NCBI GenBank assembly: GCA_036874045.1
Contig: CM072345.1
Span: forward strand, 6,411,501 to 6,475,500
From: Cymodocea nodosa
Lineage: Eukaryota > Streptophyta > Magnoliopsida > Alismatales > Cymodoceaceae
Direction of reading: 5' to 3'
DNA: 64,000 nucleotides
This document shows, in pieces, positions 1 to 64,000 of this stretch. The notes under the pieces are model-generated. The model was not told the origin of the DNA, did no database searches, and was given only the letters and a program-made list of their open reading frames with translations. Both the position numbers and the translations under genes were made by a program. The stretch's first letter is position 1. Each line of letters starts with the position of its first letter.

Positions 1-571
1 TGTGTGTGTTGAATTTAAATACTTTATTATGTCACGTGAGCTGCACATGCATAACTCGTTAAGTTAGCATAACTATACACGTTGAGTTACTTGAATATAC
101 ACTAAGGTAATGCGTTGTGTTAGCATTATATGTTTATAAGTATTTCATTACTGCACGTGTGTTTTAGTTAAATCAACGAAGTAAGTCCATTGAGTTACAC
201 TAACTCCAAGGACCATTTATTTTCTAACATGCTACTGTAGCAATTGTAGAAATAGGAAATTCGAAGGAAAGCCACAATTGCACATATCATGTTGGAATTA
301 ACTCATGGAATGAAGAGGAAATCACCATTGATGATATGAATGAAGGAAATCAAACCGATCATTTAAGCAAAAATAGTTATTACTCAAAGAAATATAAAAG
401 AAGAGGAGAAAGATGAAGAAAGTGTGTGAGTGGAGGACCGTGCTAACTATAGGAAGCATTGGAAGTTCTTTGAAGCTCCACAACACCACCAAAATCACCA
501 ACCATCGGAGGTCTGTGAGGATACTTTTTGGATGTCGGGTCAATTCTAAGCCAAACACAGTGACTGACAAC
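1..571 (+). mobile_element. gypsy-B LTR, left part (interrupted)
   Basis: This is the middle of an Athila-like LTR. It matches the LTR at 26407-28278 in order: a CACGTG block, CGTTGAGTTA-type repeats, then the stretch around 205-340 and the stretch around 420-570. It runs off the left edge of the window. It breaks at 571 after ACAAC and resumes at 10905 with the same ACAAC, so the 572-10904 element is inserted into it. No coding capacity is seen. Confidence 0.8.
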
Positions 572-3500
572 TGTTAGGACTGCTGAGTATTTTATTTTGA
601 TGATGTGTGCTAAATGAAAATAATCATATTTGCTCAATTACTATTGCTTGTGAAAAGAAATTAAAATCATCAATTAATACAGAAAAAGCTTACTGATATA
701 AATACTTGTCTGTATTGGATCTGAAGTTAATAACTAGTCGTTTCATTGCATTAATTTCTCATGTAACTAAACGTTAAGTTAACGTGTGTTTTTTTATTGA
801 AAAGCATGATATGTTTTAAAGTTATATTTTCTGTATCATGTGCAGTGCAAGTTTAGACAACTCGTTAAGTTAGAGTTTTGTTCATATAGAGACCACATGA
901 CAACTCGTTAAGTTAGAGGCTTAAAGTTTAAAATAGGTCACGTGAGAACTCGTTAAGTTAGTGAATAAAAGAAGAGATAAACTCGTTAAGTTAGTGCTAT
1001 ACACGTGGTGAAATTATACGTTACAAATGTTATATTGTATCACGTGAGGTGCACATGTTTAACTCGTTAAGTTAACATAACTAAATGCGTTGAGTTGCTA
1101 TATTGAACACTAAGGCAATGCGTTAGGTTAGCGTTATAAACATAAGTTGTTATTTTTGCACGTGGTAAAAATCTTATTATAAAAAAAGCATTTGTTTATT
1201 GCTGAATCGGTAAGTTAAAGTTTTTCGAAGACTTACAGTCGTAACTATCCGAAAGGTAACTTAAGTCATGTTTTCAAGTCTTAACACGTGTCTCACTAGT
1301 TTTATGGTAAAAAGAGTTTTTCAGTGACTTACAACCGTAACTATCCGAAACTTAAACTATTTTCGATGAGTTATCGTTTAACCTTCCGAAAGAAAGGTTA
1401 AGTTGGTTCGTTGAGTTATCTACAGTACTAGTCACGTGAATTGGCACATGAGAAACTCGTTAAGTTAGAAACGTTAAGTTAATATCTACTTGTGCTACTC
1501 GTTTAGTTAACATTAAAGTAACGACTTCTTATTACACTAATGAAAGGTTTTTGGACGAGAAAGTTTATTTTGCAGGAAATTTTTCAGAGATTCAAGACTG
1601 ATGATTAAAGAAAATTCGAAATGTAAATGTGGGTCAGAATGCGTGTATTTCGATGAAGGAAAAAGAAAAGACGTGGAGAAGTGGAAAACTGGTAGTGATT
1701 AAATGTGGAGGATATGCATGAAATTAACATACAGTACAAAAGGTATAGAATTCTCATTGATCAAATTATCCTTGCACACAAAACGAAAATCTTTTCAAGG
1801 ATCAAACTATCCCTACACACCAAAAGAAAAATCTTTTTCAGGGATCAAAAATACTCTTCAGGGAAAATCTCTTAGGTGAAAGAAAATTCAGTGAAGCAGA
1901 AAAAGGTATTATTTATGTCACTAAAGATTTAAAGTATCAAAAGAAAGCAAATTTGGTGAAGCAAAGAAAGACAAGATATTCGTCACTGAAGAATTGCTGA
2001 AGGAGAAAAAGAAGAAGAAGAAAGATCTCAAACAGGGAGAAATGTTTTAAATTCCGTAAATTAGTTTTCTCTGTTTGTAGTTATGAAATTATTTAGATGA
2101 TACATGGTATCGAGATATAGTTGCATCTACAATTTCTAAGGAGAATTGAATTTTATATTGTAATTGAAACCTTGAATAAAAATGATTTTATGAAAACAAT
2201 GTCTCGACTTGTTTTTGAGTTTTAAAATTTCAATTATATTTCAGAAAATATTGAAAAACACAATTCACCCCCCCTCTTGTGTAGTCATACGATCCTACAA
2301 GGACCTAATGGCTTACCAGAGGGGGGGTGAATGGTAATATTTTTGTTTCTTAACATTGAATGACTAATAAATAGTTTAATTTAACAAGCATACAATGAAA
2401 GAAACTAATGCACACAAAGATTTTAGGTAGTTCACCACTAACGGCTAGTCCACCCCCAAGGGATACTTGGGCTTCACTAATCTTTCAAGACTTACAAACA
2501 CTTGCTTTAAGGTCAAAGCAAGAACCAACCAATTGAGTTGAGCTTTCTGGTCGTAGCTCCAACCAACCTATCTCTGAAGTTTTCAGTTGGTGCACTTTAG
2601 TAAACCACTTGCTTAAAGAAATCATAGTTTATTGCATGGAGAGCTTCTAAACTTGAGTTTGCATTTGCTGAAGCTTTGATCTTGAAGACTTTCTACTGTA
2701 TGCATTGAGATTGGTGTATAGATTCGTATATGCAAAAGCTATTTGACTCTGTTGTCTGCTGCTTGTATATATAACGTTATGTATAATGATCATATTCACT
2801 TCTAACGGATGTATTCTACTATACTTACTAAATTTGCAAAACCAAATATGGTAAGTTACCATTTAGGAAGGTATTTCAAGATAACCTTCCGATTTCCTTT
2901 GACTTTTGGAGGGTTAGCTATGTAATACTCCAAAGAATGCTCGTAACTTACCGATAATCCACTTAAGTCCTTTTGCCATGTGGGATTTAAGTCGTACACA
3001 TGAGGTGTCATAAGTTCGGATACTTGTAGTTGTAACTTACCGAAATGTTTTGACTATTGGATAGTTAACTATAGAAACTCTCCAATTTTCTTTAAGCTTT
3101 CAACTATTTTTTTATTTCTGCATGTGCATAATAGGATTATTTAAGTTTTGGATAGTTAAGTTTGTAACCTTTCGAAACTTCCTATTTTTCAGATAGTTAA
3201 CTTTCTAACTCTTCGAAAAATCTTTTAAGCTTCTATTCTAGATTTCTGCACGTGGGAAATTCACTAACTTAGGTTTCAGATAATTGGCTTTCCTAACTTT
3301 CCAAATTTCTTGAGCTTCCGGATAGTTAGCGCCTTAACTCTCTAATCATTTAGTCAACTACCTTTAAAACTCTCTGAAGACCTTTTATTTCCGGATAGTT
3401 ATTCTTCTAACTATCCGATGGTGTTTCGACTACTTTAAACTGATTCTTTGGATACTTAAGCCTGTAACTATCTGATTTTCCTGTAGCTCTATAGTAGCAA

Positions 3501-3620
3501 TTTCTGAACTACTTGTATCTGTTTATTTGCCTCCTGATTTTGCTGAGCTATCTTAACTATGAAATACAATTTGATTCCTCACATTGATTTTTGCATTCTC
3601 AAAATCTAGAGGTCCTTTCA
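572..3620 (-). mobile_element. copia-1 3' LTR (minus), split by copia-2 solo LTR
   Basis: On the minus strand the LTR begins TGAAAGGACC (3611-3620) and ends at 572 in ...GTCCTAACA. The insert at 581-2299 and the duplicated AGGAC interrupt it 9 bases from its end. The body carries many CGGATAGTTA/TAACTATCCG-type repeats (for example around 3150-3480) and a CACGTG at about 3249. It is the partner of the 5' LTR at 9579-10904. Confidence 0.88.
581..2299 (+). mobile_element. copia-2 solo LTR
   Basis: The LTR starts TGCTGAGTATTTT and ends CGATCCTACA. AGGAC lies on both sides (576-580 and 2300-2304), so it is a solo LTR from a full insertion followed by LTR-LTR recombination. It matches the LTR at 41339-42706 but is about 350 bp longer. 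One extra stretch is at about 1200-1400, which resembles gypsy-A LTR sequence. Another is at about 1730-1920. CTCGTTAAGTTAG repeats and CACGTG sites are dense between 840 and 1480. Confidence 0.9.
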
Positions 3621-3634
3621 ATCTCCCCCTTTTT
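3621..3634 (-). other. polypurine tract of minus copia-1
   Basis: The complement of this stretch reads AAAAAGGGGGAGAT, directly before the 3' LTR start at 3620. It is the same tract as at 38427-38440 in the plus-strand copy. It would prime plus-strand DNA synthesis. Confidence 0.8.
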
Positions 3635-3873
3635 GATAATGGCAAAAACCTTACAATATATTACATGTATTTCTCTCCCTATATAGATATGGTGTTGTTC
3701 TCTCCCCCTATTTTGCCACTTGTTAAAAGGGTGAATGTTATGTAACTAGCTTTGTGGAGCAATTATATCTAGATAGTTCATAGCTAGCTTGAAATTTAGC
3801 TAAGTTGCTGCAAGAGAAAATGTTAGTAGGACAAGCTCTTAGTTGTGAGCTTGAAGAGTAGAGAAGTAATGAA

Positions 3874-4799
3874 TTATAAATCATACAAAGAACAAATCCC
3901 TAAGTTTCATCTAATATGATTAAATGTAGATTCAAATAAGGATTTGGTGAAAATATCTGCTAGTTGTTCTTTAGTAGAGACATATTCTAAAGAAATATGA
4001 CCTTTTTCAATATGGTCTCTTAGAAAGTGGTGCCTAATCTCGATATGTTTTGCTTTAGAGTGTAGGATTGTATTTTTAGAGAGATTTATGGCATTGCTAT
4101 TGTCATAGTAAATAATTGTATTCTGAAATTTAAGTTTATAATTTGCCAATGTTTGTTGCATCCATAGAATCTGTGCATAGCATAAACCTGTTGCCATGTA
4201 TTCAGCTTCAGTTGTAGAGAGTGCTATAGAATTTTGTTTTCTGTTGAACCATGATACAAGAGAGTGACCAAGTAGTTGACATGTACCACTAGTGCTTTTT
4301 CTGTCTAATTTGCATTCTGCATAATCTGCATCACTGTAACCTGCTAATATTAGATGATTCTATGATGAATAAAATAAGCCAAAGTCTTTTGTACCCTATA
4401 AATATTTAAAGATATGTTTGACTGCTTTTAAATGTAATGCTTTGGAGAGGCTTGATATCTTGTACAAGCACATACATTGAACATTATGTTTGGTCTACTG
4501 GCTATTAAATACAGAAGTGATCCAATCATGTCTCTGTATTTCTTTTGATCTACAGAAGTGCCAAAGATATCTTTATCAAGCTTTTCATTTGAGTTCATAG
4601 GTGTATTTGCTTCTTTGGATTTTGCATACCAAACTTTAAGAGAATCTCTTTGTAAAATTTTTCTTGATTCAGAAAGATGTCATGCTGTAATTGATGAATT
4701 TGTAATCTTAGAAAGAATTTTAATTCTCCTATAAGACTCATTTCAAATTCATTCTTCATTAAAATCTGAAAGTCATGACATAGTTTCTCATTTGTGGCA
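3874..4799 (-). pseudogene. copia-1 pol C-terminus (RT end and RNase H), broken
   Basis: The minus strand encodes the end of reverse transcriptase and the RNase H region of a SIRE-like copia pol. The tail ...HIEIRHHFLRDHIEKGHISL is clearly visible and aligns with the plus-strand copy at 37190-38111. A CGA-to-TGA change creates a stop at 3907-3909, where the other copy has CGA at 38076-38078. Further stops and frameshifts lie above 4197. The upstream boundary at 4799 is a deletion junction with gypsy DNA. All upstream pol domains are lost. Confidence 0.88.
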
Positions 4800-4862
4800 T
4801 GTTACGCTTTTATGTGTTGTTAAATTAACGGCAAAAGCGCAACAAGTTTTTGGCGCCGTTGC
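4800..4862 (+). promoter_or_regulatory. hairpin LTR end and tRNA primer site of gypsy leader
   Basis: At 4800-4811 lies TGTTACGCTTTT, and at 4833-4844 lies AAAAGCGCAACA: an inverted repeat of 12 bp with one mismatch, with TG and CA at the ends. AGTTTT follows, then TGGCGCCGTTGC (4851-4862), the start of the primer-binding site typical of Athila-type elements (tRNA-Asp). The downstream part of the usual site is altered. Confidence 0.7.
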
Positions 4863-5382
4863 AGAAGAGTTTTGGTGCTTTAAAATGATTTATTAGATGA
4901 TTTACAAGATTTAATATCCTTTATATTGTTCTAGTTTTGTTTGTTTTCGTGTTTAGTTGAGTTATTATTTTTCTTTGTTTGTTTGCACAGAAATGGATAC
5001 ATGGATTGGCCGTTCTATGTGTTCAATTCTTTATTATCTGATTTGCTTGTTACATGTTTAATTCAAGTATATAATTTGGTAACAAGTAGCTTAATGGAGT
5101 AATGATAATCTTTATGTACAAATTATTAAGATAGAATCTACCTATCTGGAAATTTAAATTTTTTGATGTGCATGAGATTATAACTCATTTTTATAATATT
5201 TTTCCTGAAGTACTCGGATTCTGAGATTTCGTTTGAGTCTTATGCATAAAATTCTGATTAGTGTGTTAAAAGATAAAAATCTTAGAAAATAGGGATGTTT
5301 TATAGAATTTTGGATAGGTTTATGCTAATGAATTTTGAAAATATGCTATTATGAAAGTATGTAAAATTTAATTCAGTGATTT

Positions 5383-6060
5383 TTTCCAGAAAGTAGATGA
5401 AATTATCTTTCCAACGAGTATTTACATGTTTCATTTGGAGTTATGTAGAATTCTATGCGAATTTTTAAAGTTAGGCATATTTGATTTAATCAATATTATG
5501 AAGATTGGATAGTTAAGGGCATAACTATCCGACCTCATGACAAAATCGGATAGTTATAACCAAAACTATCTGATTTTGCCCCTGATCAGAGGGCTACACC
5601 CATAACTCTCTGATTGTACAGTAAAATCGGATAGTTAGGGTGAGCTATCCGATATTTATCGGATGGTTATTTTCTAGTGTAGAACAGTTTTATTTGAACT
5701 CTTATATTTGAAACTGCAGATACACTTTTGAATAAAAATTATTTTTGAAAATTTTCCATGAAACTACAAGAGTTTAACTTTCCAAAAAGGTATTATACGT
5801 TGTATTTGGAGTTATATACATTTCTGGATAATTTTTCTAAGATGATATGTTCTGCAGATTACGAATTTGAGTTGTTTGAGGTTTTACATAATTTTGGTAA
5901 TACTTCAGTTTTGGAAATTTTTATCTATGATTTTTTATAAAAACTAGAAGTAATTACCTTTCAGACAAGTATTTAATTGTGAATTTTGGAGCTGTATAAA
6001 TTTCTGTGTGATTTTTTTAATTTGAGATATTAAGCCTTTAGCCAAATTGGAAGGTTTCCC
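5383..6060 (+). repeat. leader repeats, about 190-bp unit
   Basis: Related stretches occur near 5395-5500, 5745-5935 and 5945-6050, and again after the LTR insert at 8575-8829. Each has a CTTTCC/ACAAGTATT-type start, a (T)TTGGAG(T)T(A)TATA...ATTTCT core, and a TTCAGTTTTGGAAATTTTT-type end. The copies are diverged and partly truncated. Inverted repeats such as GGATAGTTA (5507-5515) with TAACTATCC (5522-5530) fill the space between. The 60-codon ORF inside (5758-5940) is part of the repeat and is not supported as a gene. Confidence 0.6.
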
Positions 6061-6104
6061 TCTAACCTTCCAAAATTTTTTTGCCATTTTAGAAGGTTAG
6101 GTAG

Positions 6105-8393
6105 TGTTTAGAATGAAAAAGTGCATATTATTAACGGTTAAATGATGGTTAATTGCATAATATTTAGCTTATCATATGAGAATTAAGCTATTATGTTATA
6201 ATTACACTATTATATGCTTTAATTAAAGAATCTGCTTAATTTTGGGGAATTAATGTTAATTTAGTACATTTCTGAACTGTCGATAAGTTGCAGGCTGTGA
6301 AATTCTTAAGTATCCGAATTTTCTGATATTTCGGACAGTTATGTTTAACATACCGAACATATTTTAGATAGTTATGTTTAACAGACCGAACATGTCGGAT
6401 AGTTATGTTTAAATTGTCGAACAGTTATGTTTTGAAAGAATATTTTATTATTTCCTGAAGTACATGTGTCGATACCATAATGCATGACTTAAGTGAACTT
6501 TCGATGAGTTATCTATAACTATCCGAAATTGCAGCTGGGCATCGGATAGTTATATGTGTAACTCTCTGAAATCTCTTTTTATTTATAAAATAGCTGAGGA
6601 CACGTGTCATGTTCTAGGAAAGTGACTTAAGTGGATTTTTGGTGAGTTATCTCTAACTATCCGGAATGCATTTGAGCATCGGATAGTTAGCTCTGTAACT
6701 CTTCGAAATGTTTATTTTATGATTAAACTGCTGCTAACACATGTCGAGATCTGGTAGATTTATTTAAGTTATATATCGGTGAGTTATCTATAACTATCTG
6801 AAATGCATCTGAGCATCGGATAGTTAAGTTTATAACTATCCAAAATGCATCTGAGCATCGAATAGTTAAGTTTGTAAGTATCCAAAATGCATCTAGGCAT
6901 CAGATAGTTAAGTTTGTAAGTATCCGAAATGCACTTGAGCATCGGATAGTTAAATTTATGCATGTGTTTTATAGTTAAATCAATGAAGAAAGTCCGTTGA
7001 GTTATCTGTAACTCCACGGACTATTTATTTTCTAATATGCTACTGTAGCGGTTGTAGGAACAGACAGTTGGAAGAGAAAAACCACGTTTGCACGTAGCGC
7101 ATAGGGAGAAGAAATCATCGCCGTCGATACGAATGAAGGAAATCCAACCGACCATTCAAGTAGAAGTAGTTACTATTGAAGAAATATAAAAGAAAAGAAG
7201 AAAAAGAAGAAAAGTGTGTGTGATCGATGGACGACCAATGTGTACAGAGGAGGAGCACCGAGCTTTCTGTAGGCAGTATCAGCAATTCTCCAAAGTACCA
7301 CACCAACTATCGTTACCACCACCACAATCACCAATCATCGGAGGTCTGTGAGAATACTTTCTTGATGTTGGGTCGATTCCGAGCCAAACACAATGCCTGA
7401 CAACCACTGTGAGGAGTGATCGCGTTGCGGGAAGGGAAGCTATTTTCACCAAGCGCCAACTCATATTTCAAGAGATCGTAAAGCTTTTAGCCTTGGCTTC
7501 GGGTTGATGCCTATATGCTGAAGAGGAGATCATCTTGCAATTCTGGACTCGCGATTCTATAGGGAGAGGAGATAAGATTGTAAGTGGTTTAATTTTTAGT
7601 GGTGTAATCGAGTTGCAAGTAGTGACAAAAGTATTTACTATCGAGTGAGATTACTTTACATTTCACCTTTCGCCCATTTCCATGTTCATATTAAAACAAA
7701 AATACCAAAAACAATTTATCTATGTTTGTATGTTGTATTTGAGTGTTGTATTGTTTGTGTTGTATCGTGATTAATGTTATCTTTGTCAGTGTTGTGATTG
7801 TTTTATGTTGTTTTAGTTTTACAGTTTACTAAAATTGGTTCGTTCAAAAGACTTAAAGATTTTAATGGTTACTGTTTGAATTATCTGAATGTTAGTATTG
7901 CTTAATGATAAATTCAATGTTTACTAATATTAAAAAGCTGAATTGATGTTATTTACAATCTGTGGAATTGCCCAATGGTTGGCCGAATTCCATTGTAAAT
8001 AGTAGTATTAAAAAGAAAAGACAGGCTCGTGGAGTTAACTTAAGTCCACGAGGTTAGTCTGTTGAGTTAGCCATAACTCAATGAACTTTGTCCGTTGAGT
8101 TAACTGTAATTCAATGGAGAGCTTATTGAATATATAAATTTGATTGTTAACAAACGAACAGTTCTCAAGTTCTTCAGCAATTCCCTATAGGATCGACCTG
8201 TACTTGCACACTGATACAATAAACACTGTGCACTTGCAGTTAAAGTACAAATTAGAATTAATATCTAAATTGTATTAAAGGTTGTTTGTTTACTTCTAAA
8301 AGAAAAGAATAGGCATAAAGATAAATTAACTAAGTAAAAAACAAAAGTAACAAATCCAAGTTTTTCTGGTGTAGTGCTGGGAAAACACAAACA
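6105..8393 (+). mobile_element. gypsy-A solo LTR (2.29 kb)
   Basis: It starts TGTTTAGAATGAAAAAG and ends GGGAAAACACAAACA. GGTAG flanks both sides (6100-6104 and 8394-8398), so it is a complete solo LTR. It is 2289 bp long, close to the copies at 18111-20222, 28349-32207 and 57333-59535. It contains hairpin motifs (6400-7010), a U5 module at 8191-8239, and U3 G-box/ACTTAAGT blocks. Small ORFs inside are not conserved as proteins. Confidence 0.92.
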
Positions 8394-8574
8394 GGTAGTT
8401 AACCTTCCAAAACTTTCATATATTTTGCTGTTCTTCAGAAGGTTAACCAATTAACCTTCTGAAAACTTTGCCTTGCTGGAAGGTTAGGTGGCTAACCTTC
8501 CGAACTCCTTATGGGTGCAGTTTTTTTTGGTATTTCTTTTTATCTGCATGCGATAATCAAAACTACAATTAAAT

Positions 8575-8829
8575 ATTGAGTAAAAAATTATTTTTGAAAT
8601 TTTTCATTGGGACTACATTAGTTTAGCTTTCAAACAAGGTATTATACATTGTATTTGGATTTGTATACATTTCTAGGAAATTTTTCTAAGATGAGATGTT
8701 CTGCAGATTACGAATTCTGAGCTATCTAAGTTTCACACGATTTTGACAATACTTCAGTTTTGGAAATTTTTGTCTCTGATTTTTATTAGAAACTAGAAGT
8801 AATTATCTTTCAGAAAAATATTTAATTTG
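8575..8829 (+). repeat. leader repeat copy after the LTR insert
   Basis: This stretch matches 5720-5970 at many positions: the TATTATAC..TGTATTTGGA core, TTCTGCAGATTACGAATT, and TTCAGTTTTGGAAATTTTT at the end. It is a direct repeat separated from the first copy by the gypsy-A LTR. The segment 8399-8560 before it holds the inverted repeat GGAAGGTTA (8478-8486) / TAACCTTCC (8493-8501). Confidence 0.6.
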
Positions 8830-9526
8830 GTTGGTTTTCTATTAAGGGAAAGGCTAGTTCTTTGTTTTTCTCAACCTTTCTTTTAGTGGCTCCCTCTTCT
8901 TCTTTCCATTTCTTCATTTGGACTTCATGAGCAAGAAGATTTCCCAATAGATCTTCTACTAAATAGTTATTTAGATCCTTTGAATCTTGTATGGAAGTAG
9001 ACTTATGTTTCCATTCAATTGTTAGACTTCTTAAAATCTTCTTTAACTATTCACGATTAGAAAAATCCCTTCTAAGGCCCCTCAATTCATTCACAATTTC
9101 AGTGAATCTTGAAAACATTTTAGTAATACTTTCTTTTTCAAGCATTTTGAATAATTCATATTTTCTTAATAAAATGCTAATTTTGGTATCTTTTACTTGG
9201 CTAGTTCCTTCATATGTAATTTGAAGGGTCTTCCAAGCCTCATGAGAAGATTTACAAGTAGATATTTTATTATACTATTTACTAGTTAGTGCATAGTAAA
9301 TGGAATTAAGCCTACGAGCATCCATTTGGATGATTCTTTCATCCTCCTCAATCTAGTTACTTTCATGACTGATTAGAATTGGTGTACCATGTACAACCAT
9401 TCTCTAGAGTTTTACATCTATACTCTTGAGAAAATACTCCATCCTATTTTTCTAGTAGTTATAATTGCTACTATCAAAGAGGGGAGGTCGATGGATATTC
9501 TGTCTCTTTGTAGTGTGGAAAGCCAT
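8830..9526 (-). pseudogene. copia-1 gag (minus), truncated
   Basis: The minus strand from ATG at 9526 encodes a Ty1/copia gag like that at 33505-34356: the N-terminal DGQNIHRPPLFD region, the gag UBN2-like segment, and the acidic linker up to ...EDQP. The coding frame is broken by stops. It is cut at 8829 before the zinc knuckle, where gypsy DNA begins. It would have formed the virus-like particle core. Confidence 0.82.
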
Positions 9527-9564
9527 AATCTCAGATGATTAAATCTATTAATGAGATCAACCTT

Positions 9565-9576
9565 GCTCTGATATCA
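9565..9576 (-). promoter_or_regulatory. primer-binding site of minus copia-1
   Basis: The complement reads TGATATCAGAGC, one base off TGGTATCAGAGC, the standard copia site for initiator-Met tRNA. It lies two bases inside the 5' LTR end at 9579. Confidence 0.85.
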
Positions 9577-9578
9577 AT

Positions 9579-10904
9579 TGTTAAGACCTAATGGCTTACC
9601 AGAGGGGGGGTGAATGGTAATATTTTTGTTTCTTAACACTGAATGACTAATAAACAATTTAATTTAACAAGCACACAATGAAAGAAACTAATGCACATAG
9701 AGATTTTAGGTGGTTTACCCCTAATAGCTAGTCCACCCCCAAAGGATACTTGGGCTTCACTAATCTTTCAAGACTTACAAACACTTGCTTTAAGATCAAA
9801 GCAAGAACCAACCAATTGAGTTGAGCTTTCTGGTCATAGCTCCAACTAACCTATCTTTGAAGTTTTCAGTTGGTGCACTTTAGTAAATCACTTGCCTAAA
9901 GAAATCAGAGTTTATTGTGCGGAGAGCTTCTAAACTTGAGTTTGCATTTGCTAAAGATTTGATCTTGAAGACTTTTTACTATATGCGTTGAGCTTGGTGT
10001 ATAGAATTGTATATGCAAAAGCTATTTGACTCTGTTGTTTGTTGCTTGTATATATAACGTTATGTATAACGATCATATTCACTTCCAACGGATGTATTCT
10101 ATTGTACTTACTAAATTTGCAGAACCAAATATGGTAAGTTACCATTTAGGAAGGTATTTCAAGATAACCTTCCGATTTCCTTTGACTTTTGGAGGGTTAG
10201 TTATGTAATACTCCAAAGAATGCTCATAACTTACCGATAATCCACTTAAGTCCTTTTGCCACATGGGATTTTAAGTCGTACACGTAAAGTGTCATAAGTT
10301 TGGATATTTGTGGCTGTAATTTATCGAAATGTTTTGACTATCGGATAGTTAGTTATAGTAACTCTCCGATTTTCTTTAAGCTTTCGACTGTTTTCTTATT
10401 TCTGCACGTGCATAATATGATGATTTAAGTTTCGAATAGTTAAGTCTATAACCTTTGGAAACTTCCTATTTTTAAGATAGTTAACTTTCTAAGTCTCCGA
10501 AAAATCTTTTAAGCTTCTGTTTTGGATTTCTGCACATGGGAAATTCACTGACTTAGGTTTCGGATAGTTGGCTTTCCTAACTTTCCAAATTTCTTGAGCT
10601 TTCGAATAGTTAGCACATTAACTCTCCAATCATTTAGTCAGCTACCTTTAAAACTCTCCGAAGACCTTTTATTTCCAAATAGTTATTCTTCAAACTATTT
10701 GACAGTGTTTCGGTTGCTTTAAATTGATTCTTTAGATACTTAAGCCCATAACTGTCTAATTTTACTATAGCTCTATAGCAGTAATTTCTGAACTACTTGT
10801 ATCTGTTTATCTACCTCCTAATTTTGCTGAGCTATCTTAATTATGAAATATAATTTGATTCCTGACATTGATTTTTGCATTATCAAAATCTAGAGGTCCT
10901 TTTA
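9579..10904 (-). mobile_element. copia-1 5' LTR (minus)
   Basis: On the minus strand it starts with a mutated TAAAAGGACC (10895-10904) and ends ...GGTCTTAACA at 9579. It is 1326 bp long, matching its partner at 572-3620. ACAAC follows at 10905. Hairpin motifs include CGGATAGTTA at 10342-10351 and a CACGTG at 10405-10410. Confidence 0.9.
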
Positions 10905-11863
10905 ACAACCATTGTGAGGAGTGATCGCGTCGCAAGAAGGGAAGCCATTTTCACCAATCACCGACTCATATCTCAGGAGATTGTAAAGCTTCTAGCCTTG
11001 GTTTTGGGTTGATGCCAGTATGTTGAAGATGAGATCAACTTACAATTCTTGGTTCGCGATTCTATAGGGAGAGGAGGTAAGATTGTAAGTGATTAAGTTT
11101 TTAGTGATGTAATTGCGTCACATGTAGTGACAGAAGTTTTTATTATCGATAGAGATTTTTACATTTCACCTTTCACTCATCTTTAGGAACATATCAAAAC
11201 AAAAATACCAAAAACAAATCATTATCTGTATTTACATTTAATATTAAAGTATTGTATTGTTTGTTTTGTGTCGTGATTAATGTTATCATTGTTAGTATTG
11301 TGAATTTTTATGTTTGTTTGATTCAGAAAATAGAAAATAGTTTATTGTTTACTAAAATTGATTCATACAGAATACTAAAATATCTTAATGGTTACTGTTT
11401 GAAATATCTAAATGTTAGTATTGCTTAATGACAAATCTAATATTAACTAACATTAAAGAGCTTAATTGATGTTATTTACATTCTGTGGAACCTCCCAATG
11501 GATGGCCAAATTCCTCTGTAAATTGCAATATTTAAATGGAAAGGTAGGCTCATGTAATTAACTTAAGTCCACGAGGTTAGTCTATTGGGTTAACTATAAC
11601 TCCACGAACTAAGTCTGTTGAGTTAATTGTAACTCAATAGAGTGCTCAACTGAACACATATAAACTCCAATATAAAATTAGAATAGTACACAATACTTAC
11701 TCAATCTCTATGGGATCGACCTGTACTTGTACACAAATACAATATACACTATGCACTTACAGTTAAAAATAGAAATTGGACTTAATATCTAATTTGTGTG
11801 AAAAGTTATTTGTTTACGTCTAAAAGAATTTATTAATATAAGCATAAAAATAAATCTAAACGA
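10905..11863 (+). mobile_element. gypsy-B LTR, right part
   Basis: It continues the LTR broken at 571, starting at the repeated ACAAC. It runs through the GAGGAGTGATCGCGTC stretch, the CGTTGAGTTA repeats at 11580-11640 and a U5 module near 11715-11762. The end is around 11863, where ...TCTAAACGA precedes a degraded primer site. No TSD for the LTR itself can be tested because the left end lies outside the window. Confidence 0.75.
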
Positions 11864-11868
11864 GTTTT

Positions 11869-11879
11869 TTGGCACCACC
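11869..11879 (+). promoter_or_regulatory. degraded gypsy primer-binding site
   Basis: TTGGCACCACC resembles the start of the Athila primer site TTGGCGCCGTTG. It sits a few bases after the LTR end, at the same spacing as at 4851-4862. The bases after it match nothing in the other copies. This marks the break between the gypsy-B element and the chromovirus fragment. Confidence 0.5.
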
Positions 11880-11921
11880 TAATAGACAAGTTTCTGATTT
11901 AACTTTTCACAATAATACAGT

Positions 11922-12065
11922 ATTGTAGACGCAAAGTTACAAGTTCTTAAGAGATGGACTATACCTTATGTCAAGGTACAATGGCAAAATCATTCTAAGT
12001 GAGAAGCTACTTGGGAACTTGAAAGAATGTTAAGAAGCTATACTCCTTCCTATTTGAAGATTTAA
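11922..12065 (+). pseudogene. chromovirus chromodomain remnant (end of pol)
   Basis: One frame reads ...LKRWTIPYVKVQWQNHSK, one stop, then EATWELERMLRSYTPSYL, ending in a stop at 12063-12065. The VKVQW...EATWELE pattern is the signature of the C-terminal chromodomain of plant chromoviruses (Ty3/gypsy). This domain directs integration to certain chromatin. Only this tail of pol survives. A nonsense codon splits it. The LTR follows 46 bp later. Confidence 0.8.
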
Positions 12066-12211
12066 GTAATTTTAAGTTTTGAGGACAAAACTTATTTTGT
12101 GGGAGGTAGAATGTGATGTCATAGGTGACATCATAAAATAATAATAATAATAAATCAAATACGTTGAGGTAGTGAAACATCCACCGCCTCATATATTTAA
12201 CTATATATTAT

Positions 12212-12218
12212 TATATAA
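12212..12218 (+). promoter_or_regulatory. TATA box of chromovirus LTR
   Basis: TATATAA lies 100 bp into the LTR, followed about 30-40 bp later by the transcript-leader-like purine stretch. This placement fits a Pol II core promoter for the element. Confidence 0.5.
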
Positions 12219-12251
12219 GTGTGGTGATGAATTATTTTCACCATCGAACGT

Positions 12252-12357
12252 GAAAGAGAGAGAGAGAAGAGGAAGAAGAAGAAGAAAAAGAAGAGGAGAA
12301 GAAGAAGAAAAAGAGAAGGGGAAGAAGTGGAAGGAGAAGAAGAAGAAGAAGAAAATA
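12252..12357 (+). repeat. GA-rich purine tract
   Basis: About 105 bases of almost pure A and G, built of GAGA, GAAGAA and AAGAAG units, just downstream of the LTR TATA box. The ORF that spans it (12172-12414) is a low-complexity product (runs of E, K and R) and not a gene. Confidence 0.75.
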
Positions 12358-13443
12358 GGGAATATTGTTGTGTTTTTACAATTTTCTCCTTTAGGTAAGT
12401 CCTTTTTCCTTTAGTTTAAAAATAGTCTTATTTGCGATTTATGCATGTTTTTGGTAAATATGGTGAGTTATGTAATTATATTCATAATTACTTGTCATTA
12501 GTGTTATGCATTATAAAATATTGCATGGATATAGTTATAGTGGTATTGGCATACATTTCAAACCCATAAACATAAACATATTAGTGATATTGTAAATTTA
12601 TATTGATTATAGCATAATTATGTGTTTATGAAAATAATGAGATTTTGCATAACTTCTTAAACATTTTGGGCCTAAAGTGAAAATTGATATATATTAAAAT
12701 GAATGAATGTTTAGCTATGAACCTGACTATAGGGGCATGGTACTGTGGTATTGTATACAATAGAGACAAAGGATATGTTTGGCCTTGTCTTGGGCACTCA
12801 AGGTATTCAACCCTAGTCATAAAGGGATATGTGACAATTGATCCCTACTATAGGGAGTAAATATATAGTCATAGCTAAACTAAATATGAAAATATATGAA
12901 TAGTCTTGATATTAGGGTCTAAGATATTATTATAATTTGCAGAATGCATTTTTATTTGTGACAAGAATGCATACTTTTTATTATTACATTGAGTTGATAG
13001 TACAACATTCCTTTTCACGTGCATAACATGTTATTATTATATTTTGAATTAATGGTAGAATGACTTACTAGGTTTTGGCTCATGTATTGATATTATTCCT
13101 TTTAGGATACCCGACAGATATTCTAGGGAAAAAGTGAGTAGGACAGGAGAAGTTAGTCACTTTTTGACTAACTACACAAAATATTGTGAATAACAAATTT
13201 TGTGATTTGTACCCTATTTTGTGTTTTCTTTGTTTGTGGTTGGATTGTAAATAACTTTTGTTATTTTTTATGGAAGTTTATTTATATATATTATGAGTTT
13301 CTATTATCATACCTCTTTAGTAGGTTTTAGCCTTGTAATATTAAAGGAGGAGAGTTTTTCATACATTAAAATTTTATTTATGCAAGTTTTCTTCTATTTA
13401 ATATTATGACGATTGCCATACCCTTTCTAGGGTGTGATAGTGC

Positions 13444-13634
13444 ATATGTGCATTTAGAAAATTTTTAGAAAAGGTATAGCTTGGAATCTAAAATTATAGT
13501 TTTTATAGAATAATTGGTTTTGTATTTAAAATTCAAATGGATGACATGTGGTGTGGTATTAAAAGGAGAGAGAAGAAAAGGAAAAGATATGTCTATTAGG
13601 AAAATCATTTTTAGTTTGTTTTGATAATGTCAAA
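13444..13634. other. short unclassified spacer with copia-LTR-like end
   Basis: The last 40 bases (TATTAGGAAAATCATTTTTAGTTTG...) resemble the start of the copia-type LTR candidate at 48120. The rest matches nothing else here. Confidence 0.35.
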
Positions 13635-13846
13635 TGTTTAGAATGAAAAAGTACATAATATTAATGGTTAAATGATGGTTATTTGCAGAATATTTAGCTT
13701 ATCATATGAGAATTAAGCCATTATGTTATAATTGCACTGTTATATGCTTTAATGAAGGAATCTACATAATTTCAAGGAATTAGTGTTAATTAAGTACATT
13801 TCTGAACTGTCGGTAAGTTATTTGGTAACTATCCGAAATGCATTTT
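13635..13846 (+). mobile_element. gypsy-A 5' LTR stub
   Basis: It starts TGTTTAGAATGAAAAAGTAC and follows the gypsy-A LTR for about 212 bases to ...CCGAAATGCATTTT. The copia-3 LTR then interrupts. On the other side (15084 on) the sequence is already pol, so the rest of the LTR and the whole gag/RT part are deleted. This is the 5' end of the element whose pol and accessory ORF continue to 24010. Confidence 0.75.
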
Positions 13847-15083
13847 TGTAAGATGAGGGGGGTGAATTGTGTCTTTAGTAATTAAAAATTACCAACAGAT
13901 AAAACAAGAGCACAAAAACACTTGTAAATAAAATTCTAATATTTATAAACTTTAAAGAAAGAATTTACAATCTCTTTTTAGCTCAATTCCCTTCTTGTTG
14001 ATTTTGATACAATAAAGTCTAATATACAATTCAAAGAGAAAATAAAATCCTTACTCTAAGCTAATTTCGAATTGTATAAAACCTGATCTTTATGAACGTA
14101 GCTCCTTTTCTTTCTTTTTGCTCAACTTCTGTATCTCTTCTTCTCTAGTTGTCGAATTTCCAGACTTCTTGTGTTGCACCTCCTTTTTTGAAATTGTTTG
14201 GAATTTTGAACTTCTTCTAATGTTAGAGAATTTTTCTATATTTGAATACTTAGATTTGGTGTTTGAGATTTGAATTGGAATGTGATTGAATATTCAAACT
14301 TGGTATTTGAGATTGGGATGATCGTAATGCAGCTTGTACCATCTATTTATAGTCATCGAACTATGACTTCATGTTCAGCATGTTCATCCATTTAATCCAT
14401 AATCCCATATACTAATTTCAATTTCAAATTATCCACGATTTCCATTGTCTTTTTGAATTTCCACTATGTCCACTCTTTATTTTGAATGTCCACTTCTTAT
14501 TTTGAATTTCTACTATCTCCACTATCATTTTGAATTTCCACGATTTCATATCGTAGATCCACCAAAACTTTATCTTCTTAGAGATTTATAGAATATATTC
14601 TAAGTCACCGCTTTAGTTGAACACTTATCCATTAAGTCTTATAAAACTCAAACACTTATTTGTAACTCTTCGAGTTCTTGCACCTACAAAATACGTGACT
14701 AAACAAGAAAACTTATCTATTCATTAGTCATTTTATAAAACTTGAACAGTTATCCATCCATGCATATAGAAACTCAAACAGTTATCTAACTCTTCGATTT
14801 TTCATTACCGAACGCACATGGAAAACACGTGAAAACTTAAAACAAAAAACACATGTGCAGATAACTTAACTATACGAGTTTTTAATATAACTCTTCAACT
14901 AAATCGAAACGTTAACTATCCGAAAGTTTAACTATCCAAAGCTTAACTATCCAAAAACTTTAACTAAAACTTTTCGATAACTTGTCAACATTTAATTATG
15001 TGACTATTATACTTAGAAAAATTTATTTAGACATATTTATAAACTTTAATAAAGTATTCATCATCAAAACAAAATTCCTAACA
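13847..15083 (-). mobile_element. copia-3 solo LTR (first copy)
   Basis: On the minus strand it starts TGTTAGGAATTTTGTTTTGATG and runs 1237 bp. ATTTT flanks both sides (13842-13846 and 15084-15088). Its 3' terminus lacks about 20 bases (GATCCT..region) present in the copies at 15149 and 46640. Hairpin motifs TAACTATCCG and CACGTG lie at 14800-14960. Confidence 0.88.
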
Positions 15084-15148
15084 ATTTTTCTAATGAACAA
15101 TTAATGACCATAAACATAATGCCTTGGTATGCAGGCATAGTTAACTAT
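15084..15148 (+). pseudogene. Athila-like pol fragment (RNase H/integrase junction)
   Basis: Reads SNEQLMTINIMPWYAGIVNY, the segment just before the integrase zinc finger in Athila-type pol. The same segment with small changes occurs on the minus strand near 60700-60790. It is cut after TAACTAT by the copia-3 LTR and continues at 16465. Confidence 0.82.
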
Positions 15149-16459
15149 TGTAGGATTGCAGTATCACAAGTGAGGGGGTGAATTGTGTCTTTAGCAATTA
15201 AAAATTACTAGCAGATAAAACAAGAGCACAAAAACACTCGTAAATAAAATTATAATCTTTATAGACTTTAAAGAAAGAATTTACAATCTCTTTTTAGCTC
15301 AATTCCCTTCTTATTGGTTCTGATACAAAAAGTCTGATATACAATTCAAAGAGAAAATAAAATCCTTATTCTAAGCTAATTTCAAATTGTATAAAACTTG
15401 ATCTTTATGCACGTATCTCATTTTCCTTCTTTTTGCTCAGCTTCTATATCTCTTCTTCTCTAGTTATCAAATTTCCAAACTTCTTGCGTTGCAGCTTCTT
15501 TTCTAAAATTGCTTGAAATTCCGAACTTCTCTTGATGTTGGAGAACTTTTTTGGATTTGAATACTCAGATTTGGTGTTTGAGATTTGGATTGGAATGTGA
15601 TTGAATATTTAGACTTGGTATTTGAGATTGGGATGTGATTGAATATTCAGGCTTGATATTTGGGATTGGGATGATCGTAATGTAGCTCGTACCCTCTATT
15701 TATAATAGTAGAACTATCACTTCATGTTCAGCATGTTCATCTACTTAATCCATAATCTATAATCTCACGTACTACTTTCAAATTCAATTTATCTATGATT
15801 TCCATTGTCTTTTTGAATTTCCACTATATCCACTCTTTATTTTGAATGTCCACTTCTTATTTTGAATTTCCACTATCTCCATTATCATTTTGAATTTCCA
15901 CGATTTCATATCGTAGATTCATCGAAACTTTTTCTTCTTGGAGATTTGTAGAATATCTTCTAAGTCATTACTTTAGTTGAATACTTATCCTTTAAGTCTT
16001 GTAAAAACTTGAACACTTATCTGTAATTCTTTGAGTTCTTGCACTTGCAAAACACGTGATTGAACAAAAAAACTTATCTATTCGTTAGTCATTTTATAAA
16101 ACTTGAATAGTTATTTAACTCTTCGATTTTTCATTTCCGAACGCACATAGAAAACACGTGAAAATTTATAACATTAAAAGCGCATGTGCAGATAGCTTAA
16201 CTATACAAGTTTTTAACATAACTCTTCAATTAAATCAAAACGTTAACTATCCAAAAGTTTAACTATCCAAAGCTTTAACTATCCGAAAACTTTAACTATC
16301 TGAAAATCTTAATTATTTGAAAGTTAACTATTTGAAATTTAAATGAAACTTTTCGATAATTTGTCAACATTTAATTACATGACTATTATACTTAGAAAAT
16401 ATTATTTAGACTTATTTATACACTTTAATAAAATATTCATCATCAAAACAAAATTCCTA
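15149..16459 (-). mobile_element. copia-3 solo LTR (second copy)
   Basis: It starts TGTAGGATTGCAG on the plus strand and ends ...AAATTCCTA. ACTAT is duplicated at 15144-15148 and 16460-16464, splitting one pol reading frame. The terminal ACA seen in other copies is missing, probably through a small deletion at the right junction. Several TAACTATCCGAAA-type repeats are at 16235-16345. Confidence 0.85.
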
Positions 16460-16464
16460 ACTAT

Positions 16465-16799
16465 TTAGTTATAGGTTTAACACTTAAGGATTGAAATAGA
16501 CTGGATAAGAAATTGTTCTTTTCAAGAGTGAAATATTACTTTTGGGAAGACCCATACTTATTTAAGAAATGTCCTAATTTAGTTATAAGAATGTGTGTTT
16601 CAGAAATTGAATATCAGAGCATATTATCTTTCTGCCATAACCAAGTATGTGGAGGACATTTTGGTTTAGGGAAAACTACTACCAAAATTCTACAATGTGG
16701 ATTCTATTGGCCAATATTATTTAAAGATGCTCACAAATATTGCTTAAGTTGTTTGAGATGTCAACAAATAGGAAGGATATCAAAGAGGAATATGATGCC
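16465..16799 (+). pseudogene. Athila-like integrase zinc-finger region
   Basis: The frame gives VKYYFWEDPYLFKKCPN, then HNQVCGGHFG and CLSCLRCQ: the H-x5-H and C-x2-C pairs of the retroviral-type integrase zinc-binding domain. It ends ...GRISKRNMMP. One in-frame TGA (16479-16481) is present before the domain. The frame stops at the duplicated ATGCC and continues at 20223 in the integrase core. In an intact element this domain helps integrase bind LTR ends. Confidence 0.88.
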
Positions 16800-17600
16800 T
16801 GTTTAGAATGAAAAAGTGCATATTATTAACGGTTAAATGATGGTTAATTGCATAATATTTAGCTTATCATATAAGAATTAAGCCATTATGTTATAATTGC
16901 ATTGTTATATGTTTTAATTGAAGATGCTATATAAGATGCTATAGAATTTATTATTTATGCAAATCTAGATATAGTATCTTATGTTTTTTTGAATTTCATG
17001 AGTTTAACAGTTTCACGATTTTAAAATGAAATCAGAATGCTTAAAAAAAAAAAAAAATCAGTAAATTATCTGAAGTCCTAAAAGAGCTGAGATGTGAATT
17101 CTAGATTAAATAAAACACATATGATTAAAGATACATCTAATTTGACTGATTGAACTTGTAGAATGATTTATGTGTAGATCTTATTAAACTACAGAAAAAG
17201 TATGAGCTTATCGTTATGGATTCATATTTTCAGTAACTGATAGAAGTAGGACTATACGAGATTGCCATTTTACTGCATCTGTATTAATGAAATACATACA
17301 TATATAGTATGTGATTAATGTTTTGTTTTGTGTTTATAGTTTTGATTGAAAAAAATAATAATAATAATAAAATATAAAAAAAAAAAAAAATTGAAAGTTT
17401 ATTGACTTGTTTGATCACGAGCCTTTTGTACTTGAGTAGATAGGTATGTAAGGATTGTTGACCTGAAAAAGGACTCTTAAAATCTGGCAACCTAAGATCC
17501 TGATCAGATCTGGGATTGTTGACTGAAAGCTCGTTACATGGGTACATTAGAAAGCTCTTGTATGATTCAAGCTTGTCAAATTAACTTTTAAAGTACGAAA

Positions 17601-17605
<5 letters not shown>

Positions 17606-17630
<25 letters not shown>
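17606..17630. repeat. (AT)n microsatellite
   Basis: Perfect AT dinucleotide run of about 12 units inside the 3' non-coding part of the deleted gypsy-A element; absent from the related stretch at 25830. Confidence 0.85.
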
Positions 17631-17637
<7 letters not shown>

Positions 17638-18098
17638 CTGTTATGAAAAGATACAAGTATTTTATGAAATACAGATATCTTATGAATCGAGTATATTTTC
17701 TGTTATTTAGAATTGCTGAAATATGAATTTGGAATTGACTTTTGAAGTTGTTTAATGGAGATACAATTCTTTATTCTACTTGTCTTAATCATATTGAATT
17801 AGATTGTATTTTGATTTGTATGTTGTTGAAATTTCTTCTAGAAATCTTATTGGAAAATTCAGGATGACAGATGATGAAAAGAAGAACAAACGATAATATA
17901 ATTAACACCTATATAATGATGATATACTTGGTATGTAATTTACATATATTCTAAGTATATTTGCAGGTTGATTACTAAAACATACAAAATATATTTTTAT
18001 GCTAAATAGAAGAAAAACAAAAGGGGAAGAATTAATTCTAGCACTTTTAAAGACCAATTAATTAGATCTTAGTTTGCTAAGGGACTAGCAAAATTTAG

Positions 18099-18110
18099 GT
18101 ATGGGGGAAG
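18099..18110 (+). other. gypsy-A polypurine tract
   Basis: GTATGGGGGAAG directly before the LTR start TGTTTAGAATG. The same tract precedes the LTR at 26407. It primes plus-strand DNA synthesis. Confidence 0.85.
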
Positions 18111-20222
18111 TGTTTAGAATGAAAAAGTGCATATTATTAACGGTTAAATGATGGTTAATTACATAATATTTAGCTTATCATATAAGAATTAAGCCATTAT
18201 GTTATAATTGCACTTTATATGTTTTAATTGAAGAATGTGCTTAATTTGGGGGAATTAATGTTAATTTAGTACATTTATGAACTATCGGTAAGTTGCAGAC
18301 TATGAAATTCTTAAGTATCCAAATTTTCTGATAAATTCAGATAGTTATGTTTAACATACCGAACAAATTCGGATAGTTATGTTTAACAGACCGAATATGT
18401 ATCGGATAGTTATGTTTAAATTGCCGAACAGTTATGTTTTGAGAGAATATTTTATTATTTCCTGAAGTACACGTGTCGAAACCATAATGAATAACTTAAG
18501 TGAACTTTCGGTGAGTTATCTATAACTATCCGAAATTGTAGCTGGGCATCGGATAGTTATCCCTGTAACTCTCCAAAAACTCTTTTTATTTATAAAATAG
18601 CTGAGGACATGTGTCATGTTCTGGGAAATTGACTTAAGTGGATTTTCGGTGAGTTAGCTGTAACTATCCGAAATGCATCTAAGCATCGGATAGTTAGACC
18701 TGTAACTCTCCGAAATGTTATTTTATGATTAAATTGCTATTGACACGTGTCAAGATCTAGTAGATTTACTTAAGTTATATATCGGTGAGTTATTTGTAAC
18801 TATCCAAAATGCATCTGAGCATCGGATAGTTAAATTTATGCACGTGTTTTATAGTTAAATCAATGAAGAAAGTTCGTTGAGTTATCTGTAACTCCATGGA
18901 CTATATATTTTCTAATATGCCACTGTAGCAGTTGTAGGAATAGACAGTTGGAAGAGAAAAACCACGTTTGCACGTATCGCGCAGGGAAAGAAATCATCAC
19001 CGTTAATACGAATGAAGGAAATCCAACTGACCATTCAAGCAGAAGCAGTTACTACTGAAGAAATATAAAAGAAAAGAAGAAAAAAGAAGAAGTGTGTGAT
19101 TGATAGATGGACAGTGTGTGTAGAGGAGGATCGACGTCGCAATTCTTTGAAGTACCACACCAACCATCATCATCACCATCATCACCACCATAATCATCAA
19201 CCATCGGAGGTCTGTGAGGATACTTGCCTGATGTCGGGTTGATTCCAAGCCAAACACAATGCTTAACAACCACTGTGAGGAGTGATCGCGTCGCAGGAAG
19301 GGAATCCATTTTCACTAAGCATCGACTCATATTTCAGGAGATCGTATAGCTTTTAGCCTTGACTTCGGGTTGATGCCTGTATGCTGAAGAGGAGATTATC
19401 TTGCAATTCTGGACTCACGATTTTATAGGGAGAGGAGATAGGATTGTAAGTGATTTAATTTTCAGTGGTGTAATCGCGTTGCAAGTAGTGTCAGAAGTAT
19501 TTACTATCAAGTGAGATTACTTTACATTTCACCTATCGCCCATTTCCATGTTCATATTAAAACAAAAATACCAAAAACAATTTATCTATGTTTGTATGTT
19601 GTATCGTGATTAATGTTATCTATGTCAGTGTTGTGATTGTTTTATGTTTATTTTAGTTTTACAATTTACTGAAATTGGTTCGTTCAAAAGACTTAAAGAT
19701 TTTAATGGGTACTATTTGAATTATCTGAATGTTAGTATTGCTCAATGATAAATCCAATGTTAACTAACATTAAAGAGCTTAATTGATGTTATTTGCAATA
19801 TGTGGAATCGCCCAATGGTTGGCCGAATTCCTCTGTAAATAGTAGTATTAAAAAGAAAAGGAAGGCTCGTGGAGTTAACTTAAGTCCACTAGGTTAGTCC
19901 GTTGAGTTATCCATAACTTAGTTTGTTGAATTAGCTGTAATTCAACGGAGAGCTTATTGAGTATATAAATTTGATTTTTAACAAACGAATAGTTCTCAAG
20001 TTCGTCAGCAATTCCTTGTGGGATCGACCTATACTTGCACATTGATACAATAGACACTATGCACTTGCAGTTAAAGTATAAATTGGAATTAATATCTAAA
20101 TTGTATTAAAGGTTGTTTGTTTACTTCTAAAAGAGAGAATAGGCATAAAGATAAATTAACTAAGTAAAAACAGAAGTAACAAATCCAAGTTTTTCTAGTG
20201 TAGTGCTGGGAAAACCCAAACA
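18111..20222 (+). mobile_element. gypsy-A 3' LTR
   Basis: It is 2112 bp, starts TGTTTAGAATG and ends AAAACCCAAACA. CACGTG or near copies occur at about 18470 and 18840, CGGATAGTTA/TAACTATCCG repeats at 18340-18840, and the U5 module at 20021-20070. ORFs at 19003-19330 on the minus strand are chance frames, since they shift between LTR copies. Confidence 0.9.
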
Positions 20223-21173
20223 ATGCCTTTGAATCCTATTGTTGAGGTTGAAATCTTTGATGTGTGAGGAATATATTTTATGAGTCCATTTCCTACGTCT
20301 AATCAGTTTAATTATATTTTGTTGAGAGTGGATTATGTATCGAAGCGGATAAAAGTCATTCCTACAAAAACTAATGATAACAAAGTGGTAATAAATTTTA
20401 TAAGAACTCATATAATTGCTAGATTTGGAATACCTAAAACTATTATTAGTGATAGAGGAACTTATTTTTGTAATAGAAGTTTTGTAGCCTTAATGAAAAA
20501 ATATGGAGTAAATCACAAAATTGCAACATTATATCATCTGCAAACAAGCGGACAAGTAGAAAGTGCAAACAAACAAATTAAGTTAATCTTAGAAAAAGTA
20601 GTAAATCCTATTAGAAAAGATTGGGCTAATAAAGTAATAGATGCACTTTGGGCTTATAAAATAGCTTATAAAACAAGCCTAGGTATGTCACCTTTTAGGA
20701 TAGTATATGGAAAAAGTTGTCATTTACTAGCTGAAATTGAACATAAAGCTTATTGGGCATTAAAAAATCTAAACATTAATCTAAATCAAGCTGTTGAAAA
20801 TAGAAAGATACAATTGATTGAGTTAGAAGAATTTAGGAATGAAGCTTATTCGAAAACTGTAATAGAAAAAGAGAAGATGAAGTTATGGCATGACAAGAAA
20901 ATTATTCCAAAAACTTTTAAAATAGGACAAGAAGTATATCTTTACTTGACTAGACTTCATAACCATCTAGGGAAATTAAGATCTAGATGGGCAAGATCTT
21001 ACATAATTTGAAATATTTATTCCTATGGAGCTATTGAAATTGAAAATCTTAAAAATTAGAATATATTTAAAGTGAATGGACAAAGACTTAGACCTATTCT
21101 GAAATTTCCAAAAAGTTCCTTTGGAATTATAAAAGAAGTAAGAGTAGAGGACTACTCAAGCCCTATTAAGTAA
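20223..21173 (+). pseudogene. Athila-like integrase core and C-terminus
   Basis: It continues the frame broken at 16799: NPIVEVEIFDV, a stop where TGG (Trp) is expected, then the integrase core from about 20280. The catalytic triad is visible: D in LLRVDYVSK, D in IISDRGTYF, and E in SGQVESANK. The GKSCHLLAEIEHKAYWALK segment is typical of Athila pol. A TGA at 21009-21011 (likely Trp) and a TAG at 21058-21060 break the C-terminal part, which ends ...YSSPIK at 21173. Catalytic residues are present but the gene is disrupted. Confidence 0.9.
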
Positions 21174-21800
21174 ATATATATATATATATATAATTTTAGA
21201 ATTATTATTATTATTTTAGTAACGGTCTAATCGAAAAAAAGTCATCAATTTTATCGAAGCAGGAAATTAAAAAAAAATATTTTGTAATAGTCACACCAAA
21301 AGGATCCATCAGTCTGACCAAAGTTAAAAAAGAACAATTTATATATTAAGTAAAGTGTTAGTTTGACCGATATATAGTATCGATTTAACCAAATATTAGA
21401 AAATATAATTTCAGTTCAATCGAGGAAGTACAACGTTCCAATCGAAGTTTAAAAAAGAGTAAAATCAAGAGTTAGTTGGATTGAAAATTTTTCGGTTATG
21501 ATCGAATAAAAATTATTATATTTGCATTATTTTATTAGTTATAACTTTATGAGAGGTTCGTTGAGTACTTAAGGCAAGTTCATGGACTTAATCCGTGGAG
21601 TTAACTGTAACTCTATGGAGAGGTAAGTGAGAGAGCGATAGGTTGCACAGGAAATGATCCGATTACCTGCCAAAAAACTTAAGGTTTATTTAAACTAAAA
21701 CTTAGGATTTGAGAACATTATCTGTAGAAATCATTTAGCACTTAGAATAGTAAAGATCAAAGTTGTTCCATTCCGTTCTATAACACCACAAAGGCCAAGA
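21174..21800 (+). repeat. pol-accessory spacer with inverted-repeat motifs
   Basis: It starts with a short (TA)n run (21174-21192). Between 21220 and 21520 lie repeated TTCGAT/ATCGAA, GGTTTAACC-like and TCAATCGA motifs in both orientations. Between 21550 and 21630 are CGTTGAGTA/GTGGAGTTAACTGTAACTC repeats. The minus-strand counterpart is 56678-57332 plus 59541-59654. No coding signal. Confidence 0.6.
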
Positions 21801-24010
21801 TGACACAAGACTTCTAGGATTCAATTAACACTACAAGATTCCTCAAAGAGTTGGAAGTTCAAGGTAGAAAATTAGAAATACCACTAGGGAAAAACAGCTA
21901 GAAAAGGTAGAGGCTGACCTTTTTCATTTTACAAGAGTTTTAGTAGATTTAAATGTCAAAATACCTACAATAATGGAAACAAGAATACAAGTGGCAATAG
22001 AAACTACTATTAATAGGGAGAGAAGAATTAGACCAAACAATAAGGTTGCCCTAGAACTCACTAGGAGAAAGTTAAGATTGTGGTTCATATGAACTATAGT
22101 TGCTCATGCAAGGATTTGATGGGAGGAAGAAGAAAGAGAACAAACTGAAGTATCTACGAAAGTAGAGCAGCAACTAGGACCTTTAGTTCCACCACCTAGA
22201 CCAATAAAGAGAGTCGTATTCATGGGGCTAATGTCAGAAGAGGAATTAAAAGAATTTAAAGAACTAGTTCGATTTGGAAAAAGCCAAGGAGAATCAAAAG
22301 ACATGGTAGTAGCAAAAGCACACTTTTTGTTTGATGTACTTCAAAAGAGAACAGTTGAAGAAAATTTGAAGGCCTAATATCAAATTAAGGTGGAAAAGCA
22401 CCAAGAAGTAGTTGGAATACCAGTTGCAAAAGAAGTTGAGGCTGGTCCTTGGAGACCATTAAATATAGAGGAAGAAGTAAAATAGGAAGAGCTAGAACTT
22501 GTGGCTCGAGGGCCTAAAAAGCCCATTTTTGTTGCTTTGATATCTAAGGAGGAAGAAGAGCAGACACAACTATTTAGAAGAAGAAAAGGAAAAGAAATTG
22601 TGTCTAAGGAAGAAGAAATAAAATCAGAGCTATAGTATTTAAGGTAGGGCCTTAGGAGCCCATTTATATTGATCTTGAATCTTCTGAAGAAGAAGATTAA
22701 GAGTAGCTGCAAAAAGGAGAAGAAAAATAGGTTGAAATTAGTTTGTAGCTTGAAGAAGTTGAAAAGGAAGTAAGGGTAGAATCTACTGTGCCTGAAACTA
22801 CATCCCAATCTATAAGTGATTCAGAAAAAATAGTAACAATGTAGATTGGTTGTGAGGAGGAAGAAGAAAGAGAAGAAGCTGAATAGGAAATCAAAGAACA
22901 AGATGAAAATAAATCGACAGATTCTATTGAAGAGGGAGAAACTCTTCAACAATTTATGGAGAATTTAAAAGATAAAAGTGTGGAAAGTTCTACAAGCTCT
23001 CCACCACAAGTAAGAACTGAAATGTAGAAATCTTCAGATTATTTTTAGCAATAAATATAATAGCAAGTTCAGCAAAAGGAAGAAGAAATTCAAGAACAAA
23101 CTCTTGAAGAGCAACAAATTCAACTCCCTAACCCATCTGAAGCAATAGTTCTAAATGAAGTTCATTTTTGGAGTTATGAAGCATACAACAAGTATTAAGA
23201 AATAAAGGGGTACACATTATTTACAGTAGGCTAGACTAGACTAGAATGAATGATATTAGAGAATTATTTGAATTCCAGAGCTTACTGAAATTTATTCCTT
23301 AGATAAAGGGGCATGTTGTTTATGAAAATCTAGTGCCCAATTTTTATGCAAATTTGAGAGAGGAAGAAGGAAACTTAATTGCAAATGTGGAGGAAGTTAA
23401 CATCTAGTTGACTCCAAAGGTTCTCCATAACATTTTTGGACTGAAAAATGAAGGGATTGAAATTCTTGAAATTACAACTACAACTGAATGGATAGATTAA
23501 GAAATCAAGGAATGTTTGGTCATCGACCCTAGTGTGCCACTTCTAAACAGAATGAAGTACTTGAAAGGGAAGGCACATATGATGGCGAACAGTTTAATAA
23601 AAACTATCTATCAAAGGCATGACCATGATATAGAGCTAAGTCAATTTGTTAAATGAGCCACGTATGTAGTTGTAAATAAAATTCAAGTTAATTGGTGTCA
23701 AGTTTTTCTATCAAAGATAAAATTTACAAAGAAGAAACTATTCTTTAGGGACTTGATACTAGAATTAATGGTGGAAGGAATTGACTTCACAAAATGGACA
23801 CCTAAGAAGATAAGATCCAAAACCATTTCTATGAAGGAGTACAGAAGTTTTGCTACTGTGAAGGAGTACAGAAGTTTTGCTACTAATGTTGCTGCTAGGA
23901 CTGTTGGACTTTCTAGAGAGTTTATAATAGCTGTAGAATGGATAACTCAATTAGAGCAACAATTAGAAAAACTCCAGAAGGAAGTAGATGAATTAAGGAA
24001 GAAATATTAA
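21801..24010 (+). pseudogene. accessory ORF of Athila-like element (plant transposon-protein type), many stops
   Basis: It starts ATGACACAAGAC, aligned with the minus-strand copy at 56437-56677 (MTQNWWDEIDITEFLKK). A long acidic, Glu-rich middle (22100-23130) follows. Then comes a folded region (about 23230-23840) with NDIRELFEFQSLLKF, FYANLREEEGNL, NIFGLKNEG and LFFRDLILELMVEGIDF. A coiled-coil-like tail is ITQLEQQLEKLQKEVDELRK (ends 24010). The folded part resembles the domain known as putative plant transposon protein, which often lies after pol in plant gypsy elements. Its function is unknown. Stops (TAG, TAA) sit where a related piece at 60480-60660 has CAG/CAA. The Glu-rich minus-strand ORFs over it are shadows. 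Confidence 0.7.
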
Positions 24011-25208
24011 ATGTATTATTCATCTACTTGAAATATAAAATGTTTGAGTATATGTAATGTAAATAATTTATATATATGAATGTTTGAACATCAAGATGTT
24101 TTTGAATTTGTGTGATTGTGAATGAATGATTTAATTTAGAACTGTATTGAAATTTTGAATATATATTTGTTTGAAGCATTACAAGATTGGTTAAAAAGAA
24201 AATTAAATTGAATGAATGATGTGGTTGAATGCACGATGATTTGATAATGTTTGAATTTATCTGCAAACTTAAAAATAAAATTTAATTTCTACATACAGGA
24301 AATGAACTGAGTTAAATATGCATATAATGTTTGGATTTAATGAATTTAAATTGGAATACTGCATTAAGGCAATGTATTTAACTATATTTAAGTTGATAAT
24401 ATGTAAGAAAAGAAATATAAAAGTTAATACGAGAAGTAAGTTTCTTAGGAAAATTTGCTAAGTGTTAACTCAATGAAGTTAGTTTGTGGAGTTAACCTTA
24501 ACTCCACAAAGTCAATAGTAAAATATAAGGTTACTCCGTTGAATTAACTATAACTCAATGAAGTTAGTTTGTAGAATTAGCAAATAGAAGCTTGAGCTAG
24601 TCTGTTGAGTTAGCTGTAACTCAATAAGGTTAGTTCATTAAGTTAGGAATAGTAATTGAGGTCACTCCATTGAGTCAACTGTAACTCAACAAAGTTAGTC
24701 TGTGGAGTTAGCTGAACGATTATTCTTTCTCCATGAATAAGACTTTGTGGGTTTGACGGTTACTGAAATTTAAAAATGAGAAGTGGAACACGTATCCATA
24801 AAGACAAGAACCACACCGCATGTTACAAGACACATTCTTGCAACAAGATTCATTTACCATGTGGATGTGCATTATAAATACAAAACAGAATGTTATTTAT
24901 TGGTTACCAGCAAGTGAGGAAGAGACAACTCATTAGGGGAACTAGAAGGAGAAGTAACTGATTCAACTTTATCCATCAACAACTATTTATTTAGTGCAAA
25001 TCTTCAAACTGGTATGTAATTAATTTTCTGCAATTTACTTTATGTTAAGAGTATATGAGCACATGAACTTGTTCTCCTAGCACTAAACGTTATATACTTT
25101 GTCACCTAATTCAATATCTGCATGGACTGAATTTTACTCTATTTTTCTGGAAAAATATTATCCAATACATCAAACAATTAAAAAGAAAACGGAAATATTA
25201 ATGTGTAG
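24011..25208 (+). other. non-coding stretch: end of one gypsy element and start of another
   Basis: There is an AT-rich 3' region to about 24415, then an array of GTGGAGTTA/TAACTCCAC and CGTTGAATTA/TAACTCAA repeats at 24470-24715. A TATAAATA box sits at 24873-24880. The following 300 bp look like an LTR or leader before the gag piece at 25209. No clear TG/CA boundary or target duplication was found, so the switch between elements is unresolved. Confidence 0.4.
24873..24880 (+). promoter_or_regulatory. TATA box candidate
   Basis: TATAAATA in a GTGCATTATAAATACAAAAC context, about 330 bp before the gag remnant; it fits a retroelement core promoter. Confidence 0.4.
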
Positions 25209-25669
25209 TTAAAAGTAGAGAGAATCATTCTAGAAATATTTTGAACAATTTAAAGATTTATTAACTCAATGTCCATGTCATGCAATGAGTAAAGCACAAT
25301 TAATAGGTATAATTTATGAAGGTATAGACATTTCAAGTAAATCTTAATTAGAATCTACTTGTCAGAATGGATTTTTGAAACTGTGTAGTAAAGAAGTCTA
25401 GACTTATTTAGAAAACTTTGCAAAAAGAACTATTCAATGGGAAAATTTGGCTAAAGCTATTATAGATAAGAAAATATTGCTAAAAGGAATGCATGAAAAT
25501 GATTCAAACACTATGTTTGAAGTTAAATTAACTGAATTAACAAAGAAAATAGAAGAGTTATCATTAAATCAAAAATAAGCAAAAAAAAATGCAAATATTA
25601 ATGACTTAGATGTTATCTATGCTAGAAACTAGAAAGATAATTTTGGTAATTCTTATAACCCTAATTGGA
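25209..25669 (+). pseudogene. Athila-like gag fragment
   Basis: One frame reads FKDLL-type start, LTQCPCHAMSKAQLIGIIYE, GIDISS, a stop, LESTCQNGF, and later RTIQWENLAKAIID and NSYNPNWS. The PCH...L...YEG pattern and the C-terminal NSYNPNW are usual in Athila gag, the capsid precursor. In-frame stops are mostly TAG/TAA at expected Gln or Trp positions. The frame is cut at about 25669 by a deletion that joins it to 3' non-coding DNA. Zinc knuckles and all of pol are missing. Confidence 0.8.
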
Positions 25670-26406
25670 GCCTTTTGTACTTGAGCATATTAGTATGTAA
25701 GGATTGTTGACCTAAAAAAGGACTATTTAAATCTGACAACCTAAGGTCCTGATCAGATTTGGGATTGTTGACTGAAAGCTTGATACATGGGTACACTAGA
25801 AAGCTCTTGTATAATTCAATCTTTTCAAATTAACTTTTAAAGTAAAAATATGCGTATACTATTCTAAAAAGATGAAAGTGTTTTATTAAAGGTACATATA
25901 TCTTTTTAGTCGAGTATATTATTTGTTATTTATGACTACTGAAGTGTGAATCTAGATTAGACTTTTGAAGTTGTTTATCTGAGATATAATTCATTATTCT
26001 TCTTGTTTTAATCATATTAAGTTGAATTGTGTTTTGATTCGTATGTAGTTGAAATTTATTCTAGAAATCATATTGGAAAATTTAGGATAATAGATATTTT
26101 TGAAAAAATGTTGATAGTATAACTAACACTTATTTTATGTAGTATATTTTGTATGTAATTTACGTATTTTTGAAATATATTTACAAGTGGAGGAGGAAAA
26201 ACAATGTTAAATTAGATTATTGAATTATAGATAATATCTTTATATTAATCTAATATTAGTATTCTGAAGATACAAAATGAAGAAATATTTTTCATAAGAA
26301 ATATTGATTTATGAAGAAAAGAAATAATTCTAGCACTTTAGAAAGACCTGTTAACTAGATCAAATTAGTTTGCTAAGGGATTAGCAAAAGTTAAGTATGG
26401 GGGAAG
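25670..26406 (+). mobile_element. gypsy 3' internal region with polypurine tract
   Basis: Homologous to 17418-18110: GCCTTTTGTACTTGAG, the AAGGATTGTTGACCT stretch, and TTTGCTAAGGGA near the end. It ends in the tract GTATGGGGGAAG (26395-26406) before the LTR. It carries no ORF. Confidence 0.8.
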
Positions 26407-28278
26407 TGTTTAGAATGAAAAACTGCATAATATTAATGGTTAATTACATAATATTTAGCTTATCACATGAGAATTAAGTCATTATGTGATAATTGCATGA
26501 TTATAAGCCTAAATTAAAGAATGTGCATAATTCTAGTGAATTAGCGTTAATTAAGTATATTTGTGAACTATTTGTGAGTTAAAGGCTTTTTAATTCTTAA
26601 GTATCCAAAATGTATGTTATTTCAGAGAGTTACATTTTACGTACCGAACAGTTGTGTTTTGAATGTTTAAAGGGTATTTTATTATTATTTTAAGGACATG
26701 TGTTGAAACATAAATACATAACTTAAGTGGTTTTTTGGTAAGTTAGATGGTAAATATCCAAAATGTGTTTAAGCATCAGATAGTTAGGTTTGTAAGTATC
26801 TAAAATACCCTTTTACCATAAAAATTATTAAGGACACATGTCGTAACCTGGAAACTTGACTTAAGTTATCTTTCAGAAGGTTAAAGGCTAACTATCCAAA
26901 ATGCATATAAGTTTTAAATAGTTACAGTTTATAACTATTTGAAAAGTCTTTTTACCATCGTAAAGTTAGCATTATGTACGTGTGAATTTAAATGTTTTAT
27001 TATATCACGTGAGTTGCACATATTTTATATTTAGTCTATTAAGTTAAGCTTTACTCAACGAGAGAAGTCTGTTGAGTTAATAGTTAAGTCCACGGAGTAA
27101 GTCTGTTGAGTTACACTAACTCCATGGACTAATTATTTTCTAATATGCCATTGTGAACAATTGTAGGAATAGGAAATTCGAAAGAAAACCACGATTGCAC
27201 ATATCATGTAGGAATTAACACATGGAATGCAGAAGAAATCACCATCATTGATACGAATGAAGGAAATCTAATCGATCATTTTAGCAGAAGCAGTTACTAC
27301 TGAAAGAAATATAAAAAGAAGAGGAGAAAAATGAAGAAAAGGTGGAGAACCGCACTAATTGTAGGAAGCGTTAGAAGTTCCCTAAAGCTCTACAACACCA
27401 CCACAATCACTAATCATCGGAGGTCTATGAAGATACTTTCCAAATGTTGGGTCGATTTTGAGCCAAATACGATGACTGACAACCACTTTGAGGAGTGATC
27501 ACGTCACAAGAAGGAAAGCCATTTTCACCAAGCACTGACTCATATCTCAAGAGATCGTAAAGCTTTTAACCTTGGTTTCGGGTTGATGCCAATATACTAA
27601 ATAGGAGATTAACTTACAAGTCTCGGTTCATGATTCTATAGAAAGAGGAGGCATAACTGTAAGTGATTAAGTTTTCAATGGTGTAATCGCGTCGCATGTA
27701 GTGACAGAAGTTCTTACTATCGATAGAGAATTTTTACATTTCACCTTTTGTTCATCTTTAGGAACATATCAAAACAAAAATACCAAAACAAAACTAATTA
27801 TCTATGTTTATAGTTAGCATTTATGTGTGTATTGTTTATTTTACATCATGATTAATGTTATTATTGTTAGTATTGTGAATGTTTTATGTTTAGTTGATTT
27901 AAAAAATAGAAAATAGTTTTATTGATTATTGAAATAGATTCATATAGAATACTAAAATTCTTAATGGTTATTGTTTGAAATATTTGAATGTTAGTGTTGA
28001 TTAATGATAAATCTTAGATTAACTAACATTAAAAGCTTAATTGATGTTATTTACATTCTATAGAACCGTCCAATGGATGGCCAAATTCCTCTATGAATAG
28101 CAAAAACTTAATTGAAAGTTACAAGTTAGGTTCATGGATTTAACTTAAGTCCACGAGGTTAGTCCGTTGAATTAACTGTAACTCAACAAACTAAGTCAAT
28201 TGAGTTAGCAATAACTCAATGGAGTGCTTAATTGAATACATATAAAACTCTAGTTATAAAAATCTAAATAGTACATAA
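26407..28278 (+). mobile_element. gypsy-B 3' LTR, cut by copia-1
   Basis: It starts TGTTTAGAATGAAAAACTG after the polypurine tract. It is related to gypsy-A LTRs but with its own middle (27160-27480), like 1-571 and the inverted copies at 42707 and 62253. It stops at CATAA (28278), where copia-1 begins. Its last few hundred bases, including U5, are missing from this locus. Confidence 0.82.
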
Positions 28279-29546
28279 TGAAAGGACCTCTAGATTTTGA
28301 TAATGCAAAAATCAATGTGAGGAATCAAATTGTATTTCTCAGGCTTAATGCTTGTGTTTTCCCAACACTACACTAGAAAAACTTGGATTTGTTACTTTTA
28401 TTTCTTTTACTTAGTTAATTTATCTTTATGTCTATTCTTACTTTTAGAAGTAAACAAACAACCTTTAATACAATTTAGATATTAATTCCAATTTGTACTT
28501 TAACTACAAGTGCACAGTGTTTGTTGTATCAGTGTGCAAGTACAGGTCGATCCTACAGGGAATTGCTGACGAATTTTAGAACTCTTCGTTTGTTAATAAT
28601 CAAATTTATATATTCAATAAGCTCTCTATTGAATTACAGTTAACTCAACGGACAGAGTTCGATGAATTATGGCTAACTCAATGGACTAACCTCGTGTACT
28701 TAGGTTAACTCCACGAGCCTATCTTTTCTCTTTAATACTACTATTTACAAAGGAATTTGGCCAACCATTGGGCGATTCCACAGATTGTAAATAACATCAA
28801 TTAAGCTCTTTAATGTTAGTTAACATTGGATTTATCATTAAGCAATACTAACATTCAGATAATTCAAACAGTAACTATTGAGCTATATTTTTAGCTCAAG
28901 CTTTACAGCAAGTGCACAGTTCTTTTGGTGTACATGGCAAATATAGGTCATTCTTCCACAAGGATTGTGTTTATGACTTAATCAACTATTACTCAACTTG
29001 TTCTTCAAGCTCTTAGCTATACTTCAGTAAATTAATAACATGTGAATGTAGAATAATCAAAATTAACACAAGCTCACAAATCATGCAGTTTCAAGGAAAT
29101 GTGTAGTGGAAAATGGTGATGTAAATCAATTCCTTTACTTGTAAATCTATCAACTCATTCAATTATAACATGCACACAAGTTCCACGTGATTTCAAAAGT
29201 TATATCAATGCATAAAAATTGAGGAAAGAAAAATAAAATGCGAAGATTCAATAGGCTATGCTACTCTATTCTAATTTATAGTAAATGCATGCAACTATGC
29301 TATTTGCTAATCTAGCTAAACTATACTATACTATTTGCATTAGAAATTCTTTTTGGAGATTGATTTGGACAAAATGTGATCAATATAAGATATAACAAAT
29401 TCAGCTAACTACTGAAATTAAAATTAACAACTAAGGTAAATGAGAGGTTCTTCATTAAGAAGAAATTCAACACAATATACTTCCAAATTCTTATACTCCT
29501 CTTCTTCTCCTTGAATCAACACTTCACATTCATATGTGCCAAGTAT

Positions 29547-29592
29547 ACCATACATAGGTGTCGACCACTCTTGTGAAAGCCCTATGTATGGT
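29547..29592. repeat. hairpin, 12-bp perfect stem
   Basis: ACCATACATAGG (29547-29558) and CCTATGTATGGT (29581-29592) are perfect complements with a 22-base loop, inside the gypsy-D LTR. Confidence 0.75.
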
Positions 29593-29861
29593 CCCAACAA
29601 ATCAAATGAATGTAAACTGAAATTAAGAGAACAATGCAGTAATTAAACTTGAACACACATTTAATCCTACTAAGACATCATAAACAAGAAGTGTATCTCT
29701 ACCGAACTCCTCTAGCTTTCCTCTACTACCAGAAAACAAACTTTCCAAGGTCTGTCACTACCATGGTGAGCTTTGAAAATCTGTAGTAGAGGAACTTGCA
29801 CAATAGAGCTTTACTAGAGAGCTTGGGAAGAGCTTTCACTCCCACAAGGATGCTCGAATGC

Positions 29862-30065
29862 TCAACCGCGTCTCCACCTCTCGCGCGCGTTGTTCTCCCG
29901 GACGTAGAACTCTCGGTCGCGTAACTCCCTATCGCAATTATTTCTTCCGGCTTTAAATAATTCTCTCCATTGGGCGGATCTCACCGAGCGAACGGATTCT
30001 CGGTCGCACGTACGTCTTCCGCGCGTACGTCTCTCACGCGTGCTTCTCTCGCGCGCTCCCAACTT
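29862..30065. other. CpG-rich islet in gypsy-D LTR
   Basis: About 200 bases dense in CG (CGCGCG, CGTACG, ACGCGT) stand out from the AT-rich surroundings. The minus-strand ORF here (29862-30104) gives an Arg/Glu-rich repetitive peptide, which looks like a by-product of the base composition. It may be the LTR promoter/leader. Confidence 0.6.
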
Positions 30066-33000
30066 TTCATGCATCGAGTGTATCACCCTCCAATGAAAAT
30101 CCATAGATCTAAGGGAGCCAATGAGGTGTTGGCATGTCCACTTCTTTAAAGTTTAGTCCACCAACTTTGATTATTCACATCTTCTTTTTGTCTTTTGAAA
30201 TAAGCTCCTTCCACATGTGTGTTACATATAATTAATGGAAATTGAACTCCAAGAGATGTTAGCCAACATAAGACATGCAAAATAAATCAATGTGTTCCAT
30301 GTAAAATTATATCCAATGGGGGATGCACTTGTTAATTAAATTTCTATATTGCACTATATTTCAAGACTTATATTACCCACAATTAATATCATTTATCCAC
30401 CATAGATATATAATATCATGCAAAATTACTTATAAAATTCATTAACAATGGGCAAAATTAAAGCTTGAATAGTAACCATTAAAATCTTTAAGTCTTTTGA
30501 ACTAACCAATTTCAGTAAAATGTAAAACTAAAATAAACATAAAACAATCACAACAATGACAAAGATAACATTAATCACGATACAACACAAATAATACAAC
30601 ACTCAAATACAACATACAAACATAGATAAATTTTTTTTGGTATTTTTGTTTTAATATGAACATGGAAATGGGCGAAAGATGAAATGTAAAGTAATCTCAC
30701 TTGATAGTAAATACTTCCGACACTACTTGCAACGTGATTACACCATTGAAAATTAAACCACTTACAATTCTGTCTCCTCTCCCTATAGAATCGCGAGTCT
30801 AGAATTGCAAGATGATCTTCTCTTCAGCATACAGGCATTAACCCGAAGCCAAGGCTAAAAGCTTTACGATCTCCTAAAATATGAGTCGACGCTTGGTGAA
30901 AATGGCTTCCCTTCCCGTGACGCGATCACTCCTCACAATGGTTGTCAGGCACTATGTTTGGCTCTGAATCGACCTGACATCAGGCAAGTATCCTCACAGA
31001 CCTCCGATGGTTGGTGATTATGGTGGTGATGATGATGGTGATGATGATGGTTGGTGTGGTACTTCAAAGAATTGCGACGCTCATCCTCCTCTGCACACAC
31101 TGTCCGCCCATCGATCATACCCTTTCTTTTTTTCTTCTTTTCTTTTATATTTCTTTAGTAGTAACAGCTTCTGCTTGAATGGTCGGTTGGATTTCTTTCA
31201 TTCGTATCAACGGCGATGATTTCTTTCCCTGGCGATACGTGCAAACGTGGTTTTTCCTCTTCCAACTGTCTGTTCCTACAACCGCTACAGTGGCATTTTA
31301 GAAAATAGATTTAACTATAAAATACGTGCAATAAAGAAATAAGCCGCTAACATAACATGTTACCTTAGTATGTATTCATGTAACTCAACGCGTACAGTTA
31401 TGATAACTTAACGAGTTAAACATGTGCATCTTACGTGATATACTAAAGCATTTAAATTCAACACATGCATAAATCTAACTATCCGATGCTCAGGTGCATT
31501 TCGGATACTTATAAACTTAACTATCCGATGCTTAGATGCATTTCAGATAGTTACAAATAACTCACCGATATATAACTTAAGTAAATCTACCAGATCTCAA
31601 CACGTGTCAGTAGTAGTTTAAACATAAAATAATATTTCGGAGAGTTACAAAGCTAACTATCTGATGCTAAGATGCATTTCGGATAGTTATAGATAACTCA
31701 CCGAAAATCCACTTAAGTCACTTTCCCAGAACATGACACGTGTCCTCAGCTATTTTATAAATAAAAAGAGATTTCGGAGAGTTACTGGGATAACTATTCG
31801 ATGCCCAACTGCAATTTCAAATAGTTATAGATAACTCACCGAAAGTTCACTTAAGTCATTCATTATGGTTTCGACACGTGTACTTCAGAAAATAATAAAA
31901 TATTCTCTCAAAACATACCTATTCGGCAATTTAAATATAACTCTCCAATATATATTCGGTCTGTTAGACATAACTGTCCGAAATATCAGAAAATTTGGAT
32001 ACTAAAGAATTTCACAGCCTGCAACTTACCGACAGTTCATAAATGTACTAAATTAACATTAATTCCCCCAATTTAAGCAGATTCTTCAATTAAAGCATAT
32101 AACAGTACAATTATAACATAATGGTTTAATTCTCATATGATAAGCTAAATATTATGCAATTAACCATCATTTAACCGTTAATAATATGCACTTTTTCATT
32201 CTAAACACTTAACAATTCAGCAAGAGAGCAGAAGTTGATATAGATAGTTCAAAGTGTGCTGCAAGTGATAAAAATGATTTCAGAAGGTTACTAGGCTTAA
32301 CTATCCGGAAGAGATATATTTTCGATGAGTTACTACTCTAAGTATTCGAAAAGCAATAGCAACACTATCGAACAGTTAGAAGATTAAGTATCCAAAAGTA
32401 GAAAGCTTTCGGAGAGTTAGAAAGATGGATGTATGAAGAATCGAAAAGTTATTGTAGCTAACTAACCGAAACTTAAGTCATTGAATTTCCCATGTGTAGA
32501 AATCCAAACAGAAGCTTAAAAGAAGAATCGAAAAGTTACTGGAGCTAACTATTTGAAAATTGAAGAGTTTCGTTGAGTTATATGTATAACCATCCGGAAC
32601 TTAAGTTAGTCTATTATGCATGTGTTGAATTAAATAAAGTAGTTGGAAACTTAACGAAGGATTTTGGAGGGTTACTGTAGCTAACTATTCGATAGTTAAA
32701 TAACTTTTCGGTAAGTTACAATGGTAAGTATTCGATTGAATGACATCTCATATGTACGATTTGAAATCCTACATGGCAGAAAGACTTAAGTGACTTTTTG
32801 GTAAGTTACAAGTATTTTTCAAAGAGTTACATGGCTAAGCCTCTGAAAAACCCAAAAAATCGGAAGGGTATCTTAAAATACCTCCCTGAATGGTAACTTA
32901 CCATATTTGGGTTTGAAATCTTACCAAGTACAGCAGAATACATCCGTTGGAAGAAAAATATGATCGTTACACGTGTTAGTATATATACAAGCAACAAACA

Positions 33001-33454
33001 ACAAAATTAGATAGCTTTTGTCTCATACAAATATTTACACCAAGCTCAATAGAAGAAAAGTCTTTGAGATCAAATCATCTTTAGCATATACAGACTCAAT
33101 TTTTAGAAGCTCATCACGCACTCAACTCTAATACATTCAAACAAGTGTTTTACTGAAGTACACAGATCAAAAACTTCAGAGAAAGAGTGGTTGGAGCTAC
33201 GACCTGAAAGCTCAATTAGGTTGGTTGGTTCTTGCTTTGAACTTAAAGCAAGTGATTGTAAGTTTGTGAAAGCTTAGTGAAGCCCAAGTATCCCTTAGGG
33301 TGGATTAGCCATTAGTGGTGAACCACCTAAAAATCTTGTGTGTATTACTTTTATCGTGTACTTGCTAATTCCCTATATCAATCAACCATTTATTGTTAAG
33401 AAACAAATTATTACCATTCACCCCCCCTCTGGTAAGCCATCAGGTTCTAACAAT

Positions 33455-33466
33455 TGGTATCAGAGC
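33455..33466 (+). promoter_or_regulatory. copia-1 primer-binding site
   Basis: TGGTATCAGAGC, the standard plant copia site for initiator-Met tRNA, two bases after the 5' LTR end. Confidence 0.95.
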
Positions 33467-33504
33467 AAGGTTGATCTCGTTAATAGATTTAACCATCTAA
33501 GATC

Positions 33505-34356
33505 ATGGCTTTCCACACTATAGATGGTCAGAATATCCATCGACCTCCCCTCTTTGATGGTAGCAATTATAGCTAATGGAAAAATAGGATGGAGTGTTTT
33601 CTCAAGAGTACTAATGTAAAATTCTGGAGAATGGTTGTACATGGTACACCACTTTCAATCAGTCATGAAAGTGACTAGTCAGAGGAGGATGAAAGAATCA
33701 TTCAGATGAATGCTCGTGGGCTAAACTCAATCTACTATGCACTAACTAGTGAACAATATAACAAAATATCTGCTTGTAAATCCTCTCATGAGGCTTGGAA
33801 AACTCTTCAAATCACATATGAAGGAACCAACCAAGTAAAATATACAAAGATCAGCATTTTGTTAAGAAAATATGAATTATTCAAAATGCTTGATAAAGAG
33901 AGTATTACTGAAATGTTTTCTAGATTTATAGAAATTATAAATGAACTAAGAGGCCTTGGAAGGCACTTTTCTAATCGTGAACAGGTACAGAAGATCTTAA
34001 GAAGCTTGATAGTTGAATGGAAGTAGAAATCTACTTCCATACAAGATTCAAAAGATTTAAACAATTATTCAGTTGAGGATCTATTGGAAAATCTTCTTGC
34101 TCATGAAGTCTAGATGAAGGAATGGAAAGAAGAAGAAATAGTCACTGAAAGAAAGGCTGAGAAAAAGAAAGAACTAGCCTTTCCTTCAATAGAAGACCAA
34201 CCAAGCTCGGATGAGGATGAAGTATTACTGCTAGCCAGAAATTTCAGAAAAATGATGAGACAAGGAGGCAAAGCCAGCTCCTCAAGATCAAAAGTCCCTA
34301 CATGCTACAAGTGCAAAAAACTGGGACACATTCAACTTTACTGTCCTTTTCAATAG
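33505..34356 (+). pseudogene. copia-1 gag, nonsense-mutated
   Basis: ATG at 33505 opens a gag frame: N-terminal GQNIHRPPLFDGSNY, the central UBN2-type region with SSHEAWKTLQITYEG, and a zinc knuckle CYKCKKLGHIQLYCP (CX2CX4HX4C) near 34312-34350. It would form the particle core and bind element RNA. In-frame stops lie at 33574-33576, 33676-33678, 34024-34026, 34111-34113 and 34354-34356; the one at 34111 is TAG where Gln fits. The original protein ran on into the acidic segment that follows, now out of frame. Confidence 0.9.
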
Positions 34357-35051
34357 GAGGACAAACAAAAATGGAAGAGGAAGAATAAGAAGAAATGGCC
34401 TTGAAAGCCACATGGGATGACAGCAGTTCATCTAGTAGTTCATCAGACTTAGAGGAAGAGGCATATGCAAACGTATGCTTTACTACACAAGAGGTATGTT
34501 CTACATCTCCTGATTGCTCAAAAAAGGAAAATGATGATTTAGATGTAGATAGTCTTCTTTGTACAATAGATAAGTTATATGTAAAATGTAAAAATTATAA
34601 GAAAGAATTAAAGAGTTTAAATTCTTATCTAGAAGATGTCTTTACTGAATTAGAAAAAGCCCTAATGGATAATAGGGATTAAAAACTAAAATGGATAGCC
34701 ATATTTGTAAAAATTTTGATCTAAAAGAAGAAAATAAAAATCTATTATATGAAATTACTAATTTGAAGAATACTATATATAAATTTACCAAAGGTGAAAA
34801 CAGTCTAAATAAAATCATAGGATCCCAAAGAACAGGAATAAATAAATTTGGCCTAGGGTATGCTATACCACAGGAAACTCCTTACTGTGGTGGAAAAATT
34901 AGATCTTATAGAGATGGCACAACTATTTTTGTCATTAAGAGGAGATCTACTTCTATATGGCTACTAAAAGGCAACATGTTCAATATACAAAGGACTAATA
35001 CTGATGGACCCAAGAAAATATGGGTACCAAAAGTCTTAATTTCAACATGAT
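34357..35051 (+). pseudogene. copia-1 gag-pol linker, frameshifted
   Basis: Two open segments in different frames (34395-34682 and 34691-35050) carry an acidic Ser-rich stretch, a coiled-coil-like part (KSLNSYLEDVFTELEKAL; LKEENKNLLYEITNLK), then GPKKIWVPK just before protease. This layout is usual between gag and protease in SIRE-like elements. At least two frameshifts separate gag from pol here. Confidence 0.8.
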
Positions 35052-38000
35052 TTGCAGGACTACATGGATAAGGAAGCTCAAACGTCCAAGTGGATTATTG
35101 ACAGTGGATGCTCAAAGCATATAATAGGTAAGAAAAGATTTCTGGAATCTGTTAAATCAATAAATTCAGGATCTATTAAGTTTGGTAATAATGAAAAATG
35201 TAGAATTACTATCATAGGAAATGTTGCATCTAAAAATGGAAAAATAGAGAATGTCTTACATGTAAATGGTTTAAAACATAATCTACTAAGTGTAGGTCAA
35301 TTATGTGACAAAGGTAACAGTATACTCTTTACTGTAGAAAACTATTTTATATTACAACGAGATACACATGAAATCAAATTTACTAGATATAGAGATAATT
35401 CAATTTATGCTTTGGAATTTTCATTTGATAATATATCTAGTGATGCATGTTTAGTTGCTTCTAATGAAGACGAATGGTTATGGCATAAAAGATTAAATCA
35501 TGCGAACATGAGACTCTTAAGAAAATTGGCCAAACATGATCTTGTTAAAGGTGTGCCTAAACTCAAATTCAAGAGAGATAAATTCTGTAGTGATTGTACA
35601 ATTGGAAAACAAAAGAAATTAGTACACAAGAGTATTGAAGACATTGCCACAGGTCAACCATTAGATCTACTACATATGGACCTGTTTGGTCCTACACAAA
35701 CAGCCAGTTTAGGAGGAAGAAAATATACCTTAGTGGTAGTTAATGATTATATAAGATTCATTTGGGTTATTTTCTTAACACACAAGAATGAAGTCTATTA
35801 TGAATTCAAACATCTCTGTATTAGAATTCAAAATGAAAAAGAATCGACTGTAAAGAAGATCAAAAGTGATCATGGAGGTGAATTTGAAAATTCGAAATTT
35901 GAAGAATTATGTAATTCCTTTGGCATACTGCATGAATTTTCATGTCTAAGAACTCCTACACATAATGGAATTGTAGAAAGGAAAAATAGATCAGTACAAG
36001 AAATGGCAATAGCAATTCTTAATACATCTGATCTACCAAAGTCTTTATGGGCTGAAGTTGTAAATACTGCGTGTTATTCAATAAACAGAATTCATCTTAG
36101 GCCTATCTTGCATAAGACACCTTTTGAATTATGGTATGGTAAAACACCAAATGTTGGATACTTCAAAGTCTTTGGATCAAGATGTTTTGTGCTTAATACT
36201 AGGGATCAAAAGGACAAACTTGATGTAAAGTCTGATCCTAATCTACTTGTTGGATACTCTTCGAGAAGTAAGGCTTACAGGGTCTATTTTGAACATAAAA
36301 GAAGAGTAGAAGAGTCAATGAATGTATCTTTTAATGAAAACCTAGTAGGAAAATTGAAGAAGCTAAAAATAAACAGTGAAAGTGAAAGTGAATTAGTAAA
36401 TCAGAAAATTCTTCAGAAAAAGGATAGTTCAACACTACCTGCACCTACTGTGACAGAAAAAACATAGAAGACAAAGTTTGGACATCCCATTGCACAAATT
36501 ATTGGGAATATAAATCAAGGTGTTCAAATAAGAAGTAAAATTCAGAATATTTGTAATTATTGTGCTTTTGTGTCTGAACTTAAACCTACAACAGTTGAAG
36601 AAGCCTGCAATGATGAATACTAGATTATGGTCATGCAAGAGTAACTAAATCAGTTCAAGAAAAATGAAATTTGGAATTTAATTGAAAGGCCCATCGAAAA
36701 ATCAATTATTGGAACTAGATGGGTGTTTAAGAATAAACTAGATAATAATGGCAGTATTATCAAAAATAAAGCTAGACTTGTTGCTCAAGGATACAACCAG
36801 CAGGAAGGAATCGATTATGAAGAAACTTTTGCACCTGTTGTAAGACTTGAAGCAATTAGAATGTTGCTTGCCTTTGCAAGCAGTATGAAAATCAAGCTTT
36901 ATTAGATGGATGTTAAAAGTGCATTTCTTAATGGCATTTTGCAAGAAGTATATGTAGAACAACCATTGGGTTTTGAAGATGAAGAAAGACCAAACCATGT
37001 ATACAAACTGAATAAAGCTCTTTATGGTCTGAAGCAAGCATCACGTGCATGGTATGATAAACTGAAGAGTTTCCTTCTTGAGAATCAGTTTAACATAGGA
37101 ATTGCAGACAACACTTTATTTATCAAATCAAAAAGTTCTCATATGTTGATTATTTAGATCTACGTAGATGATATCATTTTTGGTGCTACACATGAGAAAC
37201 TATGTCATGATTTTCAAATCTTAATGAAGAATGAATTTGAAATGAGTCTTATGGGAGAATTAAAATTCTTTCTAGGATCACAAATTCATCAACTTCAGCA
37301 TGGCATCGTTCGGAATCAAGAAAATTTTTGCAAAGAGATTCTCTTGAAATTTGGTATAGATAAATCCAAAGCACCAAATACACCTATGAACTCAAATGAA
37401 AAACTTGATAAGGACATCTCTAGCAATTCAGTAGATCAAAAGAAATACAGAGTCATGATTGGATCACTTCTGTATCTAATAGCTAGTAGACTAGACATAA
37501 TGTTCAATGTTTGTGCTTGTGCAAGATATCAAGCCTCTCCAAAAGCATCACATTTAAAAATAGTTAAACGTATATTTAAATATCTACAGGGTACCATAGA
37601 TTTTGGCTTATTCTATTCTTCACAGAATCATTTGATATTAGCAAAATATAGTGATGCAGATTATGCAGGATGCAAATCAGATCGAAAAAGCACCAGTAGT
37701 ACATGTCAGTTGCTTGACCACTCACTTGTCTCTTGGTTTAGTAGGAAACAAAATTCCATAGCTCTATCTACCATTGAAGCTGAATACATGGTAGTAGGCC
37801 TATGTTGTGCACAGATTTTATGGATGTAACAAACTCTAGTAGATTATAAGCTTAATTTTCAGAATACCATTATTTACTGTGACAGTAGTAGTGCCATCAA
37901 TCTTTCCAAAAATACAATTCTACATTCAAGAGCAAAACATATCGAGATTAGACACCACTTTCTAAGAGACCATGTTGAAAAAGGTCATATTTCTTTAGAA

Positions 38001-38111
38001 TATGTCTCTACTAAAGAACAACTTGCAGATATTTTCACCAAACTACTATCTGAATCTGCATTTAATCATATTAGACGAAATTTAGGGATTTTCTCTTTAT
38101 ATGATTTATAA
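35052..38111 (+). pseudogene. copia-1 pol (protease, integrase, RT, RNase H), stops only
   Basis: One frame runs from 35052 to the natural stop at 38109-38111. Protease: WIIDSGCSKHI. Integrase zinc finger: WHKRLNHANM and FCSDCTIGK. Integrase core triad: D in HMDLFGP, D in SDHGGEFEN, E in [40 protein letters not shown], and the catalytic YVDD at 37161-37172. RNase H: ADYAGCKSDRKSTS and NSIALSTIEAEYM. Premature stops include 36465-36467, TAG at 36903-36905, TAG at 37155-37157 and TAA at 37827-37829. The last is CAA in the copy at 4156-4158. Catalytic residues look intact, but no full protein can be made. Minus-strand ORFs here are shadows. Confidence 0.95.
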
Positions 38112-38440
38112 TTTCATATCTCTCTACTCTCCAAGTTCACAACTAGGAGCTTGTTCTACTAACATCTCTGTTTTGTAGTAACTTAGCCTTTTTTTTTTGG
38201 ATAATCAGCTATAATTGCTCCACCAAGTCAGTATCTTACTTCTCACTCCTTTTGACAATTGGCAAAAAAGGGGGAGAAAGACCATATTTTGGTAGCAGTA
38301 AAGTAGGGGGAGTAAACTCAAGGGGAGTTTCTCAATTTCAATATTCTGTATTCTTTGTGCGATTCTCTGTATAGATATATAGGGAGAGAAATATATGTAA
38401 TATATTGTAAGGTTTTTGCCATTATCAAAAAGGGGGAGAT
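38112..38440 (+). other. copia-1 3' untranslated region and polypurine tract
   Basis: It has no extra gene after pol. There are several G-runs (GGGGGAGAAAG, GTAGGGGGAG) and the tract AAAAAGGGGGAGAT at 38427-38440 just before the LTR. The earlier G-runs may be secondary priming tracts. Confidence 0.85.
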
Positions 38441-39581
38441 TGAAAGGACCTCTAGATTTTGATAATGCAAAAATCAATGTGAGGAATCAAATTGTATTTC
38501 TCAGGCTTAACAATTCAGCAAGAGAGCAGAAGTTGATACAGATAGTTCAAAGTGTGCTGCAAGTGATAAAAAGGATTTCAAAAAGTTACCAGGCTTAACT
38601 ATCCGGAAGAGATATATTTTCGGTGAGTTACTAGTCTAAGTATCCGAAAGGTAGTATAAAGTAGTAGCAACACTATTAGACAATTAGAAGATTAAGTATC
38701 CGAAAGTAGAAGGCTTTCGAAGAGTTAGAAAGATGGATGTATGAAGAATCGAAAAGTTACCGTAGCTAACTAACCGAAACTTAAGTCATTGAATTTCTCA
38801 TGTGTAGAAATCCAAATAGAAGCTTAAAAGAAGAATCGGAAAGTTACTAGAGCTAACTATCTGAAAATTGAAGAGTTTCGGTGAGTTACAAGTATAACCA
38901 TCCGGAACTTAAGTTAGTCTATTATGCACGTAATTAATTAAATAAAGCAGTCGAAAACTTAACGAAGGATTTCGAAGGGTTACTATAGCTAACTATCCGA
39001 TAGTTAAATAATTTTTTGGTAAGTTACAATGGCAAGTATCTGATTGAATGATAGCTCATATGTACGATCTAAAATCCTACATGGTAGAAAGACTTAAGTG
39101 ACTTTTTGGTAAGTTACAAGTATTTTTCGGAGAGTTACATGGCTAAGCCTCCGAAAAACCTAGGAAATCAAAATGGTATCTTGAAATACCTCCCTGAACG
39201 GTAGCTTACCATATTTGGGTTTGAAATCTTATCAAGTACAACAGAATACATCCGTTGGAAGAAAAATATAATCGTTACACGTGTTAGTATATATGCAAGA
39301 AATAGACAACAAAATTAGATAGCTTTTTACTCATACAAATATTTACACCAAGCTCAATAGAAGAAAAGTCTTTGAGATCAAATCATCTTCAGCATATACA
39401 GACTCAATTTTAGAAGCTCATCACGCACTCAACTCCGATACATTCAAACAAGTGTTTTACTGAAGTACACAAATCAAAAACTTCAGTGAAAGATTGGTTG
39501 GAGCTACGACCTGAAAGCTCAATTAGGTTGGTTGGTTCTTGCTTTGACCTTAAAGCAAGTGATTGTAAGTTTGTGAAAGCT
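38441..39581 (+). mobile_element. copia-1 3' LTR, truncated
   Basis: It starts TGAAAGGACC and matches the 5' LTR through TTTGTGAAAGCT. There it joins copia-2 DNA; the 5' LTR continues for another ~190 bp (AGTGAAGCCC...). The last part and the right target duplication are gone. Hairpin motifs match those of the 5' LTR, with many C/T differences. Confidence 0.9.
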
Positions 39582-40819
39582 ACCTGAATTCACAACATGT
39601 ATCAATGGAGATATCTGTTGAACAAAATGAACAATTACAGATAGATACACCGGCTGTAGAATTTGTGAAAAAATTGAACTCTAATCATTCTATAGAGACT
39701 GAACAGATGAATGTTGAGCATAATGAAGATGTTCCTTACATTGTTGAAGCTGAAGAATCAAGCTTACCTAAGCAACTTCAAGAAAATATTTTCACAAAGG
39801 AACAACATGACATTCATTTTGAAGAAGTTCCTGAAGATGAATTAAATTCTGAATCACGGCTTCAGGTATCACCTTCTTTGTGTACAGTATTACAAATTCA
39901 AGGTAATTCAATTCATTTTAGATCTAAGGAAGCAGTGTAGAAATACAATAATCTGATTACATGTCAGATTCCGCATGCTTGTCCAATAAAATTCAAAAAT
40001 TTGATGGAAATAAAAGATTTATTTGAGTATCAAGGCCTCATTCAATTCTTGTTAGTTGGAATGAAATGGAAGCAATACATAGAGCTTATTGCAAGTTTTT
40101 ATACCAATCTGGTCAAAAATGAAAATATACTAAAAACTCAAATAAATAAACAGGAGTTAATATTGTCTCCTGAATTAATTTTTGAAGTTTTGGGATTAAA
40201 GAATGAAGGTGTTGTTATTACAAACAGATTTGACATGATTAGACAACTGGAATGGAACATTCAATCTTTATCAAAAATTCCAAATGTATCTACTGAAATG
40301 AGATTAATGAAAAATCTGAATGTAGAGACAATGTTTATTACAAATATATTGCATACCAATTTATTTCAAAGAGTTGGACACAATATGGAAGTCAGCAGAA
40401 GCTGTTTATATGCAACTTATGGTCTACTGAATAGAATTCAAATCAATTGATTTGATATTTTCACTTCTCAACTACAACATATGAGTTCAAAGTTATTTTA
40501 TGGTGATGTTGTGTGTAGACTCCTTGCAAGCCAATTGAATTTATCTGACTGGCCCTCTAAAACTAAAGGCATGAGAGCTTTTAGTGTAAACGATTTGCAA
40601 AAATTTCAGGCCATACACCAACCTCAACGACAACAACAACAACCTAATTGTACATACCATATACAACAACAACAACCAAGTTATGTAGTTCAAGCAGAAC
40701 ATCAACCCCAGCTACCTCCTAACCTAGATGATGTGCTTAACGACATCAGAAATGATATTAGGCATCTAGGAGATAAAATATGTAATGCTATAAATGATAT
40801 ACTTAGGAGGAATAGATAA
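39581..40819 (+). pseudogene. copia-2 accessory ORF (plant transposon-protein-like domain)
   Basis: The frame is open from the junction through 40819 except for TAG at 39938-39940 and TGA at 40448-40450 (a likely former Trp). The N-terminal third is acidic. From 40001 comes a folded region: MEIKDLFEYQGLIQFLL, SFYTNLVKNE, EVLGLKNEGVVI and SSKLFYGDVVCRLLASQLNL. A Gln-rich stretch and a helical tail (LDDVLNDIRNDIRHLGDKI) follow. The blocks correspond in order to those of the gypsy accessory ORF at 23230-23840. It sits where SIRE-like elements keep an extra ORF after pol. The role is unknown. The 5' end is lost, so no start codon is assigned. Confidence 0.75.
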
Positions 40820-41338
40820 TTGTCTGTTTGCTTGTATTTGAATACAAAATGTAATGTTTGTATTCCTTGTTTGATTCATTGAACAATACATTTTTTCTAT
40901 AAATGTTTACAATTCTTATTATTATATCTCTTACTATATATATTCTGTGTAATTATCTTTTTGACTAATGACAAAAAGGGGGAGAAATGTTATAAAAGAA
41001 GATGGTTATGATTTTAATTGCATAACATTATAAAGAGAGATGATATTTAAATGGTTATTGTAATCTGATAGATGATAATATAATCTAAAAGAAAATTATA
41101 TGGTTATTAAATTATATAATGAAAGGAAGAAAAATAATACTTATATAATTATTGACATCTGAAAGTTTTATTTCTGAGAGGTGAAATTTACACAAACAAT
41201 AGAAATAAGCTTAAGTGAACTTAAGTCAACAAACTTGTTTGTTGAATTAAAAGTTAACCCAACAAAGGTGTTTTGTTGAGTTAAATATATTTCATAATTG
41301 ATTTAATATGGTTTTGTCATCATCAAAAATGGGGAGAT
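40820..41338 (+). other. copia-2 3' untranslated region and polypurine tract
   Basis: AT-rich, with AAAAAGGGGGAGAAATG at 40974-40990 and a final tract AAAAATGGGGAGAT (41325-41338) before the LTR. Two TTAAGTCAAC/GTTGAGTTAAA repeats at 41220-41290. No ORF. Confidence 0.75.
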
Positions 41339-42706
41339 TGTTGAGCATTTTGTTTTGATGATGTGTGTTGAATGAAAATAATCATATTTGCTCAATTACT
41401 ATTGCTTGTGAAAAGAAATTAAAATCATCAATTAATACAAAAAAAGTTTACTGATATAAATACTTGTCTGTATTGGATTTGAAATTATACTAAGTTAGTA
41501 ACTAGTCATTTCATTGCATTAATTTTTCATTTAACTAAACGTTAAGTTAACGTGTGTTTTTATTGAAAAGCATGATATGTTTTAAAGTTATATTTTTTGT
41601 ATCATGAACAGTGTACGTTTAGACAACTCGTTAAGTTAGAGTTTTGTTCGTATAGAGGTCACGTGAGAACTCGTTAAGTTAGATGCTTAAAGGTTAAAAT
41701 AGGTCACGTGAGAACTCGTTGAGTTAGTGAGTAAAAAAAGAGACGAACTCGTTAAGTTAGTGTTGTACACGTGGTGAAATTATAAGTTACGAATGTTATA
41801 TTATATCACGTGAAGTGCACATGTTTAACTCATTAAGTTAACATAACTAAACACGTTGAGTTGCTATATTGAACACTAAGGCAACGCATTAGGTTAGCGT
41901 TAGAAAACTTAAGTTGTTATTTTTGCACGTGATAAAATTCTTATTATAAAAACATTTGTTTATTACTACTTCGTTGAGTTATCTGTAACACAACAGAGAT
42001 GGTTCGTTGAGTTAGCGTAGCACCACAGACTTAGTTCGTTGAGTTAGCTACAGTACTTGTCACGTGAGTTGGCATATAAGGAACTCGTTAAGTTAGAAAC
42101 GTTAAATTATATATATACTTGTGTTACTCGTTTAGTTAACATTAAAGTAACGACTTCTTATTATACTTGATGAAAAATTTTGGAAGAGAAAGTTTATTTT
42201 GTAGGAAATTTTTCAGAAATCTAGGATTAATGATTAAAGAAAATTCGAAATGTAAACGTAGGTCAGAACGTGTGTATTTCGATGAAGGAAAAAGAAAAGA
42301 TATGAAGAAGTGGAAAACTGATAGTGATTAAATGTGGAGGATATGCATGAAATGAAGCAAATTCGGTGAAGCATAAAAAGACAAGATATTCGTCACTGAA
42401 GAATTGCTGAAGAAGAAAGAAAAGAAAAAGAAAGATCTCAAACAGGGAGAAATATTTTAAATTCCGCAAATTAGTTTTATCTGTTTGTAGTTATGAAATT
42501 TTATAAGTGAAATATGGTATCGATATCTAATTGCATTTACAATTTCTGAGGAGAATTGAATTGTATATTGTAATTGAAACCTTGAATAAAAATGATTTTA
42601 TGAAAACAATGTCTTGACTTGTTTTTGAGTTTTAAAGTTTCAATTATATTCGAAAATATTGAAAAACACAATTCAGCCCCCTCTTGTGTACCCATACGAT
42701 CCTACA
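41339..42706 (+). mobile_element. copia-2 3' LTR
   Basis: It is 1368 bp, starts TGTTGAGCATTTTG and ends CGATCCTACA. It matches the solo LTR at 581-2299. Between 41980 and 42060 it has three CGTTGAGTTA-type repeats, where the solo LTR has TAACTATCCG-type repeats and a gypsy-like block. CTCGTTAAGTTAG and CACGTG sites are frequent at 41600-41850. Confidence 0.9.
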
Positions 42707-44150
42707 TTCTCCATGATAAAAACACACAACACTCTTTATGCTATTAAAACAAAACAACACTACAGTTGCTTAGCTTTTTCAATCTCTAGTAACGATGCTA
42801 GGAAACTTGTTTAGGAAGAAGTAAATTTTCTTTTGCTCACTTACTTTTAAATGTATATTTATAAGTTCTAATAAAAGTAAACAAATGATTTTCACAAATC
42901 AGATATTAAATCCAATTTGTTTTTAACTACAAGTGCATAGTATCTATTATATTTGTGTGCAAGTACAAGTTGATCCCATAGAGATTGAGTAAAAATTATG
43001 TACTATTTTGATTTTTATAACTAAAGTTTTATATGTATTCAATTAAACACTCCATTGAGTTACTACTAACTCAACAGACTTAGTTCGTTGAGTTACAGTT
43101 AATTCAACAAACTTACCTCATGGACTTAAGTTAACTCCACGAGCCTAACTAGTAATTTCCAAATAAATGCTGCTATTCATAGAGGAATTTGGCCATTCAT
43201 TGGGTAGTTCCACAGAATGTAAATAACATCAATTAAGCTTTTAATGTTAGTTAATCTAAGATTTATCATTAATCAACACTAACATTCAGATATTTCAAAC
43301 AATAACCATTAAGATTTTTGGGTACTCTATATGAATCAATTTAGTAATCAATAAAACTATTTTCTAAATCAAATAAACATAAAACATTCACAATACTGAT
43401 AATAATCATGATACAAAACAAACAATACAATACATAAATGCTAACTATAAACATAGATAATTAGTTTTTGGTATTTTTATTTTGATATATTCCTGAAGAT
43501 GAACGAGGTGAAATGTAAAAATTCTCTATTGACAGTAAGAACTTCTATCACTACATGTGACGTGATTACACCATTGAAAACTTAATCACCTACAATCATG
43601 CCTCTTCTCCCTATAGAATCGTGAACCGAGACTTGTAAGTTGATCTCCTCTTCAGTATATTGGCATCAACCCGAAACTAAGGCTAGAAGCTTTACGATCT
43701 CCTAAAATATGAGTTGGTGTTTGGTGAAAATGGTTTTTCTTCCTACGACGTGATCACTCCTCACAATGGTTGTTAGTCACTATGTTTTGCTTGGAATTGA
43801 CTCGACATTTAGAAAGTATCTTCACAAACCTCCAATGGTTGGTGATTGTGATGGTGTTGTAGAGCTTTAGGGAACTTCCGATGCTTCCTACAGTTAGCAC
43901 GGTTCTCCACCCACACACCCTGTATTTTTCTCCTCTTCTTTTTTATATTTCTTTCTATAGTAATTGCTTCTGCCTAAATGATCGGTTAGATTTCCTTCAT
44001 TCATATGAACGATGGTGATTTCTTCTTTATTCCACAAGTTAATTCTTATGTGATACGTGCAATCATGGTTTTCCTTTAAATTTCCTATTTCTACAACTGC
44101 TAACAATGGCATGTTAGAAAATAACCAATCCATTGAGTGAAAAGATAAAA
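42707..44150 (-). mobile_element. gypsy-B LTR, inverted and truncated
   Basis: It matches gypsy-B LTRs in reverse: U5 module at 42925-42990, CGTTGAGTTA repeats at 43050-43140, the middle at 43180-43800 and the promoter-side stretch to about 44150. Its outer left part (42707-42850) resembles an LTR end plus a degraded primer site (CTAGCATCGTT on the minus strand). The right end lacks the LTR start. The 79-codon minus ORF at 43894-44133 is a chance frame. Confidence 0.7.
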
Positions 44151-45130
44151 CTATGCATGTATATGTTGATTATTAATGTGACTTATTATTTGTGATGTTA
44201 TATACGTTTTTTATGGTCAATGTACGTATTCCTTTCATTTCAATAAGAATTAAAGTAGATCAGTAAAAGTAATCAAGTTATGGTGCATGTAGTTAAAGAT
44301 TTAAAAGCAAATAGATAGGATTAATTGGATGTATGCATTAATTTCTAGGTTTTTAGAGAATAATCCGAAAATTCACTAAAAATCCCTTATAATTCCAATT
44401 AAAATTAGGATTTAGATTTAGTAACCAAAGATAAAGGAACAAGTTAACTAGCTAAGTAAGGAATTAGTAATTCCCAATCTTCGTGGATCGACTCGTACTT
44501 GCATGATATATTATTGTTGATACTGTGCACTTGCAGTTATAAATTAAAACACAAAAAGTGTTAAACACTCTACAAACTATATCTGTTGAGTCAACTGTAA
44601 ATCAACAAAGTGAGTATATTGTAAATATACACTAAACCTTAGCTATGAAAATTTATAGAGTTAAATTGATTTTGATAGTTTCCTATGGGTTCAACCTGTA
44701 CTTGCACACTTATACAATAGATGTTGTGCACTTGTAGTAAATTTAATGAATTAAGTTACTAAAAGTAGAACTTAGTTTGTGAAATTACTTGTTACTTATA
44801 AAAAAAATACACTTAAGCTGACAAGACAAATACCTAGGTCAATTGATGAATCCTATCTTAAGAAAATTAAATAGTTTACCAATAGAGTAAGTTTGTTGGT
44901 TAACTTATTTGCCAATGGACTACATTTGTTGATTTGATTTTTAACCATATCAAAATTAAGAAAAACAACAAAAAGAGTTCAATAGTTATTTGCTAAAGAA
45001 TTAACATAGTAATATTACATCTAAGCATCTAAAAGAAATTTCTCGCTCCCTAAGGACAAACCTGTACTTGCACAGTAATTACACTTGAGCTAGTGCACTT
45101 GCAATAAAATTTAAGAGCATACTAAATATA
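44151..45130 (+). mobile_element. three LTR 3'-end (U5) fragments in a row
   Basis: U5 modules of the type GTACTTGCAC...GTGCACTTG occur at 44482-44537, 44690-44735 and 45051-45105, all in plus orientation. They have different flanks, so they come from different gypsy LTRs or copies. The spaces between are AT-rich with a few GTTGAGTCAAC repeats (44580). No coding DNA. Confidence 0.5.
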
Positions 45131-45576
45131 GTGTTTAATTACAATTGTATTGCCTCGAGCAAGTCTTTCTAAGATTATGTTGAATAGTTGTCATGCTTGA
45201 AATTGTGTAATTGCATTGTGCATTGCAAAACAAGAGTATGGGTGAGAGTGTCATAAGCAACTTGGAGAGTTTCCCATACTTTAGTAGTAGTGTTGAGACC
45301 AACAACCTTTGCAAGGATGTCCTCTAATAGAGATGTAGGAAGCTAGTTGAGCACAAGGTGGTCATGTTGCTACCACTAATTATAGTCACTAGGAGAAGAG
45401 TCCTTAGATGGGTAAGAAGAGAAGCCATCAACAAATGCAAAGAGATTATTGCTATATGGGAGTGGTAGGAATTGTGCCTTCCAAGTAAGGTAGTCTGATG
45501 AGGTGAGCTTGATAGATAAAAAATGATTGATGGAAGATAAAGGAGGAGAATTGTTACTTAATAAAGAAGCAACCAT
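45131..45576 (-). pseudogene. copia gag N-terminus (different family)
   Basis: ATG at 45576 (minus) starts MVASLLSNNSPPLSSINHFL, then SIKLTSSDYLTWKAQFLPL and VDGFSSYP, the copia-type gag N-terminal domain. Farther on come HLVLN, a stop, LPTSLLEDILAKVVGLNTTT and KVWETLQVAY. Stops are TAG in place of Gln or Trp. It is a different copia lineage from copia-1 (closer to the RE/Bianca-like gag style). The fragment ends near 45131 at LTR scraps. Confidence 0.82.
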
Positions 45577-45593
45577 GGGTCACCAAAGATCAT

Positions 45594-45605
45594 GCTCTAA
45601 TGCCA
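45594..45605 (-). promoter_or_regulatory. degraded copia primer-binding site
   Basis: The complement reads TGGCATTAGAGC, two bases off TGGTATCAGAGC, 18 bases upstream of the gag ATG on the minus strand. Confidence 0.7.
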
Positions 45606-45654
45606 TATTGGATAAAAGGAGGAGGAACAAAAGGAAGAAGAAGGAAGTAGGTGT

Positions 45655-45935
45655 GTGACGAACTTCCATGTCAAGAAAGTAAGTGAGATCACCCAAATAT
45701 TTCATGTGAAATTGCTATTGTGGAAGGTATATGATGTGTGAAATTTTAGTTGGAGAGTAGCCAATGATAAGAATGTCATCAACATAGATGAGGAGATGAA
45801 GCATGGTAAAGCCATGGCAATGAACAAATACTCCTCTCACTTTAAGGATGAAAATGCTCAAATGGTACATAGGTTGAGGTTAATATAGAATTTTTGTGAA
45901 TTGGTCAAGATAGTGCCACTTTGTATAATATATGG
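45655..45935 (-). pseudogene. copia reverse transcriptase fragment
   Basis: The minus strand reads HLLIYVDDILIIGYS with the catalytic YVDD at 45775-45786, then HMKYLGDLTYFLDMEVRH. This is the palm region of copia RT. It lies upstream of the gag/primer site when read on the minus strand, which is not the normal gene order. It therefore belongs to another copy or to a rearranged element. About 95 codons remain, with one or more stops. Confidence 0.8.
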
Positions 45936-45938
45936 TAA

Positions 45939-46440
45939 GTGAAAACCAAGTTATTCTATGGTTTCATTATTACTAGAATTCTTACATTTCTTAAAGTAGA
46001 TCTTACTTGTCAAGATGGGATAGATGTGAGAAACAAACCATTGGATATAAAAACCATCTCCATAATGAGAATTGGATTAGCCCAAGGAGAAATCCATGAT
46101 GATGATGAGGATGAAGAAATGGAAGATGTTAAAGATAGCAACCAAGAAGAAAAAGAAGACACATCTATAAAGCTCAACTTACACACATTTTTAGTGGAAG
46201 CGTGGATTTCAAATGAAGAATACTAGGAAAGCTTTGATCAAATTAACAATTGAATTAATCTATTGTCTACCCAACTTTATAATTACATAGCATGATTAGA
46301 TTAGTAGATTAATGAAGTTCAGATTGAAGTGCAAAATTATCATAATACCACGGTGGGATTTATGGAAGAATCCAGCAATTGACTGTGAGAGATTAATGAA
46401 GAAATGAAGAGATACTTTGGGATGTACCTTCCCCCTCCTT
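45939..46440 (+). pseudogene. third accessory ORF copy, C-terminal half
   Basis: It begins with KLFYGFIITRILTFLKVDLT and KPLDIKTISIMRIG. These match the KLFYGDVVCRLLASQLNL block of copia-2 and the usual LPYG-LITRIL block of the putative plant transposon-protein domain. An acidic run (DDDEDEEMEDV) and a helical tail follow past a TAG at 46224-46226, ending with PPP near 46430. The N-terminal half is missing. The ATG at 45939 is simply the first one available and not a natural start. Confidence 0.6.
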
Positions 46441-46639
46441 ATTAGATTACTTATCTTTGGTATTAAATTTAATATACTACAAGTGTTGTGTAGTAAAACT
46501 TTTTGTTTTGGTGTTATGTGATTATTTTATGCTTGAATGTACATATATATTTGATGACATAGGTGATGTGCTTGAATAACATATTTCATTTGTTACGATA
46601 CTATCTTAATGAAATGTAAGATATATATATTAGTGCTAT
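46441..46639. other. AT-rich flank of the accessory ORF copy
   Basis: Probably the 3' untranslated part of the same element. Nothing specific is seen. Confidence 0.3.
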
Positions 46640-47916
46640 TGTAGGATCATTGTATCACAAGAAGGGGGGATGAATTGTGTCTTTAGTAATTAAAATTACC
46701 AACGTATAAAACAAAAGCACAAAACACTCATAAATAAAATTCTATTCTTTATAAACTTTAAAGAAAGAATTTACAATATCTTTTCAGCTCAATTCCTTTC
46801 TTGACAGTTTTGACATAGTAATGTCCGATATACAATTCAAATAGAAAATAAAGTCCTTATTCAAAACTAATTTCAAATTGTATAAAACCTGATCTTTATG
46901 CACGTAGCTCATTTCCTTCTTTTTGTTTAGTTTCTGTATCTCTTCTTCTCCAGTTGTCGAATTTCTAGACTTCTTGCATTTGCAGCTCCTTTTTTGAAAT
47001 TACTTGGAATTTCAAACTTCTTCTGATATTGGAGAATTTTTCTAGATATGAATATTCAGACTTGATTTTTCAGTTTGGGATTCTAATTGAATATTCAGAC
47101 TTGATTTTTAAGATTGGGATCCTCATTATAATGTAGCTCGTACTCTCTATTAGTAGTCGAATTCTGACTTCACGTTCAGCATGTTCATCCACTTAATCCA
47201 TAATCCACGTACTAATTTCAAATTCAAATTATCCACGATTTCCACTATCTTTTTGAATTTCCATTATGTCCACTATCATTTTGAAATTTCCACTTTCTCC
47301 ACTATTATTTTGAATTTCCACGATTTCCACTCGTAGATTCACTGAAACTTTATCTTCTTCGAGATTTGTAGAATATTTTCTAAGTCTTCGTTTTAGTCGA
47401 ACACTTATCATTTAAGTTTTGTAAAAATTCAAACACTTATCTATAACTCTTCAAGTTTTTGCACCTGTAAAACATGTGACTGAACAAGGAAAACTTATCT
47501 GTTCGTTAGTCATTTTATAAAACTCGAATAGTTATTTATCCATGCATATAAAAACTTAAACAGTTATCTAACTCTTCGATTTTCATTACCGAACGTACAT
47601 GTAAAACACGTGACAACTTAAAACATTAAAAACACATGTGCAGGTAACTTAACTATACAAGTTTTTAATATAACTCTTCGACTAAATCGAAATGTTAACT
47701 ATCCGAAAGTTTAACTATCCAAAATTCTAACTATCTGAAAATTTTAATTATCTGCAAACTTTAAGTAATTCGAAAGTTAACTATCCGAAATTTTAAATGA
47801 AACTTTCCGATAACTTGTCAACATTTAATTACATGACTATTATACCTAGAAAATATTATTTAGACTTATTTATAAACTTTAATAAATCATTTATCATCAA
47901 AACAAAATTCCTAACA
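46640..47916 (-). mobile_element. copia-3 solo LTR (third copy)
   Basis: It is 1277 bp from TGTAGGATCATTG to CCTAACA on the plus strand. The flanks GCTAT (46635-46639) and ACTAT (47917-47921) match in four of five bases. It carries TAACTATCCG at 47696-47705 and further copies to 47800. Short minus ORFs are not conserved. Confidence 0.85.
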
Positions 47917-48806
47917 ACTATGAATCTAGGGGTGTACTTTGTATCAATTAAATTGGAAGAGTCACAAAAGTTATTTCTATAATTTCATATATGTTTAAGA
48001 AAAACCTATCTTTATCTTTTAATAATGACAAAATTGTAAAGAGAAATAAGAGTTATAAAACTATTATTATTATTTTAAATTCTTATTATCAAGTTTTGTT
48101 ATCATTAAAATGAAAAAGATTGTTAGGAAAATCATTCTTAATTATTTTTTTATGACAAAAAATTTAATGATAAATATGAAATTATTTACATATATTAAGT
48201 TGATTATAAGGAATGAATCTTATAATCAATGAAAGGTAAACAAGTATCAAGCAAGGTGGATAATCAAAGAAAATCATCAAGAAAAATCAATAAATGAAGA
48301 TTAAGCGAAGGACTCTAGATAATATACTTTATGTTATCTATAACTCATTGTAATATCATTTATGTAATACAACTTATTAAGTCCTTTGGCTTAGCAAGTT
48401 TTTTTTAGAAAAGGTATGTTATATCGGAAACGATAATTATCATAACATTAAAGAGAATGAATCACGCTTAAATAAAAAAATGTGAAAATTTTCTTTTTAT
48501 AATATTATAATGTTGGTATCTATTAAAAAAGGTATAATAGCAAAAAATAGAGTATAATCAAAGTTTTACAAATAAAATTTACAACAAAAAAGTATAAAAT
48601 TCATTACAATCTAATTCCAATCAGAATTAGATGAGATGTAAATCACATATTCTATTTTATTTACAAAAATTCTGCTACAACGACAAGGAGTTAATTTTGG
48701 ACCTAATATTTATTTTCTTTTTTTCTTTTCTTTTTTCTTTCTTCTTTTCTTCTTCCCCTCTCCTTCCTCTTCTTTTTCATCCCAACACTTCTGATGAGCT
48801 TGTTAA
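47917..48806. other. AT-rich DNA with a possible copia LTR start
   Basis: At about 48106-48135 AAAATGAAAAAGAT precedes TGTTAGGAAAATCATTCTT, laid out like a polypurine tract and copia LTR start. No end or second copy was found, apart from the similar short stretch at 13594-13634. A pyrimidine-rich run lies at 48710-48780. The 74-codon ORF over it is low complexity. Confidence 0.35.
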
Positions 48807-49103
48807 TAGAGGTGTCAATTGGGTCGAGACATTGCAGGCCAACTCAATTTTTTAAATCAGACTAGGTTAGACTACAATATATTAAAACATTGACCTACAA
48901 GTCAGGCTAACTTGCAAGCCGATTTGGGTTGGGCTGGGCTAACCCATGGGCCAATTTGGGTCAAGCCCAAGTTGGCCTACGAGCCAATTCAGGCCAAGCT
49001 TTGTAAGTCGATAAGTTCGTGTACGTTAAACAAACGTAAAATAACATTCATTTTTCAACTTTTTTTATGAACGTTGAAATCAACAAAAAATAAAAAATAG
49101 AAT

Positions 49104-49704
49104 ATGATACATTTCTTATATACATTAAGTGCTTGTTTAGATCCTAAGACTAAAGTAAAAGTTGTTAAAAAATTAATAAATATAATACAAACTTGTTTAA
49201 GCGTAGAACTTAATATAAAAATTAAAAATGTAGAACAAAATTTAAATAATATGTTTGATATGTATGTTACAAAATATGGAACACAAAAAATACAAAATAT
49301 GTTATACTTTTCACAACCATCATCATCATCAATAATTAATTATAATATATTTGATGATGAACATAGTGATTTATCGTAACAAATAGGAAAGAATTAAATA
49401 ATTTTAATCATATCTATTTAATAAGAGATAATCCTAATTTTCTAGATTTTGATGTAGTAAATTAAAAGAAAACACAAAAATGCACATTTCTTATTTTATT
49501 ATTAATGATAAAAGATTTACTAACAATTCTAACTTCTATAGCATGTGAATAGTCATTTAGTATTAGTGATAGAAGAGTAAGATTAAAAGATAATATTTTA
49601 GAAGTATTAATGTATGTTAAAGACTAAGAGTTTACTTGTATTCGTGGACAACAATAGAAAGATGACTTCATCAATGAATTTGTAAATTTAAATGTTTAAA
49701 TATA
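49104..49704 (+). pseudogene. hAT transposase C-terminus, broken
   Basis: The first part (49104-49379) reads FLYTLSACLDPKTKVKVVKK and later KYGTQKIQNMLYF, like the region before the dimerisation domain. After a stop and frame breaks comes LTILTSIACE, a stop, SFSISDRRVRLKDNILEVLM, the hATC dimerisation signature (usually ...SxASExxFSxxxR...L). The N-terminal zinc finger and the DDE part are missing. AT-rich codon use matches the element. Confidence 0.8.
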
Positions 49705-49993
49705 ATTATATAAATTAAATGTAAAAATATTTGATGTAATTACAAAAATGATGTAATTTTAATTTAAATTTAGAAATAAAATAATTATTTTAACTTTATG
49801 ACTTGTGTTTGAATGTATTGATGAATGGTTCATTTATGATGTCTTGATATTGATGTTAATGTGATGAATAATGATTTATGAATGATGACTTATATGTGAT
49901 GTTCATGTATTTATAAATAAAATAATGTGTTTGAATGATGAATTGATTATCGAAAATGTTGTAAATTTTTTATTTTAATTTAAAATCAAAAAA

Positions 49994-50625
49994 ATAAATA
50001 TAAAAATTCAAAAACTTTGATTAGACCAAAGTTAAGATTTGATCAAACTAAAGGCAAAATAAAGAAAATAAAAAACTTTTGTTGGATTGAAGCTTATCTT
50101 CGATTAGATTGAAGGAAAAAATAATAAATTTAAAAAGTTTCAGTTGAATTGAAGTTTATCTTCAGTCAAATCAAAAGAAAAAATAATAAATTTAAAAAAC
50201 TTCATTCAAAATGAAGTTTATCTTTAGTTTAACCAAAGAGAAATGTTAGTTAGATCGAAAGAAAAAATAAAAAACTTTGGTCAATTAGATTGAAGAAAAA
50301 TAATAATAATAAAATGTTAAAAAAAATCAAAAACTTCAATCAAACCAAAAAATAATAATAATAAAATATTTAAAAAATCAAAAACTTCAGTCAAACTAAA
50401 GTTGAGCTTTGGTTAGATCAAAAAGGAAAATAAAAAAATAAAAATTTTGGTTGAACTAAAGTAAAATACATTTATATCGTTAAAAAAATAAAAAACTAAA
50501 AAAAATTAATCAAACCAAAGTTGACCTTCGATTAAATTGAAGAAAAAAATAAAAAATTATAAAAGTGAACTGAGACAGATTGTCTTGAAAAAATTTTAAA
50601 TTAGACCAAATTATTTTAAAAAAAT
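49994..50625 (+). repeat. about 60-bp tandem repeats with inverted-repeat core
   Basis: About nine or ten diverged units of roughly 55-70 bp. Each has an AAAAACTT(C/T)-start, a GGTT(N)AAC-like centre, a CTTCGATTNNATTGAAG-like inverted repeat and an A-rich spacer (AAAAAATAATAAATTT). It lies between the transposase remnant and the right terminal repeat, where hAT elements often hold transposase-binding repeats. Later units are shorter. Confidence 0.7.
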
Positions 50626-50697
50626 TAAAAAAAATTTCAACCTAACCCATATCCCAAATGGGTTAATACTTTTTGGACTGACTCATTGACATCTCTA

Positions 50698-52672
50698 ATC
50701 ATCGGATTCTCCACAAGTTGACGATCTCGAATCAATATACTATTTTTTTCACAAAATGTCAAGTCATTTAGAAGACACCCTTTTACTTGAAGTTTATAAA
50801 TCCATTTGATCGTTAAAGACAATAGCATGGTGATGATTAAAACGACATATTCATTTAGTAGCTGTCGCAAAAAGTTTCCAGTCATTACACATACTCCTAT
50901 GCCACCATGCCAATATATACGTCATTATTGGTTAGGAATTTCAATAAGCAATCATCTCATTTACTCTTAAGTAAACACTCTCATCCATAAGAGTAAAACC
51001 CTCGCTTCCTCACCTTGTAACATAGCATTCATTGAAGTTCAATTGCATACATTGAACTTGACAAAAGGGACATAGTGCTTTAATGTCCATAAGTAATTAA
51101 GAAACCTAACTTATTGAGTTGTGGTGAAATCTTTTGAGGTTATAAAAAGATAAGACTTCTCAAATTTGTCATAGTAATGATAGGGTGTTTACTTGTTAAT
51201 AATACCAAATTAGTGTAAAACTCAAGAAAGAGACAAAGAGTTGATGTAGCTTAGGTTGTAAATTAATTACAATAAATTTCCTTGTACGTTTCTCATTATG
51301 TCTTATCTCTTCACCTACGTTAGATCACTACAATTATAAATAGTGTTTGATCTTTGAATATCATTACATGCTTGTAACAGTACTAGATTAGTATAAGAGT
51401 CAAACATTAGAAAGAGGATTCTGCTATTTCTTGTAACAATTAGGTAGCTTTCAAAATTTTTTATTTTTTATTTTTATTTTAATTGAAAAGGGTTTTTTGA
51501 GTTATGATTGATAAATTGTAAGTCGTAGGTGATAAGTTACAATTACAATTTCTTTCAAAATTTTCCACAACTTTAACTATTTTTCACAATTGCATGAAAG
51601 ACAACCAAAATTTGTCGATAAATTTGGAAAAAAAAAGTTATGACTGCAAATTACCACTTATAATTTACAACTAAAAAATAACATTTCTTTAACTAAAATG
51701 AAGCTGTTTAGCTAACGGATAACGACCCAAGAGAATTTGCGTAAACACTGGAACCATCGGATACTCTTGTTTATAGGGTAATTGGATTCGGCTATTATTA
51801 TTATTATTGGATGTATTAATCTATATTATTGGAGCTTGACTAGAAAATCTCCGGTATTTAATGAATTGACCAGTGAATTTTATAGTGTGACATGGACAAG
51901 TTGACGGTTGATGGATATTTAATTATATGATTGCGCATGTCGGTCATTGTCAGGTGAACATGCGGATTTTTCTTCCCAAACAGACCAATAGATCAACAGA
52001 ACAAACTAATCGAAAGATCTTCGTCAAATCATCGTACTTAACGTAATAAATTTGATTAAAAAGTTCAAGAGACGAAGACAGCTGTGAACGTCAACAGCAT
52101 AACTTATTAATAATATCGAATGGCTGCAATTCAAAATTAGTTAGATGAAAATTTATTCAAAGCTATTTGAATTATCTTTTATTAAATCTTGTATCCTATG
52201 TAATAAAATAGATATCTAGACGGTTATAATTTAAAATTTGTTAGATGAACATTTATTTAAAATTGGTTGAATTTTCGTTATTAAATCATATATCCTATAT
52301 GGCAAAATGGATAACCCTGCAATTGAATTTACCATAAATGTAAACAATGATATTTTTCTGAAAAATTACTGGTGAAATCTCTCTTTACACCTAGCCAAAT
52401 ATACTTCTCGAAAGAAACAATCTTTTTGAAAATTTATTTTAAATTATATTTTACCAAAAATACTAAGAGGAAAAGCACATCTCTTATACGTACAAAGTGT
52501 CTATATATACATAGATATAGGTACTTAACGATTAAATGAAGATTATAAAAAAGAAAAAATAATAATGATAAGAATACGATTGATTTTGACTACCTATTAT
52601 TAATAATAGACGTAGACATCATCAATATTTTTCATTTACTTTTTTTATGTCATAAAATCCACGATACAGAGG
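50698..52672. other. unclassified AT-rich DNA
   Basis: No retroelement motifs were recognised and no ORF convinces. It includes a TTATTATTATTATT run at about 51795, a two-copy tandem repeat at 52115-52320, and a TATATATACATAGATATAG stretch at 52501 that could act as a TATA region for the small ORF at 52673. It could be low-copy host DNA. Confidence 0.4.
52115..52320. repeat. two tandem ~95-bp units
   Basis: The segments 52120-52215 and 52217-52318 share AATTNAAAATT.GTTAGATGAA.ATTTATT, TTGAATT and ATTAAATC.T.TATCCTAT in the same order, with moderate divergence. Confidence 0.6.
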
Positions 52673-52786
52673 ATGATCAAAATGTGGTGGACCGGAGCAG
52701 AGAAGCTCGTCGGACGAGGAGAGGTGGAGTCCACGGCGGAGCTGCTTGGCTCCGCCACCACAGCATGGCAGGAGCGGTGGAGATGA
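52673..52786 (+). CDS. hypothetical 37-residue ORF, GC-richer than its surroundings
   Basis: The frame opens with ATG at 52673 (MIKMWWTGAEKLVGRGEVES) and ends TGA at 52784-52786. Codons such as CTC, GTC, GCG and CTG contrast with the AT-rich neighbourhood. The composition (W, G, A, E, L) looks protein-like. I do not recognise the family. It could be a tiny gene, an exon of a split or truncated host gene, or a chance frame antisense to a minus-strand transcript starting near 52830. The minus-strand ORFs overlapping it are alternatives. Confidence 0.3.
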   Translation: MIKMWWTGAEKLVGRGEVESTAELLGSATTAWQERWR

Positions 52787-52799
52787 CTCAGACGTGGAA

Positions 52800-52912
52800 G
52801 GGAAAAAGAAAGAAAAAACCCTACTCCAGTTGAGAACAAGAGAATACGTAGCGGATCTAGTTGGGCCATGAACGGCAAGTAAGAAGCCCAATTAGGCCCA
52901 TAAAATGAATTA
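52800..52912 (-). promoter_or_regulatory. possible host promoter, minus strand
   Basis: Read on the minus strand, ATGGGCC (52898-52904), TTGGGC and ATGGCCC (52862-52868), then AGTAGGGTTTTTTC (52811-52824), then a CTTTCTTTTTCCCTTCC leader. TGGGCC-type site II elements upstream of a telo-box (AGGGTTT) and a pyrimidine-rich leader are typical of plant housekeeping promoters. The minus-strand frames downstream (52622-52891) are not recognisable proteins, so this may be a promoter fragment. Confidence 0.4.
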
Positions 52913-53375
52913 ATTCTTCACTTGTGTGGTCATCATAACTTTGAGGCAAAAAGAAGACTCCACATTTTGACGAAGAGGATAATGACATAACTTCAACATG
53001 TTTAGTTCGTTTATGCAAACTAGACTGTGAGTAAGACATAGAGCAAAGACATTACGACATATTAATAATAAGATTCCAATAGTTTCGCAATGTAATTCTT
53101 TTAGTAGTGATTGAAGCTAACAAATTTTAGCAGTTGTGCGTGCAAGATTTCTGTTTGTTGGAGTAATTCTATGATTGTCGAGCACTCGTAGCAACAACAA
53201 TGTTTGTTCATCAAGAAGACAAATTTCTTCAACTACTAAGTAAGGCATGAAGTTCTTCAAATGTGATATTGTTTTGATGAGCCCTAGTAGAAGATGCTAA
53301 GGGTCCATATTTAGATGATTATCCATTTGAAAGGCAAACGATTAAATCAATATTAGACAATGGAGACCGGCCTAT
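52913..53375. other. unclassified DNA
   Basis: No gene or element signature seen; base composition is near the local average. Confidence 0.3.
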
Positions 53376-53580
53376 CACAAGTAGAATCAAGCGTGCAACC
53401 TTCGATGGGTTAACGTAAGTTACCAGAAATTATACGTTAGACAATAGAAGCTTAGCGTCATTCAATGGAAACTTACGCACAGTAGCCTTCAGTAGGTTAA
53501 TGTAAGTCACTGGAAACTCTAAGTAGTCGACTGAGACTTTGCAACCCTAGGACGGACAGTTAGCCCGAACTCTCCGAAGG
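53376..53580. repeat. diverged GGGTTAACGTAAGTTACC-type repeats
   Basis: There are two approximate copies: TTCGATGGGTTAACGTAAGTT (53402-53422) and TTCAGTAGGTTAATGTAAGTC (53488-53508), each followed by ACCAGAAA/ACTGGAAA. More AGTTA/TAACT-type pieces run to AACTCTCCGAAGG at 53579. It resembles the LTR hairpin motifs but lies outside any recognised LTR. Confidence 0.5.
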
Positions 53581-53808
53581 AAATGAATGAAATCACAACC
53601 ACATTCCATTCTCAATTCAAAATTGCAAGTAAACTGCATCAATCCAGATTCAACAAATTAAACAATACTGCGTAGATTAAAAAGGGAACAAAACTTGAAA
53701 TGAAAGTGTTAGCTATTTACAAAGATTCACGACGTTCTTCTCAAAAGTAAAACAAACACAAACAAAAAAAAACTACAGAGACCAATACGAGTCAATGATA
53801 AAACATAT

Positions 53809-54063
53809 CTATAAAATACTGTCCCTCAAAGAAAAATGAAAAAGAGGAATGACAATTAATCTCATGAGTTGCAAGTTGGGCCTCCACCCTTCTAGCGCAA
53901 TGATCACACCGACTCTCCGATCCTCCCAAGCGTCACCATGCACTCCAAACGCGTCGAGGCCATGAGCCTTGGCCTTGCTATCCTTGAAGGAGGCAGAAGA
54001 TGGTATGCGTGGTCGGTAGTGATGAGGGGCAGGGTCTAGAGAGAGGGTGGGAGTGGCTGCCAT
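53809..54063 (-). CDS. hypothetical ORF, GC-richer
   Basis: From the inner ATG at 54063 it reads MAATPTLSLDPAPHHYRPRI and continues KDSKAKAHGLDAFGVHGDAW, ending at 53809 (85 codons). An upstream ATG at 54105 adds 14 residues; MAATP is preferred by composition. The 53880-54060 core is GC-rich compared with its AT-rich flanks, which suggests a real or captured gene piece. I do not recognise the family and see no domain. It could be an exon fragment. Confidence 0.3.
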   Translation of the reverse strand: MAATPTLSLDPAPHHYRPRIPSSASFKDSKAKAHGLDAFGVHGDAWEDRRVGVIIALEGWRPNLQLMRLIVIPLFHFSLRDSIL

Positions 54064-54660
54064 CCTTCCTTTAAAGTAAATCACATCATCAAATTGATAA
54101 TTCAATGTACATCCAATGACTCACTTTTTTTTTCATCTCCTTCGATCAAAATAAAACCTGTTGCCACACGCTAACAAAAATGCTAAAAGCATGTGCACTA
54201 CATAAATCTTAAAAACAAAGCACCATAAAAAGATGTAACGTAACATGTACATACACAACCACATCTAATAGTTAAATATGTGAAATGCTAATAGAATGCA
54301 ATATACACGTGTAGCATAAAACATGATTTCATTTCTTAATAATATTGGTATATAAATGCATAATGAAATCAAACTATAAAACTAAACCGAAATAGGAAAT
54401 TAAGCACAAAATCATCTAAATAACTAAAATATACGAAACATTAACCATTGATTAACCTATAAAAATATGTACTTTCTAATGTTGAGCAAATTCTCCCTAC
54501 CTATTCTTTATTAGTCCCTTAGCAAAGCATAGTATTAAATTAAAACTTAAAAGTGTTAGGAAATTTCATGAATATCAATATATAGTAAAAATATATCATC
54601 ATTCCATGCTCCTCAAGTTGCAAAAAGACTACGATGATTAATTAGAGTTGATCTTTTAGA
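54064..54660 (-). other. AT-rich DNA with a degraded gypsy 3' end
   Basis: On the minus strand about 54540-54480 reads TTTGCTAAGGGACTAATAAA, AGGTAGGGAGAA and then TTAGAAAGTACATATT. This is a weak match to the gypsy-A sequence before and at its LTR start. If so, LTR remains run toward lower coordinates, with an ACACGTG at 54305. Too diverged for firm limits. Confidence 0.35.
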
Positions 54661-55208
54661 TGTTTGATTGTTTAAATTAAATTTGTTGTAAGTGTACAGT
54701 AATTATGTAAGTACGGATCTTATCCTTAAAGAGACAAACTTCCTAATTAAGATTTAAACAACTAATTTAAATTTAATTTGTAATTTTACTAAATTAATAA
54801 CTATAATAAATATCTTAGATAAACTTATCATGCGTGCAATTTCCACCTACTTTTTATTATGTACTATTTTACAAATTAAAACTAGTTCTATTGAGATGAT
54901 TATATTTTCCTTGTACTTTTCTTGTGATTTAATAGAAAACGTATACTATCGACACATTCACACAATCACAATGATTTAACATATACACGATGAAACTTAT
55001 AAAAGGTTTAATGATTCTCTCTTAAAGATTCCACCTCTAAGTCTTAACTATACATTAGAGAATTTTATCCATTAGGGCCTAAGGGTTTGTACACAACATA
55101 TAAATAAACAAAACAAAAACACAAAACACAAATCACAAATCACTATTGTAGTAACTACAATATCCCCAAGCACAAACCATAACTTATCATAAAAATATTT
55201 TTTGAACA
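54661..55208 (-). mobile_element. gypsy-F LTR (0.55 kb), minus strand
   Basis: On the minus strand it starts TGTTCAAAAAATATT (55208) after a purine tract and ends ...CAAACA (54661). It carries a U5 module at 54690-54750. The tract (complement of 55209-55227, GGTATAGGGGGGAGGTAAA) and CATTGAGGACAATG (complement of 55238-55251) just upstream are the standard end of Athila/Tat-type internal regions. Confidence 0.65.
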
Positions 55209-55227
55209 TTTACCTCCCCCCTATACC
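55209..55227 (-). other. gypsy-F polypurine tract
   Basis: On the minus strand GGTATAGGGGGGAGGTAAA directly precedes the LTR start at 55208. CATTGAGGACAATG lies 10 bases upstream, as in many plant Athila/Tat elements. Confidence 0.7.
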
Positions 55228-55647
55228 TACAATTTACATTGTCCTCAATGTAATGAAAGAAACATAACATACCATAAAATAATGCAAGTATTTGGAGGCA
55301 ACCTTGGACTCATAGATATGACACTTGATCTTCCAATGCTATGTACCTATATCTTATAGAATCCACTTTGCAATTCATATGGTAATAATTATAATATGTG
55401 AAATTTTCAAGATATACTCCTTATAATAGAAGTATGCATATAACATTTTAATATTAAAGAACTATTATTTTCTAGTTACTTATTCTAACATAGCATAAAT
55501 GTGCATGAACACAATTGGAATTACATAACGGCCTTAGCTCATGCTAAACACTTATTTCTTGTTGGATGGGTTGGGTAACCTTGACTTCTTAAATTGGAGA
55601 CAATGTTGGTAGCTCTATAAATTCCATACACTAGATTAGGTTAAGTT
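55228..55647 (-). other. gypsy-F 3' internal DNA
   Basis: Non-coding DNA upstream of the polypurine tract on the minus strand; no ORF and no other match. Confidence 0.4.
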
Positions 55648-55954
55648 TGTTAGGAATTTTGTTTCGATAATGTTTACTAAGTTTAAAAATAAGTCTAAGT
55701 CTTTATCTTAGTCGTATAGTTAGGCATTAACTAATTTTGAAAAGTCATATAGTTATGGTTAGTATTTTGAGTTAGTTGAAGAGTTATATTAAAAACTTGT
55801 ATAGTTATAGTTATTTGCATGTGTATTTTTAATGTCCTATGTTTTCATGTATATTTTATGTGTGTTCGTTGGAGAAAAATTGAAAAGTTAGATAAATATT
55901 TGAGTTTTTATGTATAGATTGGATAACTATTTGAGTTTTACAAATGACTAACGT
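55648..55954 (+). mobile_element. copia-3-like LTR fragment 1
   Basis: It starts TGTTAGGAATTTTGTTTCGATAATG, matching the copia-3 LTR start (complement of 47916), and runs about 300 bp. It stops where a second LTR start appears at 55955. Its motif repeats are worn (TATAGTTA, GAGTTAGTTGAAGAGTTA). Confidence 0.7.
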
Positions 55955-56436
55955 TGTTAGAAATTTTGCTTTCATGGTGAATATTTTTATTAAGTCTATA
56001 AATAAGTCTAAGTATATCAATTGTATAGTTAGACGTTAATGTGTTTTGAGAAGTTATAATTATAGTTAATGTTTTGAGTTAGTCAAAGAGTTATGTTAAA
56101 AACTCATATAGTTAAATTATTTGCACATGTGTTTTTAAAGTTTTAAGTTTTTCACGTATTTTTTATGTGCACTTGGTAAAGAAAAGTCAACAAGTTAAAT
56201 AACTGTTTGGGTTTTTATGCATAGATAGAAAATTGTTCGAGTTTTATAAAGTGACTAATGAAAAGTTAAGTTTGTTCGTTTTAGTTACATGTTTTGTAAG
56301 TGGAAAACTTGAAGGGTTACAAATAAATGTTAAAGTTTTTACAGGTCTTAAAGGTCGACTAAAGTGGTGACTTAGAAGATATATTCTACAGTTTTTTAGA
56401 AAGAATATTTTCAATTATTCTACAAAATGGAGATTG
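55955..56436 (+). mobile_element. copia-3-like LTR fragment 2
   Basis: It starts TGTTAGAAATTTTGC and repeats the order of fragment 1. It then extends farther, to the ATTCTACAAAAT..GATTGTGGAAATT part, where it joins the gypsy accessory ORF at about 56437. It is in tandem with fragment 1; the end of the LTR is missing. Confidence 0.7.
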
Positions 56437-56677
56437 TGGAAATTATTCTTTCCCTATTAACAATAGTTTCAGATACCACTCTTATTCTGGTTTCTAAAAT
56501 ACTTGGCGTTCTTACATTTAAATCTACTATTCTCTAAGTAAAATGGAAAATATCTTCTTCTACCTATTGCAACTCCTTTTCTCGAGTTGTATTCTAGACC
56601 TTCTTCAGCAAATGCTAATATTCCAATTTCTTGAGGAACTCTGTAATGTCAATCTCATCCCACCAGTTTTGTGTCAT
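56437..56677 (-). pseudogene. accessory ORF N-terminus
   Basis: ATG at 56677 (minus) reads MTQNWWDEIDITEFLKKLEY, then a stop; more aligned blocks follow (DIFHFT, IVDLNVRTPSILETRI). It aligns with 21801-22020, where TGG is TAG at the second Trp. It shows the natural start of this ORF. The copia-3 fragment cuts it at 56437. Confidence 0.7.
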
Positions 56678-57332
56678 CTTTAGCTTCGTTGCTTTATGAA
56701 ATGGAACTGAGAGGATTCTGATTTTACTATGCTAAGTGCTAAATGATTTTTACTGATAATGCCCTCAATCTTAGGTTTATAAAGGTTAAATAAGCCTTAA
56801 GTTTTAGTAGGTAATCAGGTTATCCCCTACGCAAATTATGCATAACTTAACTTTACTACTCTATTGAGTTAATCTATAACTCAATGGACTAAGTTCATGG
56901 ACTTATTCAAGTACTCCATTGAGTTACAGGTTTACTCAACAGAATAAGTTCGTGGACTTACAACTAGACTCAACAGACTAAGTTCATTGAGTTAAGCATA
57001 ACTCCATGAATTTCTAAAATAAACTTTATCCATTAAAATATAATATAAATATACTCTCTACTTTGGTTAAAACTGAAGACTCTCTGATCTAACTAACACT
57101 TTTATAATTTCTTAAATTTGGTAGAACCAATTCTTTTTGCTACAGTTGAATCGATGGTTCACCAATTAAACTGCAAATTCATATATATAAAAGTTAATCT
57201 TTTGGTTAAACTGATGTACTATTCTAGTTGAACCAATGATTAATATATATATTTTTCCTCGATTTTTTTTTCTTTTCTTTTTGGTTAAACCTATAGCTCA
57301 CTTCAATTAAATTGATAATTAATATAGATATT
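56678..57332 (-). repeat. motif-rich spacer between pol and accessory ORF (part 1)
   Basis: Counterpart of 21174-21800 in reverse. It holds TATTGAGTTA/TAACTCAATG pairs at 56860-57005 and TTGGTTAAAC / AGTTGAACCAAT-type repeats at 57060-57300. Ends at ATATT (57328-57332), duplicated at 59536-59540. Confidence 0.65.
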
Positions 57333-59535
57333 TGTTTGGTTACCCAGCATGACACCAGAAAACTAGTTTGGATCTCTAGCAACACACTAGAAAAACTTGG
57401 ATTTGTTAACTTCTGTTTTTACTTAGTTAATTTATCTTTATGCCTATTCCTTTTTTAGAAGTAAACAAACAACCTTTCACACAAATTAGATATTAATTCC
57501 AATTTGTATTTTAACTGCAAGTACACAGTGTCTATTGCATTAGTGTGCAAATACAGGTTGATCCCATAGAGAATTGTTTAAGAATTGAGAACTGTTCCAT
57601 TTGTTAACAATCAAATTAATATCTTCAATAAGCCCTCTATTGAGTTACAGTTAATTCAACAGACAAAGTTCGTTGAGTTATGGTTAACTCAACGGACTAA
57701 CCTCGTGGACTTAAGTTAACTCCATGAGACTGCCTTTTTTTTTTAATACTACTATTTACAAAGGAATTCAGCCAACCATTGGGCGATTCCACAGATCGTA
57801 AATAACATCAATTAAGCTCTTTAATATTAGAAAACATTGGATTTATCATTAAGCATACTAACATTTAGATAATTCAAATACTAACCATTAAAATCTTTAA
57901 GTCTTTTGAACGAATCAATTTCAGTAAACTGTAAAACTAAAACAAACATAAAACAATCACAACATTGATAAAGATAACATTAATCACGATATAACACAAA
58001 CAATACAACACTCAAATACAAAATACAAACACAAATAAGTTGTTTTTGGTATTTTTGTTTTAATATGAACATGAAAATGGGCGAAAGGTGAAATGTAAAG
58101 TAATCTCAATCGATAGTAAATACTTCTATCACTACATGCGATGCGATTACACCACTGAAAATTAAACCACTTACAATTCTGTCTCCTCTCCTTATAGAAT
58201 CGCGAGTCCAGAATTGCAAGATGATCTCCTCTTCAGCATACAGGCATCAACCCGAGGCCAAGGCTAGAAGCTTTACGATCTCCTGAGATATGAGTCGGCA
58301 CTTGGTGAAAATGGCTTCCCTTCCCGCGACGCGATCACTCCTCACAGTGGTTGTTAGGCATTGTGTTTGGCTCGGAATCAACCCGACATCAGGAAAGTAT
58401 CCTCACAGACCTCCGATGGTTAGTGATTATGGTGGTGGTAATGATGGTTGGTGTGGTATTTCAAAGAATTGCCGATACTATCTGTAGAAAGCTTGGTGCT
58501 CCTCCTCTGTACACACTGGCCATACCCATCGATCACACACACTTTACTTCTTTTTCTTCTTTTCTTTTATATTTCTTCAATGGTAACTACTTATATTCGA
58601 ATGGTTAGTTGAATTTCCTTCATTCATATCAACGACAATGCTTTCTTCTCCCTGTGCGATAGGTGTAATCGTGGTTTTTCTTCCAACTGTCTTGTTTCTG
58701 CAACCGCTACAATGGCACATTAGAAAATAAATAGTCTGTGGAGTTACAGATAACTCAACGGACTTGCTTCGTTGATTTAATTATAAAACACGTGCATAAA
58801 TTTAACTATCCGATGCTCAGGTACATTTCAGATACTTACAACTTAACTATCTGATGCCTAGATGTATTTCGAATAGTTATAGATAACTCATCGATATATA
58901 ACTTAAGTAAATCTACTAGATCTCGACACGTGTCAATAGTAGTTTAATAATAAAAGAAACATTTTGGAGAGTTACAGGTCTAACTATCCGATACTCAGAT
59001 GCATTTCAGATAGTTAGAGATAACTCACCGAAAATCCACTTAAGTCACTTTCCCAGAACATGACACGTGTCCTTCAGCTATTTTATAAATAAAAGGAGAT
59101 TTTGGAGAGTTACACATATAACTAATTGATGCCCAACTGCAATTTCAGATAGTTATAGATAACTCACCGAAAGTTCACTTAAGTCATGCGTTATGGTTTC
59201 GACATGTGTACTTCAGGAAATAATAAAATATTCTTTTAAAACATAACTGTTCAGTAGTTTAAGCATAACTATCCGATACATGTTTAGTATGTTAAACATA
59301 ACTGTCCGAAATATCAGAAAATTCGGATACTTAAGAATTTCACAGCTTGTAACTTACCGACAGTTCAGAAATGTACTAAATTAATATTAATTCCCCCAAA
59401 TTAAGCAGATTCTTTAATTAAAGCTTATAATAGTGCAATTATAACATAATGGCTTAATTCTCATATGATAAGCTAAATATTATGTAATTAACCATCATTT
59501 AACCGTTAATAATATGCACTTTTTCATTCTAAACA
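57333..59535 (-). mobile_element. gypsy-A solo LTR, minus strand
   Basis: It is 2203 bp from TGTTTGGTTACCCAGC to CATTCTAAACA on the plus strand, with ATATT on both sides. The U5 module is at 57508-57570 and the hairpin/G-box zone at 58740-59300. Plus-strand ORFs at 58290-58608 are chance frames also seen, shifted, in other copies. Confidence 0.92.
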
Positions 59536-59654
59536 ATATTTAACTATTGGTCAAATCGATGTTAACTTCGATTGAGCTAATAATTAATAAAATTATTATA
59601 TATATATTATATATATTTTTATTTTTTATTTTTATTTTTTATGATGCATTTCTC
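59536..59654 (-). repeat. motif-rich spacer (part 2) with TA-rich run
   Basis: Continues the spacer split by the LTR: TCAAATCGATGTTAACTTCGATTGAGC, then a TATATA/TTTTTATTTTT run (59597-59640). Ends at the pol stop. Confidence 0.6.
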
Positions 59655-60410
59655 TTAAGTAATAGGACTTGGGTAATCTTTCATTCTTACTTTATCTATA
59701 ATTCCAAATGCACTTTTTAGAAATTTAAGAATAGGTTAGAGTCTTTGTCTATTTACTTTAAATAAATTTTGATTTTTAGGATTCTCAACTTCAATTACTC
59801 CATGGGAACAAATATTTCAAACTATATATGGTTTTGCCCATCTAGATCTTAATTTTCCTAGATGATTATGAAGTCTAGACATGTAAAGATACACCTCTTG
59901 TCCTATTTCAAAAGTTTTTGAGATAATTTTTCTATTATGCCACAACTTCATTTTTTCTTTTTCCACTAATGTTTTTGAATAAGCTTCATTTCTAAATTCT
60001 TCTAATTCAACTAATTGTAACTTTCTATGCTCAGCAACTTGATTTAAGTTAGTATTTAAAGTCTTTAACCCCTAATAAGTTTTATGTTCTAATTCAACAA
60101 GTAAATGACAACTTTTTTCAAATACTATCTTGAAAGGTGACATTCTTAAATTAGTTTTATAAACAATTTTATAAGCCCAAAGTGCATCTATTAACCTAGT
60201 TTCTCAATCCTTTCTAGTAGGGTTTATCTACTTTTTCTAGAATTAGTTTAAACTATTTATTTGCACTTTCAACTTGTTCACTTGTTTAAGGGTGATATGA
60301 AGTTGCAATCCTATTATTTACTCCATATTTCTTCATTAAAGCTTCAAAATTTCTATTACAAAAGTGAGTTCCTCTATCACTAATAATAGTTTTAGGTAGA
60401 GGGAATTGGT
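59655..60410 (-). pseudogene. Athila-like integrase (minus), many stops
   Basis: Minus strand from about 60410: KTIISDRGTHFCNRNFEALM, KKYGVNN, QVESANK with the catalytic D and E present, then the Lys/Glu-rich C-terminal part and stop at 59655-59657. Stops and frameshifts are frequent; a TAA replaces the Gln of the HxQTS motif. It aligns along its length with 20420-21173. The N-terminal zinc finger is separated by the 60411-60689 insert. Confidence 0.85.
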
Positions 60411-60689
60411 TAGGAATGCTCTAGAGGTTCCTGCATTTTTGCTTCTACTTCATTTATTAGCATGTAGAGAGAATTTTTGTAAACCTGCTATCCGATTCTG
60501 AGGAGCAGGAGCAGCAGCAACAAGAGCAAAGAGAAGAAGAAAAACAGGTTGAAACTAAGCTGCAGCCTGTACAAACAAAAGAAATAGATATTAGGGTAGA
60601 AGCTGATTTGCCCGTGACTCCATCCCAATCTACCACAAGATCAGAAATTAAATCAATGAAGTAAGTCTGTTAAGTAATATTTAACCTAT
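60411..60689 (+). pseudogene. accessory ORF fragment inserted in pol, opposite strand
   Basis: The plus strand reads SDSEEQEQQQQEQREEEKQV then ETKLQPVQ and EADLPVTPSQSTTRSEI, ending at a TAA about 60656-60660. This is the acidic middle of the accessory ORF, aligned with 22675-22850. Here Gln codons CAG/CAA are intact where the other copy has TAG/TAA. It replaces the integrase zinc-finger part of the minus-strand pol. The edges show no duplication that I can see. Confidence 0.7.
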
Positions 60690-62252
60690 TTGATTTTTCA
60701 ATCCTTAGGTGTTAATCCTGTAACTAGATAATTAACTATGTCTACATATCAAGACATTATTTCTATTGTCATTAATTGTTCATTAGGAAAGTGATCTTTA
60801 ATCTCCATTTTAGATTTTTCTATTTGTAACCTTGATAAATGATCATCTACTACATTCTCACATCCTTTTTTATCTTTAATTTCTAAGTTAAATTCTTGCA
60901 ATAATAATATCTATCAGATCAATCTAGGCTTTGTTCCTTTTTTTACTATTAGATGCTTTAAAGTTGAATGATCCGTGTATACTATTACTTTAGCTCTAAT
61001 TAAATATTATCTAAATTTTTCTAAGGCAAATACAACATCTAATAACTCTTTTTTAGTAGTTTTGTAATTTGCCTGAGCTTCATTTAATGTTTTACTTGCA
61101 TAATGAATTACACTAGGAAAATTTTCTATTTTCTGCCCTAGTACAACTCTTATAATAAAATCAAATATATTACACATTAACTCAAATGGGTAATTCCAAT
61201 TAAGTGCTTGTATTATAGGAGTTGTAATTAAGCTAGTTTTAAGCTTAAAGAAAGCTTCCTTACATTTTCTATCGAAGTTAAAAGAAACATCCTTTAACAA
61301 ATTAGTTAAAGGTTTTGCTATTTTGCTAAAATCTTTAATAAATCTTTTGTAAAATACTATATATCCTAAAAATGATCTAATATCTTTTACTTTTTTAAGG
61401 TTTGGTAAATTTGAAATAACTTCTATTTTAGCTTTATCTACTTCTAGTCCTTTCATTGAAACAACATGCCCCCTAAGACTACTCCTTGTTTCACCATAAA
61501 GTGACATTTTTCCCAATTCGAAACCAAATTTTTCTCTACACAATAGCTCAATACTAGTTCTAAATTATTTAAACATACTTCAAATGAAGTACTATATACT
61601 ATAAAGTCATTTATGAATATTTTTAGAAAACCTTCAATCATTCCCGTAAAAATATCCTACATACACCTGTGGAAAGTAATTGGTGCATTGCATAATCCAA
61701 ATGGCATTCTTTTAAAAGCATAAGTTCTATTAGAGCATGTGAAAGTTATTTTCTCTTGATCCTCTAATGCTACTAGAATTTGGTTATATCCTGAATACCC
61801 ATCTAGGAAACAAAAATATTCCTAACTTGCTAATTTTTCTAACATTTGATCTAAAAATGGTAAAGGAAAATGATCTTTCCTAGTCACAACATTCAGCTTC
61901 TTATAATCAATACACACTCTCTAGCCTGATTAGATTCTTGTTGGGATCAATTCTTGACTTTCATTCCTAATAACAGTTAACCCTAATTTTTTTGGAACAA
62001 AATGAATCGAACTAACCCATGAGTTGTTAGAAATCGGATATATAATGTCATTATCTAACCATTTCACCATTTCTTTCCTAAATAATTCTTTAAGGTTTGG
62101 ATTTAATCTACATTTAGGAATTCTTGCTGGTTTAACGTTTTCTTTCGGATATATGTGATGCCTACACATAGTTGGACTTAACCCCTTTATATTAGCTATA
62201 GTTCATCCTATTGCTTCTGTAAACACCCCAATTTTGGACATGTATTAGATAG
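60690..62252 (-). pseudogene. Athila-like reverse transcriptase and RNase H (minus)
   Basis: From 62252 down: HIYPKENVKPARIPKCRLNP, WVSSIHFVPKK, a region matching the RT fingers and palm, MPFGLCNAP, then FINDFIVYST. A +/-1 frameshift lies near 61470-61500; after it EVDKAKIEVISNLP, RSFLGYIVFYKRFIKDFSKI, and RNase H parts (YASKTLNEAQANYKTTKKEL). It ends with the PNEQLMTIEIMS segment before the integrase zinc finger. The usual RT catalytic DD is ND here (codon at 61609-61611). Stops are numerous. Confidence 0.88.
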
Positions 62253-63487
62253 AAAATAAAAATCTCTATCAATAGTAAAAACTTCCGTCATTACATGTGA
62301 CATGATTACACTATTGAAAACTTAATCACTTACAATCTTACCTCCTCTCCCTATAGAATCACGAATCAAGAATTGTAAGATGATCTCCTCTTTAGCATAC
62401 TGGCATCAACCCAAAACCAAGGCTAGAAGCTTTACAATCTCTTGAGATATGAGTCGGTGATTGGCAAAAATAGCTTCCCTTCCTGTGACGCGATCACTCC
62501 TCATAGTGATTGTCAGTCACAATGTTTGGCTCAGAATCGACATGACATCTGGAAAGTATCTTCACAGACCTTTGATGATTGGTGATTTTGGTGGTGGTGT
62601 AGAGCTTTCGGGAACTTCCGATGCTTCTTGCAATTAGCGCGGTTCTCCACCTACACACACACACCTCATCTTTCTCCTCTTCTTTTATATTTCTTTCAGT
62701 AATAACTGCTTATACTTAAATGATCGATTGGATTTCTTTCATTTATGTCAACGATGGTGATTTCCTCTTCATTCCCTGAGTGAATTCTTGCGTGATACGT
62801 GCAATCGTGGTTTTCCTTTGAATTTCCTGTTTCTGCAACTACTATAGTGGCATATTAGAAAATAAATGGTCCATGGAGTTAGTGTAACTCAATAGACTTA
62901 CTTCATTGATTTAACTATAAAACACATGCAATAAAGAAATAACAAGTTCAAATGTTTCGGATAGTTATAACTATAAGTATTCGAAACTTATATGCATTTC
63001 AGATACTTAGCACCTAACCTTCCGAAAGATAACTTACGTTAAGTTTCTAGAATGCGACACGTGTCAAACAGTTTTATGATAAATAGATATTATGGATACT
63101 TGCAAACCTAACTATCCGATGCTCAAACACATTTTGGATAGTAATAGATAACTTTCCAAAAATACATTTAAGTTGTGCATTAAAGTTTCAATAGGTGTGC
63201 TCTAGGAAATAATAAAATATTCTTTAAGCATTTAAAACATAACTATCCGGTACATGCAATATAACTCTCTAAAATAATAGAAAATTTAAATACTTAATAA
63301 TTTCAAAGCTTGTAACTTACTAACAGTTCAGAAGTATACTTAATCAACGCTAATTTCTTGAAATTATGCAAATTCTTTCATTAAAGTATATAACAGTGCA
63401 ATTGTAACATAATGATGTAATTTTCATATGATAAGATAAATATTATGTGATTAACCGTTAATATTATTCACTTTTTCATTTTGAACA
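62253..63487 (-). mobile_element. gypsy-B LTR, minus strand, U5 side missing
   Basis: The plus-strand right end is CATTTTGAACA, complement of the LTR start TGTTCAAAATGAAAAAG. The middle (62340-62860) matches 43560-44110. The left side is cut at 62252, where pol begins. CACGTG-related and TAACTATCCG-type motifs at 62940-63250. Confidence 0.8.
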
Positions 63488-64000
63488 GTCATTTTTGGAT
63501 TCAGCACATTCGAATTACCCAAAAGAGACACTTTTCAGCATTTTGACTAGGGGCAACATGTTGCGTCCTAGATGTACCATGTGTCGCATCTTGAGGCTGC
63601 CATGTCAGTAGTTGCTGTAGAGCTTCCCACTAGACCCAAATTTGCTCGACCTAGATCCAAACTCGAATCCTAATCTGAATTTGAATCCAAGTGGTATAAA
63701 ACCACCTAGGGATGCATGCAAGAACTGAAATTGCTATTAGCTCACCACAAAAATAGCTACTATGTCATTGCTGCTCCGTTGCTGCTAATGCTACCGCCAA
63801 CAAACTTCGGTTACTCACCTCTACTGTAGGTAATGAGTTTTCTTCTTCAAATTGTATGCGTCAAATTTCATTTTTTCTGTTTCCCTCTTCTTTTTCCAGT
63901 TTGTGCAATGCTCAATACCGCATTTCATGTTTGAACAATCAGTCAAGCATTGGTGATTGTTCTTCTTTCTTTTCTTCCTTTTCCCAACCTCCGATGGCTA
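63488..64000. other. unclassified, possible LTR or gene 5' region with TATA box
   Basis: More balanced in base composition than its surroundings. A TATAAAA box lies at 63695-63701. About 125 bp later CTACTGTAG|GTAATGAG could be an exon/intron boundary. No protein is recognised before the window ends. It may be another LTR promoter. Confidence 0.35.

Follow-up and report, generated by a model that had tools for sequence, protein, structure and literature searches.

The LTRs of gypsy-type and copia-type retrotransposons in a 64-kb stretch of Cymodocea nodosa DNA (the window, to which all counts and family comparisons are confined) carry arrays of one short motif. Copia and gypsy LTRs are normally regarded as evolving separately. 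The unit in common is a half-site, approximately TTCG(G/T)(A/T)NAGTTA, best read as a putative DNA site. It is in large excess over shuffled sequence, occurs in four LTR families (F1–F4), and keeps its core more often than composition-matched words; its main arrays lie in the upstream part of the LTR, and families F1 and F3 have blocks of similar sequence in common. The preferred reading, with a probability of about 0.55, is that the motif is a putative protein-binding half-site in U3 enhancer arrays that would serve a common host factor, with cassettes partly traded between the superfamilies.

Motif Abundance and Distribution

The original prediction of a ten-base motif in both copia and gypsy-type LTRs is confirmed. 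There are 146 matches to CGNNNAGTTA in the window, a number inflated by multi-copy LTRs (about four LTR families count as independent), against 3.53 expected and a maximum of 10 in 100 shuffles. All except six of these sites (140/146) are inside intervals of the four families. The intervals were set by hand, element by element, from self-comparison of the window; a first homology clustering was dropped, as it merged families because insertions are nested. The inverted arrangement AGTTA-N0-12-TAACT was observed 69 times against 3.52 in the window, and the everted order TAACT-N-AGTTA is likewise in excess (16 against 3.47). When 22 sequences were tested individually, 16 were above all 200 dinucleotide shuffles, and six (F1e, F1h, F1i, F4b, F4d and internal region E6) were not. 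Two further words predicted beside the motif are indeed co-enriched: CACGTG (38 in the window, 34 within LTRs) and ACTTAAGT (30 and 29).

The examples originally given read in the sequence as claimed, and the cited pairs are present, several of them matching a relaxed motif only. For example, TG and CA replace CG in the pair 24486/24499, CG is lost from one arm each in 6817/6833 and 5507/5522, and 8478/8493 has the core GGTTA instead of AGTTA. The "several gypsy families" are mainly copies or subfamilies of the single LTR family F1. No Rfam match was found in the window. A literature search on the motif letters gave, among the matches listed, only seemingly unrelated papers, and the dyad arm plus ACTTAAGT pattern was not found in viral contigs, a collection that may omit the window's own genome.

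Table 1. LTRs, blocks and half-site groups in the window.
Feature	Positions	Strand	Half-sites	Remarks
F1j, F1 LTR fragment	1..571	+	2	block A at 8-161
Block A in gypsy-type LTR F1j	8..161	+		aligned to F3a
F3a LTR	572..2300	+	16, mainly direct	TGTTAGGA...CACCCCCCCTCT...CCTACA
Block A in copia LTR F3a	1005..1164	+		identical columns 110/138 vs F1d, 118/149 vs F1j
Block B in F3a	1242..1404	-		half-site, ACTTAAGT, 18 bp, CACGTG inside; absent from F3b
F2a copia LTR	2302..3686	-	6	start approximate, ~70 bp
Half-site group with one dyad	5507..5637	.	3	interval 4800-6104 outside LTR families; 656 bp past TGGCGCCG site at 4851
F1a solo LTR	6105..8393	+	17 strict	target duplication GGTAG
F2b copia LTR	9585..10904	-	5	
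F4a + F4b LTRs	13857..16466	-	F4a 4 strict, F4b 2 (no excess); mainly direct	F4a 13857-15083; F4b 15174-16466
F1b, short F1 element	16800..20222	+	15 in 3' LTR	target duplication ATGCC
F1e, divergent F1 LTR	26407..28279	+		immediately 3' of PPT GGGGGAAG
F1d LTR	28349..32207	-	15	target duplication CTTAA; block A present
Block A in gypsy-type LTR F1d	31323..31462	-		flanks: CATGTG, degraded CACGTA
F2c copia 5' LTR, main piece	32208..33452	+	11	ends CA/ATTGG TATCAGAGC (PBS)
F2d copia 3' LTR	38300..39581	+	9	start approximate, ~80 bp; preceded by copia pol (RVT_2), GGGGGAG tracts
F3b LTR	41340..42706	+	11	preceded by ATGGGGAGATTGTTG; without block B
F4c LTR	46636..47917	-	5	
F1c LTR	57378..59535	-	12	
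F1f, divergent F1 LTR	62255..63487	-	3	block-B-like module

LTR Families

Family F1 is placed with Ty3/gypsy and may belong to the Athila lineage, judging by integrase and PPT features. Two integrase pieces, Integrase_H2C2 (16495-16803) and rve (20268-21008), are on the same strand as, and upstream of, the PPT and LTR F1e, and would form with them a single contiguous element linking pol to LTR. Between such pieces sits the short element F1b (truncated 5' LTR 16800-16934, PPT GGGGGAAG, 3' LTR 18111-20222). A second gypsy-type element is represented by RT_RNaseH_2 plus a matching region. Identity of the gypsy integrase is 47-66% among the best 120 of 2424 matches, the named ones coming from many plants. 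F1d is split by an insert (28349-28879 and 30468-32207) and is nested in the copia LTR F2c. Besides related degenerate sites, F1e has one strict half-site (no excess), part of block A and a module resembling block B.

By their sequence features F2, F3 and F4 show copia (Sirevirus) hallmarks. F2 has a copia-type pol at 35040-37826 (RVT_2, rve, gag_pre-integrs, SH3_retrovirus, Pol_BBD) and, by eye at 38111-38330, a PPT repeated several times ahead of the 3' LTR (GGGGGAGAAA, GGGGGAGTAAA, AGGGGAG). Its LTR/PBS junction, CA/ATTGG TATCAGAGC, agrees with the Sirevirus definition in PMC2829016, with AACAATTGGTATCAGAGC at 33449-33466. Sireviruses carry a poly-C integrase signal some 21 bp away from the end of the LTR; it is seen as CACCCCCCCTCT in F2 and F3 and as a poly-C tract in F4, and the 3' tail of F4c is like that of F3 (83% over 48 bp). 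The copia integrase piece has 40-55% identity among the best 120 of 1958 matches, where the named ones are again from many plants. None of the three ORF pieces beside F3b has a Pfam family over the cut-off, and pol was not recognised there.

Array Placement and Conservation

In every family the main array falls in the upstream part of the LTR, beside CACGTG and ACTTAAGT. In F1a the main array covers LTR positions 228-905, with TATAAAAGAA at 1081 and a minor site group at 1924-2223; such a minor group, close to the 3' end and past the TATA candidate, is present in F1 and speaks against the preferred reading. Main arrays precede TATAAAAGAA in F1a-d and F1f, TATAAAAAGA in F1e, TATATATACA in F2a and F2c, and TATATATGCA in F2d. 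In the F2c piece, sites of the relaxed pattern are at positions 91-687, upstream of TATATATACA at 773, and the poly-C signal is close to the 3' end. Spacing can be exact: in F1a-e, CAYGTG lies 24 bp upstream (start to start) of 11 of the 17 ACTTAAGT words.

AGTTA cores stay intact more often than composition-matched 5-mers in F1 (52/81 vs 253/732), F2 (26/54 vs 179/533), F3 (34/37 vs 231/335) and F4 (30/34 vs 283/477), counts that come from 14 overlapping directed comparisons among few, related copies. The excess could stem from conversion among repeats, not selection.

CpG observed/expected values are 0.76-1.67 in 12 array regions, compared with 0.57 for the window and 0.36-0.87 in five other LTR stretches. 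The CG slot of 169 cores is CG in 75, TG in 24 and CA in 20, a spread as expected from decay of methylated CG. The arrays might be docking sites for an anti-silencing factor, encoded by the element or by the host, that strips methylation in the way VANC acts on VANDAL transposons. Their density in non-coding sequence, tandem evolution and CpG in the motif resemble the VANC21 targets described in PMC5735166; there the VANC21 motif seldom occurs in other families, whereas the present motif spans superfamilies, and an anti-silencing role is decidedly improbable.

Sequence Blocks in F1 and F3

F1 and F3 LTRs differ outside two blocks. Block A (~140-160 bp, ~79% identity) has the same orientation in both families, and F1a, F1b and F1c have none at the place where F1d has it. 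Block B (~165 bp, ~72% identity) is inverted between the families, F3a matching F1e and F1f at 72-73% over 166 bp. In 7/7 comparisons, with pairs and orientations picked after BLAST self-comparison, F1-F3 similarity tops 150/150 motif-preserving shuffles (z 8.2-24.5). Stricter tests were mixed. With motif bases set to zero over whole LTRs, a treatment that seems too harsh for short blocks, 3/14 F1-F3 pairs score above 60 shuffles (F1e-F3a z 7.1, F1f-F3b 4.8, F1j-F3a 4.0) and F1d-F3a does not (z -0.2). The same is true of F1f-F2d and of three pairs that join F4 to F1f or F2a, so that 9/65 pairs are above the shuffles overall. Within the aligned blocks, non-motif identity is 59/84 for F1j-F3a and 69/95 for block B of F1e-F3a, each reached by 0/400 shuffles. 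For F1d-F3a it is 39/59, reached by 17/400, and block A similarity is therefore partly motif. These two blocks are evidence of the spreading cis-module that had been suggested.

Similarity between F1 and F2 is limited to pieces of 25-73 bp, with aligned blocks weak or not significant (matched or bettered by 63, 13 and 66 of 400 shuffles); for F2c-F3a the figure is 74/400. F4 shows little similarity. Descent of all the LTRs from one ancestral LTR would account for blocks A and B and for the poly-C tail common to F2, F3 and F4. It was rejected as very improbable indeed: motif-preserving shuffles give no excess for F1-F4 and F2-F4 (0/5 comparisons) or F2-F3 (0/2), the downstream flank of block A is unaligned (21 columns), and F1 and F2 differ in LTR ends, PPT and internal genes.

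The motif might also be functionless, with repeats that arise through slippage, conversion or template switching and are shared through recombination alone. Tandem units of ~137 bp in F1 fit such neutral minisatellite spread, as do the block similarity, which suggests that recombination occurs, and the presence of block B in F3a and not F3b. This explanation is unlikely in view of the core conservation in all four families, the constant upstream position of the main array, and the little alignable flank around the motif in F2 and F4.

Dyads and Folding

It had been proposed that the two arms of a dyad vary together, implying selection for a hairpin or dyad site. Among 63 dyads (spacer 2-8), compared with within-family permutation, arms agree in clear excess at the first of three variable bases (0.79 vs 0.52 permuted) and without excess at the second and third (0.52 vs 0.52, 0.33 vs 0.40); for the three summed, agreement is 1.65 vs 1.44 (p 0.03). 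In F1 dyads with a 4-bp spacer, 12/21 are asymmetric, one arm having TG and the other AT. F3 and F4 sites are mainly head-to-tail (12/18, 12/16, 8/10, 8/9 and 9/11 in the same direction). Since a regular dyad layout is absent in these two families, a single dimer model does not suit all four.

U3 usually lies upstream of the transcript start, which counts against transcribed dyads folding into small-RNA sources or RNA signals. Sense-strand folding is strong in three F1 arrays (z -5.7 to -7.9) and evident in two F2 arrays (-3.0, -3.9), with four downstream control stretches flat (-0.72 to 1.84). A hairpin role of this kind has been proposed for maize Sirevirus palindrome clusters, and PMC10760457 mentions, second-hand, an excess of small RNAs at Sirevirus palindromes. 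However, F3 has no sense-strand excess (z -0.88, 0.20; antisense -2.80, -0.80), F4 has little (-1.49, -2.39), and the median dyad energy is -4.6 kcal/mol. With one variable base in three covarying and F3/F4 sites mainly one-way, covariation mostly fails as hairpin evidence, and RNA hairpins are quite unlikely.

Proposed Origin of the Arrays

Under the preferred reading of host-factor binding, repeated half-sites, CACGTG boxes and ACTTAAGT would together form enhancer arrays in U3, upstream of the promoter, and elements of both superfamilies would draw on one host factor or set of factors, perhaps an R2R3-MYB type plus a G-box binder. Two routes may have led there. In the first, ready-made cassettes (blocks A and B) would be exchanged between gypsy-type F1 and copia-type F3, probably where matching boxes allow template switching or conversion. 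The second, local duplication and parallel accumulation, is suggested for F2 and F4 because their flanks scarcely align with other families. More tentatively, and with some doubt, the copia and gypsy LTR retrotransposons of a plant genome may make up a recombining community in which U3 enhancer cassettes change hands. The repeated boxes, CACGTG and the AGTTA half-site, would supply the microhomology for template switching, and families of the two superfamilies would in this way converge on one host trans-factor.

The window suggests that unrelated retrotransposon classes are able to copy regulatory switches from each other. If regulatory blocks do move across copia and gypsy, a newly useful enhancer can pass between element families, and same-stress bursts of unrelated retrotransposons would have a simple cause. 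The defined 10-12-bp site is a handle for a host-factor search, and two blocks with describable boundaries offer a way to study the exchange mechanism.

Comparison with Known Systems

The VANC21 arrays of VANDAL DNA transposons, as described in PMC5735166, are alike in pattern only: dense short non-coding motifs that multiply via tandem repeats. They differ in belonging to DNA transposons, in having a motif largely in one family and in one orientation, and in being bound by the element's own protein. For template-switch recombinant LTR elements of Triticeae, the abstract of PMC1950507 likewise proposes fusion of two parents during reverse transcription, but these are large complex elements rather than a copia-gypsy exchange of U3 cassettes. 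No literature on shared or chimeric copia/gypsy U3 modules was recognisable among the matches listed, which is no proof of absence.

A close counterpart is the repeated motif (RM) box described for Sirevirus (Ty1/copia) LTRs (Bousios et al. 2010, PMC2829016). In those LTRs a short dyad whose arms are CGG-CCG recurs at least 8 times, mainly within the upstream half and ahead of a TATA box, and forms CpG islands. The window arrays resemble this in their upstream placement and CpG richness. Many F1 and F2 dyads fit the RM pattern (CGG-CCG palindrome, at least 8 copies), and the Osr9 box TTTTCGGACWTRTCCGAAAA resembles them. Unlike RM boxes, the window arms have an AGTTA core, F3 sites are mainly CGT-type and direct, F4 sites are mainly direct, and blocks are common to F1 and F3. 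In the same paper RM is called Sirevirus-specific against classic copia elements, whereas here gypsy-type LTRs are filled as well. Set against that paper, dyad boxes in Sirevirus LTRs are already known, and what is new is that gypsy-type elements share them.

LTR families in the window

The window (64,000 bases, 31% GC) contains abundant nested LTR retrotransposons, and the named relatives of its element proteins, among the matches listed, come from plants. Self-comparison and reading of the element ends defined four LTR families, F1 to F4, with single copies given lower-case letters. F1 LTRs, about 2.1-2.3 kb in the longer copies, start with TGTTTAGAATG. Three F1 insertions have 5-bp target duplications (GGTAG, ATGCC and CTTAA). 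The family is provisionally placed with Ty3/gypsy through the divergent copy F1e, because a gypsy-type integrase (H2C2 and rve) precedes that LTR on the same strand and because the region before it has a counterpart beside a second element with RT_RNaseH_2; we infer one contiguous element. The lineage may be Athila.

F2 LTRs flank copia pol genes (primer site ATTGGTATCAGAGC), and Pfam RVT_2 and gag_pre-integrs identify the family as copia. Its junction, poly-C and multiple polypurine tract (PPT) features are those described for Sireviruses in excerpts of PMC2829016. A poly-C tail near the LTR end is common to F2, F3 and F4; F3 and F4 are tentatively placed with Sireviruses by this tail only, plus a PPT-like sequence for F3b. 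Pfam recognised no pol in the three open pieces before the F3b LTR.

Positions of individual features in the window
Position	Feature	Remarks
4851	TGGCGCCGTTGC	Leader with three half-sites follows; possibly a tRNA-Asp type primer site of another gypsy element
18111, 26407	Polypurine tract GGGGGAAG	Precedes F1 LTR
24466-24712	Tandem units of ~65 bp with TAACTC/GAGTTA half-sites	Internal region upstream of F1e LTR; ~74-93% like pieces near F1 LTR 3' end
28278-33452	Nesting: gypsy-type LTR F1d splits copia LTR F2c	Duplication CTTAA
~28880-30467	Insert splitting F1d LTR	
39569-40819	Three adjoining open pieces, one frame, before F3b LTR	No Pfam family above cut-off; could be env-like or a captured gene
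55647-56258	Tandem repeat of ~307 bp, 76% identity, start TGTTAGGA	Adjoins and partly overlaps stretch related to F4 LTRs

The motif and its arrangement

The pattern CGNNNAGTTA has 146 matches in the window versus 3.53 expected; F1-F4, which together cover 28,141 bp, account for 140 of them and the remaining 35,859 bp for 6. The number of matches was above all 200 shuffles in 16 of the 22 sequences tested, but not in F1e, F1h, F1i, F4b, F4d and the internal region E6. Top over-represented 8-mers include ACTATCCG, CTATCCGA, GATAGTTA, AACTATCC and ACACGTGT, with ACTTAAGT lower down. Alignment of 169 AGTTA cores from eight LTRs gave the preferred context T-CG-(G/T)-(A/T)-N-AGTTA. The CG slot holds CG in 75 cores, TG in 24, CA in 20 and other bases in 50; the two commonest replacements are the pattern expected from methylation decay, a possible clock for the arrays.

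Two facing half-sites form a dyad, and its spacing differs by family. In F1, 21 of 40 dyads (spacer 0-12) have a 4-bp spacer and 9 a 6-bp spacer. F2 has 6 bp in 4 and 7 bp in 6 of 12 dyads, F4 has 2 bp in 4/5, and F3 has four dyads. With a relaxed pattern, sites run mainly in one direction in F3 (F3a 12/18, F3b 12/16) and F4 (F4a 8/10, F4b 8/9, F4c 9/11). In the usual F1 unit, CACGTG is followed after 18 bp by ACTTAAGT and this, about 7 bp further on, by a dyad. The same words occur in F2 and F3a with different order and gaps; for example, ACTTAAGT is 12 bp from CATGTG in two units of F2c and 18 bp from CACGTG in F3a. All four families have their main array in the upstream LTR part, and F1 has a second, minor site group near the 3' end. 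A TATA candidate lies downstream of the main array in F1a-f (799-1081) and in F2a, c and d (773-989). In F4 such a candidate is less clear, and the sequence after the F3a array yielded none.

Arm covariation and folding

The original prediction held that the arms of a dyad usually vary together. Among 63 dyads with spacers of 2-8, compared with within-family permutations, this is so at the first variable base (agreement 0.79 vs 0.52, reached by 0 of 2000 permutations) and not at the second (0.52 vs 0.52) or third (0.33 vs 0.40). The three-base sum was 1.65 vs 1.44 (p 0.0285; p 0.0175 without duplicates). Even the first-base agreement may stem from the copying of whole dyads that belong to two ancestral classes, CGG and CGT. 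Selection for a short hairpin or a dyad binding site had also been proposed. A hairpin is not the property common to all families, because the sense strand folds in strong excess in F1, in moderate excess in F2 and in weak excess in F4, and F3 shows no such excess (its antisense z values are -2.80 and -0.80). Small-RNA hairpins are a possible alternative role.

Blocks common to F1 and F3

F1 and F3 LTRs have two longer stretches in common, block A (about 140-160 bp, same orientation) and block B (about 165 bp, inverted). BLAST matched block A in F1j-F3a (E 7e-26, 143 bp) and F1d-F3a (E 6.5e-21, 109 bp), and block B in F1e-F3a (E 2.8e-18, 166 bp, inverted); F1-F2 matches reached E 3e-6 at best, in pieces of 25-73 bp. 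Block A is identical at 110/138 aligned columns in F1d-F3a and 118/149 in F1j-F3a. In its 200-bp downstream flank, the flank compared with shuffled sequence, only 21 columns align, with identity inside the shuffled range; upstream, 113 columns align at 0.73.

Nineteen pairs and orientations, chosen after inspection of the between-family BLAST, were compared with 150 shuffles in which motifs stayed in place and other bases were shuffled. All seven F1-F3 comparisons exceeded 150/150 shuffles (z 8.2 to 24.5). The four F1-F2 comparisons had z 2.5 to 5.1, and three of them were above all shuffles; neither of two F2-F3 comparisons (z 2.8, 3.8) and none of five F1-F4 and F2-F4 comparisons was. F3a-F4c also exceeded the shuffles (z 8.1), probably via the common tail. 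Stricter tests give a less clear result. With non-motif bases alone scored across whole LTRs, 9/65 pairs exceeded 60 shuffles, including 3/14 for F1-F3: F1e-F3a (z 7.1), F1f-F3b (4.8) and F1j-F3a (4.0). F1f-F2d, F1f with both F4 copies, F2a-F4a and both F3-F4c pairs did so too; F1d-F3a showed no excess (z -0.2). For aligned blocks, the F1d-F3a and F1j-F3b values were each reached by 17 of 400 shuffles, the remaining four F1-F3 values by 0 of 400, and F1-F2 values by 13 to 66 of 400. Because of these stricter tests, block B is firmer than block A, for which the support comes mainly from F1j-F3a and the alignment itself.

Possible movement and function

At the site of block A, F1a, F1b and F1c read ...GCAYGTGTTTTATA..., and F1d reads GCATGTGTTGAA, block A, GCACGTATTTTATAG; block A in F1d thus has a G-box-like word on either side, and the other three copies have a single such word at this place. 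In F3a it ends on CACGTG words, too (1002 and 1159). Recombination or template switching at a G-box-like word would be a fitting reading of this placement. Block B is present in F3a and absent from F3b (interval 186 bp vs about 50 bp); therefore such cassettes are gained or lost inside one family.

In each of the four families, AGTTA core words are retained from copy to copy more often than words of matched composition. The arrays are rich in CpG compared with the window, and their values partly overlap those of other LTR stretches. Core retention, CpG richness and upstream position fit a putative role of the arrays as U3 enhancers to which a host factor would bind; we guess this factor to be of R2R3-MYB type. 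Neutral repeat spread and anti-silencing docking are also possible.

Comparison with known elements

Among the entries listed by the literature searches, none was seen to describe the same box in gypsy-type LTRs in combination with homologous cassettes that copia and gypsy LTRs have in common; this combination, seen in one 64-kb window, is the new part. Palindromic CGG-CCG repeat boxes have already been described in Sirevirus LTRs (excerpts of PMC2829016), and element cis-regions are often arrays of repeats, sometimes palindromic (excerpts of PMC10760457). The tandem units at 24466-24712 are reminiscent of the extra RM boxes that Sireviruses have near the env gene.
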